Notes under the pieces: model-generated
Databases searched by the model: none
Seen by the model: only the letters and a program-made list of their open reading frames with translations
What the model was told of the DNA's origin: nothing
Translations under genes and position numbers: made by a program
Shown here: in pieces, positions 1 to 64,000 of the stretch
Position numbering within the stretch: the first letter of the stretch is position 1
How the letters are laid out: every line of letters starts with the position of its first letter
Assembly: GCF_964204865.1 (NCBI RefSeq)
Contig: NC_135255.1
Span: forward strand, 12,987,135 to 13,051,134
Length of the DNA stretch: 64,000 bases
Direction of reading: 5' to 3'
DNA from: Styela clava
Lineage: Eukaryota > Chordata > Ascidiacea > Stolidobranchia > Styelidae

Positions 1-283
1 GAACGATTACAAGAACAATGTTTGTTTTATGCGAAGATCTGCATTTAGGCATATTTCATGTTTTCGTGCATGTAAACTCAAACCGTTTATACAGACCGGT
101 TTTGATAAGGGCTGTAGTCTAACATAGCACCACAATCTTGTGATTTTTTACCCTCGAGGTAATTATCACATTTTACCATAACAAAATTCTGGTTTATCTT
201 TTTTCGTATCGACTGTTGATGAAAAGTAAGATCATGTATTTTGACCAATAAGAGGCTGTGGGCGTGTAGATGAAACCTTAGAT

Positions 284-921
284 CAGGGTCGTCCGATCTT
301 TTTGGCCAAAGGGCCACATGTAATTTACTAATAAGTGCGTGGCCCACTTAACATTGTAGTGATGTTTTAGTTTTGCTACACTGACTACAGGTTTATAAAA
401 ATAAAAAAAAATACCCTCACGCCAAACTTTCACAGTTATTAGAACAATAAAACTGTTGTTTCCCAACCATTGATGGGGCGCCATCAGTGGTTATTCCCAA
501 AAGTTTCGCAAAAAACAAGTCAAGACGCTTGATCATTTCCATCACAGCTCCCAACAAATAAATGTCCATAGTCGTGCCACTAATTGGGACAATGGCTGTG
601 AACTCTTCAGGAATTTCAAAATCATCATTAACCCCACGCATGAAGAGCAGTAGACTTAATGCCAGTATTTTCGTTAAGCGCCGAGGGATACGATGAAAAC
701 TTTCCCGCTTTTGCAATTGAAGCTTCTGCTATAGATTTCCCAAGCTCTTCAACACGAAGAGAATCGTCTGTATTGACAGGCTTATATTTGCAAACGACTC
801 TTTTATTTCCGGACATCAATACTCAATATTTTTTATTTAATTCCGACAAATACAGCGCGGGCCACTCGAAATGTTTGTGCGGGCCACATATGGCCCGCGG
901 GTCACGGGTTAGACGACCCTG
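284..921. mobile_element. 0.64 kb hAT element, copy 1
   Basis: Starts CAGGGTCGTCCGA and ends TTAGACGACCCTG (inverted termini). It is flanked on both sides by the perfect 8 bp duplication CCTTAGAT (276-283 and 922-929), the hAT hallmark. It is too short to be autonomous and holds only a minus-strand transposase fragment. Confidence 0.93.
417..819 (-). pseudogene. hAT transposase fragment (GTF2IRD2-like type)
   Basis: Minus-strand coding remnant in two overlapping frames. It contains FMRGVNDDFEIPEEF and ITTDGAPSMVGK, typical of the catalytic region of GTF2IRD2/SCAND3-type domesticated and free hAT transposases. The TTDGA aspartate corresponds to a catalytic acidic residue in the family. There is no N-terminal zinc finger and no C-terminal dimerisation domain, and the frame is broken, so it is a dead fragment. 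The same fragment recurs in copies 2-4. Confidence 0.75.
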
Positions 922-1453
922 CCTTAGATTATATCGGAGGGCAAATAACAGTACATCACATATGCGTTAAGTATTTCACGTTTTTGCTCAGAATTAAGTT
1001 CTGGAAACGTCGTTTACAACTCAGTAATGCGATAAATGAAAACACTATTTCACATGACGTACATTCACGGTTTTCGTCATAACGGGGCCCTTGCAAGATC
1101 TAGAAAAAATCGCGCCTGCGGCGTTACCCGCAAGGAGGAAGGTAAAGAAATATTTTGAGGGAAGTAGAAGCGGACGCTCGTTAGGAGGGGTCGATAGATG
1201 CACGCGGGTTGTTGCGCCGGACGAAAGGCGGTAATTCGTCCGGTTTGCTGCCCCCGACCCATTTAGACCCCTGAGTAATTTGGATAACACATCATAAACC
1301 AGTAACTCCTAATGGACGTCGAGTTTCATCAATGTCCGGGTCCGTAATCACTCAACCGTGGCGACATTTTTTGTGATAAACTTGATCTCAATTGCTTCGT
1401 ATAACTTAAATATGGCATCCATACCTATTACCATTCCGAGATATTACCTGGAA

Positions 1454-1860
1454 TCACTGAAGCGTGGCTGGGGGTACGAGAAAAAAATGCATTTAAATAA
1501 ATATTTTAAACGTGCCCATGTCTTTAGATTCTTAATAAGATTCGCCAGAAGATTGCAATAATTTAAAATCCCTATACCGTGACTGGGGGTGGATGTAAAA
1601 AAATATTTAAAAAAAAACATTGACCTAACCTTTCCAACCATCCTTATGTTCTTCAATTCCTAACAGGACCTCTCAGAGGCCTGTGAAAAGTCAAAATCAC
1701 TGGGTCGTGACCGGGGGTAGGAAAAAAAAAAATCCTCAAAAAATTTCAAATACCTTTTCCAACTATTTTCATGTACTATATTTTTTAATATCCTCATTTC
1801 GAGCCGCACAACATTCCAAAGTCACTGGAGCGTAACGGGGAGGGGAAAATACCAAATTTC
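1454..1860. repeat. Decayed tandem repeat, about 115-128 bp period
   Basis: Four diverged blocks each start with a CGTG/CGTA-ACTGGGGG-like motif (near 1463, 1578, 1706 and 1831), followed by an A-run and a pyrimidine-rich half. Equivalent arrays lie at about 13532-13940, 29279-29680 and 38668-39075. A partial one lies at about 20090-20290. Confidence 0.55.
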
Positions 1861-2053
1861 CGGTCATGAAATATTCAATAAATTGTTCTTATCGGTAATT
1901 AGGCAACGCATTGCCGAAAATCGTTTTGACTCGTCTTCTCTGGCTCGATCGTTCTGAAAAATATTCTTAGTTAGTTTGGATTAGTTAGATCTAAACCCCG
2001 ACCCTCATGTCAATTTTTGTCCGGATCGGCACGCCAGTTTTCAAGGAAACGCA

Positions 2054-2433
2054 CGTCAAATAAAATGGCCGATTGACGGCTTGAACTGCCAGTAATTCAG
2101 ACAGTGAACTTGTTTCATTCCCGATATCTATAACAAGACATAAAAGTGAAACTAATTAGCATGATCATAAATCATCGAGGACTATTTGAAAAAGTAGTAT
2201 AGTCAAGAATAATTTTGAAATATTTTCAAAATTCTCTAATACACATCTCTTTCACTTTGGAATAATAAACTAGCAATTTGGAAGATACGAGAGATCTATT
2301 GAGTATACATATTATCCTCAATCTTAGTTATGTTTCACTTTTATAATATAACTTGGTATTATTATTGGCTCCACGTCCAGTCGTACAATGTGTGATACTA
2401 TTGCGATTGAGATCTAGCTAGTATCAGTTAGAC
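2054..2433 (+). promoter_or_regulatory. Conserved upstream block of lectin-like gene, unit 1
   Basis: Runs from GCACGTCAAATAAAATGGCC to the motif TCTAGCTAGTATCAGTTAG. In units 2, 3 and 4 the same block ends about 270 bp before the start codon, so it probably contains the proximal promoter. Here a hAT sits between it and the gene. Promoter role is inferred from position and conservation only. Confidence 0.5.
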
Positions 2434-3700
2434 CAGGGGTCACCAACCTTTTCGAAGCCGAGGGCTACTTTTTGGGTACAGATTAAGCTGCGGGCTACCA
2501 GTTCAATGTACCTTCTAAAAAGTCAGTTGCTGGACTAAGCTTCAATTATTGATATAATTACTGGTATTTAGTGAAGTATAGACACTAATAAACTTTAGGA
2601 TTCTTCAGGAAATCAAACGCATATCACAACGTTGCAAATAAATTTCTATCAATAACACTTGTATTTCAGAACTGAGTGTTTTTAAATTGATTTTCAACAC
2701 TCTGCACAAGTCTAAGATAAAATGGACTTAACAGTTGTACTATCAAATGTTGCAGAGTATTATACTCCGACGTGTAACTTGACCCTGTAACTCTGAGCGA
2801 GTCTTGCAGATTTCCATCAGTGAGGCGTGTTCCATGTTTGTTCCTGGTAGAGTGAGTCATGGTCCATCGTGTTAAGCGTTAGGTTCGCAGGTTCGAATCC
2901 CATGCGGGGATAGTTATGTGCGAAAGGATTGATGGACTCCTCGCCGCCGTAGAGTCGTTCACGTAACCGCTGGTCGGCTGAGGCTTCTTTCGCCATCAAG
3001 TACAGGCTTTCGGGAACAAACAACTAACTAAACCCATACCCGACATGGTAACCGGCGAAAAGCAGTGGTTTGTCATATGGTTAAGCCGTCCTATCGGCTA
3101 TCTTCTCCCCCGGGATAAATATGTAAATCTCCTCCTATCCTGAGTTTATGTCAAGAATGTTGATTCGAAAATACAGGTTGAAACAAACGATGGTCTCGTG
3201 GAATAGGATTGCTGTATGATTTGAATCGCGAGCTTTTTCTGTCCGTACCGTGCTGACCAGCGGGTAGTTAGCGCGGAAGATTACGTGACAAGATTTGAAA
3301 TATCCCTCCGCTTTGCCGTCGCTAATATCGCCCCACTAATAAGACACACGAAGGCTGTTTTTATGGTGGTAAAAATATATCCACTTCCCATTCATCGTGA
3401 AAATGATGGATTTTTCTTTGGAATCAGTAATTGTATTATTACTGCTCCGCTAATCAACGGACAAGAAAAAGCGCGGGTTTGTGGAAAGTGATCTCAGTGT
3501 GATGTCATAATTGGAAGAGTGTTAATTGACCCGTCACATTACTGAGGTCAAATAAAAATAAGATTGATGGTTACAAAATTAATATAGTGTCATTTCTAGT
3601 TCCCATATAAGTGTGATTCATACTAAAATTGCAGGACAAAATTTAATTGATGTAGCTTACTTATAATAGCCGTTATTAAGCTTAGTTTGGAACAGACCTG
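2434..3700. mobile_element. 1.3 kb hAT element, right end deleted (unit 1)
   Basis: Left end CAGGGGTCACCAACC follows AGTTAGAC (2426-2433). Compared with the intact copy at 39647-40977, about 65 bp including the right terminus is deleted, so the sequence passes from ACCTG directly to TTAGACAT. No transposase is visible, and it is not mobile as it stands. It contains a SINE-like piece at 2830-3130. Confidence 0.88.
2830..3130 (+). mobile_element. Candidate tRNA-derived SINE inside the hAT
   Basis: A Pol III B-box, GGTTCGAATCC, lies at 2890-2900, with a TGGTAGAGTGAG stretch upstream that could be a degenerate A-box. The tRNA arms do not fold fully. Borders are estimated. The same piece is in the unit 5 hAT. 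Confidence 0.45.
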
Positions 3701-4156
3701 TTAGACATACAAATTTGAAAAATTGTAGTTTTTTATATTTCCCTATATCGGATCCGGTGACTGGGCTGAAAACATTTACAATCGGAATTTTGTAAATTCA
3801 AAAAATCAGGTATAATAAAAATTTCATTTTCTGTTTAAATATAGAAATCCGTTTATAAATCATAATTTTACGTTTTTTTATGTTTTATAATTGTAAATTA
3901 ATTTTAGGTCGAACACAAGAGACAGAGGAACACAATTTGGCAAATAGACTTGTTCAGAAACAAAGACATACAATACAAGAGAGCTATGCTCAAATATATG
4001 GACACGTAGAGTCACATAATTTTGATGACGTCAGCGCGAAAAAATAATAGCCTTCTGGAGAAAATTTTTATCTTTAACCACTAAAAATTTCAAAGCAATT
4101 GGTCTAGTATTCGAAGAGAAAAGCGACTTTTTAAAAACGTGTCAAGCGGTACTGAG

Positions 4157-4823
4157 TTAGCAGTCAGGCAGCATCTTACCTGTACACTGTAGGCCATATA
4201 CGGTAATTGATCACAGAACAGTTGTTCCCTTGCAAATTTTATGTTGTTTACACTTTAGGACAGATAATTGATCACAGAACAATTCTTCCCTTTCAAATTT
4301 TATGTTGTTTCCAGTAGACTCTCATCAAAATAAACAAATATAGTAGGCTACAAATGCTACAACGCTTGCATTACTGCACTGGTAGGACCGTGAAAGAATA
4401 AGTTACGGTAATTTCATTGTGGTAAGACACCGGTACCGGCACCAGTACCAGTATCGTACTTACGTACTGAGCTACCAGTACCGGTTAGCAGTCAGCCAGC
4501 ATCTTACCTGTACAATGTAGGCCATATACGGTAATTGATCACAGAACAGTTGTTCCCTTGCAAATTTTATGTTGTTTACACTTTAGGACAGATAATTGAT
4601 CACAGAACAATTCTTCCCTTTCAAATTTTTTGTTGTTTCCAGTAGACTCTCATCAAAATAAACAAATATAGTAGGCTACAAGTGCTACAACGCTTGCATT
4701 ACTGCACTGGTAGGACCGTGAAAGAATAAGTTACGGTAATTTCATTGTGGTAAGACACCGGTACCGGCACCAGTACCAGTATCGTTCTTACGTACTGAGC
4801 TACCAGTACCGGTACCAAACCTG
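4157..4823. repeat. 338 bp tandem duplication with nested 61 bp repeats
   Basis: Two nearly identical units start at 4157 and 4495 (TTAGCAGTCAG). Each contains a roughly 47 bp motif twice (TAATTGATCACAGAACA, about 61 bp apart) and a GGTACCGG/CCAGTACC-rich end. A more diverged third piece follows to about 4985. Confidence 0.88.
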
Positions 4824-5211
4824 TAGGTCTGATATTCCGTTCCGCATACGATAGGCTATAAAACTTGCATTGCAGCATTAGTAATACCGCGGAAGGAATA
4901 AGTCAATTTCACTGCGTTACGGCACCGGTATGGCAACTTACCAGTACCGACCTACAGTAGCTGTAGTACTGAGCAAGACAATCGATCGCGAAACCGCTTG
5001 AAATAAGGGAAAAAACAGTGTTCCCATGAGTAAAAATAAATACCGCGAAATTTTGTATGAAATATCATATCTCATAGGATTCATATAAAATTTAAGAATA
5101 AACAAAAGTAATAGCCTTCTAGCGAAAAAATTAATCTTTAACCACTGAAAATTTCAAAGCAATTGGTCCAGTATTCGAAGAGAAAAGCGACTTTTTAAAA
5201 ACGTGTCAAAG

Positions 5212-5247
5212 AACAAGAACAAGAACAAGAACAAGAACAACAACAAC
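5212..5247 (+). repeat. GAACAA/CAA microsatellite
   Basis: Five AAGAAC units followed by AAC triplets, immediately 3' of the second 96 bp direct repeat. Confidence 0.9.
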
Positions 5248-5288
5248 ATAATATTGAAACGATCGTTATGTCCACTACGTGTCCAATA

Positions 5289-7260
5289 ATGGGTAATATT
5301 GTGATGTTGTTATTTACCTATCATGTTTACGATTAGATCATATGAAATGCGGAATAAGTATAAAGTGTTAAAGTTTTAAATTGTTGGTATGTTTTATTTG
5401 AAGGAAATACCAGAAGAAATGTTATCATTTCGTTGATAGCAGTTGTTCTTATAATCAGCGGCATTGTAGTTGCGATTGTAACAAATATGAACACTTTTTC
5501 TTTTACTATCACCACTACAACTCCGACTACAACTCCGACGAATACTACTGCCGCTTCAACAACTACTGAGACTATCCAGATGTTAACAGAAAAAAAGACC
5601 ACAACTGATCCAGGTTGGCTATAAATACCTGAAAACGAAAAGGGCATAATTTTAAATAAAAAGGGTAACAAGGTCCCGGTTTCAAACTCCTACTTAACAG
5701 ACGGGTGCAAAATGCACTTGAATTGCATGTGCATGCGAATTGCGTATGATGTATTTATAATCAATCGAAACAAGTCATTCAAGCAGTCATGTAATTTGTA
5801 TCAGAGACATCCAATTAATCTATTAATTCAAAAAAAAATGCTCACGTCGGGTTGATTTGTGATGGAGGGAATGCATAATATACAACTATCCTATAGTGAC
5901 AAATAATATATTGGACTTCTGTGCGCTTCTACAAATATTCTATCATTGAATAAACGAACGTTTTTTGATTGGTAGTAAACGCGCTATGTACTATAACAAT
6001 TCGGGTTCGAAATGAATTACGATTGCACCTATTGTTTAAATCTCCCGGATAGGTTTCATTGACTGAACAAGTTATATTCAAACCTCTCTGTTTTTACTCA
6101 TTTCCAAAAATTTTGAGCTTGAACAGAATAAACTTGATCGATCTTAACTTATTCTGCAGGTCCGGCTTGTTACTGGATTGAAATCGATAAATCAATCAGC
6201 ATGAATTATGATGATGCGGTTGACGCCTGTTTGAAAAAGAATGGAGTTATTGGTTCTCCGAAGGATGAAAATGCTCTTAACGCATTTATGGACTATGTGA
6301 GGCCGGAAAGAGGATACCGTAGAAGAATATGGACAAGTTTACAGATTGATCCTGAGGTAATTAACTGTCTTAGAAAATACTAAATCAAAACATTTGAGTT
6401 TAAAAAGGTTTGTATATGTTTTTACATGTGTTGATTGAACAATTCGAAAAAATTAGCAAAAACTGTTGCTAGAGGCTGGTAGAGGCTAACCATAAGCAAC
6501 GAAATATTTTGTAGTTATATTTTTTAAACAAGAGAATGATGCTTAAATATGTAGATACGAATGCCAAAGCGAAGCATTAGCCTACCTTACCTTTTACCGA
6601 AACCTTACGTAGTCTACTGTACGGTACGATGTAAAAAACTTACGCGTTTCGCGTAGCATGAGAGAGGTCGCTGAACCGCTACAAATAATTTGTTTTAATT
6701 TTGAAGTGGTCATCACACAAATTTCGGACGGAAAATCGAATCACATAGACTCATAAAGCACACAGGAAGTTTAGGAATAAATTAAGTAGTAGATCTCAAG
6801 CGAAAAATACTTTCTTAAACCACTAAAATTTCGAAGCAATTGGTCTAGTAGAAGATGAAATAACAAAACGATCCATAGATACACTAGAATGAGTCCAATA
6901 AAATATTGCTGTTATCCCCCCCAATCGAATTCTCCCAGCAATTCCAACCTTTGAATGAACTTATTAATATAGCTTTAATTGAACCATGCTATCTCTCAAA
7001 TTCAATTGACTTATTTTTAGACGAATGTGATATCACCTGAGGGTGCATACACCAAATGGACAAAATGGAAACCTGACCTAGGGTCTTCGTTCATAATTTA
7101 TACCGGAGTTATGCTGATGGTACATGTAGACAAGACAACAGACGAGAACGGGATGGCAAATTGGTTTGTCACATCAATAGCATACGGTGTTGTATGCCAG
7201 ACTCATCTAAATGACAACAAAAGGCCAACCGATGTTGACTACCTCGATGGACCATGTTAA
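5289..7260 (+). CDS. Type II membrane C-type-lectin-like protein, unit 1
   Basis: Four coding exons: 5289-5292, 5404-5613, 6160-6356, 7021-7260 (216 residues). Every junction is GT..AG and phase-matched. Exon 1 gives only Met plus one base. Seen in the product: basic tail with R5-R6, membrane helix about 8-27, Thr/Pro-rich stalk about 28-71 with a sequon at N48, then the lectin-like domain. The domain shows C75-Y-W, helix motif NYDDAVDAC (C95), KDENALNAF, IWTSLQ, YTKWTKW and GVVCQ (C196), and the protein ends at C216. The second conserved disulfide and the EPN/WND calcium motifs of sugar-binding lectins are missing, so the ligand is unknown. The membrane topology suggests a cell-surface receptor or adhesion protein. 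AATAAA at 7438 is a possible poly(A) signal. A start at an in-frame upstream ATG is excluded because that frame is closed here. Confidence 0.85.
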
Positions 7261-8106
7261 AATGATTTTATTCAGAGATTAAAACGATTATTACGTATAT
7301 GATTTTTTTCTTATATTTGCCAATCGCATGATACTTCTTATCTGTCAATTTCTCTTAAATTGTAGATGTATAACTGGCGTTTCAATCGTAGAACAATGCC
7401 AATATAATTGACATAAGTCATCTGCAAAAGAACTGACAATAAAAATTGGTTAGATTTGCCCAAATTGCCAATGTTTTGGAGCAAGCCAATAAACTCATTT
7501 TATTTTGGAAAACGATGCATGTTGTAAATCTCAACGATGTGTTGACAAAATTATTAGGTTTGCATCTTGAATGCCATAATAATTACATACATACAAAATT
7601 CAAAAAAAATCGATACTGACAGTTTCCTTATGAAAGTGTGACATACTTTGTATTCGAATAAAATTTCTACTTCATCTAGTGTCTTATTGAGAAAACCATT
7701 GCGGGTTTTTAGGTGAAAGTGAACATATCAGTTCTGCGATGAAAAAAAAAGATACCGAAACCGGCCTGTATGGTGGAGAAAGAATGAACTAGTTTATGTT
7801 TCTGTAATCTGCGGACGATCGTTGTTAATTTATATTTCTGCCGCATAACCAGAACAACCAAGGTATTAAGGAGAATGATCTCACAGTCTGAGACATATAT
7901 CTTATTCAAGAGGTAGTCGCTTGATGATTTATACAAGATAGAACTTTGAAAATGCAAAGACAGCAAGACAGCTTTGGGTAGTTCAATTATTGGACATTTG
8001 CAGAGTATACAAAATATCTTCGTCCATACGCTTCTTTTGGATGCATTTGGTCTCTTAAGAGTAAATGAATAGTCCGGTAAGATGACATAGAAGAGAAGTG
8101 GTATTC
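7261..8106. other. 3' flank of unit 1 gene, no further gene seen
   Basis: AT-rich sequence shared by all units, with a candidate poly(A) signal at 7438. A minus-strand 85-codon open frame is present in every unit but shows nothing beyond what recent duplication would preserve. Confidence 0.6.
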
Positions 8107-8473
8107 ACGTCAATTAAAATGGCCGATTGACGGCTTGAACTGCCAGTAATTCAGACAGCAAACTTGTTTTATTCCCGATATCTATAACAAGACATAAAAA
8201 TCAAACTATAGCATGGCTATCGAGGACTATTTAAAAAAGTAGAATAGCCAAGAATAAATTGGAAATATTATTAAAATTTCTTATATAACTGTTTTACTTT
8301 GGAATAATAAACTAGCAATTTTGCGACGACGTGAGATATATTGGTTTACCCACATTGACATAGGAGAGTACACTTTACATACTGATCCAACATTTTTGTA
8401 TATGCGTTTTTACAATTGAGTATACCTATTATCCCCAATTTTAGTCGTGTTCCACATTTATAATATAATTTGG
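8107..8473 (+). promoter_or_regulatory. Second upstream block, unit 1 (split by hAT; continues 11484-11571)
   Basis: Diverged copy of the block at 2054-2433, beginning CGTCAATTAAAATGGCC and ending, after the 3.0 kb hAT, with TCTAGCTAGTATCAGTTAG. In units 2 and 5 the equivalent block leads into a second lectin-like copy, so it is probably the old promoter region of a gene now missing from this unit. Confidence 0.5.
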
Positions 8474-11400
8474 CAGTGGCGGCGCGTGGTCATTTTGACA
8501 ACCGGGGAAAGCTACTGCGGGACCAAGTCACCCCCATCTACGGGGACAGGATGAGCGCTGTAAGTTCTCCCATCATTTTATGAGTATAAAAACCATTCCA
8601 TCGGTAACAACCAATCGGCAAAAGCGACAATTTTTAACGATAAGAAAGTGTCTTTAAAACCGGTCCAAGTCAAGGGATTAATAAATATAGACATAGTTTA
8701 TTTTGAAACCTCTTTCAAAAGGAAAGGCAATATTTACCCAGATAAACACAATGACATATTAACAGAAATTTCGGGAAAGCAGACAAAACCTAAAATAAGG
8801 TTTAAAACGTTACTATGAAGAAAGGAAAGATATTGCAAAGATAAGGACATGCGTCGCTCACTCATAGATATATATGCTGCTAGACTTCTACTGCTTGAAC
8901 ATATATGCAACACGCCGCGGTTTCTTGGAAGCAATATGCTCAATAACGCGCTGATTAAAGTCATGCATCCCAGAAATAACGTCTATGTGAATGGATAAAA
9001 CAGCCAAGGAAATATAATCTATCTTGCTTCATTGTGTTTCTAAGATACGTTTTAATACGCTTCAGCGTGCTGAATGTTCGCTGTGCATCGGCGGAAGAAA
9101 TAGGCGTCGTCAAAATGATGTCCAGAAATTTTGCAGACGCCGCAAAGGTAGTTACTAGAGTGTTATCTATGAGGAACCCATAGAGCGCGCAAGTTGATGT
9201 GATGTTCAAAAAAGTTTGATTGGTGTATATACATCGCAATTCATTTTCCAATTTACCCACGTTTATCATGGGGTTAAATTTGGAGACAGTAGCCAACAAA
9301 TGGATGGGAAATTGACGTGCAAATTTTAAAAATTTTTGGGGTTCATCAAAGAGAACGCGGCAAGGTGTTCAGTGCGCATCGCCTTTTGATTCACCAGAAT
9401 ATCACAGCATTCCTTTGCAGACAAAATCAAACGCTGCGTTGTTTGCCCGCGGCGTAAAGAAGCACTCCATGTGTCGTCGTATTTTATTGTTTCCCGGATA
9501 CGAGATACAGCATCGCAGAAGTCTGAAATACACGACTGCACAGACGCTCCATCCATTAGCCTTGACTGCAATGCGCCGTATAATACATCCACGTGATAGA
9601 ATATTGTGGAGACAAAAGCGAGAAAAAATGAAAACTCACCATCTTCTAGCAGACGCTTTAGACCTGCCGCCTCCCTCACAGAGCGTTCGTCCCAAACCGG
9701 AGAGCTCTGAATGCCATTGAAACACTCAATGAGCTCAGACCTAATTTCGGACACGCCCTACACCACGCGTGATTGGAAGTTCCAACGTGTTGGTGCACAA
9801 GCTGGGAGACGGCGGCTACATATCTGGCGAAGGAGGTCAGAGCGCTTCGGCGAAACGGAAAAAAAGGAAGAAAACCCCGAAACATTTGCAAAAAATATAC
9901 GGACGAGAGGGGTATCAAGACACATATTTTTAATAACGATGTTAAATTGGTGTGCATAACAATGTAAAAAATGCGCATGAGGAAAATCTTCTTTTATATA
10001 AACTTGAACACCATGTTTCGACCCACTCATGACTGCCGCGCCGTCATAAGTTTGAGCTATCAATTTTGACTTCGCGTTGTAAGGCTGTAACACTTCTTTC
10101 AGTACAGCCGATATCCCGCAAGCCGTGCGATCAACGATTGGTACAAAGCTGTGAAATCTCTCGGTAGGTTTACCATCTTTCACAACCGAAAAATCACAGC
10201 CAGTTGGGAAACGCACGTGATGTCAGTTGTCTCGTCAGATTGAATCGAAAGGAACTGGCAATTCTCAATTTCCAGAGCCAAATGTTGTAAATAAATTTTA
10301 TACATTGAGTCGAGCAAATCATTTTGGATATCCTTAGATGTCCCTTTCGAAACAGTTGCGGCATCAAGATGATCTCTCAATACTGTATCTAGGGATGCGG
10401 TGTATTCCACCATATCCAAAAATACCCCTCTATTAGAAGAGTCAGCCCGTTCATCGTGCCCACGGAGGGACAGCTCGTGACAACCAATGAACTTCAAAAC
10501 ATCTATCAATCGACCGAGAACATGGCGGTTTTTCTCGACGTTTTGGTTGTGCCGACGAATAGAAACCGCGCGTCCTTCATCCAACTGTGCTGCAATATTA
10601 ACATTTCCGAATGTTCGGTATTTTACTGCATTGTCCAGATGCTCCATGGAAGATTGATGATCCCTGGCACGCTCTGAAAGATGTTTAAGATCTCTAAAAC
10701 CAAATTTACTCCAACGTGAGTCACGGGGGTAGCAAAAAGTGGGCAATAAAAACAAAAAAGTGCATTTTTGTCCTCGCTGTAACACAACCGTTCGTGTTTT
10801 TTATACCAAGTTCCTGCGCAGAATGTACGCCGACGCTTTCCTCCGTCATGGGATTGTTCCAGTGAACAATTTTTTGGTTGCTAAGGCCCAAGACGTTGTA
10901 CCTAATTTTTGTTCCAGCGGCAGCTGCGAAAACGGAGTGCGAAGTAGTGCATCAACCTTATTCATTATGAGGTCTAGGGCTAAGAAATGCGAAGTCGGAA
11001 AGAATTGAGGAGCAAATGGCAAAGCACTAAAGGTCTCTAACTGATTCAAATAGCGAAACAAGCGACAAAAACGAAAGCGAGGAAACTATCAACTCTTCAA
11101 GCAACCAACGAACGAGAAGGAATGCGTGGATATGTCAACACGTTGTTGTAAGAAACGTCGGCATTGTGTCGTCATAATTTCGGGGCTAGCCCCGATCGGC
11201 CCCGATGATTTAGTAAAAGAAACAGAAAACAAACGAGACAAACGCGGCGAGTGGAAGATAAAAGAGAGAATACGATATACAATGAGCAACCGGGGCAAAA
11301 TCGGCGTCGCCCCGTCGACGTTCGGCGAAGGCTTTGCGAGCGAAAAATGAACCATGTCGGGAGAATATGCCAGAGTAGACAGTCTGTGCAACGGATATTG

Positions 11401-11483
11401 AGGTATTTTTCAAATATTTTTTATTATACCGAAAAAACAACCGGGGCATTGCCCCGGTTGGCCCTATTGACGCGCCGCCACTG
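8474..11483. mobile_element. 3.0 kb hAT transposon, copy 1
   Basis: Ends CAGTGGCGGCGCGT and ACGCGCCGCCACTG. Flanks are TAATTTGG (8466-8473) and TAAGTTGG (11484-11491), an 8 bp duplication with one later change. Units 2 and 5 show the uninterrupted site. It holds a decayed minus-strand transposase. Near both ends it has GC-rich CCGGGG/CCCCGG palindromic stretches. Confidence 0.95.
8961..10785 (-). pseudogene. hAT transposase, ZMYM1/DUF4371-like, broken
   Basis: Pieces in different frames (10785-10180, 10216-9758, 9754-9326, 9299-8961) follow the order of a ZMYM1-like hAT transposase. They show FGFRDLKHLSERARDHQSS (N-terminal), QSDETTDIT and YDGAAVMSGS (RNase-H-like acidic positions), HCYAHQFN, PTRWNFQSR, and the C-terminal dimerisation motif ADAQRTFSTLKRIKTYLRN. 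Frameshifts separate the pieces. One base more than in copies 2 and 3 near 9010 also breaks the C-terminal end in this copy. It is not functional as it stands. Confidence 0.85.
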
Positions 11484-11571
11484 TAAGTTGGTATTATTAT
11501 TATTGGCGCTACGTCGATTTGCCCAATGTGCGAGGCTATTGCAGTTGAGATCTAGCTAGTATCAGTTAGAC

Positions 11572-14133
11572 ATCAGGGCGTGCCTGAGAATTAGCGATCT
11601 TTGCAGCATGGTATTTTGTTAGTATGTCGTCACGCTTGATTACTTATCGATCTTAAGATCGGTAAGTATGTTCATGGTATTTGTCTGCTTGTCTGTTAGA
11701 TGAACGCGATATCTCAAGAAGGCGAGGTTGAATCTGCTCCAAATTTTGCATGTGCATTTATCACATCTCGTAGCAGAAGCCTATTGATTTTGGATGAATT
11801 ATGTCGTATAATTAGTGAGTTATTAATTAATTAGTGATGGGACACGCGGTGTCACTATAGAGCCATGATTGGAAGCCACAGTTTCGATTGATAAGTCTTC
11901 GGTCTCCAACCGATGTTCTCGTTTCATTTATTGCTAACTGCACAACAAGAATTAGATCTGCCGCTCATACTGATTGTCTATGTTCATTCTCAATGCCATC
12001 ACACAGAAGTATGAAAGTATTTTTGTATGTACTGTATATATTATATATATTCTGTATATATATTTTGATGTAATGTGACATAGAACGATTACAAGAACAA
12101 TGTTTGTTTTATGCGAGGATCTGCATTTAGGCATATTTCATGTTTTCGTGCATGTAAACTCAAACCGTTAATACAGACCGGTTTTGATAAGGGCTGTAGT
12201 CTAACATAGCACCACAATCTTGTGATTTTTTACCCTCGAGGTAATTATCACATTTTACCATAACAAAATTCTGGTTTATCTTTTTTCGTATCGACTGTTG
12301 ATGAAAAGTAAGATCATGTATTTTGACCAATAAGAGGCTGTGGGCGTGTAGATGAAACCTTAGATCAGGGTCGTCCGATCTTTTTGGCCAAAGGGCCACA
12401 TGTAATTTACTGATAAGTGCGTGGCCCACTTAACATTGTAGTGATGTTTTAGTTTTGCTACACTGACTACAGGTTTATAAAAAAAAAAAAATACCCTTAC
12501 GCCAAACTTTCAAAGTTATTAGAACAATAAAACTGTTGTTTCCCAACCATTGATGGGGCGCCATCAGTGGTTATTCCAAAAAGTTTCGCAAAAAACAAGT
12601 TAAGACGCTTGATCATTTCCATCACAGCTCCCAACAAATAATTATCCATAGTCGTGCCACTAATTGGGACAATGGCTGTGAATTCTTCAGGAATTTCAAA
12701 ATCATCATTAACCCCACGCATGAAGAGCAGTAGACTTAATGCCAGTATTTTCGTTAAGCGCCGAGGAATACGATGAAAACTTTCCCGCTTTTGCAATTGA
12801 AGCTTCTGCTATAGATTTCCCAAGCTCTTCAACACGAAGAGAATCGTCTGTATTGACAGGCTTATATTTGCAAACGACTCTTTTATTTCCGGACATCAAT
12901 ACTCAATTGTTTTTTTATTCAATTCCGAAAAATATAGCGCGGGCCACTCGAAATGTTTGCGCGGGCCACATATGGCCCGCGGGTCACGGGTTAGACGACC
13001 CTGCCTTAGATTATATCGGAGGGCAAATAACAGTACATCACATATGCGTTAAGTATTTCACGTTTTTGCTCAGAATTAAGTTCTGGAAACGTCGTTTACA
13101 ACTCAGTAATGCGATAAATGAAAACATCATTTCACATGACGTATATTCACGGTTTTTGTCATAACGGGGCCCTTGCAAGATCTAGAAAAAATCGCGCCTG
13201 CGGCGTTACCCGCAAGGGGGAAGGTAAAGAAATATTTTGAGGGAAGTAGAAGCGGACGCTCGTTAGGAGGGGTCGATAGATGCACGCGGGTCGTTGCGCC
13301 GGACGAAAGGCGGTAATTCGTCCGGTTTGCTGCCCCGACCCATTTAGACCCCTGAGTAATTTGGATAACACATCATAAACCGGTAACTCCTAATGGAAGT
13401 CGAGTTTCATCAATGTCCGGGTCCGTAATCACTCAACCGTGGCGACATTTTTGTGATAAACTTGATCTCAATTGCTTCGTATAACTTAAATATGGCATCC
13501 ATACCTATTACCATTCCGAGATATTACCTGGAATCACTGAAGCGTGACTGGGGGTAGGAGAAAAAAATGCATTTAAATAAATATTTTAAACGTGCCCATG
13601 TCTTTAGATTCTTAATAAGATTCGCCAGAAGATTGCAATAATTTAAAATCCCTATACCGTGACTGGGGGTGGATGTAAAAAAATATTTAAAAAAAAACAT
13701 TGACCTAACCTTTCCAACCATCCTTATGTTTTTCAATTCCTAACAGGACCTCTCAGAGGCCTGTAATAAGGCAAAATCACTGGGTCGTGACCGGGGGGTA
13801 GGAGAAAAAAAATCCTCAAAAAATTTCGAATAACTTTTCCAACTATTTTCATGTACTATATTTTTTAATATCCTCATTCCGAGCCGCACAACATTCCAAA
13901 GTCACTGGAGCGTAACGGGGAGGGGAAAATACCAAATTTCCGGTCATGAAATATTCAATAAATTGTTCTTATCGGTAATTAGGCAACGCATTGCCGAAAA
14001 TCGTTTTGACTCGTCTTCTCTGGCTCGATCGTTCTGAAAAATATTCTTAGTAAGTTAGGATTAGTTAGATCTAAACCCCGACCCTCATGTCAATTTTTGT
14101 CCGGATCGGCACGCCAGTCTTCAAGGAAACGCA
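11572..14133. repeat. Unclassified linker segment, unit 2
   Basis: Complete linker from CAGGGCGTGCCTGAG (11574) to the upstream block. It contains a palindrome CGATCTTAAGATCG near 11648, a TATA microsatellite around 12030-12063, the 0.64 kb hAT and the decayed satellite. I see no gene. Confidence 0.7.
12366..13003. mobile_element. 0.64 kb hAT element, copy 2
   Basis: Same termini as copy 1, with perfect CCTTAGAT duplications at 12358-12365 and 13004-13011. The minus-strand transposase remnant lies at 12497-12899 (ITTDGAPSMVGK conserved). Confidence 0.93.
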
Positions 14134-14511
14134 CGTCAAATAAAATGGCCGATTGACGGCTTGAACTGCCAGTAATTCAGACAGTGAACTTGTTTCATTC
14201 CCGATATCTATAACAAGACATAAAAGTGAAACTAATTAGCATGATCATAAATCATCGAGGACTATTTGAAAAAGTAGTATAGTCAAGAATAATTTTGAAA
14301 TATTTTCAAAATTCTCTAATACATCTCTTTCACTTTAGAATAATAAACTAGCAATTTGGAAGATACGAGAGATCTATTGAGTATACTTATTATCCTCAAT
14401 CTTAGTTATGTTTCACTTTTATAATATAACTTGGTATTATTATTGGCTCTACGTCGAGACGCACAATGTGTGAGGCCATTGCAATTGAGATCTAGCTAGT
14501 ATCAGTTAGAC
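14134..14511 (+). promoter_or_regulatory. Conserved upstream block of lectin-like gene, unit 2
   Basis: Uninterrupted block ending in TCTAGCTAGTATCAGTTAG 273 bp before the start codon at 14784. An acceptor TTTTAG at 14713 opens the 5' UTR exon 14714-14783, so an upstream cis intron or spliced-leader addition is likely. Inferred from position only. Confidence 0.5.
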
Positions 14512-14783
14512 ATGCAAATTTGAAAGATTGTAGTTTTTTATATTTCCATATATCGAATCCGGTGACTGGGCTAAAAACATTTACAATCGGAATTTTTGTA
14601 AATTCAAAAAATCAGGTATAATAAAAATTTCATTTTCTGTTTAAATATAGAAATCCGTTTTTAAATCATAATTTTACGTTTTTTTATGTTTTATAATTGT
14701 AAATTAATTTTAGGTCGAACACAAGAGACAAAGGAACACAATTTGGCAAATAGACTTGTTCAGAAACAAAGACATACAATATA

Positions 14784-16791
14784 ATGGGTAATATTGTGAT
14801 GTTGGTATTTACCTATCATGTTTACGATTACATCATATTAAATGCGGAATAGGTATAAAGTGTATCAAATGTACATTTTAAATGTTTGGTATGTTTTATT
14901 TGAAGGAAATACCAAAAGAAATGTTATCATTTCGTTGGTAGCAGTTGTTCTTATAATCAGCGGCATTGTAGTTGCGATTGTAACAAATATGAACACTTTT
15001 TGTTCTAATATCACCACTACAACTCCGACGAATACTACTGCCGCTTCAACAACTACTGAGACTATTCAGATGTTAACTGATCCAGGTTGGCTATAAATAT
15101 CTGAAAACGAAAAGTGGCATAATTTTAAATAAAAAGGGTAACAAGGTCCCGGTTTCAAACTCTTACTTAACAGACGGGTGCAAAATGCACTTGAATTGCA
15201 TGTGCATGCGAATGATATATTTATTATCAATCGAAACAAGTCATTCAAGCAGTCAAGTAATTAGTATCAGAGACATCCAATTAATCTATTAATTCAAAAA
15301 AAATGTTCACGTCGGGTAGATTTGTGATGGAGGGAATGCATAATATACAACTATCCTATAGTGACAAATGATTTATAGGACTTCTGTGCGCTACTACAAA
15401 TATTCTATCATTGAATAAACGAACGTTTTTTGATTGGTAGTAGATGCGCTATGTACTATAACAATTCGGGTTCAAAATGAATTACGATTGCACCTATTGT
15501 TTAAATATCTCGGATAGGTTTCATTGACTGAACAAGTTATATTTAAACCTCTCTGTTTTTACTCATTTCCAAAAATTTTGAGCTTGAACAGAATAAACTT
15601 GATCGATCTTAACTTATTCTGCAGATCCGGCTTGTTACTGGATTGAAATCGATAAATCAATCAACATGAATTATGATGATGCGGTTGACGCCTGTTTGAA
15701 AAAGAATGGAGTTATTGGTTCTCCGAAGGATGAAAATGCTCTTAACGCATTCATGGACTATGTGAGGCCGGAAAGAGGATACCGTAGAAGATTATGGACA
15801 AGTTCACAGATTGATCCTGAGGTAATTAACTGTCTTAGAAAACACTAAATCAAAACATTTGAGTTCAAAAGGGTTTGTATATGTTTTTCCATGCGTTAAT
15901 TAAACAATTCCAAAAAATTAGCAAAAGCCAAAAACTGTTGCTAGAGGCTGGTAGAGGCTGGTATAGGCAACGAAATATTTTGTAGTTATATTTTTTTAAA
16001 CAAGAGAATGATGCTTAAATATATAGATACGAATGCCAAAGCGAAGCATTAGCCTACCTTACCTTCTACAGAAACCTTACGTAGTCTACTGTACGGTACG
16101 ATGGAAAAAACTTACGCGTTTCGCGTAGAATGAGAGAGGTCGCTGAACCGCTACAAATAATTTTTTAATTTTGAAGAGGTCATCACACAAATTTCGGACG
16201 GAAAATCGAATCACATAGAATCATAAAGCACACATGAAGTTTAGAAATAAATTAAGTAGTAGATCTCAAGCGAAAAATACGTTCTTAAACCATTAAAATT
16301 TCGAAGCAATTGGTCTAGTAGTAGATGAGGAAAGCAGTTTTTTCATAAAAAGAAGAAAAATATCAGCGAAAACAACAAACAACCTCATAATAACAAAACG
16401 ATCCATAGATACACTAAAATGAGTTTAATAAAATATTGCTGTTATCCCCCCCCAATCGAATTCTCCCAGCAATTCCAACCTTTGAACTAACTTATTAATA
16501 TTGCTTTAATTAAACCATGCTATCTCTCAAATTCAATTGACTTATTTTTAGACGAATGTGATATCACCTGAGGGTGCATACACCAAATGGTCAAAATGGC
16601 AACCCGACCTAGGGTCTCCGTTCGTAACTTTTACCGGAGTTATGCTGATGGTACATGTAGACGAGACAACAGACAAGAACGGGATGGCAAATTGGTTTGT
16701 CACATCACTAGTATACGGAGTTGTATGCCAGACTTATCTAAATGACAAAAAAAGGCCAACCGATGTTGATTACCTCGATGGATCATGTTAA
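14784..16791 (+). CDS. Type II membrane C-type-lectin-like protein, unit 2
   Basis: Exons 14784-14787, 14906-15085, 15625-15821, 16552-16791 (206 residues). Same architecture as the unit 1 gene: basic tail, one membrane helix, Thr-rich stalk, lectin-like domain. The stalk is ten residues shorter. One threonine/proline repeat and the segment before the final TDPG are missing, so the stalk ends QMLTDPG. The domain keeps CYW, NYDDAVDAC and GVVCQ and ends in Cys, with exon 4 reading YTKWSKWQPD. The exon 3 acceptor is followed by ATCCGG instead of GTCCGG, giving Asp instead of Gly at the junction. AATAAA at 16970 is a possible poly(A) signal. All splice sites are intact; ligand unknown. Confidence 0.85.
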
Positions 16792-17633
16792 AATGAATTT
16801 ATTCAGAGATTAAAACGATTATTACGTATATGATTTTTTTCTAATATTCGCCAATCCCGTGATACTTCTTATCTGTCAATTTCTCATAAATTGCAGATGT
16901 ATAAACTGGCGTTTCAATTGTAGAAGAATGCCAATATAATTGACATAAGTCATCTGCAAAAGAACTGACAATAAAAATCGGTTAGATTTGCCCAAATTGC
17001 CAATGTTTTGGAGCAAGCCAATAAACTCATTTTATTTTGGAAAACGATGCATGTTGTATATCTCAACGATGTGTTGACAAAATCATTAAGTTTGCATCTT
17101 GAACGCCATAATAATTACATACATACAAAATTCAAAAAAAATCGATACTGACAGTTTCCTTATGAAAGTGTGACATACTTTGTATTCGAATAAAATTTCT
17201 ACTTCATCTAGTGTCGTATTGAAAAAACCATTGCGGGTTTTTAGGTGAAAGTGAACATATCAGTTCTGCGATGAAAAAAAAAGATACCGAAACCGGCCTG
17301 TATGGTGGAGAAAGAATGAACTAGTTTATGTTTCTGTAATCTGCAGACGATCGTTGTTAATTTATATTTCTGCCGCATAACCAGAACATCCAAGGTATTG
17401 AGGAGAATGATCTCACAGTCTGAGACATATATCTTATTCAAGAGGTAGTCGCTTGATGATTTATACAAGATAGAACTTTGAAAGTGCAAAGACAGCAAGA
17501 CAGTTTTGGGTAGTTCAATTATTGGACATTTGCAGAGTATACATACGCTTCTTTTGGATGCATTTGGTCTCTTAAGAGTAAATGAATAGTCCGGTAAGAT
17601 GACATAGAAGAGAAGTGGTATTCACGTCAATTA
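16792..17633. other. 3' flank of unit 2 gene, no further gene seen
   Basis: Same content as 7261-8106, with a candidate AATAAA at 16970. Nothing else recognised. Confidence 0.6.
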
Positions 17634-18067
17634 AAATGGCCGATTGACGGCTTGAACTGCCAGTAATTCAGACAGCAAACTTGTTTTATTCCCGATATCT
17701 ATAACAAGACATAAAAATCAAACTATAGCATGGCTATCGAGGACTATTTAAAAAAGTAGTATAGCCAAGAATAAATTTGAAATATTATTAAAATTTCTTA
17801 TATAACTGTTTCACTTTGGAATAATAAACTAGCAATTTTGCAACGACGCGAGATATATTGGTTTACCCACATTGACATAGAAGAGTACACTTTACATAGT
17901 GATCCAACATTTTTGTATATGCGTTTTTACAATTGAGTATACCCATTATCCCCAATTTTAGTCGTGTTCCACATTTATAATATAATTTGGTATTATTATT
18001 ATTGGCGCTACGATTTGCCCAATGTGCGAGGCTATTGCAGTTGAGATCTAGCTAGTATCAGTTAGAC
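17634..18067 (+). promoter_or_regulatory. Second upstream block, unit 2 (empty hAT site)
   Basis: Uninterrupted second block. TAATTTGG at 17983-17990 is the empty target of the 3.0 kb hAT. It leads directly into the diverged lectin-like copy at 18307, supporting a promoter origin. Confidence 0.5.
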
Positions 18068-18306
18068 ATACAATTTGAAAGATTGTAGTTCTTTATATTT
18101 CAAAATAGCGGCCCCGTTGACTGACCTGAAAATAATTACAAACAGAATTTTGTAAATTCAAAAAACCTGGTATGACATAATTTTGCCATTTTCTGTAAAT
18201 ATAGCACTCCGATTATAAATACTTATAAATGGATTTTAGGTAGAATATGGGAAACAAACAGAGAAAAAGTATCTGAAGCAGTTGGGAAAAAAAGAAACAC
18301 AATAAA

Positions 18307-18630
18307 ATGGGTAATAATATAATGTTGTTATTTACCTATCATGTTTACTACTACATCATATTGAATGCGGAATAAGTAAGTATAAAGTGTATCAAATGTA
18401 CATTTAAAATCGTTGGTATGTTTTATTTGAAGGAAATACCAGAAGAAATGCGATCATTTCGTTGATTGCCGCTGTTGTTATAATCTGCTGCATTGTAGTC
18501 GCGGTTTTAACGAATAAGAACACTTTTTCTTCTACTATCACCACTACAACTCCGACGAATACTACTGCCGCTTAAACAACTACTGAGACTACGCAGATGA
18601 TAACAGAGAAGAAGACTACAAATGATCCAG
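18307..18630 (+). pseudogene. Lectin-like gene relic, exons 1-2 only
   Basis: Exon 1 (18307-18310, ATGG before GTAATA) and exon 2 (18433-18630) of a more diverged family member, closest to the copy at 44844. The membrane helix reads VVIICCIVVAVLTN. An in-frame TAA replaces a Ser codon in the Thr-rich stalk (GCC GCT TAA). Lectin-domain exons are absent because homology stops in the following intron, where a hAT end and then the next linker begin. A pseudogene beyond reasonable doubt. Confidence 0.88.
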
Positions 18631-18902
18631 GTTGGCTATAAAAATCCGAAAAAAAGCAAGCGACATAAATAATTTTTCAAACTAGAATGTAACAGAGTGC
18701 CCTCGTCCATCTGTTACTTAACAGCCCGGTGCAAAATGCATTTGAAATGCATGTACATTCTTATGATATATTTACAATTAATCGAAAAAATTCCCAAGCA
18801 GTCATGTAATTAGCATCAGAGACATCCAATTAATCTAATATTTCAATAGATGTGATTACGTCGGGATGGTATGTGATGGATATAATGCATATGCAGCTAT
18901 CA

Positions 18903-19479
18903 CAGTGGTTCTCGTACTTTTTGAAAAAATATTCCACCGCGGACCCCTTGCAATTTTTTGATCCCCGGCCTTGTTCATAGCTAATTTCCGATACGCCAGC
19001 TTTTCGGAAACGAAGTTTATCGATCCCATATTAATCTTCCAGTTCTCACATCATGTCAGTATTCTGTTGCTCGGAGTATAATGTTAACTACGTCTCCAAG
19101 AAGTGTTTCATCGCCACTTTACGAATTTCATAATCTCGACCATTTCGAACTGTAGCGGATCGCCTGCACCATGCATGATCATTTATCAATACTTCGCAAT
19201 CAAAGTGGACTAGGTGCCAGTTGAAATTATAACCTACCCATCCTAAATAATAACTGACAATCATAAAATGGCCAAAACATTGCTGTGATCAAATCCAAAA
19301 CACAAGCACCGTTATTATACGCTGGATGTCACAGATATTTGAGCAATAAAACTATTCTAACTGACTACGGTATTAGTGGAATGAAGTTTTGTTAAACGGA
19401 TATTTTATCATCGCCTTGTAGATTTGACAAATTTTTGCCTTGAAAGAGCTGAGAACAGTAGTTTCAGCATGTTTTAGGC
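18903..19479. mobile_element. hAT fragment with CAGTGGTTCTCG left end
   Basis: Left end CAGTGGTTCTCGTACTTTTT, same as at 45441, then a GATCCCCGGCC junction into different internal DNA. There is no right terminus, and the sequence runs into the linker of unit 3. Probably a truncated longer relative of the 45441 element. Confidence 0.6.
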
Positions 19480-20453
19480 CAGGGCGTGCCTGAGAAATAG
19501 CGATCTTTGCAGCATGATATTTTGTTAGTATGTCGTCACGCTCGATTACTTATCGATCTTAAGATCGGTAAGTATGTTCATGGTATTTGTCTGTTTGTCT
19601 GTTAGATGAACGCGATATCTCAAGAAGGCAAGGTTGAATCTGCTCCAAATTTTGTGCATTTATCACATCTCGGACCAGAAGCCTATTGATTTTGGATGAA
19701 TTATGTCGTATAATTAGTGAGATATTAATTAATAAGTGATGGGACACGCGGTGTCACTATAGAGCCATGATTCGAAACCACAGTTTCGATTGATAAGTCT
19801 TCGGTCTCCAACCGATGTTCTCGTTTTATTGATTGCTAACTGCACAACAAGAATTAGATCTGCCGCTCATACTGATTGTCTATGTTCATTCTCAATGCCA
19901 TCACACAGAAGTATGAAAGTATTTTTGTATATACTGTATATATATATTGTGTATATATATTTTGATGTAACGTGACATGGAACGATTACAAGAACAATGT
20001 TTGTTTTATGCGAGGATCTTCATTTAGGCATATTTCATGTTTTCGTGCATGTAATTACCTGACCATTATTACCTGACTATTATCGTGACCTCTCAGAGGC
20101 CTGTAATAAGTCAAAATCACTGGGTCGTGACTGTGGGGTAGGAGAAAAAAAATCCTTAAAAAATTTCAAATAACTTTTCCAACTATTTCTATGTACTAAA
20201 TTTCTTAATATCCTCATTCCGAGCCGCACAACATTCCAAAGTCAATGGAGCGTAACGCGGAGGTTAAATACCAATTTTCCGGTTGTGCAATATTCAATAA
20301 ATTGTTCTTATTGGTAATTAAGCAACGCGTTGCCCAAAAACGTTTTTGACTCGCTCTCTCTGGCTCGATCGTTCTGAAAAATATTCTTAGTTAGTTAGGT
20401 CTAAACCCCTCAATTTTTGTCCGGATCGGCACGCCAGTTTTCAAGGAAACGCA
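19480..20453. repeat. Unclassified linker segment, unit 3, with internal deletion
   Basis: Linker lacking the 0.64 kb hAT and about 1 kb beyond it. The junction carries a short duplicated filler, ATTACCTGAC(C/T)ATT twice (about 20053-20083), absent from the other units. Confidence 0.75.
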
Positions 20454-20831
20454 CGTCAAATAAAATGGCCGATTGACGGCTTGAACTGCCAGTAAATCAG
20501 ATCGTGAATTTGTTTCATTCTCGTTATCTATAACAAGACATAAAAGTGAAACTAATTAGTATGATCATAAATCATCGAGGACTATTTGAAAAAGAAGTAT
20601 AGTCAAGAATAATTTTTAAATATTTTTAAAATTCTCTAATAAATCTCTTTCACTTTGGAATAATAAACTAGTAATTTGGAAGATACGAGAGATCTATTGA
20701 GTATACTTATTATCCTCAATCTTAGTTATGTTTCACTTTTATAATATAACTTGGTATTATTATTGGCTCTACGTCGAGACGCACAATGTGTGAGGCCATT
20801 GCGATTGAGATCTAGTTAGTATCAGTTAGAC
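20454..20831 (+). promoter_or_regulatory. Conserved upstream block of lectin-like gene, unit 3
   Basis: Ends 273 bp before the start codon at 21104. Reads TCTAGTTAGTATCAGTTAG, as in unit 4. Acceptor TTTTAG opens the 5' UTR exon at 21034. Confidence 0.5.
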
Positions 20832-21103
20832 ATACAAATTTGAAAGATTGTAGTTTTTTATATTTCCATATATAGGCCCCGGTGACTAGGCTGAAAACAT
20901 TTACAATCGGAATTTTTGTAAATTCAAAAAATCAGGTATAATAAAAATTTCATTTTTTGTTTAAATATAGAAATCCGTTTATAAATCATAATTTTACGTT
21001 TTTTTATGTTTTATAATTGTAAATTAATTTTAGGTCGAACACAAGAAACAAAGGAACACAATTTGGCAAATAGACTTGTTCAGAAACAAAGACATACAAT
21101 ATA

Positions 21104-23128
21104 ATGGGTAATATTGTGATGTTGGTATTTACCTATCATGTTTTCGATTACATCATATTAAATGCGGAATAGGTATAAAGTGTATCAAATGTACATTTTA
21201 AATATTTGGTATGTTTTATTTGAAGGAAATACCAGAAGAAATGTTATCATTTCGTTGATAGCAGTTGTTCTTATAATCAGCGGCATTTTAGTTGCGATTG
21301 TAACAAATATGAACACTTTTTCTTCTACTATCACCACTACCACTCCGACTACAACTCCGACGAATACTACTGCCGCTTCAACAACTACTGAGAATGTCCA
21401 GATGTTAACAGAAAAAAAGACCACAACTGATCCAGGTTGGCTATAAATACCTGAAAACGAAAAGTGGCATAATTTAAAAAAAAAAGGGTAACAAGGTCCC
21501 GGTTTCAAACTCTTACTTAACAGACGGGTGCAAAATGCACTTGAATTGCATGTGCATGCGAATGATATATTTATAATCAATCGAAACAAGTCACTGAAGC
21601 AGTCTATAATTAGTATCAGAGACATCTAATTAATCTATTAATTCAAAAAAATGTTCACGTCGGGATGATATGTGATGGAGGGAATGCATAATATACAACT
21701 ATCCTATAGTGACAAATAATATATTGGACTTCTGTGCGCTTCTACAAATATTCTATCATTGAATAAACGAACGTTTTTTGATTGGCAGTAAACGCGCTAT
21801 TTACTATAACAATTCGGGTTCAAAATGAATTACGATCGCACCTATTGTTTAAATATCTCGGATATGTTTCATTGACTGAACAAGTTATATTTAACCTCTC
21901 TGTTTTTACTCATTTCCAAAAATTTTGAGCTTGAACAGAATAAACTTGATCGATCTTAACTTATTATGCAGGTCCGGTTTGTTACTGGATTGAAATCGAT
22001 AAATCAAAAAGCATGAATTATGATAAAGCGGTTGACGCCTGTTTGAAAAAGAATGGATTTATTGGTTCTCCGAAGGATGAAAATGCTCTTAACGCATTTA
22101 TGGACTATGTGAGGCCGGAACTAGGAAACCGTAGAAGAATATGGACAAGTTTACAGATTGATCCTGAGGTAATTAACTGTCTTAGAAAATACTAAATCAA
22201 AACATTTGAGTTCAAAAAGGTTTGTATATGTTTTTACATGTGTTGATTGAACAATTCGAAAAAATTAGCAATAACTGTTGCTAGAGGCTGGTAGAGGCTA
22301 ACCATAAGCAACGAAATATTTTGTAGTTATATTTTTTAAACAGGAGAATGATGCTTAAATATATAGATACGAATGCCAAAGCGAAGCATTAGCCTACCTT
22401 ACCTTTTACCGAAACCTTACGTAGTCTACTGTACGGTACGATGGAAAAAACTTACGCGTTTCGCGTAGCATGAGAGAGGTCGCTGAACCGTTACAAATGA
22501 TTTTTTTAATTTCGAAGAAGTCTTCACACAAATTTCGGACGGAAAATCGAATCACATAGACTCTTAAAGCACACAGGAAGTTTAAAAATAAATTAAGTAG
22601 TAGATCTCAAGCGAAAAATACGTTCTTGAACCACTAAAATTTCGAAGCAATTGGTCTAGTAGTAGATGAGGAAAGCAGTTTTTTCATACAAAGAAGAAAA
22701 ATATCAACGAAAACAACAAACAACCTCATAATAACAAAACGATCCATAGATACACTAGAATGAGTTTAATAAAATATTGCTTTTATCCCCCCCAATCGAA
22801 TTCTCCCAGCAATTCCAACCTTTGAGCTAACTTATTAATATTGCTTTAATTAAACCATGCTATCTCTCAAATTTAATTAACTTATTTTTAGACGAATGTG
22901 ATATCACCTGAGGGTGCATACACCAAATGGTCGAAAGGGAAACCCTTAGGGTCTCCGTTCGTAACTTTTACCGGAGTTATGCTGATGGTACATGTAGACG
23001 AGACAACAGACAAGAACGGGATGTCAAATTGGACCCTTACATCACTAGCATACGGAGTTGTATGCCAGACTTATCTAAATGACGAAAAAAGGCCAACCGA
23101 TGTTGATTACCTCGATGGATCATGTTAA
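21104..23128 (+). CDS. Type II membrane C-type-lectin-like protein, unit 3
   Basis: Exons 21104-21107, 21226-21435, 21972-22168, 22892-23128 (215 residues), all phases consistent. Same architecture as the unit 1 gene, with the full-length Thr-rich stalk. Exon 3 starts PVCYW with NYDKAVDAC. Exon 4 is one codon shorter and reads YTKWSKGKPLGSP, with MSNWTLTSLAYG before the final VVCQ, so the loop that would hold ligand differs from units 1 and 2. NWT in exon 4 creates an extra sequon. The AATAAA found downstream of units 1, 2 and 5 is changed to AATCAG here. Confidence 0.85.
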
Positions 23129-23970
23129 AATGATTTTATTCAGAGATTAAAACGATTATTACGTATATGATTTTTTTCGCATATTCGCCAATCCCGTGAT
23201 ACTTCTTATCTGTCAATTTCTCATAAATTTGTAGATGTATAAACTGGCGTTTCAATTGTAAAACAATGTCATCACTCCAATATAATTGACATAAGTCAAC
23301 TGCAAAAGAACTGACAATCAGAATCGGTTAGATTTGCCCAAATTGCCAGCCAATGAACTCATTTTATTTTGGAAAACGATGCATGTTGTATATCTCAACG
23401 ATGTGTTGACAAAATCATTAAGTTTGCATCTTGAACGCCATAATAATTACATACATACAAAATTCAAAAAAAATCGATACTGACAGTTTCCTTATGAAAG
23501 TGTGACATACTTTGTATTCGAATAAAATTTCTACTTCATCTAGTGTCGTATTGAGAAAATCATTGGGGGTTTTTAGGTGAAAGTGAACATATCAGTTCTG
23601 CGATGGAAAAAAAAGATACCGAAGCCGGCCTGTATGGTGGAGAAAGAATGAACTAGTTTATGTTTCTGTAATCTGCAGACGATCGTTGTTAATTTATATT
23701 TCTGCCGCATAACCAGAACATCCAAGGTATTAAGGAGAATGATCTCACAGTCTGAGACATATATATTATTCAAGAGGTAGTCGCTTGATGATTTATAGAA
23801 GATAGAACTTTGAAAATGCAAAGACAGCAAGACAGCTTTGGGTAGTTCAATTATTGGACATTTGCAGAGTATACAAAATATCTTCGTCCATACGCTTCTT
23901 TTGGATGCATTTGGTCTCTTAAGAGTAAATGAATAGTCCGGTAAGATGACATATAAGAGAAGTGGTATTC
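23129..23970. other. 3' flank of unit 3 gene, no further gene seen
   Basis: Shared 3' flank. No canonical AATAAA at the usual place. Nothing else recognised. Confidence 0.6.
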
Positions 23971-24214
23971 ACGTCAATTGAAATGGCCGATTGAATAAAT
24001 TTAAAATATTATTAAGATTTCTTATATAACTGTTCCACTTTGGAATAATAAACTAGCAATTTTGCGACGACGCGAGATATATTGGTTTACCCACATTGAC
24101 ATAGAAGAGTACACTTTACATACTGATCCAACATTTTTGTATATGCGTTTTTACAATTGAGTATAGCTATTATCTCCAATTTTAGTCGTGTTCCACATTT
24201 ATAATATAATTTGG
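23971..24214 (+). promoter_or_regulatory. Second upstream block, unit 3 (shortened, split; continues 27226-27313)
   Basis: As in unit 1, but about 130 bp after AAATGGCCGATTGA is deleted, as in unit 4. Interrupted by the 3.0 kb hAT. Confidence 0.45.
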
Positions 24215-27200
24215 CAGTGGCGGCGCGTGGTCATTTTGACAACCGGGGCAAGCTACTGCGGGACCAAGTCACCCCCATCTACGGGGACAGGATGAGCGCT
24301 GTAAGTTCTCCCATCATTTTATGAGTATAAAAATCATTCCATCGGTAACAACCAATCGGCAAAAGCGACAATTTTTAACGATAAGAAAGTGTCTTTAAAA
24401 CCGGCACAAGTCAAGGGATTAATAAATATAGACATAGTTTATTTTGAAACCTCTTTCAAAAGGAAAGGCAATATTTACCCAGATAAATACAATGACATAT
24501 TAACAGAAATTTCGGGAAAGCAGACAAAACCTAAAATAAGGTTTAAAACGTTACTATGAAGAAAGGAAAGATATTGCAAAGATAAGGACATGCGTCGCTC
24601 ACTCATAGATATATATGCTGCTAGACTTCTACTGCTTGAACATATATGCAACACGCCGCGGTTTCTTGGAAGCAATATGCTCAATAACGCGCTGATTAAA
24701 GTCATGCATCCCAGAAATAACGTCTATGTGAATGGATAAAACAGCCAAGGAATTTAATCTATCTTGCTTCATTGTGTTTCTAAGATACGTTTTAATACGC
24801 TTCAGCGTGCTGAATGTTCGCTGTGCGTCGGCGGAAGAAATAGGCGTCGTCAAAATGATGTCCAGAAATTTTGCAGACGCCGCAAAGGTAGTTACTAGAG
24901 TGTTATCTATGAGGAACCCATAGAGCGCGCAAGTTGATGTGATGTTCAAAAAAGTTTGATTGGTGTATATACATCGCAATTCATTTTCCAATTTACCCAC
25001 GTTTATCATGGGGTTAAATTTGGAGACAGTAGCCAACAAATGGATGGGAAATTGACGTGCAAATTTTAAAAATTTCTGGGGTTCATCAAAGAGAACGCGG
25101 CAAGGTGTTCAGTGCGCATCGCCTTTTGATTCACCAGAATATCACAGCATTCCTTTGCAGACAAAATCAAACGCTGCGTTGTTTGCCCGCGGCGTAAAGA
25201 AGCACTCCATGTGTCGTCGTATTTTATTGTTTCCCGGATACGATATACAGCATCGCAGAAGTCTGAAATACACGACTGCACAGACGCTCCATCCATTAGC
25301 CTTGACTGCTATGCGCCGTATAATACATCCACGTGATAGAATATTGTGGAGACAAAAGCGAGAAAAAATGAAAACTCACCATCTTCTAGCAGACGCTTTA
25401 GACCTGCCGCCTCCCTCACAGAGCGTTCGTCCCAAACCGGAGAGCTCTGAACGCCATTGAAACACTCAATGAGCTCAGACCTAATTTCGGACACGCCCTA
25501 CACCACGCGTGATTGGAAGTTTCAACGTGTTGGTGCACAAGCTGGGAGAGAGCGGCTACATATCTGGCGAAGGAGGTCAGAGCGCTTCGGCGAAACGGAA
25601 AAAAATGAAGAAAACCCCGAAACATTTGCAAAAAATATACGGACGAGAGGGGTATCAAGACACATATTTTTAATAACGAGGTTAAATTGGTGTGCATAAC
25701 AATGTAAAAAATGCGCATGAGGAAAATCTTCTTTTATATAAACTTGAACACTGTGTTTTGACCCACTCATGACTGCCGCGCCGTCATAAGTTTGAGCTAT
25801 CAATTTTGACTTCGCGTTGTAAGGCTGTAACACTTCTTTCAGTACAGCCGATATCCCGCAAGCCGTGCGATCAACGATTGGTACAAAGCTGTGAAATCTC
25901 TCGGTAGGTTTACCATCTTTCACAACCGAAAAATCACAGCCAGTTGGGAAACGCACGTGATGTCAGTTGTCTCGTCAGATTGAATCGAAAGGAACTGGCA
26001 ATTTTCAATTTCCAGAGCCAAATGTTGTAAATAAATTTTATACATTGAGTCGAGCAAATCATTTTGGATATCCTTAGATGTCCCTTTCGAAACAGTTGCG
26101 GCATCAAGATGATCTCTCAATACTGTATCTAGGGATGCGGTGTATTCCACCATATTCAAAAATACCCCTCTATTAGAAGAGTCAGCCCGTTCATCGTGCC
26201 TACGGAGGGACAGCTCGTGACAACCAATGAACTTCAAAACATCTATCAATCGACCGAGAACATGGCGGTTTTTCTCGACGTTTTGGTTGTGCCGACGAAT
26301 AGAAACCGCGCGTCCTTCATCCAACTGTGCTGCAATATTAACATTTCCGAATGTTCGGTATTTTACTCCATTGTCCAGATGCTCCATAGAAGATTGATGA
26401 TCCCTGGCACGCTCGGAAAGATGTTTAAGATCTCTAAAACCAAATTTACACCAACGTGAGTCACGGGGGTAGCAAAAAGTAGGCAATAAAAACAAAAAAG
26501 TGCATTTTTGTCCTCGCTGTAACACAACCATTCGTGTTTTTTATACCAAGTTCCTGCGCAGAATGTACGCCGACGCTTTCCTCCGTCATGGGATTGTTCC
26601 AGTGAACAATTTTTTGGCTGCTAAGGCCCAAGACGTTGTACCTCTAATTTTTGTTCCAGCGGCAGCTGCGAAAACGGAGTGCGAAGTAGTGCATCAACCT
26701 TATTCATTATGAGGTCTAAGGCTAAGAAATGCGAAGTCGGAAAGAAGTGAGGAGCAAATGGCAAAGCACTAAAGGTCTCTAACTGATTCAAATAGCGAAA
26801 CAAGCGACAAAAGCGAAAGCGAGGAAACTATCATCTCTTCAAGCAACCAACGAACGAGAAGGAATGCGTGAATATGTCAACACGTTGTTGTAAGAAACGT
26901 CGGCATTGTGTCGTCATAATTTCGGGGCTAGCCCCGATCGGCCCCGATGATTTAGTAAAAGAAACAGAAAACAAACGAGACAGACGCGGCGAGTGGAAGA
27001 TAAAAGAGAGAATACGATATACAATGAGCAATCGGGGCAAAATCGGCGTCGTCCCGTCGACGTTCGGCGAAGGCTTTGCGAGCGAAAAATGAACCATGTC
27101 GGGAGAATATGCTAGTGTAGACAGTCTGTGCAACGGATATTGAGGTATTTTTCAAATATTTTTTATTATACCGAAAAAACAACCGGGGCATTGCCCCGGT

Positions 27201-27225
27201 TGGCCCTATTGACGCGCCGCCACTG
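24215..27225. mobile_element. 3.0 kb hAT transposon, copy 2
   Basis: Same termini as copy 1. Perfect TAATTTGG duplications at 24207-24214 and 27226-27233. Confidence 0.96.
24629..26531 (-). pseudogene. hAT transposase, ZMYM1/DUF4371-like, broken
   Basis: Same domain order as at 8961-10785. The C-terminal piece 25039-24629 is longer here and reads on through LNSLAVLSIHIDVI. Other pieces are 25296-25066, 25494-25309, 25956-25522 and 26531-25920, still in different frames. A substitution near 25310 gives an in-frame stop that splits the piece left open in copies 1 and 3. Confidence 0.85.
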
Positions 27226-27313
27226 TAATTTGGTATTATTATTATTGGCGCTACGTCGATTTGCCCAATGTGCGAGGCTATTGCAGTTGAGATCTAGCTA
27301 GTATCAGTTAGAC

Positions 27314-29856
27314 ATCAGAGCGTGCCTGAGAAATAGCGATCTTTGCAGCATGATATTTTGTTAGTATGTCGTCACGCTTGATTACTTATCGATCTTAAGA
27401 TCGGTAAGTATGTTCATGGTATTTGTCTGCTTGTCTGTTAGATGAACGCGATATCTCAAGAAGGCGAGGTTGAATCTGCTCCAAATTTTGCATGTGCATT
27501 TATCACATCTCGTAGCAGAAGCCTATTGATTTTGGATAAATTATGTCGTATAATTAGTGAGTTATTAATTAATTAGTGATGGGACACGCGGTGTCACTAT
27601 AGAGCCATGATTGGAAGCCACAGTTTCGATTGATAAGTCTTCGGTCTCCAACCGATGTTCTCGTTTTATTGATTGCTAACTGCACAACAAGAATTAGATC
27701 TGCCGCTCATACTGATTGTCTATGTTCATTCTCAATGCCATCACACAGAAGTATGAAAGTATTTTTGTATGTACTGTATATATTATATATATTGTGTATA
27801 TATATTTTGATGTAATGTGACATGGAACGATTACAAGAACAATGTTTGTTTTATGCGAAGATCTGCATTTAGGCATATTTCATGTTTTCGTGCATGTAAA
27901 CTCAAACCGTTTATACAGACCGGTTTTGATAAGGGCTGTAGTCTAACATAGCACCACAATCTTGTGATTTTTTACCCTCGAGGTAATTATCACATTTTAC
28001 CATAACAAAATTCTGGTTTATCTTTTTTCGTATCGACTGTTGATGAAAAGTAAGATCATGTATTTTGACCAATAAGAGGCTGTGGGCGTGTAGATGAAAC
28101 CTTAGATCAGGGTCGTCCGATCTTTTTGGCCAAAGGGCCACATGTAATTTACTAATAAGTGCGTGGCCCACTTAACATTGTAGTGATGTTTTAGTTTTGC
28201 TACACTGACTACAGGTTTATAAAAATAAAAAAAAATACCCTCACGCCAAACTTTCACAGTTATTAGAACAATAAAACTGTTGTTTCCCAACCATTGATGG
28301 GGCGCCATCAGTGGTTATTCCCAAAAGTTTCGCAAAAAACAAGTCAAGACGCTTGATCATTTCCATCACAGCTCCCAACAAATCAATGTCCATAGTCGTG
28401 CCACTAATTGGGATAATGGCTGTGAACTCTTCAGGAATTTCAAAATCAATAATAACTCCACGCATGAAGAGCAGTAGACTTAATGCCAGTATTTTCGTTA
28501 AGCGCCGAGGAATACGATGAAAACTTTCCCGCTTTTGCAATTGAAGCTTCTGCTATAGATTTCCCAAGCTCTTCAACACGAAGAGAATCGTCTGTATTGA
28601 CAGGTTTATATTTGCAAACGACTCTTTTATTTCCGGACATCAATACTCAATTTTTTTATTCAATTCCGAAAAATACAGCGCGGGAAACTCAAAATGTTTG
28701 CGCGGGCCACATATGGCCCACGGGTCACGGGTTAGACGACCCTGCCTTAGATTATATCGGAGGGCAAATACCAGTACATCACATTTGCGTTGCGTATTTC
28801 ACGCTTTCGCTCAGAATTAATTTCTGGAAACGTCGTTTACAACTCAGTAATGCGATAAATGGAAACAATATTTCACATGACGTATATTCACAGTTTTCGT
28901 CATAACGGGGCTCTTGCAAGATCTAGGAAAAATCGCGCCTGCGGCGGTACCCGCGCAGGGGGGTAGGGAAATATTTTGAGAGAAGTAGAAGAGGACGCTC
29001 GTTAGAAGGGGTCGATAGATGCACGCGAGTTGCGAGTTGCGCCGGACGAATGATGGTAATTCGTCCGGTTTGCTGCCTCCGACCCATTTAGACCCCTGAG
29101 TAATGTGGATAACACATCATAAACCGGTAACTCCTAATGGAAGTCGAGTTTCATCAATGTCCGGGTCCGTAATCACTCAACCGTGGAGACATTTTTTGTG
29201 ATAAACTTGATCTCAATTGCTTCGTATAACCTAAATATGGCATCCATACCTATTACCATTCCGAGATATTACCTGGAATCACTGAAGCGTGACTGGGGGT
29301 ACGAGAAAAAAATGCAATTGAATAATTATTCCAGCCGTGCCCATGTCTTTAGATTCCTAATAGGATTCGCCAGAATATTGCAATAATTTAAAATCCCTTC
29401 ACCGTGACTGGGGGTGGGTGTAAAAAAATATTTAAAAAAACATTTAACTAACTTTTCCAACCATCCTTATGTTCTTCAATTCCTAACAGGACCTCTCAGA
29501 GGCCTGTAATAAGTCAAAATCACTGGGTCGTGACTGTGGGGTAGGAGAAAAAAAATCCTTAAAAAATTTCAAATAACTTTTCCAACTATTTCTATGTACT
29601 AAATTTCTTAATATCCTCATTCCGAGCCGCACAACATTCCAAAGTCAATGGAGCGTAACGCGTAGGTTAAAATACCAATTTTCCGGTTGTGCAATATTCA
29701 ATAAACTGTTCTTATTGGTAATTAAGCAACGCGTTGCCCAAAAACGTTTTTGACTCGCTCTCTCTGGCTCGATCGTTCTGAAAAATATTCTTAGTTAGTT
29801 AGGTCTAAACCCCTCAATTTTTGTCCGGATCGGCACGCCAGTTTTCAAGGAAACGC
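27314..29856. repeat. Unclassified linker segment, unit 4
   Basis: Complete linker starting CAGAGCGTGCCTGAG (27316). Contains the TATA microsatellite, the 0.64 kb hAT and the decayed satellite. No gene seen. Confidence 0.7.
28108..28744. mobile_element. 0.64 kb hAT element, copy 3
   Basis: Same termini, flanked by CCTTAGAT on both sides (28100-28107 and 28745-28752). Minus-strand transposase remnant at 28241-28643. It has more private substitutions than copies 1, 2 and 4. Confidence 0.93.
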
Positions 29857-30235
29857 ACGTCAAATAAAATGGCCGATTGACGGCTTGAACTGCCAGTAAA
29901 TCAGATCGTGAATTTGTTTCATTCTCGTTATCTATAACAAGACATAAAAGTGAAACTAATTAGTATGATCATAAATCATCGAGGACTATTTGAAAAAGAA
30001 GTATAGTCAAGAATAATTTTGAAATATTTTTAAAATTCTCTAATAAATCTCTTTCACTTTGGAATAATAAACTAGTAATTTGGAAGATACGAGAGATCTA
30101 TTGAGTATACTTATTATCCTCAATCTTAGTTATGTTTCACTTTTATAATATAACTTGGTATTATTATTGGCTCTACGTCGAGACGCACAATGTGTGAGGC
30201 CATTGCGATTGAGATCTAGTTAGTATCAGTTAGAC
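29857..30235 (+). promoter_or_regulatory. Conserved upstream block of lectin-like gene, unit 4
   Basis: Nearly identical to the unit 3 block; ends about 273 bp before the start codon at 30508. 5' UTR exon from 30438. Confidence 0.5.
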
Positions 30236-30507
30236 ATACAAATTTGAAAGATTGTAGTTTTTTATATTTCCATATATCGGCCCCGGTGACTAGGCTGAAA
30301 ACATTTACAATCGGAATTTTTGTAAATTCAAAAAATCAGGTATAATAAAAATTTCATTTTTTGTTTAAATATAGAAATCCGTTTATAAATCATAATTTTA
30401 CGTTTTTTTATGTTTTATAATTGTAAATTAATTTTAGGTCGAACACAAGAAACAAAGGAACACAATTTGGCAAATAGACTTGTTCAGAAACAAAGACATA
30501 CAATATA

Positions 30508-32513
30508 ATGGGTAATATTGTGATGTTGGTATTTACCTATCATGTTTTCGATTACATCATATTAAATGCGGAATAGGTATAAAGTGTATCAAATGTACAT
30601 TTTAAATATTTGGTATGTTTTATTTGAAGGAAATACCAGAAGAAATGTTATCATTTCGTTGATAGCAGTTGTTCTTATAATCAGCGGCATTTTAGTTGCG
30701 ATTGTAACAAATATGAACACTTTTTCTTCTACTATCACCACTACCACTCCGACTACAACTCCGACGAATACTACTGCCGCTTCAACAACTACTGAGAATG
30801 TCCAGATGTTAACAGAAACAAAGACCACAACTGATCCAGGTTGGCTATAAATACCTGAAAACGAAAAGTGGCATAATTTAAAAAAAAAAGGGTAACAAGG
30901 TCCCGGTTTCAAACTCTTACTTAACTTGAATTGCATGTGCATGCGAATGATATATTTATAATCAATCGAAACAAGTCACTGAAGCAGTCTATAATTAGTA
31001 TCAGAGACATCTAATTAATCTATTAATTCAAAAAAATGTTCACGTCGGGATGATATGTGATGGAGGGAATGCATAATATACAACTATCCTATAGTGACAA
31101 ATAATATATTGGACTTCTGTGCGCTTCTACAAATATTCTATCATTGAATAAACGAACGTTTTTTGATTGGCAGTAAACGCGCTATTTACTATAACAATTC
31201 GGGTTCAAAATGAATTACGATTGCACCTATTGTTTAAATATCTCGGATATGTTTCATTGACTGAACAAGTTATATTTAACCTCTCTGTTTTTACTCATTT
31301 CCAAAAATTTTGAGCTTGAACAGAATAAACTTGATCGATCTTAACTTATTATGCAGGTCCGGTTTGTTACTGGATTGAAATCGATAAATCAAAAAGCATG
31401 AATTATGATAAAGCGGTTGACGCCTGTTTGAAAAAGAATGGATTTATTGGTTCTCCGAAGGATGAAAATGCTCTTAACGCATTTATGGACTATGTGAGGC
31501 CGGAACTAGGAAACCGTAGAAGAATATGGACAAGTTTACAGATTGATCCTGAGGTAATTAACTGTCTTAGAAAATACTAAATCAAAACATTTGAGTTCAA
31601 AAAGGTTTGTATATGTTTTTACATGTGTTGATTGAACAATTCGAAAAAATTAGCAATAACTGTTGCTAGAGGCTGGTAGAGGCTAACCATAAGCAACGAA
31701 ATATTTTGTAGTTATATTTTTTAAACAAGAGAATGATGCTTAAATATATAGATACGAATGCCAAAGCGAAGCATTAGCCTACCTTACCTTTTACCGAAAC
31801 CTTACGTAGTCTACTGTACGGTACGATGGAAAAAACTTACGCGTTTCGCGTAGCATGAGAGAGGTCGCTGAACCGTTACAAATGATTTTTTTAATTTCGA
31901 AGAAGTCTTCACACAAATTTCGGACGGAAAATCGAATCACATAGACTCTTAAAGCACACAGGAAGTTTAAAAATAAATTAAGTAGTAGATCTCAAGCGAA
32001 AAATACGTTCTTAAACCACTAAAATTTCGAAGCAATTGGTCTAGTAGTAGATGAGGAAAGCAGTTTTTTCATAAAAAGAAGAAAAATATCAACGAAAACA
32101 ACAAACAACCTCATAATAACAAAACGATCCATAGATACACTAGAATGAGTTTAATAAAATATTGCTTTTATCCCCCCCAGTCGAATTCTCCCAGCAATTC
32201 CAACCTTTGAGCTAACTTATTAATATTGCTTTAATTAAACCATGCTATCTCTCAAATTTAATTAACTTATTTTTAGACGAATGTGATATCACCTGAGGGT
32301 GCATACACCAAATGGTCGAAAGGGAAACCCAGGGGGTCTCCGTTCGTAACTTTTACCGGAGTTATGCTGATGGTACATGTAGACGAGACAACAGACAAGA
32401 ACGGGATGGCAAATTGGACCCTTGGATCACTAGCATACGGAGTTGTATGCCAGACTTATCTAAATGACGAAAAAAGGTTAACCGATGTTGATTACCTCGA
32501 TGGATCATGTTAA
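30508..32513 (+). CDS. Type II membrane C-type-lectin-like protein, unit 4
   Basis: Exons 30508-30511, 30630-30839, 31357-31553, 32277-32513 (215 residues). It is almost a twin of the unit 3 gene. Differences are a Lys-to-Thr change near the end of the stalk (TETKTTTDPG), KPRGSP for KPLGSP, ANWTLGSLAYG for SNWTLTSLAYG, and EKRLTD for EKRPTD. Most differences in such a young pair fall in the last exon, in the presumed ligand-facing half. Splice sites are intact. It shares the AATCAG change at the usual poly(A) position. Confidence 0.85.
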
Positions 32514-33355
32514 AATGATTTTATTCAGAGATTAAAACGATTATTACGTATATGATTTTTTTCGCATATTCGCCAATCCCGTGATACTTCTTATCTGTCA
32601 ATTCTCATAAATTTGTAGATGTATAAACTGGCGTTTCAATTGTAAAACAATGTCATCACTCCAATATAATTGACATAAGTCAACTGCAAAAGAACTGACA
32701 ATCAGAATCGGTTAGATTTGCCCAAATTGCCAGCCAATGAACTCATTTTATTTTGGAAAACGATGCATGTTGTATATCTCAACGATGTGTTGACAAAATC
32801 ATTAAGTTTGCATCTTGAACGCCATAATAATTACATGCATACAAAATTCAAAAAAAATCGATACTGACAGTTTCCTTATGAAAGTGTGACATACTTTGTA
32901 TTCGAATAAAATTTCTACTTCATCTAGTGTCGTATTGAGAAAATCATTGGGGGTTTTTAGGTGAAAGTGAACATATCAGTTTTGCGATGAAAAAAAAAAA
33001 GATACCGAAGCCGGCCTGTATGGTGGAGAAAGAATGAACTAGTTTATGTTTCTGTAATCTGCAGACGATCGTTGTTAATTTATATTTCTGCCGCATAACC
33101 AGAACATCCAAGGTATTAAGGAGAATGATCTCACAGTCTGAGACATATATATTATTCAAGAGGTAGTCGCTTGATGATTTATAGAAGATAGAACTTTGAA
33201 AATGCAAAGACAGCAAGACAGCTTTGGGTAGTTCAATTATTGGACATTTGCGAGTATACAAAATATCTTCGTCCATACGCTTCTTTTGGATGCATTTGGT
33301 CTCTTAAGAGTAAATGAATAGTCCGGTAAGATGACATATAAGAGAAGTGGTATTC
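32514..33355. other. 3' flank of unit 4 gene, no further gene seen
   Basis: Shared 3' flank, nearly identical to unit 3. Nothing else recognised. Confidence 0.6.
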
Positions 33356-33599
33356 ACGTCAATTGAAATGGCCGATTGAATAAATTTAAAATATTATTAA
33401 GATTTCTTATATAACTGTTTCACTTTGGAATAATAAACTAGCAATTTTGCGACGACGCGAGATATATTGGTTTACCCACATTGACATAGAAGAGTACACT
33501 TTACATACTGATCCAACATTTTTGTATATGCGTTTTTACAATTGAGTATAGCTATTATCCCCAATTTTAGTCGTGTTCCACATTTATAATATAATTTGG
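33356..33599 (+). promoter_or_regulatory. Second upstream block, unit 4 (shortened, split; continues 36616-36703)
   Basis: Carries the same internal deletion as unit 3 and is interrupted by the 3.0 kb hAT. Confidence 0.45.
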
Positions 33600-36500
33600 C
33601 AGTGGCGGCGCGTGGTCATTTTGACAACCGGGGCAAGCTACTGCGGGACCAAGTCACCCCCATCTACGGGGACAGGATGAGCGCTGTAAGTTCTCCCATC
33701 ATTTTATGAGTATAAAAATCATTCCATCGGTAACAACCAATCGGCAAAAGCGACAATTTTTAACGATAAGAAAGTGTCTTTAAAACCGGTACAAGTCAAG
33801 GGATTAATAAATATAGACATAGTTTATTTTGAAACCTCTTTCAAAAGGAAAGGCAATATTTACCCAGATAAATACAATGACATATTAACAGAAATTTCGG
33901 GAAAGCAGACAAAACCTAAAATAAGGTTTAAAACGTTACTATGAAGAAAGGAAAGATATTGCAAAGATAAGGACATGCGTCGCTCACTCATAGATATATA
34001 TGCTGCTAGACTTCTACTGCTTGAACATATATGCAACACGCCGCGGTTTCTTGGAAGCAATATGCTCAATAACGCGCTGATTAAAGTCATGCATCCCAGA
34101 AATAACGTCTATGTGAATGGATAAAACAGCCAAGGAATTTAATCTATCTTGCTTCATTGTGTTTCTAAGATACGTTTTAATACGCTTCAGCGTGCTGAAT
34201 GTTCGCTGTGCGTCGGCGGAAGAAATAGGCGTCGTCAAAATGATGTCCAGAAATTTTGCAGACGCCGCAAAGGTAGTTACTAGAGTGTTATCTATGAGGA
34301 ACCCATAGAGCGCGCAAGTTGATGTGATGTTCAAAAAAGTTTGATTGGTGTATATACATCGCAATTCATTTTCCAATTTACCCACGTTTATCATGGGGTT
34401 AAATTTGGAGACAGTAGCCAACAAATGGATGGGAAATTGACGTGCAAATTTTAAAAATTTTTGGGGTTCATCAAAGAGAACGCGGCAAGGTGTTCAGTGC
34501 GCATCGCCTTTTGATTCACCAGAATATCACAGCATTCCTTTGCAGACAAAATCAAACGCTGCGTTGTTTACCCGCGGCGTAAAGAAGCACTCCATGTGTC
34601 GTCGTATTTTATTGTTTCCCGGATACGAGAAACAGCATCGCAGAAGTCTGAAATACACGACTGCACAGACGCTCCATCCATTAGCCTTGACTGCAATGCG
34701 CCGTATAATACATCCACGTGATAGAATATTGTGGAGACAAAAGCGAGAAAAAATGAAAACTCACCATCTTCTAGCAGACGCTTTAGACCTGCCGCCTCCC
34801 TCACAGAGCGTTCGTCCCAAACCGGAGAGCTCTGAATGCCATTGAAACACTCAATGAGCTCAGACCTAATTTCGGACACGCCCTACACCACGCGTGATTG
34901 GAAGTTCCAACGTGTTGGTGCACAAGCTGGGAGAGAGCGGCTACATATCTGGCGAAGGAGGTCAGAGCGCTTCGGCGAAACGGAAAAAAATGAAGAAAAC
35001 CCCGAAACATTTGCAAAAAATATACGGACGAGAGGGGTATCAAGACACATATTTTTAATAACGAGGTTAAATTGGTGTGCATAACAATGTAAAAAATGCG
35101 CATGAGGAAAATCTTCTTTTATATAAACTTGAACACCGTGTTTTGACCCACTCATGACTGCCGCGCCGTCATAAGTTTGAGCTATCAATTTTGACTTCGC
35201 GTTGTAAGGCTGTAACACTTCTTTCAGTACAGCCGATATCCCGCAAGCCGTGCGATCAACGATTGGTACAAAGCTGTGAAATCTCTCGTTAGGTTTACCA
35301 TCTTTCACAACCGAAAAATCACAGCCAGTTGGGAAACGCACGTGATGTCAGTTGTCTCGTCAGATTGAATCGAAAGGAACTGGCAATTCTCAATTTCCAG
35401 AGCCAAATGTTGTAAATAAATTTTATACATTGAGTCGAGCAAATCATTTTGGATATCCTTAGATGTCCCTTTCGAAACAGTTGCGGCATCAAGATGATCT
35501 CTCAATACTGTATCTAGGGATGCGGTGTATTCCACCATATCCAAAAATACCCCTCTATTAGAAGAGTCAGCCCGTTCATCGTGCCCACGGAGGGACAGCT
35601 CGTGACAACCAATGAACTTCAAAACATCTATCAATCGACCGAGAACATGGCGGTTTTTCTCGACGTTTTGGTTGTGCGAACGAATAGAAACCGCGCGTCC
35701 TTCATCCAACTGTGCTGCAATATTAACATTTCCGAATGTTCGGTATTTTACTCCATTGTCCAGATGCTCCATAGAAGATTGATGATCCCTGGCACGCTCG
35801 GAAAGATGTTTAAGATCTCTAAAACCAAATTTATACCAACGTGAGTCACGGGGGTAGCAAAAAGTAGGCAATAAAATAAAAACAAAAAAGTGCATTTTTG
35901 TCCTCGCTGTAACACAACCATTCGTGTTTTTTATACCAAGTTCCTGCGCAGAATGTACGCCGACGCTTTCCTCCGTCATGGGGTTGTTCCAGTGAACAAT
36001 TTTTTGACTGCTAAGGCCCAAGACGTTGTACCTCTAATTTTTGTTCCAGCGGCAGCTGCGAAAACGGAGTGCGAAGTAGTGCATCAACCTTATTCATTAT
36101 GAGGTCTAAGGCTAAGAAATGCGAAGTCGGAAAGAAGTGAGGAGCAAATGGCAAAGCACTAAAGGTCTCTAACTGATTCAAATAGCGAAACAAGCGACAA
36201 AAACGAAAGCGAGGAAACTATCATCTCTTCAAGCAACCAACGAACGAGAAGGAATGCGTGAATATGTCAACACGTTGTTGTAAGAAACGTCGGCATTGTG
36301 TCGTCATAATTTCGGGGCTAGCCCCGATCGGCCCCGATGATTTAGTAAAAGAAACAGAAAACAAACGAGACAGACGCGGCGAGTGGAAGATAAAAGAGAG
36401 AATACGATATACAATGAGCAATCGGGGCAAAATCGGCGTCGTCCCGTCGACGTTCGGCGAAGGCTTTGCGAGCGAAAAATGAACCATGTCGGGAGAATAT

Positions 36501-36615
36501 GCTAGTGTAGACAGTCTGTGCAACGGATATTGAGGTATTTTTCAAATATTTTTTATTATACCGAAAAAACAACCGGGGCATTGCCCCGGTTGGCCCTATT
36601 GACGCGCCGCCACTG
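33600..36615. mobile_element. 3.0 kb hAT transposon, copy 3
   Basis: Same termini; perfect TAATTTGG at 33592-33599 and 36616-36623. Confidence 0.96.
34014..36021 (-). pseudogene. hAT transposase, ZMYM1/DUF4371-like, broken
   Basis: Pieces 36021-35305 (238 codons, the longest of the three copies), 35341-34883, 34879-34568 and 34424-34014. The N-terminal frame reads further upstream than in the other copies, after small length changes near 35870-35890. Catalytic-region and dimerisation motifs are as described for copy 1. Frame breaks remain between the first and second pieces, so it is not functional. Confidence 0.85.
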
Positions 36616-36703
36616 TAATTTGGTATTATTATTATTGGCGCTACGTCGATTTGCCCAATGTGCGAGGCTATTGCAGTTGAGATCTAGCTAGTATCAGTTA
36701 GAC

Positions 36704-39265
36704 ATCAGAGCGTGCCTGAGAAATAGCGATCTTTGCAGCATGATATTTTGTTAGTATGTCGTCACGCTTGATTACTTATCGATCTTAAGATCGGTAAGTA
36801 TGTTCATGGTATTTGTCTGCTTGTCTGTTAGATGAACGCGATATCTCAAGAAGGCGAGGTTGAATCTGCTCCAAATTTTGCATGTGCATTTATCACATCT
36901 CGTAGCAGAAGCCTATTGATTTTGGATGAATTATGTTGTATAATTAGTGAGTTATTAATTAATTAGTGATGGGACACGCGGTGTCACTATAGAGCCATGA
37001 TTGGAAGCCACAGTTTCGATTGATAAGTCTTCGGTCTCCAACCGATGTTCTCGTTTTATTGATTGCTAACTGCACAACAAGAATTAGATCTGCCGCTCAT
37101 ACTGATTGTCTATGTTCATTCTCAATGCCATCACACAGAAGTATGAAAGTATTTTTGTATGTACTGTATATATTATATATATTGTGTATATATATTTTGA
37201 TGTAATGTGACATGGAACGATTACAAGAACAATGTTTGTTTTATGCGAAGATCTGCATTTAGGCATATTTCATGTTTTCGTGCATGTAAACTCAAACCGT
37301 TTATACAGACCGGTTTTGATAAGGGCTGTAGTCTAACATAGCACCACAATCTTGTGATTTTTTACCCTCGAGGTAATTATCACATTTTACCATAACAAAA
37401 TTCTGGTTTATCTTTTTTCGTATCGACTGTTGATGAAAAGTAAGATCATGTATTTTGACCAATAAGAGGCTGTGGGCGTGTAGATGAAACCTTAGATCAG
37501 GGTCGTCCGATCTTTTTGGCCAAAGGGCCACATGTAATTTACTAATAAGTGCGTGGCCCACTTAACATTGTAGTGATGTTTTAGTTTTGCTACACTGACT
37601 ACAGGTTTATAAAAATAAAAAAAAATACCCTCACGCCAAACTTTCACAGTTATTAGAACAATAAAACTGTTGTTTCCCAACCATTGATGGGGCGCCATCA
37701 GTGGTTATTCCCAAAAGTTTCGCAAAAAACAAGTCAAGACGCTTGATCATTTCCATCACAGCTCCCAACAAATAAATGTCCATAGTCGTGCCACTAATTG
37801 GGACAATGACTGTGAACTCTTCAGGAATTTCAAAATCATCATTAACCCCACGCATGAAGAGCAGTAGACTTAATGCCAGTATTTTCGTTAAGCGCCGAGG
37901 GATACGATGAAAACTTTCCCGCTTTTGCAATTGAAGCTTCTGCTATAGATTTCCCAAGCTCTTCAACACGACGAGAATCGTCTGTATTGACAGGCTTATA
38001 TTTGCAAACGACTCTTTTATTTCCGGACATCAATACTCAATTTTTTTTATTTAATTCCGACAAATACAGCGCGGGCCACTCGAAATGTTTGCGCGGGCCA
38101 CATATGGCCCGCGGGTCACGGGTTAGACGACCCTGCCTTAGATTATATCGGAGGGCAAATAACAGTACATCACATATGCGTTAAGTATTTCACGTTTTTG
38201 CTCAGAATTAAGTTCTGGAAACGTCGTTTACAACTCAGTAATGCGATAAATGAAAACACTATTTCACATGACTTACATTCACGGTTTTCGTCATAACGGG
38301 GCCCTTGCAAGATCTAGAAAAAATCGCGCCTGCGGCGTTACCCGCAAGGAGGAAGGTAAAGAAATATTTTGAGGGAAGTAGAAGCGGACGCTCGTTAGGA
38401 GGGGTCGATAGATGCACGCGGGTTGTTGCGCCGGACGAAAGGCGGTAATTCGTCCGGTTTGCTGCCCCCGACCCATTTAGACCCCTGAGTAATTTGGATA
38501 ACACATCATAAACCAGTAACTCCTAATGGACGTCGAGTTTCATCAATGTCCGGGTCCGTAATCACTCAACCGTGGCGACATTTTTTGTGATAAACTTGAT
38601 CTCAATTGCTTCGTATAACTTAAATATGGCATCCATACCTATTACCATTCCGAGATATTACCTGGAATCACTGAAGCGTGGCTGGGGGTACGAGAAAAAA
38701 ATGCATTTAAATAAATATTTTAAACGTGCCCATGTCTTTAGATTCTTAATAAGATTCGCCAGAAGATTGCAATAATTTAAAATCCCTATACCGTGACTGG
38801 GGGTGGATGTAAAAAAATATTTAAAAAAAAACATTGACCTAACCTTTCCAACCATCCTTATGTTCTTCAATTCCTAACAGGACCTCTCAGAGGCCTGTGA
38901 AAAGTCAAAATCACTGGGTCGTGACCGGGGGTAGGAAAAAAAAAATCCTCAAAAAATTTCAAATAACTTTTCCAACTATTTTCATGTACTATATTTTTTA
39001 ATATCCTCATTCCGAGCCGCACAACATTCCAAAGTCACTGGAGCGTAACGGGGAGGGGAAAATACCAAATTTCCGGTCATTAAATATTCAATAAATTGTT
39101 CTTATCGGTAATTAGGCAACGCATTGCCGAAAATCGTTTTGACTCGTCTTCTCTGGCTCGATCGTTCTGAAAAATATTCTTAGTTAGTTTGGATTAGTTA
39201 GATCTAAACCCCGACCCTCATGTCAATTTTTGTCCGGATCGGCACGCCAGTTTTCAAGGAAACGC
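36704..39265. repeat. Unclassified linker segment, unit 5
   Basis: Complete linker from CAGAGCGTGCCTGAG (36706); its right half matches unit 1 nearly base for base. No gene seen. Confidence 0.7.
37498..38135. mobile_element. 0.64 kb hAT element, copy 4
   Basis: Same termini and CCTTAGAT duplications (37490-37497 and 38136-38143). Transposase remnant on minus strand 37631-38033. Confidence 0.93.
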
Positions 39266-39646
39266 ACGTCAAATAAAATGACCGATTGACGGCTTGAACT
39301 GCCAGTAATTCAGACAGTGAACTTGTTTCATTCCCGATATCTATAACAAGACATAAAAGTGAAACTAATTAGCATGATCATAAATCATCGAGGACTATTT
39401 GAAAAAGTAGTATAGTCAAGAATAATTTTGAAATATTTTCAAAATTCTCTAATACACATCTCTTTCACTTTGGAATAATAAACTAGCAATTTGGAAGATA
39501 CGAGAGATCTATTGAGTATACATATTATCCTCAATCTTAGTTATGTTTCACTTTTATAATATAACTTGGTATTATTATTGGCTCCACGTCGAGTCGCACA
39601 ATGTGTGATACTATTGCGATTGAGATCTAGCTAGTATCAGTTAGAC
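39266..39646 (+). promoter_or_regulatory. Conserved upstream block of lectin-like gene, unit 5
   Basis: Same block as 2054-2433, and separated from its gene by the 1.3 kb hAT in the same way. Confidence 0.5.
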
Positions 39647-40977
39647 CAGGGGTCACCAACCTTTTCGAAGCCGAGGGCTAATTTTTGGGTACAGATTAGG
39701 CTGCGGGCTACCAGTTCAATGTACCTTCTAAAAAGTCAGTTGCTGGACTAAGCTTCAATTATTGATATAATTACTGGTATTTAGTGAAGTATAGACACTA
39801 ATAAACTTTAGGATTCTTCAGGAAATCAAACGCATATCACAACGTTGCAAATAAATTTCTATCAATAACACTTGTATTTCAGAACTGAGTGTTTTTAAAT
39901 TGATTTTCAACACTCTGCACAAGTCTAAGATAAAATGGACTTAACAGTTGTACTATCAAATGTTGCAGAGTATTATACTCCGACGTGTAACTTGACCCTG
40001 TAACTCTGAGCGAGTCTTGCAGATTTCCATCAGTGAGGCGTGTTCCATGTTTGTTCCTGGTAGAGTGAGTCATGGTCCATCGTGTTAAGCGTTAGGTTCG
40101 CAGGTTCGAATCCCATGCGGGGATAGTTATGTGCGAAAGGATTGATGGACTCCTCGCCGCCGTAGAGTGGTTCACGTAACCGCTGGTCGGCTAAGGCTTC
40201 CTTCGCCATCAAGTACAGGCTTTCGGAAACAAACAACTAACTAAACCCATACCCGACATGGTAACCGGCGAAAAGCAGTGGTTTGTCATATGGTTAAGCC
40301 GTCCTATCGGCAATCTTCTCCCCCGGGATAAAAATGTGAATCTCCTCCTATCCTGAGTTTATGTCAAGAATGTTGATTCGAAAATACAGGTTGAAACAAA
40401 CGATGGTCTCGTAAAATAGGATTGCTGTATGATTTGAATCGCGAGCTTTTTCTGTCCGTACCGTGCTGACCAGCGGGTAGTTAGCGCGGAAGTTTACGTG
40501 ACAAGATGTGAAATATCCCTCCGCTTTGCCGTCGCTAATATCGCCCCACTAATGAGACACACGAAGGCTGTTTTTATGGTGGTAAAAATATATCCACTTC
40601 CCATTCATCGTGAAAATGATGGATTTTTCTTTGGAATCAGTAATTGTATTATTACTGCTCCGCTAATCAACGGACAAGAAAAAGCGCGGGTTTGTGGAAA
40701 GTGATCTCAGTGTGATGTCATAATTGGAAGAGTGTTAATTGACCCGTCACATTACTGAGGTCAAATAGAAATAAGATTGATGGTTACAAAATTAATATAG
40801 TGTCATTTCTAGTTCCCATATAAGTGTGATTCATACTAAAATTGCAGGACAAAATTTAATTGATGTAGCTTACTTATAATAGCCGTTATTAAGCTTAGTT
40901 TGGAACAGACCTGTGGGCGACTCATATGGTCTTCGCGGGCGACTTGGTGCCCGCGGGCAACGCGTTGGTGACCCCTG
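39647..40977. mobile_element. 1.3 kb hAT element, complete (unit 5)
   Basis: Left end CAGGGGTCACCAACC, right end GTTGGTGACCCCTG. Perfect AGTTAGAC duplications at 39639-39646 and 40978-40985. It defines the true borders of the truncated copy in unit 1. No transposase, so non-autonomous. Confidence 0.95.
40043..40345 (+). mobile_element. Candidate tRNA-derived SINE inside the hAT
   Basis: Second copy of the piece at 2830-3130; B-box GGTTCGAATCC at 40103-40113. Borders estimated. Confidence 0.45.
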
Positions 40978-41257
40978 AGTTAGACATACAAATTTGAAAG
41001 ATTGTAGTTTTTTATATTTCCATATATCGGCCCCGGTGACTAGGCTGAAAACATTTACAATCGGAATTTTTGTAAATTCAAAAAATCAGGTATAATAAAA
41101 ATTTCATTTTTTGTTTAAATATAGAAATCCGTTTATAAATCATAATTTTACGTTTTTTTATGTTTTATAATTGTAAATTAATTTTAGGTCGAACACAAGA
41201 AACAAAGGAACACAATTTGGCAAATAGACCTGTTCAGAAACAAAGACATACAATATA

Positions 41258-43286
41258 ATGGGTAATATTGTGATGTTGGTATTTACCTATCATGTTTACG
41301 ATTACATCATATTAAATGCGGAATAGGTATAAAGTGTGTCAAATGTACATTTTAAATGTTTGGTATGTTTTATTTGAAGGAAATACCAGAAGAAATGTTA
41401 TCATTTCGTTGATAGCAGTTGTTCTTATAATCAGCGGCATTTTAGTTGCGATTGTAACAAATATGAACACTTTTTCTTCTACTATCACCACTACAACTCC
41501 GACTACAAATCCGACGAATACTACTGCCGCTTCAACAACTACTGAGAATATCCAGATGTTAACAGAAAAAAAGACCACAACTGATCCAGGTTGGCTATAA
41601 ATACCTGAAAACGAAAAGTGGCATAATTTAAAAAAAAAAGGGTAACTAGGTCCCGGTTTCAAACTCTTACTTAACAGACGGGTGCAAAATGCACTTGAAT
41701 TGCATGTGCATGCGAATGATATATTTATAATCAATCGAAACAAGTCACTGAAGCAGTCTATAATTAGTATCAGAGACATCTAATTAATCTATTAATTCAA
41801 AAAAATGTTCACGTCGGGATGATATGTGATGGAGGGAATGCATAATATACAACTATCCTATAGTGACAAATAATATATTGGACTTCTGTGCGCTTCTACA
41901 AATATTCTATCATTGAATAAACGAACGTTTTTTGATTGGTAGTAAACGCGCTATTTACTATAACAATTCGGGTTCAAAATGAATTACGATTGCACCTATT
42001 GTTTAAATATCTCGGATATGTTTCATTGACTGAACAAGTTATATTTAAACCTCTCTGTTTTTACTCATTTCCAAAAATTTTGAGCTTGAACAGAATAAAC
42101 TTGATCGATCTGAACTTATTATGCAGGTCCGGTTTGTTACTGGATTGAAATCGATAAATCAAAAAGCATGAATTATGATAAAGCGGTTGACGCCTGTTTG
42201 AAAAAGAATGGATTTATTGGTTCTCCGAAGGATGAAAATGCTCTTAACGCATTTATGGACTATGTGAGGCCGGAAATAGGATACCGTAGAAGAATATGGA
42301 CAAGTTTACAGATTGATCCTGAGGTAATTAACTGTCTTAGAAAATACTAAATCAAAACATTTGAGTTCAAAAAGGTTTGTATATGTTTTTACATGTGTTG
42401 ATTGAACAATTCGAAAAAATTAGCAATAACTGTTGCTAGAGGCTGGTAGAGGCTAACCATAAGCAACGAAATATTTTGTAGTTATATTTTTTAAACAAGA
42501 GAATAATGCTTAAATATATAGATACGAATGCCAAAGCGAAGCATTAGCCTACCTTACCTTTTACAGAAACCTTACGTAGTCTACTGTACGGTACGATGGA
42601 AAAAACTTACGCGTTTCGCGTAGCATGAGAGAGGTCGCTGAACCGCTACAAATGATTTTTTTAATTTTGAAGAAGTCATCACACAAATTTCGGACGGAAA
42701 ATCGAATCACATAGACTCCTAAAGCACACAGGAAGTGTAAAAATAAATTAAGTAGTAGATCTCAAGCGAAAAATACGTTCTTAAACCACTAAAATTTCGA
42801 AGCAAATGGTCTAGTAGTAGATGAGGAAAGCAGTTTTTTCATAAAAAGAAGAAAAATATCAGCGAAAACAAAAAACAACCTCATAATAACAAAACGATCC
42901 ATAGATATACTAGAATGAGTTTAATAAAATATTGCTTTTATCCCCCCCAATCGAATTCTCCCAGCAATTCCAACCTTTGAGCTAACTTATTAATATTGCT
43001 TTAATTAAACCATGCTATCTCTCAAATTTAATTAACTTATTTTTAGACGAATGTGATATCACCTGAGGGTGCATACACCAAATGGTCAAAAAGGCAAGCC
43101 TACCTAGGGTCTCCGTTCGTAACTTTTACCGGAGTTATGCTGATGGTACATGTAGACGAGACAACAGACAAGAACGGGATGGCAAATTGGTCCGTTACAT
43201 CACTAGCATACGGAGTTGTATGTCAGACTTATCTAAATGACAAAAAAAGGCCAACCGATGTTGATTACCTCGATGGATCATGTTAA
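41258..43286 (+). CDS. Type II membrane C-type-lectin-like protein, unit 5
   Basis: Exons 41258-41261, 41380-41589, 42127-42323, 43047-43286 (216 residues). 5' UTR exon from 41188. Exon 2 matches units 3 and 4 except PTTNPTNTT in the stalk. Exon 3 keeps PVCYW and NYDKAVDAC but reads RPEIGYRRR like units 1 and 2. Exon 4 is full length and reads YTKWSKRQAYLGSP with ANWSVTSLAYG. The gene thus mixes features of both subgroups. Candidate AATAAA at 43465. All splice sites intact. Confidence 0.85.
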
Positions 43287-44133
43287 AATGATTTTATTCA
43301 GAGATTAAAACGATTATTACGTATATGATTTTTTTCTTATATTCGCCAATCCCGTGATACTTCTTATCTGTCAATTTCTCATAAATTGTAGATGTATAAA
43401 CTGGCGTTTCACTTGTAGAACAATGCCAATATAATTGACATAAGTCATCTGCAAAAGAACTGACAATAAAAATCGGTTAGATTTGCCCAAATTGCCAATG
43501 TTTTGGAGCAAGCCAATAAACTCATTTTATTTTGGAAAACGATGCATGTTGTATATCTCAACGATGTGTTGACAAAATCATTAAGTTTGCATCTTGAACG
43601 CCATAATAATTACATACATACAAAATTCAAAAAAAATCGATACTGACAGTTTCCTTATGAAAGTGTGACATACTTTGTATTCGAATAAAATTTCTACTTC
43701 ATCTAGTGTCGTATTGAGAAAACCATTGCGGGATTTTAGGTGAAAGTGCACATATCAGTTCTGCGATAAAAAAAAAAGATACCGAAACCGGCCTGTATGG
43801 TGGAGAAAGAATGAACTAGTTTATGTTTCTGTAATCTGCAGACGATCGTTGTTAATTTATATTTCTGCCGCATAACCAGAACATCCAAGGTATTAAGGAG
43901 AATGATCTCACAGTCTGAGACATATATCTTATTCAAGAGGTAGTCGCTTGATGATTTATACAAGATAGAACTTTGAAAATGCAAAGACAACAAGACAGTT
44001 TTGGGTAGTTCAATTATTGGACATTTGCAGAGTATACAAAATATCTTCGTTCATACGCTTCTTTTGGATGCATTTGGTCTCTTAAGAGTAAATGAATAGT
44101 CCGGTAAGATGACATAGAAGAGAAGTGGTAATC
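43287..44133. other. 3' flank of unit 5 gene, no further gene seen
   Basis: Shared 3' flank, most like unit 2, with AATAAA at 43465. Nothing else recognised. Confidence 0.6.
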
Positions 44134-44612
44134 ACGTCAATTAAAATGGCCGATTGACGGCTTGAACTGCCAGTATTTCAGACAGCAAACTTGTTTTATT
44201 CCCGATATTTATAACAAGACATAAAAATCAAACTATAGCATGGCCATCGAGGACTATTTGAAAAAGTAGCATAGCCAAGAATAAATTTGAAATATTATTA
44301 AAATTTCTTATATAACTGTTTTACTTTGGAATAATAAACTTTTAAAGCAATAACTTTTTAAAAAACTAAAAAAGCAATTTTGCGACGACTCGAGATATAT
44401 TGGTTTACCCACATTGACATAGAAGAGTACACTTTACATAGTGATCCAACATTTTTGTATATGCGTTTTTACAATTGAGTATACCCATTATCCCCAATTT
44501 TAGTCGTGTTCCACATTTATAATATAATTTGGTATTATTATTATTGGCGCTACGTCGATTTGCCCAATGTGCGAGGCTATTGCAGTTGAGATCTAGCTAG
44601 TATCAGTTAGAC
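44134..44612 (+). promoter_or_regulatory. Second upstream block, unit 5 (empty hAT site)
   Basis: Contains the empty TAATTTGG target at 44525-44532 and a private AT-rich insertion near 44339-44371. Leads into the diverged copy at 44844, about 230 bp away. Confidence 0.5.
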
Positions 44613-44843
44613 ATACATTTATTAGTTCTTTATCTTTTCACATATCGGCTCCGCTGACTGACCTGAAAATAATTACAATTAGAATTTTGTAAATTCAAAA
44701 AACCTGGTATGACATAATTTTTCCTTTTTTTGTAAATATAGCACTCCGATTATAAATACTTATAAATGGATTTTAGGTAGAATATGGGAAACAAACAGAG
44801 AAAAAGTATCTGAAGCGGTTGGGAAACAAAGAAACACAATAAA

Positions 44844-47149
44844 ATGGGTAATAATATCATGTTGTTATTTACCTATCATGTTTACTACTACATCATATTG
44901 AATGCGGAATAAGTAAGTATAAAGTGTATCAAATGTACATTTCAAATCGTTGGTATGTTTTATTTGAAGGAAATACCAGAAGAAATGTTATCATTCCGTT
45001 GATTGCCTTTGTTGCTATAATCTGCGCCATTGTAGTCGCGGTTTTAACAAATATGAATACTTTTTCTTGTACTATCACCACTACAACTCCGACGAATACT
45101 ACTGTCGCTTCAACAACTACTGAGACTACGCAGATGATAACAGAGAAGAAGACTACAAATGATCCAGGTTGGTTATAAAAATCCGAAAAAAAGGAGCGGC
45201 ATAAATAATTTTTCAAACGATAATGTATCAGAGTCCCCGCTTGTCCATCTGTTACTTAATAGCCCGGTGCAAAATGCATTTGAAATGCATGTACATTCTT
45301 ATGATATATTTACAATCAATCGAAACAATTCTCAAGCAGTCATGTAATTAGCATCAGAGACATCCAATTAATCTAATAATTCAATAGATGTGATTACCTC
45401 GGGATGGTATGTGATGGATATAATGCATATGCAGCTATCACAGTGGTTCTCGTACTTTTTGAAAACAAATTCCACGACGGACCCCTTGCAATTTTTTGAT
45501 CCACTAAAACAAAACATTAAAGAATCACAACAGAAAATCAATGCTCCGTATAGTAAAACGAACAAAAGAATATAAAGCACAACTCTAAAGACATGTGTGA
45601 CATTCAGTCTGTTTCGATATTTGGTAAACGTGCTGAAGGGAAGCGTAAGCTACAGCTTACAATGTGGAAGCGTGATCGAAACAGAAAGTGAAGTATCACT
45701 GTCTCCAGCAGTGATTGCGAAGCAGGAAAAGGCGTCAAATGTGTATTTTTCAAATTTAAGACTTATTTGTTGTATTATCAAGCTATTAGCCATATTACAG
45801 ATTTGTTTCGCGGACCCTCCGAAAGTGCTTCACGGAACCACTAAACTATCCTATAGTGATAAATGATATGTAGGACTTCTGTGCGCTTCTACAAATATTC
45901 TATCATTGAATAAACTATCGTTTTTTTATTGGTAGTAAACGCGCTATGTACTATAACAATTCGGGTTCAAAGTGAATCACAATTGAGAATATTGTTTAAT
46001 TAAATATCTCGGATAGGCTTCATGTTATATTTAAACCTCTCTGTTTTTACTCATTGTCAGAAACTTGTTCTTGAACATGATAAACTTGATCGATCTTACT
46101 TTATTCTGCAGGCCCGGCTTGTTATTGGATTGAAATTGATAAAAGCAAAAGAATAATCAGGAATTACAATGATGCGGTTGACGCCTGTTGGGAAAAAAAA
46201 GGAGTTGTTGGTTTTCCGAAAGATAAAAATGCTCTTAACGCATTTATGGACTATGTGAGGCCGGAAAGCGGATACCGTATAGAAGAATATGGACGAGTTT
46301 AAAGATTGATCCTGAGGTAATTAACTCTCTTAGAAAAATAGTAATTTGAACACTTGAGTTTAAAGGGGTTTGTATATATTTGACCACTTGATATAATTAA
46401 ACAATTGAAAAAATTACCAAACCTGTTGCTGAACCGTGAGCCGTTTCGGTAGAGGCTAAGACATACGCGACGAAATATTTTGTAGTTATTTTTTTAAAAC
46501 AAGAAAAAAAGATGTCTAAATATATGGACACGAAAGCCAAAGCGAATCAATAGTCTACCTTACCTTACCTCACCTTACAGAACTTTCTCTTACGTATCCT
46601 ACTGCACGGCACGGTCCAAAAACTTTGGAATTTCGGGTAGCACGAAAATTGTCGCAGGACTGCTAATTAATTTTTATTAATTTTGAAGAGGTCATCACAA
46701 AAATTTTCGAACTGAAAAACGAATCATATAGCGAACATACAACCTTTAACTACTGACGTTTTAAAGCAATTGGTCTGGGAGTTGATGAGAAAAGCAATTT
46801 ATGATTTTGATAAAATAATGCTGTTATACTTCAATCGAATTCTGCCAGCACTTTCTACTCTTTAACTAATATTGCCTTGAAGGTGCGATCTCCAAAGATT
46901 GAACTGACTTATTTTTAGACGTTTGTGATATCACCCAAGGGTGCATACACCAAATGGGCAAAATGGAGCCCCGAACTGTCCATTGCTCATAACAGAGTTA
47001 TGCTGAGGGTACCTATAAACAAGACAGCAGACAATAACGGGATGATAAATAGGATGGAAACTTCAATAGCATACGGAGTTGTATGCCAGACTCATCTAAA
47101 TGACAACAATAGGCCAACCGATGTTGACTACCTCGATGGACCATGTTAA
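44844..47149 (+). pseudogene. Diverged lectin-like gene, frameshifted
   Basis: Exons recognisable at 44844-44847, 44970-45167, about 46112-46322 and 46919-47149. Exons 1 and 2 are sound: NTRRNVII, helix FVAIICAIVVAVLTN, Thr-rich stalk ending NDPG. Exon 3 encodes PACYWIEID and YNDAVDAC, but two extra bases after GGATACCGTA (near 46279) shift the frame to a stop at 46299-46301. Exon 4 is open (ITP-like start, VVCQ, terminal Cys) and shorter. Intron 2 carries a hAT fragment. Most likely a pseudogene; a truncated product ending in exon 3 cannot be excluded. It is the oldest-looking member of the family here. Confidence 0.8.
45441..45843. mobile_element. hAT-like non-autonomous element in intron
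   Basis: Left end CAGTGGTTCTCG; right end CACGGAACCACTA is an imperfect inverted match. The flanking GCTATCA / ACTATCC is a weak target duplication. Sits in intron 2 of the frameshifted gene, where other copies read uninterrupted. Confidence 0.65.
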
Positions 47150-47758
47150 AAAGATTTTACTCAGAGATCAAAACGAGTATTATGTATATGATTATCTTAT
47201 ATTCGTCAAGATTTGTAAATTTATATACTGGCGTTTCGGTTGTGTAACAATGGCTTTACTTCAATATAATTGATATATATAAGTCATCTGGAAAGAAGTG
47301 ACAATAAAAATAAGATAGATTTGCCCAAATTACCATTCTTTTGGAGGCTACCAATAAACTCATTTTTTTGGAGACCGATGTGTAGACCAAATCAGTGAGT
47401 TTGCATTCTGAACGTCATACCAATATATCTTATGTAACAGAAAATGTGCGACCGATGTTGAACTTATACCGGCTTTATATAGGACCATTCATAGTATTTT
47501 GCTTTAAATGGTATTCTATCTACGTTGCGCGCGCGGGATATCTCTGCTATGCAATTACATAGCAAAACAATACTAACATTTAGTACATAAAGTGCAAATT
47601 TGAACATATTTCGAAATAATATTACCGAACTAGTAAATCATTTTGTAAACGACGACGCGCTAAAATATTCTCAAAATCGGCATCACAAATTTTGCATTTG
47701 TATATTAAAATTTTTTATAGCAAAGGCAATGGTATAGTATAGTTTCAATAGTATATAG
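47150..47758. other. End of array homology; no gene seen
   Basis: Homology to the shared 3' flank fades by about 47430. The rest is AT-rich with a short GCGCGCG tract at 47528. Nothing recognised. Confidence 0.6.
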
Positions 47759-48261
47759 CAGGGGTCGGGAACCCATGGCTCGCGAGCCATATATGGCTCT
47801 TTTGGTGACGGCATATGGCTCCCAGAAAAATATATTGTTCTAAGATTAAGCTTACTATTGTTACTAGACTTCAAACTATTTTATGGCCAAATATGGCAAA
47901 AAATTCCCAATACGTTTGACAACGCGGGCCCTTGTGACAAAACATGGGGATTCTGGAATATATATTGTGACATCACAAAGCGATAGAGTTTTAAAATACT
48001 ACGGAGATGCCTAAACGAAAAAGGGTGATGAGTATCGTAGATTTCAACTTGGGCTGCATGTGAACAACCGTTCAAGGCCCGCAGCGACAACATGCAGCAT
48101 CAGAAGTCACGTTAAATGTATATTGACATTGTATGTGTTGATATTTGAGTAAAAATTTCAGGCCTGATTAAGTGAAGAAATGCTATTTGGCTCGCACAGT
48201 AATGCAATTGAAAATATGTATATTTTAGGGCTCTCTTGACCAAAAAGGTTCCCGACCCCTG
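47759..48261. mobile_element. hAT MITE, CAGGGGTCGGGAACC family
   Basis: Termini CAGGGGTCGGGAACC and GGTTCCCGACCCCTG, perfect duplication GTATATAG (47751-47758 and 48262-48269). 503 bp, no coding capacity. An older relative lies at 57251. Confidence 0.95.
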
Positions 48262-48548
48262 GTATATAGGAATAATTTTTCTAAAATCGAGAATCGGGAA
48301 AACATCCATACACAATAATTTCGTATACTCGTCAATTTTGCGATATTGAAATAACATCTTTACGGTTACAAGTATATTATATTAATGTTACTACGTAAAC
48401 TTCCAAAAGTAAAAAACAAAGTGTCCAAACGCTTTCACATTATAAGATATGATATCCTATTTCCTCAACCTCCTTTCAAGTTAGTTATACTTCAAAAGAT
48501 TCAGGTTTCCTCGGCGCAACACAACCTTACCTGATGTTTAGCTATAGC

Positions 48549-49121
48549 CAGTGGTGGGATTCAGCCGGTTTGCACCGGTTCTACAGAACCCTCTCACGGA
48601 ATTTTCATGAGATCAGCGAACCGCTTAGCATTGCTGGTTACTGTCAATGGATTTTTGCATCTTATCTGACACACCGATTTCAGAGATCAAGTAGCTTAAG
48701 TGTTTCTTTCAGAAAGTGAAATGATCAAGTTCGCACGTAACAGTTATACATTTAAAATAACTGAAGACTTTTTAATTTTTCCTCGAAAAACTGATTACAA
48801 TGATAAAATCTCATTCCTAAATATATTTAAAGTGAGTAAACTCGCGATGTTTTGATCACTTTTGGGTTTTCTCTGACTGCGGCTCTTCAACTTCGCAACC
48901 TTGGACCAACCTGATATAGACAGTCCTCAATCAACATCATCAAAAATTTCGATGCCAATTTTGACATGATGATGCTTACTTAACCAAAAATGAAATGAAA
49001 ATTAGGAAGTAATTAAAAATAATCAGTTTGCTAAATAATAAGACTTTTTGTAGCAGAACCGGCTGAAAAATATGACTTTTGTAACGAAACCGGCTGACAA
49101 AAAAATTGAATCCCAACACTG
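48549..49121. mobile_element. hAT MITE, CAGTGGTGGGATTCAGCCGG family
   Basis: Termini CAGTGGTGGGATTCAGCCGG and TTGAATCCCAACACTG with AACCGGCTGA inside the right end. Perfect duplication GCTATAGC (48541-48548 and 49122-49129). Confidence 0.95.
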
Positions 49122-49241
49122 GCTATAGCAGGTAATTTATGGAGTTCGAGATATAAAATTTAAAAGATTGCATCCGTTATATTTCTATACCAGCCTATGG
49201 GATGAAAAAATTTTACTGTCTATAAATCACAGTGTTTAGAC

Positions 49242-49700
49242 CAGGCCCGGGCAAGATTTTTAGACCCGGGGCCAAAAGTTTTGACCACATAGACTGGCGG
49301 GGCACGTCAGTGTGACGTAAATGGTTTGTGTTACAGTGGCGACGAATATTGTATATATTATTTTAAAACAGTAACGCTCTTTTGGCATATAAGACACATT
49401 GCGGTCGATACAACTTCTGTAAAAAATATTTGACAATTCATTCCTTTTTAATGGCGTTGCTCTAGCTATCGATTTTTTTTTCTTCCCTGATGCACTCATC
49501 AATCTTCACGAGTTAGGGTGCAGAGACGGGATGTCGCAACATAAACCATCGAGAAACGATAGACTCAAATACATTGCAAGAATACGTAAACTATAATTAA
49601 AAAATAACGTTAAGAAAGCGTTATGTGACGTTAACAAAACTTTGTCGGCACTACATTAAAACTCGGGGCTGCGCGTGAACGCACAAAGCAAGCGCACGAT
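49242..49700. mobile_element. Probable hAT fragment, left end only
   Basis: CAGGCCCGGGCAAGATTT resembles hAT left termini of the CCGGGCAA type. I find no right terminus or target duplication, so the end coordinate is a guess. Confidence 0.4.
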
Positions 49701-50524
49701 TCAAATTCGAAATTTCCTCTCCAAAACTTGTTATCCACTTCAAAACATTTTATTTGTCATGGCTTTGGTTGCAACGTGATTAAAAACACCTTACCACCGT
49801 GCCGAGTCGGCACTATTAAATGAAACAAAGTTTTGAGAAATCGCTTTACTAAAAACAATCTAACAAGCCTATTGCACCATACCAATTTCAATAACAACAA
49901 CTATGTAGTCCATACGGAATTGATTGGAAGTATAAATTTATGGCAGCATCATGCGGCCAGATTGAATCATCAACGGGACGGTATTGACATGGAGCTGTTA
50001 CAGGGGTTCGACGGAGCTCATCTGAAACAGTTTTATCATATGGGACTTTTATATTACCACGTCTACTAATCATGTGAAAATACCTATAGTTCATCGCGGA
50101 TATCCAAACTTAAACGTTTAACAATCAATAAATTAGCTTTACTGTGTGTATATCTTCGCGCAGATATAAGTTTTAGTGGACCCGTCAATGTTTTTAGATT
50201 CTAGTACATTTTATTGAAAACATCACAGATGTCGCGCGCTTTGGTGTTTGTCCTTATCTATGATAGCGCTTCTAGATGCTTTATGCTTGTGGCTATGAAA
50301 TGGTTGTTTTGACAAACCAAGGATTTTTCATGAATATATATGTGCCTGATCCTTATTCATAATCTACCGCATACTCGTTAAATGTATAAACTCAGTTTTA
50401 CGTATAAATCGAACGAAGATTGGCAGTAAATGTACATTATTGAATGCAAAATCAGAGCGTGTTTGAATTTCACTGGGTGATAAATTTGCAACAAAGAATA
50501 GTTATTCTATTCAATTAAAGAGTC

Positions 50525-50699
50525 CAGCTGCACACTAACACAAATGTATTTCTGTAACGTTTCGTCCGACCAGAGTCAGACTTCCTCAGACAAGCAGTTT
50601 ACAACAAGCAGTTTGATTGTTGTAAACTGCTTGTCTGAGGAAGTCTGACTCTGGTCGGACGAAACGTTACAGAAATACATTTGTGTTAGTGTGCAGCTG
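50525..50699. repeat. 83 bp inverted repeat (foldback) with ribozyme-like core
   Basis: Arms 50525-50607 and 50617-50699 are perfect reverse complements around the 9 nt loop GCAGTTTGA. Weaker symmetry continues outward (AGAGTC / AACTCT, then ATTGAAT on both sides). Each arm carries CTGAGGA, a 7 bp stem GTCTGAC/GTCGGAC with loop TCTG, then GAAAC. This resembles the hammerhead ribozyme core found in Penelope-like retroelement repeats. Confidence 0.9.
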
Positions 50700-50999
50700 A
50701 ACTCTCTATTGAATGGAATTGTCATGTTTATTCCAGCTACAGTATCCTTGCAGTATACGCATACGGATCCACTAGCATAAAGGCATAGAGAAAAGATAGG
50801 AAGTTAGTCTCGCGCCGAGTCATATCGTATCTCTATTTCTGTAAAATAAAACAATTGGCAAAACTTTTTATTCGCATTTCAATGCAGTTTGAAGTTTGAG
50901 AAACAAATGACTTTAACTACTAACGTTTTTGAGGCCTATTATCATCTTTTAGTCTTTTGGATTTTCAAAGTTGCTATTTTTTTATCTTTTTTTCGACTT

Positions 51000-51267
51000 T
51001 TCACTCGCATAACTTATACCACAATGAACATCTGCTTTTCCTGCCGCCGACACTATTGTGACAAAACAATGGCTATTTTCACGCGGGTATTCGTATCCAA
51101 TGTTACACTATTATTTTTCATTTTCTATAACCTTTCGCAAAATTAGCTTCCCCGTTATAAAGTTAGGAGTGGGCTCCAAATTCCAACCGTTCAGTACGAT
51201 GGGGTTCGGCGGGAGTATGCAGAATAGCGCAGGGGTTCGACAGGCTCGGAAAGGTTAAGAACCACTG
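51000..51267. mobile_element. Probable hAT right end
   Basis: AAGGTTAAGAACCACTG ending at 51267 is a typical hAT right terminus. The matching left end is not found; the start is arbitrary. Confidence 0.4.
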
Positions 51268-51483
51268 AATTGAAGTTTCATACTTGTATCAGCGATTTGT
51301 GTCCAAACGTAAATCCAGTCTAGCTGGGATTACTCATTTATTTTTAATCATTTTTACATAAATTTATTTCAAGCAGATCATTCAATTTTCTGGATGCTAA
51401 TAACATTAGAAACGAATTCACTCCGGTATATTTAAATAAAATCGAAAACGTGGAATAGGTGATACTTTAACAGAAAATTACAT

Positions 51484-54400
51484 TCACCAATTTTGTGGTT
51501 TGTAAGTCATAACAACGATTCGTTGGTTACGGTAATTTGGAATAAAGAATTCGATGAATCCATCTCCGTCAACATCCCCAACAGCTATTGTTCCAACTAT
51601 TTCAGAATCGGACGTGCTTAAAATCTAAAAAAAAAAGTGTTTTAGCAATAACAATACTTTGAAATTGCTATCCATTGAACTGTACAAGTTGTAAGAAATG
51701 TCCTCTCATTTTAAATATGGGCACTAGGTTGTGTTTTAGAAAAGTCTCTCGCAATATTTATTTTCGCAACCAGGCCAGTCTTGTGATAATCATTTAGTTT
51801 ATAAGCGTAGTACATTCATATTTGGTTAAATAAAGTGATTTCCTAGCCATATTAATTAACTAAATGTATCATTCCCTTGTTTATACACGACGAGTCCCAT
51901 ATATATTTTATTGAGCCAACTTGGCTGTATATTCTGACCCATAATCTGGCATCCGTAAATTCTCCTGCACGTCGCTCTCTTCTTCCTGTGATTTTAGAGA
52001 GCGCGCCTCTGTCACTAAGATCTTGAAATTTGTTATTTGTAAGTTCTTTTTTTCAGGTTTTTTGTTTTGTTTATTTAGTTAGTATTTGGAGTGATGGTCA
52101 TCTAAATAGATTAAATTGTGTGTAACTACGGGAATAAACTGACTCGCTGATGTTCATTACAACTGCAATAAAGTTAAACAACAAGTGTTAGATAGTCTAT
52201 TTGAGATCGGGCTTCTGGTGTTATTCGCACTTTGAATTGCACAATATCACTTCATATTTCGTGTTAGGTGATAGCACCAGTTCTTACCTAAACAAGTGTA
52301 CATACAGTATCTGTAGGTTTAAAAAGAACAATTTATATAACACGTTGTTTTCTTTAGTACTGTACACATAGGGTGATATCACACATGTTGAAGTGACAAC
52401 ATACTCAGGTGTACTCAGTATCACTAGATTTCATGGGAAAAAGAATTGGTTTTCAGTAATTGGGTAGCAAACAGATGAGCTAAATCCGTCACAACTTTAA
52501 ACAATTTTTTAGTATTCTATATCTATTCAATGGGGCAAATTTTAATTTTCGCGAATTTTTAATCTTTTTCAAAACATTAATCGACGTGCCTGAAATCAGA
52601 TCGGAGAAATCGGAGGTTTAACTCTGAAACCTTTAACTAGATAGCTGAGTAACGCTCGAACCACTAATTATCGCTGACAAATATTTTGTTGCAATAATAC
52701 ATACTGTCGACTGTGTATACGACCAATCGTTCGGATCTTCACTGTCTGGTTTCAGCAGGAACAGTTTTCCGTCATCGTCGCCGTTAACAACAATATGAGG
52801 TTTCCTGAGGAAGGATTCGAGATTGTATTGATGAAATTGTATAAAAACAAAGATATAAACAGTTTCGTATGAAATTGGCTTTCATTTACAAATTATTGTC
52901 TAGCAAATGAAGTACCGAAAAATCATAAGAGCCATATAAATATATCGCACTGTGAGATATTTTGGAAAATCCAAGCCGGGTAATATATATATATATATTC
53001 TAAAAGCCTTTTATTGAATTTAACGTATATTTTATGATATCATTGATTAAATCCAGTCACATTTTCAGATTATTTATGACAATCAAAAAGTTATTCGTTG
53101 ATTACATTATTACAAAAACAATGAAAAATGCTTACAGCTTTATTTAACATTTAATAGGTATTCAAGACTTACTCTCTATTCTTTTTTGCCGCATGTGAAC
53201 GCCAGAATGCCACTGGTGTTCCTGGACTCCCTTTCGAACGTCCCAGATCTTGTTCAAAATCAGTAGACAGTACATGCCTGAATAATTGTAGATATCGTGT
53301 AAATCTTGACGGCATAGTTAAAAAGTAGTATACTGAATTTCTCAATTTTGTTGAGTTCCGTATTCAAATTTTGCAACAGATGATGTTTTGGATCAGAATA
53401 TTATTATCAATATTTTGATCTTTGTGAATTGATTACGACAACAACACAGCAAGAACAAATTGTATGAACACGAAAATGGAATACTCGCCACGTAGCGTGA
53501 ACGCATGTTAAATGCGAATGTACTCTTTTGTTTTCCAACTTATCTACAAATTGAGCTTTGATATAACAATATAATGTACACTTATACATTAATAAATCTA
53601 TATCGTTGTTTGTTATACATAGCACATGTTCGAGTCACTTACTTCGGCCATTTATCTATTCTCCAGTCTCTGCGAGGAACTTCATAAACTAGGACTGCCC
53701 CAATATTTTCTTTCCCAGGCCTACTCCAAGTAGTAATCAACACGTCGTCTATTCCGTCATCGTTTACATCGACAATCTAAATTCGTGAACACGAAAATCG
53801 CTTATGTCTCATGCTTTCCATAACAATGATTGGTTGATATTTTTTGCATTCCCGAGAAACATGATCAGAATGAGTTGCTAGGTCATAATTAGCGATGATC
53901 GCAATACCGCCACATCAACTGTTTTTGGGATACGAATACATCTAATTGATTAAATTTATAATAGATATTTTTTGGTTGTGTAACACAGAGCACATCATAT
54001 TTATGCTGCTACTCAATATTTTGTCTTGAAGTATTATCGAATGATACAGTTTTTATCAGCAAATTACCTGCAAATCCAAATACCACCCAGCGTCGTCAAT
54101 TATTCGATGTCTTATTGATGTCTGTTTTTTCCAATTGATATCTATCGACCAGGTTATTGTTAAGCGATTACTGTAAATAATTCAGTTAACGTAACATATT
54201 CCAAAGAGCGTTCGATCAAGAGCACAATAATACCGATAGAAAATTCCTAATAGTACAGTAACCATAATATATATACCAATGTTATCTCTTGCGGTCTGTC
54301 AATATCGCACACACCTCGTAATATTCAAATGAGTACTGCCCGAGAACAGTTACGTGAATAGGATTCTAATAAACTACAAGTTCTTGAAATACATATAAAA

Positions 54401-56325
54401 GATGATCCGAAACTTTGGATGCGGGTTACATCTATAAAATTATCTATGGTACATAAGTTATCTACAACCTGAAGAATCCTCCACTTATAATGACAAGAGT
54501 CTCTCTTCCGCCTGGTAAAGGAAGTTTGTGAATTGCAAAATTAACATCTTCGTATCCTGTGCTTAGAATATGCGCTTTCCAGTTTGTAGGAGGTGGAATA
54601 ATTCCTGGATTTTCAAACCATAGCAGTTGTGAAGCATCTGCATGTGCTGTTTATACAAAAATAGTTTATTGCTGTAATAGTTTCAGAAGGTTTTCAGTTG
54701 CGCTAACTCTTTGTGAATTATGATAACGATGGGTTCGCCAATAGATGCAATAGAGTTGCATGAGTCGTTTTCAAAAATTTTGTTGTAACAAGTGGAAGAA
54801 ATGAAACAATGGAAACTTTCTAGTTGTTAGGGATAGTCATGAATATGAGCTGAGCGTATAGAACAAGACCTAAGTAAGTCGACTAAGCTGCACCATTTTT
54901 ACAAAGATAAAATGGTCGATATGAACGATAGGTTTGTAATTTTATTGGTTTGTCAATATTAAACTTAAAAGGGAAAACAAAAATGACGTATTGGACTGTC
55001 GAAACCATTTGGTATTTCTGACAACTTTTTTATAAAATTATTTATTCCATGTGTTGCAGACTTACAGCCATTTCCTCTTGCTCTTTGTGTAATAGCATCC
55101 TGGTCTCCATCACCGTCCATATCGTACCATATTACTCGATGATAAAACCACTTCTGGCCTCCTACGGTGGACGATATTATGATGGGATCTCAATAAAAAG
55201 TTTCTTGATAAATATTATATTTACTTGTACATTATATTTATTGAAACTAGTGCGAATGCAATCTGTGTTTGCCAATATAGCTCAAAAATGAGCGAAGATA
55301 ACAATAAACATTTAGTCAGTCACGAATAAAAATGAAAGCAACAACTCAGTTTTATCGGAATCGGAAATATCTATCATGTCATGGTTTAAGCTTAACTATA
55401 TATATATAGTATATTTCCGCATCTCATGCTCATTCGTTCGTAAGAATGCTTTTCATGTTCCTAATCTAACCTCCTGGACTATTTGCATCCGTCGTGTTAA
55501 TTATTGATATTGATCCATTGTCCGCCCCAGGAAAAAAGAATCCAGTAGCAGCCGTCAAATAGTGACATTTTCCAAACGCACCAGCTGAAAGTATGGATGT
55601 TAAAATTAATATTTATTTGTGCCAACCATAAGAGTACAATTTAGTTCTTGTATCTGGCAATGCCAAAGCCTAATTTGAGGCGAGAGCGTCCATGTTTGCA
55701 CTAAATGGGATTATCCTGCGGTACATCTGAACACAAAACTATCCATTTATTGGACACTAAGTTTACATAGGTATCGATAATTTTCATTACTTTACCTGGA
55801 ACGACGCCAATTTGTCTTGGCGATGTAAAAATATCCGTGATCACTTGCGGTACCATTTTTGATTTTTTCTTGTATTTAATAGAAACGGAAGGGATTTGCA
55901 AAATTTTGTCAGATATCAAGCTGCCGGATAAAATAAAAGTTAACAAGATAATAAACTGTTTCGGACATGCAATCTATTGACGAACGTAATGCGTGCCTTT
56001 GAACAGAAAATCCATTGGAGTAGCCCAAAACAACCTATTATTCATTAAATAGCATTAACATGTATATAGATATGAAACTGAATGAATTTCCATGAAACCA
56101 AACTCAAATATTTTGTACTTACGTTGAACGCGTGAAAGACGAAAACACCAAGTCATAGTGTCCGTTGGTCGGATTGAAAAGCAAACTAAAAAACCCTGGG
56201 TTGCGTTGTATTTTAACAGAATACAGCATTCTAGGAGAATCCAGTGAATATGCTGACTGCAATATTTGAATTATATAAAATACGAGAAGCATTGTATATT
56301 GTATTTGCTGCAAATTTACATGCAT
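51484..56325 (-). CDS. Secreted FG-GAP/VCBS-like repeat protein
   Basis: Ten exons: 56325-56123, 55920-55796, 55584-55471, 55161-55066, 54646-54469, 54170-54068, 53776-53643, 53277-53173, 52804-52705, 51624-51484. All have GT..AG borders, all junctions fit in phase, and together they give 432 residues and a stop. A signal peptide (MLLVFYIIQILQSAYS from Met12; Met1 gives a longer leader) is followed by repeats with calcium-loop motifs: DMDGDGDQD 161-169, DVNDDGIDD 276-284, NGDDDGK 360-366 and DVDGDGFIE 403-411. Such DxDGDG loops mark FG-GAP/VCBS blades of extracellular beta-propellers (integrin-alpha-like). I see no membrane helix or integrin tail, so it is probably secreted. Only one Cys (116) is apparent in the mature part. 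Exact family and partner are unknown. An upstream non-coding exon was not sought. Confidence 0.88.
52991..53009. repeat. AT dinucleotide microsatellite in intron
   Basis: Run of TA repeats in the intron between exons 8 and 9 of the FG-GAP gene. Confidence 0.85.
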
Positions 56326-56612
56326 AATTGAAGTTTGCTAATAAGGTAACAATAGCTAATATATAAAGGAACTATTTTACAAAACTTCATATATCGCTAC
56401 CGTATGATTCCTATCCTTAACTACAAGCCTGTATGTACATTGAATGAGAAAGTGAAAATGACGAAAAATACCTATATAACATTTATCAAACCGAAAAATG
56501 TATAATATGCCTGGTCAAATATTATCAAATATTTTTTCATGTTTCATAAACTAATATTTTTGGCGCATAAGATCATATATAAATAAGAATTTTGTCAGGT
56601 ATCATATAGTCC

Positions 56613-56900
56613 AGGGGTTCTCAAACTTTTGGTGTTACGAAGCCCTTGAAAAGGTTGACTAATATTCACGGAGCCCCAAAATAAATGTTAAAATTGTTAC
56701 TTTCCAATTAATATTCCTGAGTATGCCAAACGTACTCAATTTAAATACTAAACCCTTTTGATAGGGTTAGTAAAAGTCATAAATAAATCTAAATATCAAA
56801 GATAAGTTGTATATACTAAAGCTGTAAATTTGACACATGACAAACATATTAATAAATTAGGGGTCGAATCTTTTCCCCTCTTGATATTTTTTGAAGACTT
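56613..56900. mobile_element. Probable hAT left end
   Basis: CAGGGGTTCTCAAACTTTTGG is a common hAT (Charlie-like) left terminus, followed by typical GAAGCCC..GGAGCCCC sequence. No right end found; the end coordinate is approximate. Confidence 0.55.
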
Positions 56901-57250
56901 AAAAAGTCGCTAATAACGTGCGCGAATGCATTTTGTTACAATCGCCGATTGTTTTCGTCAGCATGGCGTGTTTTTAAACCACAAACATCTTTACGCCGGT
57001 GTCTCCCTAAATCAAAAATTTCCTTCGGCAAATGACGCCACAATGACGACGATAATTGCTTTTTCGTTCTCGTGGGGATTTATGAGTTCAATGTGAAAAA
57101 CATGTTACCATATTATAATCATCGGCGACGAAATGCTAAAAATCATAGTATCCGCAATTCAAATTTCTTGATTAAAAAGCGGCATTCTAAAATATTAGAA
57201 CTAAAACTCAAGATGGAAGATAACACTATAATAGCCACCATCAAACACTA

Positions 57251-57612
57251 TAGGTCGGGAACCCATTGCTCGCAAGCCATATATGGCTCTTTTGGTGACG
57301 GCATATGGCTCCCAGGAAAATCTAGTATTCTAAGGCTAAGCTTATTATTGTTACGAGATTGCAAACTCTTCTATAGCCAAATTTGACAGAAATTTCAACT
57401 TGTGTTGCTTGTGAGCAGCCGTTCAAGGCCCGCGGCGAAAACATGCATCATCAGAAGTCACATTAAATGTATATTGACATTGTATGTGTTGACTTTTGTG
57501 TAAAAATTTCAGGCCTGATTAAGTGAAGAAATGCTATATGGCTCGCACGGAAATGCAGTTAAAAATATGTACCTTTTATGGCTCTCTTGACCAAAAAGAT
57601 TCCCGGCCCCTG
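57251..57612. mobile_element. Degraded hAT MITE, same family as 47759
   Basis: Matches 47759-48261 along most of its length, from AGGTCGGGAACCCATTGCTC to ATTCCCGGCCCCTG, but lacks the first bases and has an internal deletion of about 140 bp. No target duplication remains, so it is older. Confidence 0.8.
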
Positions 57613-60050
57613 AGTTATAAGGTAATTATTCCATCTCGTGAAAACGATTTCACCCTAATACTTGACATAAGAAATACAGGTATATGTATAATTCATCTCC
57701 ACCGATGACTAAAATTAGTTATTCTCTGAGATATTTTGGAAAAAGGTTGTTTAAAATCTCGTATAAGCCAAATTTGAAGAATGGGACATATATATTTATT
57801 GTTATTATGTTGCATAAAAATTTTTGTGAATTTCTTTGGGCACATTTGATGCCCTGAATAACGTAGTAAAATATTATCACAGCCCATATGCATTATACAG
57901 CCCATGATTGGCAAAAGGGAACACTGGAAAATATTGCATATTTTGTGAAAATGACCATACCTTATCGACATGTACGGATTCTGTCAACGATCACTTTGGT
58001 TTACTTAATTGCACTGCTATTTACGGTATAATGTACTACATACATATCGCTGCTCAACCAAAATTACCAATAACGAACGTCGTGCTTATATGACTAGAGT
58101 ATTTAGCTGTTTTAATGTTTATTCATATTGATATGATAAAAGTAATATATTTATATAGTGATTTGATGCGAATAACACGAGTCAGCTAACACTATATTCA
58201 CGAATGAATCTTTTTCTAATCTGAATCTAAGTATATTTAGCATGATTAACACGTGTTGTTACGTACAAAATTGTTGTTACATAAAAAAAAAAAAAATTTT
58301 GCGCAGAATCACTCTGAACGAATACGAAGAATAAACACAGATTAATATCTGTATATTCTCGCATCTCTCGAGGTTAAATATACGTACGCACTACAGGACC
58401 CGAAGGTGAATTTATCGTAATAAACTTTTGTATGCTGCTGTTTCTGTCTGTCAAAACAATATTACAGTACGAATAGCATTCACGCAAAGATCTTGAAAAA
58501 TATCTAGTAGGCATTGGCGTAGGATATTTTACAACATTTCTGTATATGCTGATTTTAATATACCGTGCTATTTAGTCTATATACCGGCAACGTGACAAAA
58601 AGACTGATTACTGGATTACGAAATCAGAAAACCCATAATATATATTTCGAGATGAAAAAAAACCTCGTTATAAAAAGGACAAAAATTCATAATCTCATAA
58701 AAATTCACTTATTGTATATTATGTTATTGTGTTTAGAATGTTGACTCCATAAAGCTTGATTCAGATTTCGTCTGTCAAGTAATCAATTTATCCACAAATC
58801 CAAACGCCATTTGCCTACAGATTCACTTGCGTTGAAATAAATTATTTTATGCTGACCACCGATTTTCAGTCAGACATTGGTGTTGAAACAGACCCATGAC
58901 ATTCTCATAGAATGATGATTATTCAGTGTATTGAATGGACACCCCGACTTTATTATTCTCATATAGCAATATTTCTTCTATATATTTTCGTTAATGTTTA
59001 TTTTTTTCTTTAGGTATTTCGATATTTTGGAATCCGTTTCCATTAAATAAAAGAGGTTGCTGATTTTTTCTAGCGGAAAGGATTTATTTTAGCGAAGAGT
59101 GATTTTTTGATGTGTAATATAGATTTGAACCGAATGCTAATAATGTGCAGGTTACAACAGACCAGGCTGCAAAACACTACATAATAATTCTTTACGTCAG
59201 AAATCAAAATTCCTACTCCAGACAGTCTATAATTCTCTGCGATTCAAAAATTAATATTGTGAGACTCATGAATGATTTACTTAACCTCGAAATCAAACGC
59301 TCAGTAACTTCAACTTCAAAGTGAGATAATGTAACTGGTATTTTAGCAGCACGTTACAGTTTGCAAAGGAAATAAGGAAATGACGTTGTGCGTATCCGCT
59401 CATGTCATGTTACGTAACAACAGAGGTAGACGCTATCTTCTGCAAATTTGCGGGGTTCAGTTTATTTATCTTATGAACCGAGTTTAGCGAACATGAGTGA
59501 TTTTTTTAGTATTCCAGGAAGGTAGAAGAGTCGCCCTTTTGCCTTTATTCCTTAGGCCTATATGTTTGCAAACTTTAAAAGACATAAAGTGCACATTTAC
59601 AATCACAAAATTGCGTTTTATTTATTTAGGCAGCAATTTTTTCGTTTAAAAGCGCGTGAGTTTTTCCCTGATAATTTGGCATCGCACGAACAAAAATGTT
59701 GGGAACCGCTGGCCTATATTATTAAATAGGATAAATAGATATTTTCAGAGACAGAGAATAACAGAGAACATTATTCTTGCAAAACGTATTTCATTCGATA
59801 TCATTATTTCCAAACAATGTCCATAAAGGAAATAGAAATAGGCCAGACTGCCATTCATGAAATTATGTGCTGAACCTTTCATCCTAGCATGCTTATTCCA
59901 TAAACAACATGAGTAAACATTTTTGAGAACAAACTTGTATTATTATTATTTCAATTATGACAAAGGATACTTCTCGCGCGAAGGTTATTTTATTTGGTAC
60001 TCTCGAAGTATGTGAACCAAAATGGCGGACACCGGAACATAGTATGTGTA
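57613..60050. other. AT-rich intergenic DNA, no gene recognised
   Basis: I found no convincing exon on either strand. TTGGGAACCGCTGG at about 59699-59712 looks like an isolated hAT right end. An A14 run lies at about 58283. The open frames here are short and featureless. Confidence 0.5.
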
Positions 60051-60180
60051 CCAGGTTAGGGTTAGGCCATGATATTTTTTCCAATTTTCTATATTTTAGT
60101 TATATTACGAGTTTGGGGACTAATAGCCAAGACTCTATCGTAGTATTTGTACCTGAAATTATGGCATAACCGTAACCTGG
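60051..60180. mobile_element. 130 bp MITE-like inverted-terminal element
   Basis: Left end CCAGGTTAGGGTTAGGCCAT and right end ATGGCATAACCGTAACCTGG form imperfect 23 bp inverted termini. The TA/AT flanks are ambiguous, so superfamily cannot be assigned. Confidence 0.6.
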
Positions 60181-60649
60181 ATAAAATGAGCACAGGAAGA
60201 TGTAATCTTGTATCAAGGAAATACTGTATATCTGAAAATGAAATTGATGAAGTGGTGTTTATATATTCAATCAATCTATCGAGAATGTATAAAGGTAGCA
60301 TGTTTAGGAGGATCGTTCTTGTATCATTTGTATACCTGCCTTATCTGTCAGTTTCCAATGAAATAGGATGGTGGAATAGGCGTTCGATATACAAAAGACT
60401 GTGTTTAAATTTCAATGATCGTATGGTAACATTTGTATGCGTATGCTAACATGCCCGCGTGTGAAGTACACATATGTAAATGTATACGTAATACAAAATG
60501 AACTTAGACAGTAAAATTGTTTTTCCTAACTTATTTCAATACTTACGACATAAATTTCAGTAAAAGTATAGCCATTAACAAAACTGGTTTAGAAATTTCT
60601 TAAGCATTCAATATGAACCATTTTTTGTTAATCTATTAGTACAGACACC

Positions 60650-62924
60650 ATGTATCATGCTCTAACAATTCTAGCATCTCTGTTGATTTCATCTTCTTTG
60701 TCTTTTGAACAAAAGTGTTTTTATCCTGATTCAGTACAAGAGCTCAACATACAGAAGGTAGAGGAAACAGAATCACTTTTTTCAATTCTAGAGCAAATTC
60801 TGAGATTTTCAAAAAAATTATATTCATCTATTGAATTCAGGTTTTGCTGTCACTTTCTTGCAACAGCTTTTCATCTATAGTGTTACTCCAGGCTTCATCA
60901 TTTTTATTTATGTATTGTCTGTATATCCTTTAAATCTCTATATTATCAAGTCACGGACACTAAAATGTACTTATAATATTATTTTTTTTCACGTCCCGAA
61001 ACTTTTGTTTTTCTCAATAAACACGCGATTTCCTTTTTAACTCAGTTAACAGGCACTACGTGGTACAGCCTATTACGAACTATCGATGTTGCATCTTCAA
61101 ATACTATGTGTGAACGCGTATCAAACTTTACGGAAACCGACGACGGGTTCAAAGTAAAATTGCGAACCTACACTGGAGGGTGAAATTTGAAGAATGTGTA
61201 ATAGTATTGTGATATTAAGGCCCTTTAACGCTTAAAGCTACATTTATTCATTATGATGTTAGCTGTAGTCAACCTGATGACATTCCAAGTTCAAGACTAA
61301 CAATCTGATGTCGATCGCATCATCTTTCATTCAGATAATAATAAAATTATTGTAAATTTATTAAATATTAATTTATTAAAAAATTTATTCGTCGATTCAA
61401 ATAGTTATCTATTTCTAGACTGAAACACGTAGATTGGATTTCTCATTTCAATCTCGACAGGTCAGGAGTATATTACGAGGACAAAAAACAAGATGGTGAG
61501 ATAAATTCATTCTGAGATGTTACACGGACCTTTCGGCCTGGGTTAGACACTCGCTGCTTCACTCAGTGTAGCGCGCGTGCGGCCTCGGACATCTGAGGGC
61601 ATCACAGACCTGTTATTGCTCAATCTCGTGTGACTAAACGCCACTAGTCCCTCTAAGAAGTTAGACGCCGACCGATAAGGTCGCGTAACTATTTAGCATG
61701 ACAGAGTTCGTTATCGGAATTAACACCGTCGAATATATGTTTCACTTTTCCTCTATCTCCGCACTATTCACTTTTCACTAGAAATGTCAGTGTTTTATTG
61801 AAATATTTAATTTAGAATTCACGCGTAATATTTTCGCATCGTCCAGAACCCACTTCCTTGGATTTGCTCGTCTAATTTCATACCAAGGGGTATAACTTTG
61901 AAAGGTGACGATACAGTCCACCTAACCCTGACGTGAAAAACTTGGTAAAGTCCAATAAACTTGTAATAATGTAATTTCATTTGTTTGTTTTGGGGAAATC
62001 GACATTAACCATTTTACTGATATGCTAGATTTAAGATTATATAATATTCTTCAACCGGCACATACAATGCAATAATTTCTCTTATTTTATGAATCTAAAG
62101 ATACGGCGATGACTGCTGCATACGCAAGCGGAAATAAAGATGAATTAAATAAAGCTACAAAGAACATCGGTATGTTTCATGTTTTTCGATCTAAAATTCA
62201 TATTTTTCAGTAAAAATTGATTAAAAACATCAGTCAAATTTTGCCATATGAGTTAATTCAGAAAGCATAAATTCCCATGCAATATTAACTGGAAGTTCCA
62301 TAGTTTCAGTAGCCCTGCATGTAAAGGCTTTAAAATTAATGAATTTACTTGTTTCATGCAGTGGAAAACGTTCTAATGAAAGATGGCTTCGTATTTGTGA
62401 CAGATTACCTGAATTATTTTACCACGATTCTTTGTCGTGAGAGCGGTAGGTCTATTGTAATTAATTTTTTTAAAACACCGCTGTGTACTGGCGTAATTAA
62501 ATTGTATGCCACATGGAACTTTCACGCAAATAAAATAATTTTAAAGCCTGAAGTGCGAATATAATATGTTTAATTTTTTTTAAATTAATTTTTATATTTT
62601 GCACTGCTGAAGTATTGAGTTGTATAAAAAGATGCGCATCAGAAAAAAAGTATTGAAATTAACTTAATGAAATGACGGAACTCGAAATTTTGGTCTTTCT
62701 TACGATTGATTTATGTCAAATTGGTGGAATTTATTTGAAAATTAATTTATTTGATATTGGGAGTTTATTTGTTTTATATAATTTTTTTAGGAGAATGGAT
62801 GATTTGGACATTGTTTCCCAATACGACTCCAAGCCTTGAAAATGTAGTAGCTGCATACAGTGCAATGCATAACATGGGAATTTTTGCGCAACTTTATACA
62901 ATCGAGTGTCAAGCTGGACATTAA
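60650..62924 (+). CDS. Lipocalin (apolipoprotein D-like cysteine pattern)
   Basis: Six exons: 60650-60757, 61046-61179, 61461-61495, 62101-62169, 62362-62445, 62791-62924. All junctions are GT..AG and in phase, giving 187 residues, the usual lipocalin size. A signal peptide (MYHALTILASLLISSSLS) precedes the mature chain. Lipocalin signature 1 is GTTWYSLLR (W42), and signature 2 is VTDYLNY (T129-D130-Y131). Cysteines 23, 58, 140 and 183 have the spacing of the two disulfides of apolipoprotein D (23-140, 58-183). Sequons lie at N63 and N154. Lipocalins are secreted barrels that carry small hydrophobic ligands; the ligand here is unknown. Exon 3 is only 35 nt. The second intron donor is GTGAAA. 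Intron 3 contains an antisense 18S rRNA fragment. Confidence 0.9.
61520..61724 (-). pseudogene. 18S rRNA fragment in lipocalin intron 3
   Basis: Read on the minus strand, 61724 to 61520 matches the 3' third of eukaryotic 18S rRNA. It contains TTAATTCCGATAACGAAC, GTTACGCGACC, CTTCTTAGAGGGAC, GAGATTGAGCAATAACAGGT, CTGTGATGCCCT, CGCACGCGCGCTACACTGA and GGCCGAAAGGTCCG in order. It covers roughly 200 nt, with GAGA missing after CGAAC and other changes. Only a fragment, so not a working rRNA gene. It starts about 25 bp after the intron donor. Confidence 0.93.
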
Positions 62925-63665
62925 TTGCATACCTGGTGACAAAAGGAACTGAATTACAAATTTTGTCTTGTGATTTTAGTATTGCTATAGAATGGAATAT
63001 CATTATAATCTTATCCGAGAGGAAATTTTTGATTGAAAATAGCATACTGTGTCAGTCTTATATACAAATTTATATATAAATATAAAGCAATTAATATTGA
63101 CACCATATGTGAATTGGGTAATATGCAGTTTTGGGCACTATAGGCAATAGCGTACTATGATACTGTGAAGTGCAGTTACTTTCTCTTTTATTTCAATCTA
63201 TGTGTCCGGGGGGTCGGAACCCTTCTTTTGAAATGTAAAAAAGACATCTTTTTGTATCATACCCAGCAATTTTTCGTAGCTTGAGACACTTTTTAGACCC
63301 CAAGACAGACTCTTGAAACCCCAGGTTTCCCGGCCTCCGACCTGACCTGCTAACTGTTACGGTCTAAATTAGAAATTTACGGCAATTGGAAATTTTAACT
63401 TCTCATATATTTTTCATGCTACACTACCCGATTGTCTTTGTTCAAGTTAACGATATAAGGCAACAGGTCGCTTTAATAATGAAACAACGGCGTTATTGCG
63501 CCATAAATCAATCACGGCGAACAAAGTTTGCCAAACAAAGTTAATTACGCAAGCAGATTTCTTCAATTAAACTTCCATATTTTAAAACGAATTGTGGCAG
63601 GCCGGATGAATCGTCCTCGTGGGTCGGATCTGGGTAGTATATATTGGTCTCTCGTATACTATAGA
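62925..63665. other. Intergenic, no gene recognised
   Basis: AT-rich. GGGGGGTCGGAACCC near 63208 and CCCGGCCTCCGACC near 63329 could be remnants of another hAT-like repeat, but I cannot pair them convincingly. Confidence 0.45.
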
Positions 63666-63666
63666 C

Positions 63667-63900
63667 CAGTGATTCCCAAAGTGGGCGATATCGCCCCCCG
63701 GTGGGCGAAAACGATACAGAGGGGGGCGAAAAAGTCGAAGGGGGCGATAGGGGGGCGACTTCGCGTTATCTGTATTTGTTTGGCGCATCGTGCACCAAAT
63801 TCTGTGTGCATTCGCAGGCTTGAATCATGTTGGCAATTATTACACGTGAAAGGATTGCTGAACTCGTCTTCGTAGTGAGGTACGGTAGTTTGCGTATCCC
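63667..63900. mobile_element. hAT left end, CAGTGATTCCCAAAGTGGG type
   Basis: CAGTGATTCCCAAAGTGGGCG followed by ATCGCCCCCC and GGGGGGCGA repeats is a recognisable hAT (Tip100/Zaphod-like) left terminus. The right end is not in the window or was lost. Confidence 0.65.
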
Positions 63901-64000
63901 AGTGGTCGGCAAAATACGGCCGGGGTAAAATAATCTGGCGCGGACGATTCACTGAATGAACCTTTCCCCGACCTTTGACCGCGGAAAAATTCTTTGTATA
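63900..64000. mobile_element. Probable second hAT left end, runs off window
   Basis: CAGTGGTCGGCAAAATACGGCC resembles the CAGTGGTCGGCAA class of hAT left termini, possibly nested in or abutting the preceding element. Truncated by the window edge. Confidence 0.5.

Follow-up and report, generated by a model that had tools for sequence, protein, structure and literature searches.

Does the row of similar genes in this part of the Styela clava genome represent a genuine cluster of surface proteins, and are those proteins lectins? We examined the question in a 64,000-nucleotide stretch (hereafter the window). Self-BLAST and exon searches bore out the first-pass annotation, which had described five open copies (A, B, D, E and F) and two broken copies (C and G) of one four-exon gene on the plus strand. 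Exon 2 was found at seven places in the window, whereas exon 3 and exon 4 each occur at six; the exon borders are common to the copies, with AG/GT sites and open frames in A, B, D, E and F. We conclude that these are young, near-identical tandem genes for small, probably membrane-anchored proteins with a C-type-lectin-like head, and that the array is a gene cluster of a familiar kind. The features are listed in Table 1.

Table 1. Features of the array, in window coordinates.
Feature	Position	Strand	Details
Right half of tandem array	1..47380	+	Self-BLAST, upstream DNA; continues left of window
Gene copy A, open	5289..7260	+	ATGG at 5289; exon 2 5404-5613, exon 3 6160-6356, exon 4 7021-7260
hAT transposase remains after A	8961..10800	-	ORFs; repeat match to other two copies
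Gene copy B, open	14784..16791	+	Exon 2 14906-15085, exon 3 15625-15821, exon 4 16552-16791
Relic C	18286..18964	+	Exons 1-2 only; stalk with in-frame stop
Gene copy D, open	21104..23128	+	Exon 2 21226-21435, exon 3 21972-22168, exon 4 22892-23128
hAT transposase remains after D, same site	24629..26540	-	ORFs, repeat match
Gene copy E, open	30508..32513	+	Exon 2 30630-30839, exon 3 31357-31553, exon 4 32277-32513
hAT transposase remains after E, same site	34014..36033	-	ORFs, repeat match, Pfam
Gene copy F, open	41258..43286	+	Exon 2 41380-41589, exon 3 42127-42323, exon 4 43047-43286
Relic G	44823..47149	+	Four exons; exon 3 frame broken
Insert in relic G intron 2, presumably hAT-like	~45431-45843		Borders read by eye

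The extent of the array was examined by self-BLAST of the window. Long plus-strand direct repeats run from base 1 to about 47,380, where the unit homology stops, and no minus-strand repeat was present at E 1e-10 among the matches listed. Segment 20087-30235 matches 29490-39646 at 97.9% over 10,186 columns, and 1-3701 matches 37215-40914 at 99.3%. The cluster annotated at 1..47149 is thus real, but base 1 falls within a unit rather than at the array edge, and the annotated end, 47149, coincides with the stop codon of copy G. With 240 kb of upstream DNA added, the left edge was placed near window position -46,389, so that the array measures about 94 kb in all and the window holds only its right half. 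The whole array comprises 10 open copies and 4 relics, 14 copies altogether, about half of them outside the window. The duplicated pieces are single units and also blocks with more than one unit. Transposons occupy identical sites, as had been noted: A, D and E are each followed, at the corresponding position, by pieces of hAT transposase, and the copy after E, the one searched with Pfam, contains Dimer_Tnp_hAT (5.6e-9) and DUF4371 (1.1e-11). The insert in intron 2 of relic G we take to be hAT-like from its end motif.

We considered the possibility that the assembly had laid out haplotypes, or a single locus, in tandem. Two positions (window -22540..-9327 and 6859..20054) share a 13.2-kb block at 99.3% identity, which is within the allelic range for many invertebrates, and the proteins of copies P3 and A are identical. 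Against this, the 314 kb examined are free of N, unit-to-unit matches span about 70% to 100% in 500-base tiles, inserts differ between units, and full copies alternate with copies of the C/G type. An artefact of this kind is very improbable.

In all 10 full copies the sequence ATGG|GT precedes exon 2; in copy A an insert of about 1.3 kb separates the 5' leader (3900-3975) from the gene. We rejected the intron-1 ATG (window 41316) as a start, since by eye the corresponding frame of copy A stops at once. The product of exon 2 is an N-terminal tail of 7 residues, a single long hydrophobic segment and a Thr-rich stalk, and exons 3 and 4 encode a divergent C-type-lectin-like domain (CTLD). The tail reads MGNT(R/K)RN and lacks Tyr. 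The hydrophobic segment reaches a hydropathy of 3.2 from residue 9 in all five window copies and carries no charged residue, and Ser and Thr make up 54-59% of the stalk in A, D, E and F. The order of hydrophobic segment, stalk and C-terminal CTLD, together with the hydropathy, fits the layout of a type II CTLD protein. Type II CTLD receptors generally have a signalling motif of their own or a charged membrane residue for an adaptor. Neither was found in the tail or the hydrophobic segment, and since the tail lacks Tyr and the segment lacks charge, signalling by the protein itself is unlikely. The cluster that had been suggested is real, and larger than thought; the surface-receptor function suggested for it is not supported.

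The same N-terminus could instead be a cleaved signal peptide, in which case the Thr-rich CTLD protein would be a secreted effector such as a soluble agglutinin or a mucus component. Cleavage is conceivable because small residues lie close to the end of the hydrophobic segment, and one frame of a paralogue on contig C9 resembles, by eye, the helical neck of soluble oligomeric lectins. On the other hand, the hydrophobic stretch of about 20 residues, with its hydropathy of 3.2, is long for a signal peptide, and the Arg or Lys N-terminal of it fits a signal anchor. We regard secretion as the less likely arrangement.

To what extent exons 3 and 4 resemble known CTLDs was examined by profile searches. 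All five window copies gave a sub-threshold match to Pfam Lectin_C (PF00059), but none passed its curated cut-off of 22.6 bits; two copies scored 18.0 and 18.4 bits, the latter being the best of the five (E 0.0037). Lectin_C was outranked in copy F by New_glue, which matched the stalk, and in copy A by SirB. With exon 3 alone, Lectin_C ranked first in 4/4 copies searched, and with exon 4 alone it matched 0/4 window pieces and 0/5 paralogue pieces. The weak Pfam names New_glue (Thr-rich stalk), SirB and Pectinesterase were dismissed as low-complexity or chance matches, and because such matches occur, an E of about 0.004 decides nothing by itself. A search of the PDB returned tetranectin-type CTLDs in 4/5 matches (best E 0.04; the fifth was an unrelated chain). 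In a second search 4/4 matches were tetranectin-type, one of them labelled TNFalpha with aligned letters that are those of tetranectin, and in a third 5/5 were tetranectin and collectin-11.

A family profile built from 5 of the 10 full copies and widened with 10 exon pieces of paralogues (29-50% identical) gave a firmer result. Compared with 15 solved CTLD segments, two from NKG2D and 13 of mannose-receptor type, it matched at E 4.1e-6 with a probability of 87% and a score of 38.7, versus a maximum of 18.2 among shuffles (0/60 reached the real score). The alignment covers 60 columns, all within exon 3. The profile also matched 7 CTLDs from the same genome (E 1.4e-4, 0/60 shuffles), a class picked by eye from 28 loci of which six lack C2 and C3 and one (L039) has both. 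Exon 4 alone was equalled or bettered by 58/120 and 3/60 shuffles against the same 15 PDB CTLD segments, and shuffles confined to exon 4 did at least as well as the real five-copy alignment in 105/120 (local) and 36/120 (global) cases. It fared better against the in-genome class, where 0/80 and 0/60 shuffles reached the real score.

The conserved landmarks of the fold were then compared. C95 and C196 align with CTLD C1 and C4 and would form the C1-C4 disulphide bond, as inferred from the alignment. No Cys occurs at either place of the C2-C3 pair in the 5 window copies or in 5 paralogue exon-4 pieces. In Ca2+-dependent C-type lectins, EPN or QPD together with WND makes up the sugar/Ca2+ site. 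The EPN/QPD place is occupied by KPD, QPD, KP-, QAY or QPY among the copies, QPD in B and P4 being so by letter only, and in place of WND the copies have NWF, NWS or NWT. Lacking the sugar/Ca2+ motifs and the second disulphide, the domain is lectin-like and not a demonstrated lectin. The splice sites of CTLDs known from fish proteins include two that lie before C1 and just after WIGL, as given in a passage of PMC514892. The family introns lie at these same two sites, before C1 and just after the WIGL equivalent (IWTSL, IWTGI). The family thus shares with the CTLD superfamily the C1-C4 pattern, a WIGL-like strand, a Y-x-x-W loop motif, VC/IC at C4 and the two intron positions, and differs from it in lacking C2, C3 and WND, in its variable EPN/QPD place, in an extra C-terminal Cys and in scoring below the Pfam cut-off. 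These comparisons support the assignment of exons 3-4, on sequence grounds, to the CTLD superfamily as a divergent member. The first-pass annotation had called the genes membrane-anchored and lectin-like and had proposed a lectin-domain profile search as the check. The layout and the domain agree with that description, whereas single copies miss the Pfam cut-off; the apparent lack of a lectin-domain match is overturned because of the widened-profile match, helped by the intron positions.

We next asked whether the copies behave like genes under constraint. The rival view is that a recent segmental expansion left relaxed, drifting duplicates with function in one or two copies at most, with the variation in exon 4 put down to drift together with a hot spot of mutation or conversion. 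An overall dN/dS of 0.98, about 1, and the fact that 4/14 copies are relics agree with this view. Several observations argue against it: all 10 full copies are open, indels keep the frame in 3/3 coding cases versus 5/40 noncoding ones (p=0.0045), no coding frameshift occurs where about 10 would be expected at the noncoding rate, and none of the 70 variable coding sites carries a stop (P about 0.04). Drift of this kind is improbable. By region, dN/dS is 0.69 in exon 3 and 0.76 in exon 4, and a value of 2.7 in exon 2 rests on few silent changes.

Differences between copies are densest in exon 4, the exon of the likely binding face. Among the ten copies, 40/237 exon-4 sites are variable versus 177/2101 noncoding sites (p=8e-5), and among five copies two loop-sized windows take 16 of the 22 variable exon-4 residues (0/400 random placements). 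The dN/dS of 0.76 does not demonstrate positive selection in exon 4, where silent divergence is raised as well. The excess is present in the trio P5, D and E, which are 1.7-3.4% apart in exon 4 versus 0.2-0.3% elsewhere; it is absent in the pairs P3/A (0/240 vs 13/2584) and P4/B (2/240 vs 16/2604). In the trio 5/5 differing exon-4 codons are nonsynonymous, and in three of these several bases have been replaced together. Codon 157 encodes Trp, Leu and Arg in the trio; the other seven copies have CTA (Leu) there, which occurs in none of P5, D and E. Selection, or short conversion tracts drawn from unseen alleles, might diversify exon 4 in a targeted way in part of the array and so yield a germline repertoire of binding faces, a reading that we consider improbable. 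The mosaic of differences claimed earlier is upheld in part. Eleven of 30 max-chi-square triples gave p<=0.01, uncorrected, and A and F are 99.3% identical in their upstream flanks versus about 5-6% different in the gene bodies, but a PHI permutation test on five copies was not significant (366/2000 at or below the observed value). Uneven substitution rate could be the source of part of the signal.

Relatives of the family were found on another contig, C9, where a cluster accounts for 78/150 scored matches by hand count from the match table (78 at E up to 1, 61 at E<=1e-3). One spliced C9 paralogue aligned with positions 5-106 of the 107 in Lectin_C and scored 18.6 bits, and the four matching paralogue proteins or pieces, at 17.1-18.6 bits, all fall below the cut-off. 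A search of viral_contigs with A1 confirmed no relative, one 2.2-kb piece used as query found none in a phage collection, Rfam at gathering scores and ARAGORN returned nothing, and NCBIfam gave no meaningful match. None of the top-ranked literature matches was recognisable as this gene family, which we do not take as a claim of its absence in print.

Taken as a whole, the evidence makes it moderately probable that these tandem genes are a lineage-specific family encoding small surface proteins, each with a divergent CTLD on a stalk. We propose that the hydrophobic segment would stay uncleaved and act as a type II anchor; being uncleaved, it would display the CTLD at the cell exterior, borne on a stiff, O-glycosylated stalk. 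The protein alone would probably not signal, and might serve as a displayed ligand or an adhesion or capture molecule, or signal through a partner. Ligands would be bound without Ca2+, by the face carrying the two loops that vary most among the copies, and unequal crossing-over, possibly with conversion, may keep the set renewed. Of the conceivable uses of the array, a putative role in immunity or in self/non-self recognition would be the likeliest.

Known systems offer partial parallels. Non-sugar ligands are common among receptors of the NK gene complex, and gene linkage with mosaic make-up is known for the sea urchin SpTransformer (185/333) family. The array family resembles the former in its N-terminal membrane segment, stalk, C-terminal CTLD and gene clustering, and differs in having its CTLD in two exons, without the C2-C3 pair, a signalling motif or a charged membrane residue; the likeness is one of layout, and no orthology is claimed. 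In mammals these type II CTLD receptors, NKG2D, CD94 and Dectin-1, lie in a cluster (PMC3819593, PMC3322459). With SpTransformer the array shares linked, similar and diverse genes, although its protein is unrelated; up-regulation on immune challenge is reported for the sea urchin family (PMC8634487, PMC1988830) and is not known for the array here. Expanded CTLD repertoires in bivalves, with genes gathered by a Pfam model (PMC10140915), likewise represent a lineage-specific expansion in an invertebrate, but the array family lies below the model used to collect the bivalve genes.

Because the array is young, can be counted and contains broken as well as intact copies, the turnover of a CTLD family and the diversification of its loops can be measured in it. 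The Pfam threshold misses this family: neither the 10 open genes nor the C9 cluster is among the 149 Lectin_C matches listed, and CTLD counts in such genomes may therefore be too low.

Self-comparison of the window revealed direct repeats on a single strand, and searches that took the copy at 41 kb as anchor placed exon 2 at seven sites, whereas exon 3 and exon 4 each occur at six. Full copies have an exon 1 whose last bases are ATGG, followed by GT, continue with exons of 180-210 bp, 197 bp and 237-240 bp including the stop, and have introns in phases 1, 1 and 0. The first-pass annotation counted five open and two broken copies here. This count was correct, since A, B, D, E and F have uninterrupted frames of 206-216 amino acids while relic C ends after exon 2 and contains a stop and relic G loses its frame in exon 3. 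The window corresponds to C6:12,987,135-13,051,134 in an assembly of 376.6 Mb and 379 contigs; in 240 kb added to the left of the window, tblastn located five further full copies and two further exon-2 relics. All ten full copies are open with identical splice borders and encode nine distinct proteins, that of upstream copy P3 being the same as that of A. Because unit homology starts well to the left of the window, the array is about 94 kb long.

Coordinates of the array, its surroundings and related loci (window positions unless a contig is named; negative values lie left of the window)
Feature	Position	Strand	Observation
Array within window	1 to ~47,380	plus	direct repeats
Left limit of unit homology	near -46,389
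Upstream full copies, exon 2	-43,356; -34,267; -24,050; -14,490; -6,604	
Upstream exon-2 relics	-39,803; -10,948
Duplicated multi-unit block	-22,540 to -9,327; 6,859 to 20,054		99.3% identity
Insert in copy A	3976-5285		~1.3 kb; parts 5' leader from start codon
Direct repeat in this insert	4156-4813		328 bp
Dispersed repeat pair outside array	47763-48281; 57253-57631		87-88% identity
Open pieces beside array	52636-56337	minus	resemble, by eye, exons of a secreted FG-GAP-repeat protein
Distant paralogue cluster	C9:21.05-23.45 Mb		includes L054-L057, L060, L063-L065
Further paralogue matches	C18:2.79-2.95 Mb
Other CTLD class, L044-L049	C2; five of six at 10.8-12.6 Mb		likewise without C2 and C3 cysteines

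A multi-unit block was duplicated within the array (Table). The hAT pieces following A, D and E occupy the matching position, so they were duplicated together with the units. The leader of P3 stops at the same point as that of A; given this shared cut and the start codon of A lying behind the insert, regulation of these two copies may differ from that of the others. The GC content of the window is low (32-44% in 2-kb bins). Six of the open pieces beside the array were scanned, of which one has a weak FG-GAP_3 match that stays below cut-off (E 0.017), and the start of the dispersed repeat pair resembles what we take to be a hAT end.

We considered whether the copies are merely drifting. In a ten-copy alignment, indel lengths were multiples of three in 3/3 coding versus 5/40 noncoding cases (p=0.0045). 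No frameshifting coding indel was seen against about 10 expected at the noncoding rate, and the absence of a stop among 70 variable coding sites has a probability of about 0.04 in simulated single changes. All three figures depend on counting full copies only, in an array that also has relics, but the frame-keeping indels and the absent frameshifts and stops argue against mere drift.

The predicted proteins begin with a tail, MGNT(R/K)RN, followed by a hydropathy maximum of 3.2 from residue 9 in all five window copies; in these sequences the tail has no tyrosine and the hydrophobic segment no charged residue. Serine and threonine make up 54-59% of residues 34-70 in A, D, E and F. The stalk of B is 10 residues shorter, and all five stalks contain an N-glycosylation sequon. 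Four cysteines are invariant in the window copies (C75, C95, C196 and C216). C95-C196 fits the C1-C4 pair, and our guess is that C75-C216 forms a clamp; B and the upstream copy P4 have a fifth cysteine at the stalk start.

Single copies score 18.0-18.4 bits against Pfam Lectin_C, whose cut-off is 22.6, and unrelated families, New_glue for copy F and SirB for copy A, reach E-values as good as or better than its own, so that this match is by itself weak evidence for a CTLD. Exon 3 alone ranked Lectin_C top in all four copies given, with Intimin_C, a C-type-lectin-like family, second in two; exon 4 alone matched it in none of the four. PDB searches matched tetranectin at E ~0.04; as a yardstick, a tetranectin piece matches accepted C-type lectins, among them CEL-I and the asialoglycoprotein receptor, at E 0.03-0.05. 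In hhalign, five window copies matched 15 PDB CTLD segments with E 0.006 (0/120 shuffles), wholly in exon 3, while exon-4-only shuffles equalled or exceeded the real score in 105/120 cases (36/120 in global mode). Against seven in-genome CTLDs, six of them without C2 and C3, the full length gave E 0.022, its score being reached by 1/80 full and 1/80 exon-4 shuffles; exon 4 alone outscored 80/80 shuffles.

What settled the assignment was a broader family profile, to which ten paralogue exon pieces from a genome search by the exon 3-4 protein were added. Exon-3 pieces carry IWTGI or IWTKL, near WIGL, and one exon-4 piece carries KWYPGDP, which we take to resemble the W-x-P-G-E-P of lectins. With the widened profile, the match to PDB CTLDs reached E 4.1e-6 and a probability of 87% (0/60 shuffles), aligned within exon 3, and that to the in-genome class was at E 1.4e-4 (0/60 shuffles) with an alignment extending into exon 4. 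One spliced paralogue covered Lectin_C positions 5-106 of 107 at 18.6 bits, below cut-off. Three exon-3 pieces matched it by themselves (17.1-17.5 bits) and none of five exon-4 pieces did. Thus the lectin-like assignment proposed initially fails the Pfam cut-off in single copies but holds with the widened profile. Taken with CTLD intron positions from PMC514892, these matches make it very probable that exons 3-4 encode a CTLD. Its first half is backed by the tests, its second half more by alignment with mafft and by eye.

Variation is greatest in exon 4, with 34/237 variable sites versus 137/2127 noncoding in five copies (p=5e-5) and 40/237 versus 177/2101 in ten (p=8e-5). Its variable residues are clustered (16/22 in the best window pair; 0/400 random placements). 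When mapped by mafft, the two segments would correspond to the EPN/QPD loop and a stretch just past NW near the WND place, the usual CTLD ligand site, with the canonical motifs as reference. The excess occurs in P5-D (P5 being a full upstream copy), P5-E and D-E (p 3e-4, 0.0065 and 2.5e-5) and is absent in P3-A and P4-B. Since 8/14 exon-4 states exclusive to A among the five window copies also occur in relic G, part of the variation is old. The dN/dS of exon 4 is 0.76. We therefore conclude that the likely binding face changes fast, with positive selection unproven.

Paralogues are 25-50% identical, and most are split where the array genes are, so that matches cover roughly residues 2-69 or 65-128. 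Of 243 candidates in the exon 3-4 search, 150 were scored: 22 matches fall in the array, 16 in the C18 interval and 78, at E up to 1, in the C9 cluster (74 exon-3 and 4 exon-4 type; 61 at E<=1e-3), which adjoins the end of a 23.8-Mb contig. The genome is generally CTLD-rich, with at least 149 Lectin_C matches (150 of 698 candidates scored); among the 149 listed, none maps to the array or to the C9 cluster. This abundance, together with the low GC, would point to an invertebrate. Upstream of C9 exons, L065 has a frame resembling a helical neck by eye, and L064 and L065 have a Thr/Pro hinge ending in PG; a C18 exon (L066) follows a Thr-rich 199-aa frame, all joins being inferred. Because of these other upstream frames, the array proteins, in which a hydrophobic segment precedes a Thr-rich stalk, may represent a special branch of the family.

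The array protein is best read as a binding head that is displayed, acts independently of Ca2+ and does no signalling of its own. Analogy to NK-complex receptors and SpTransformer genes suggests a possible use in immunity or self-recognition.
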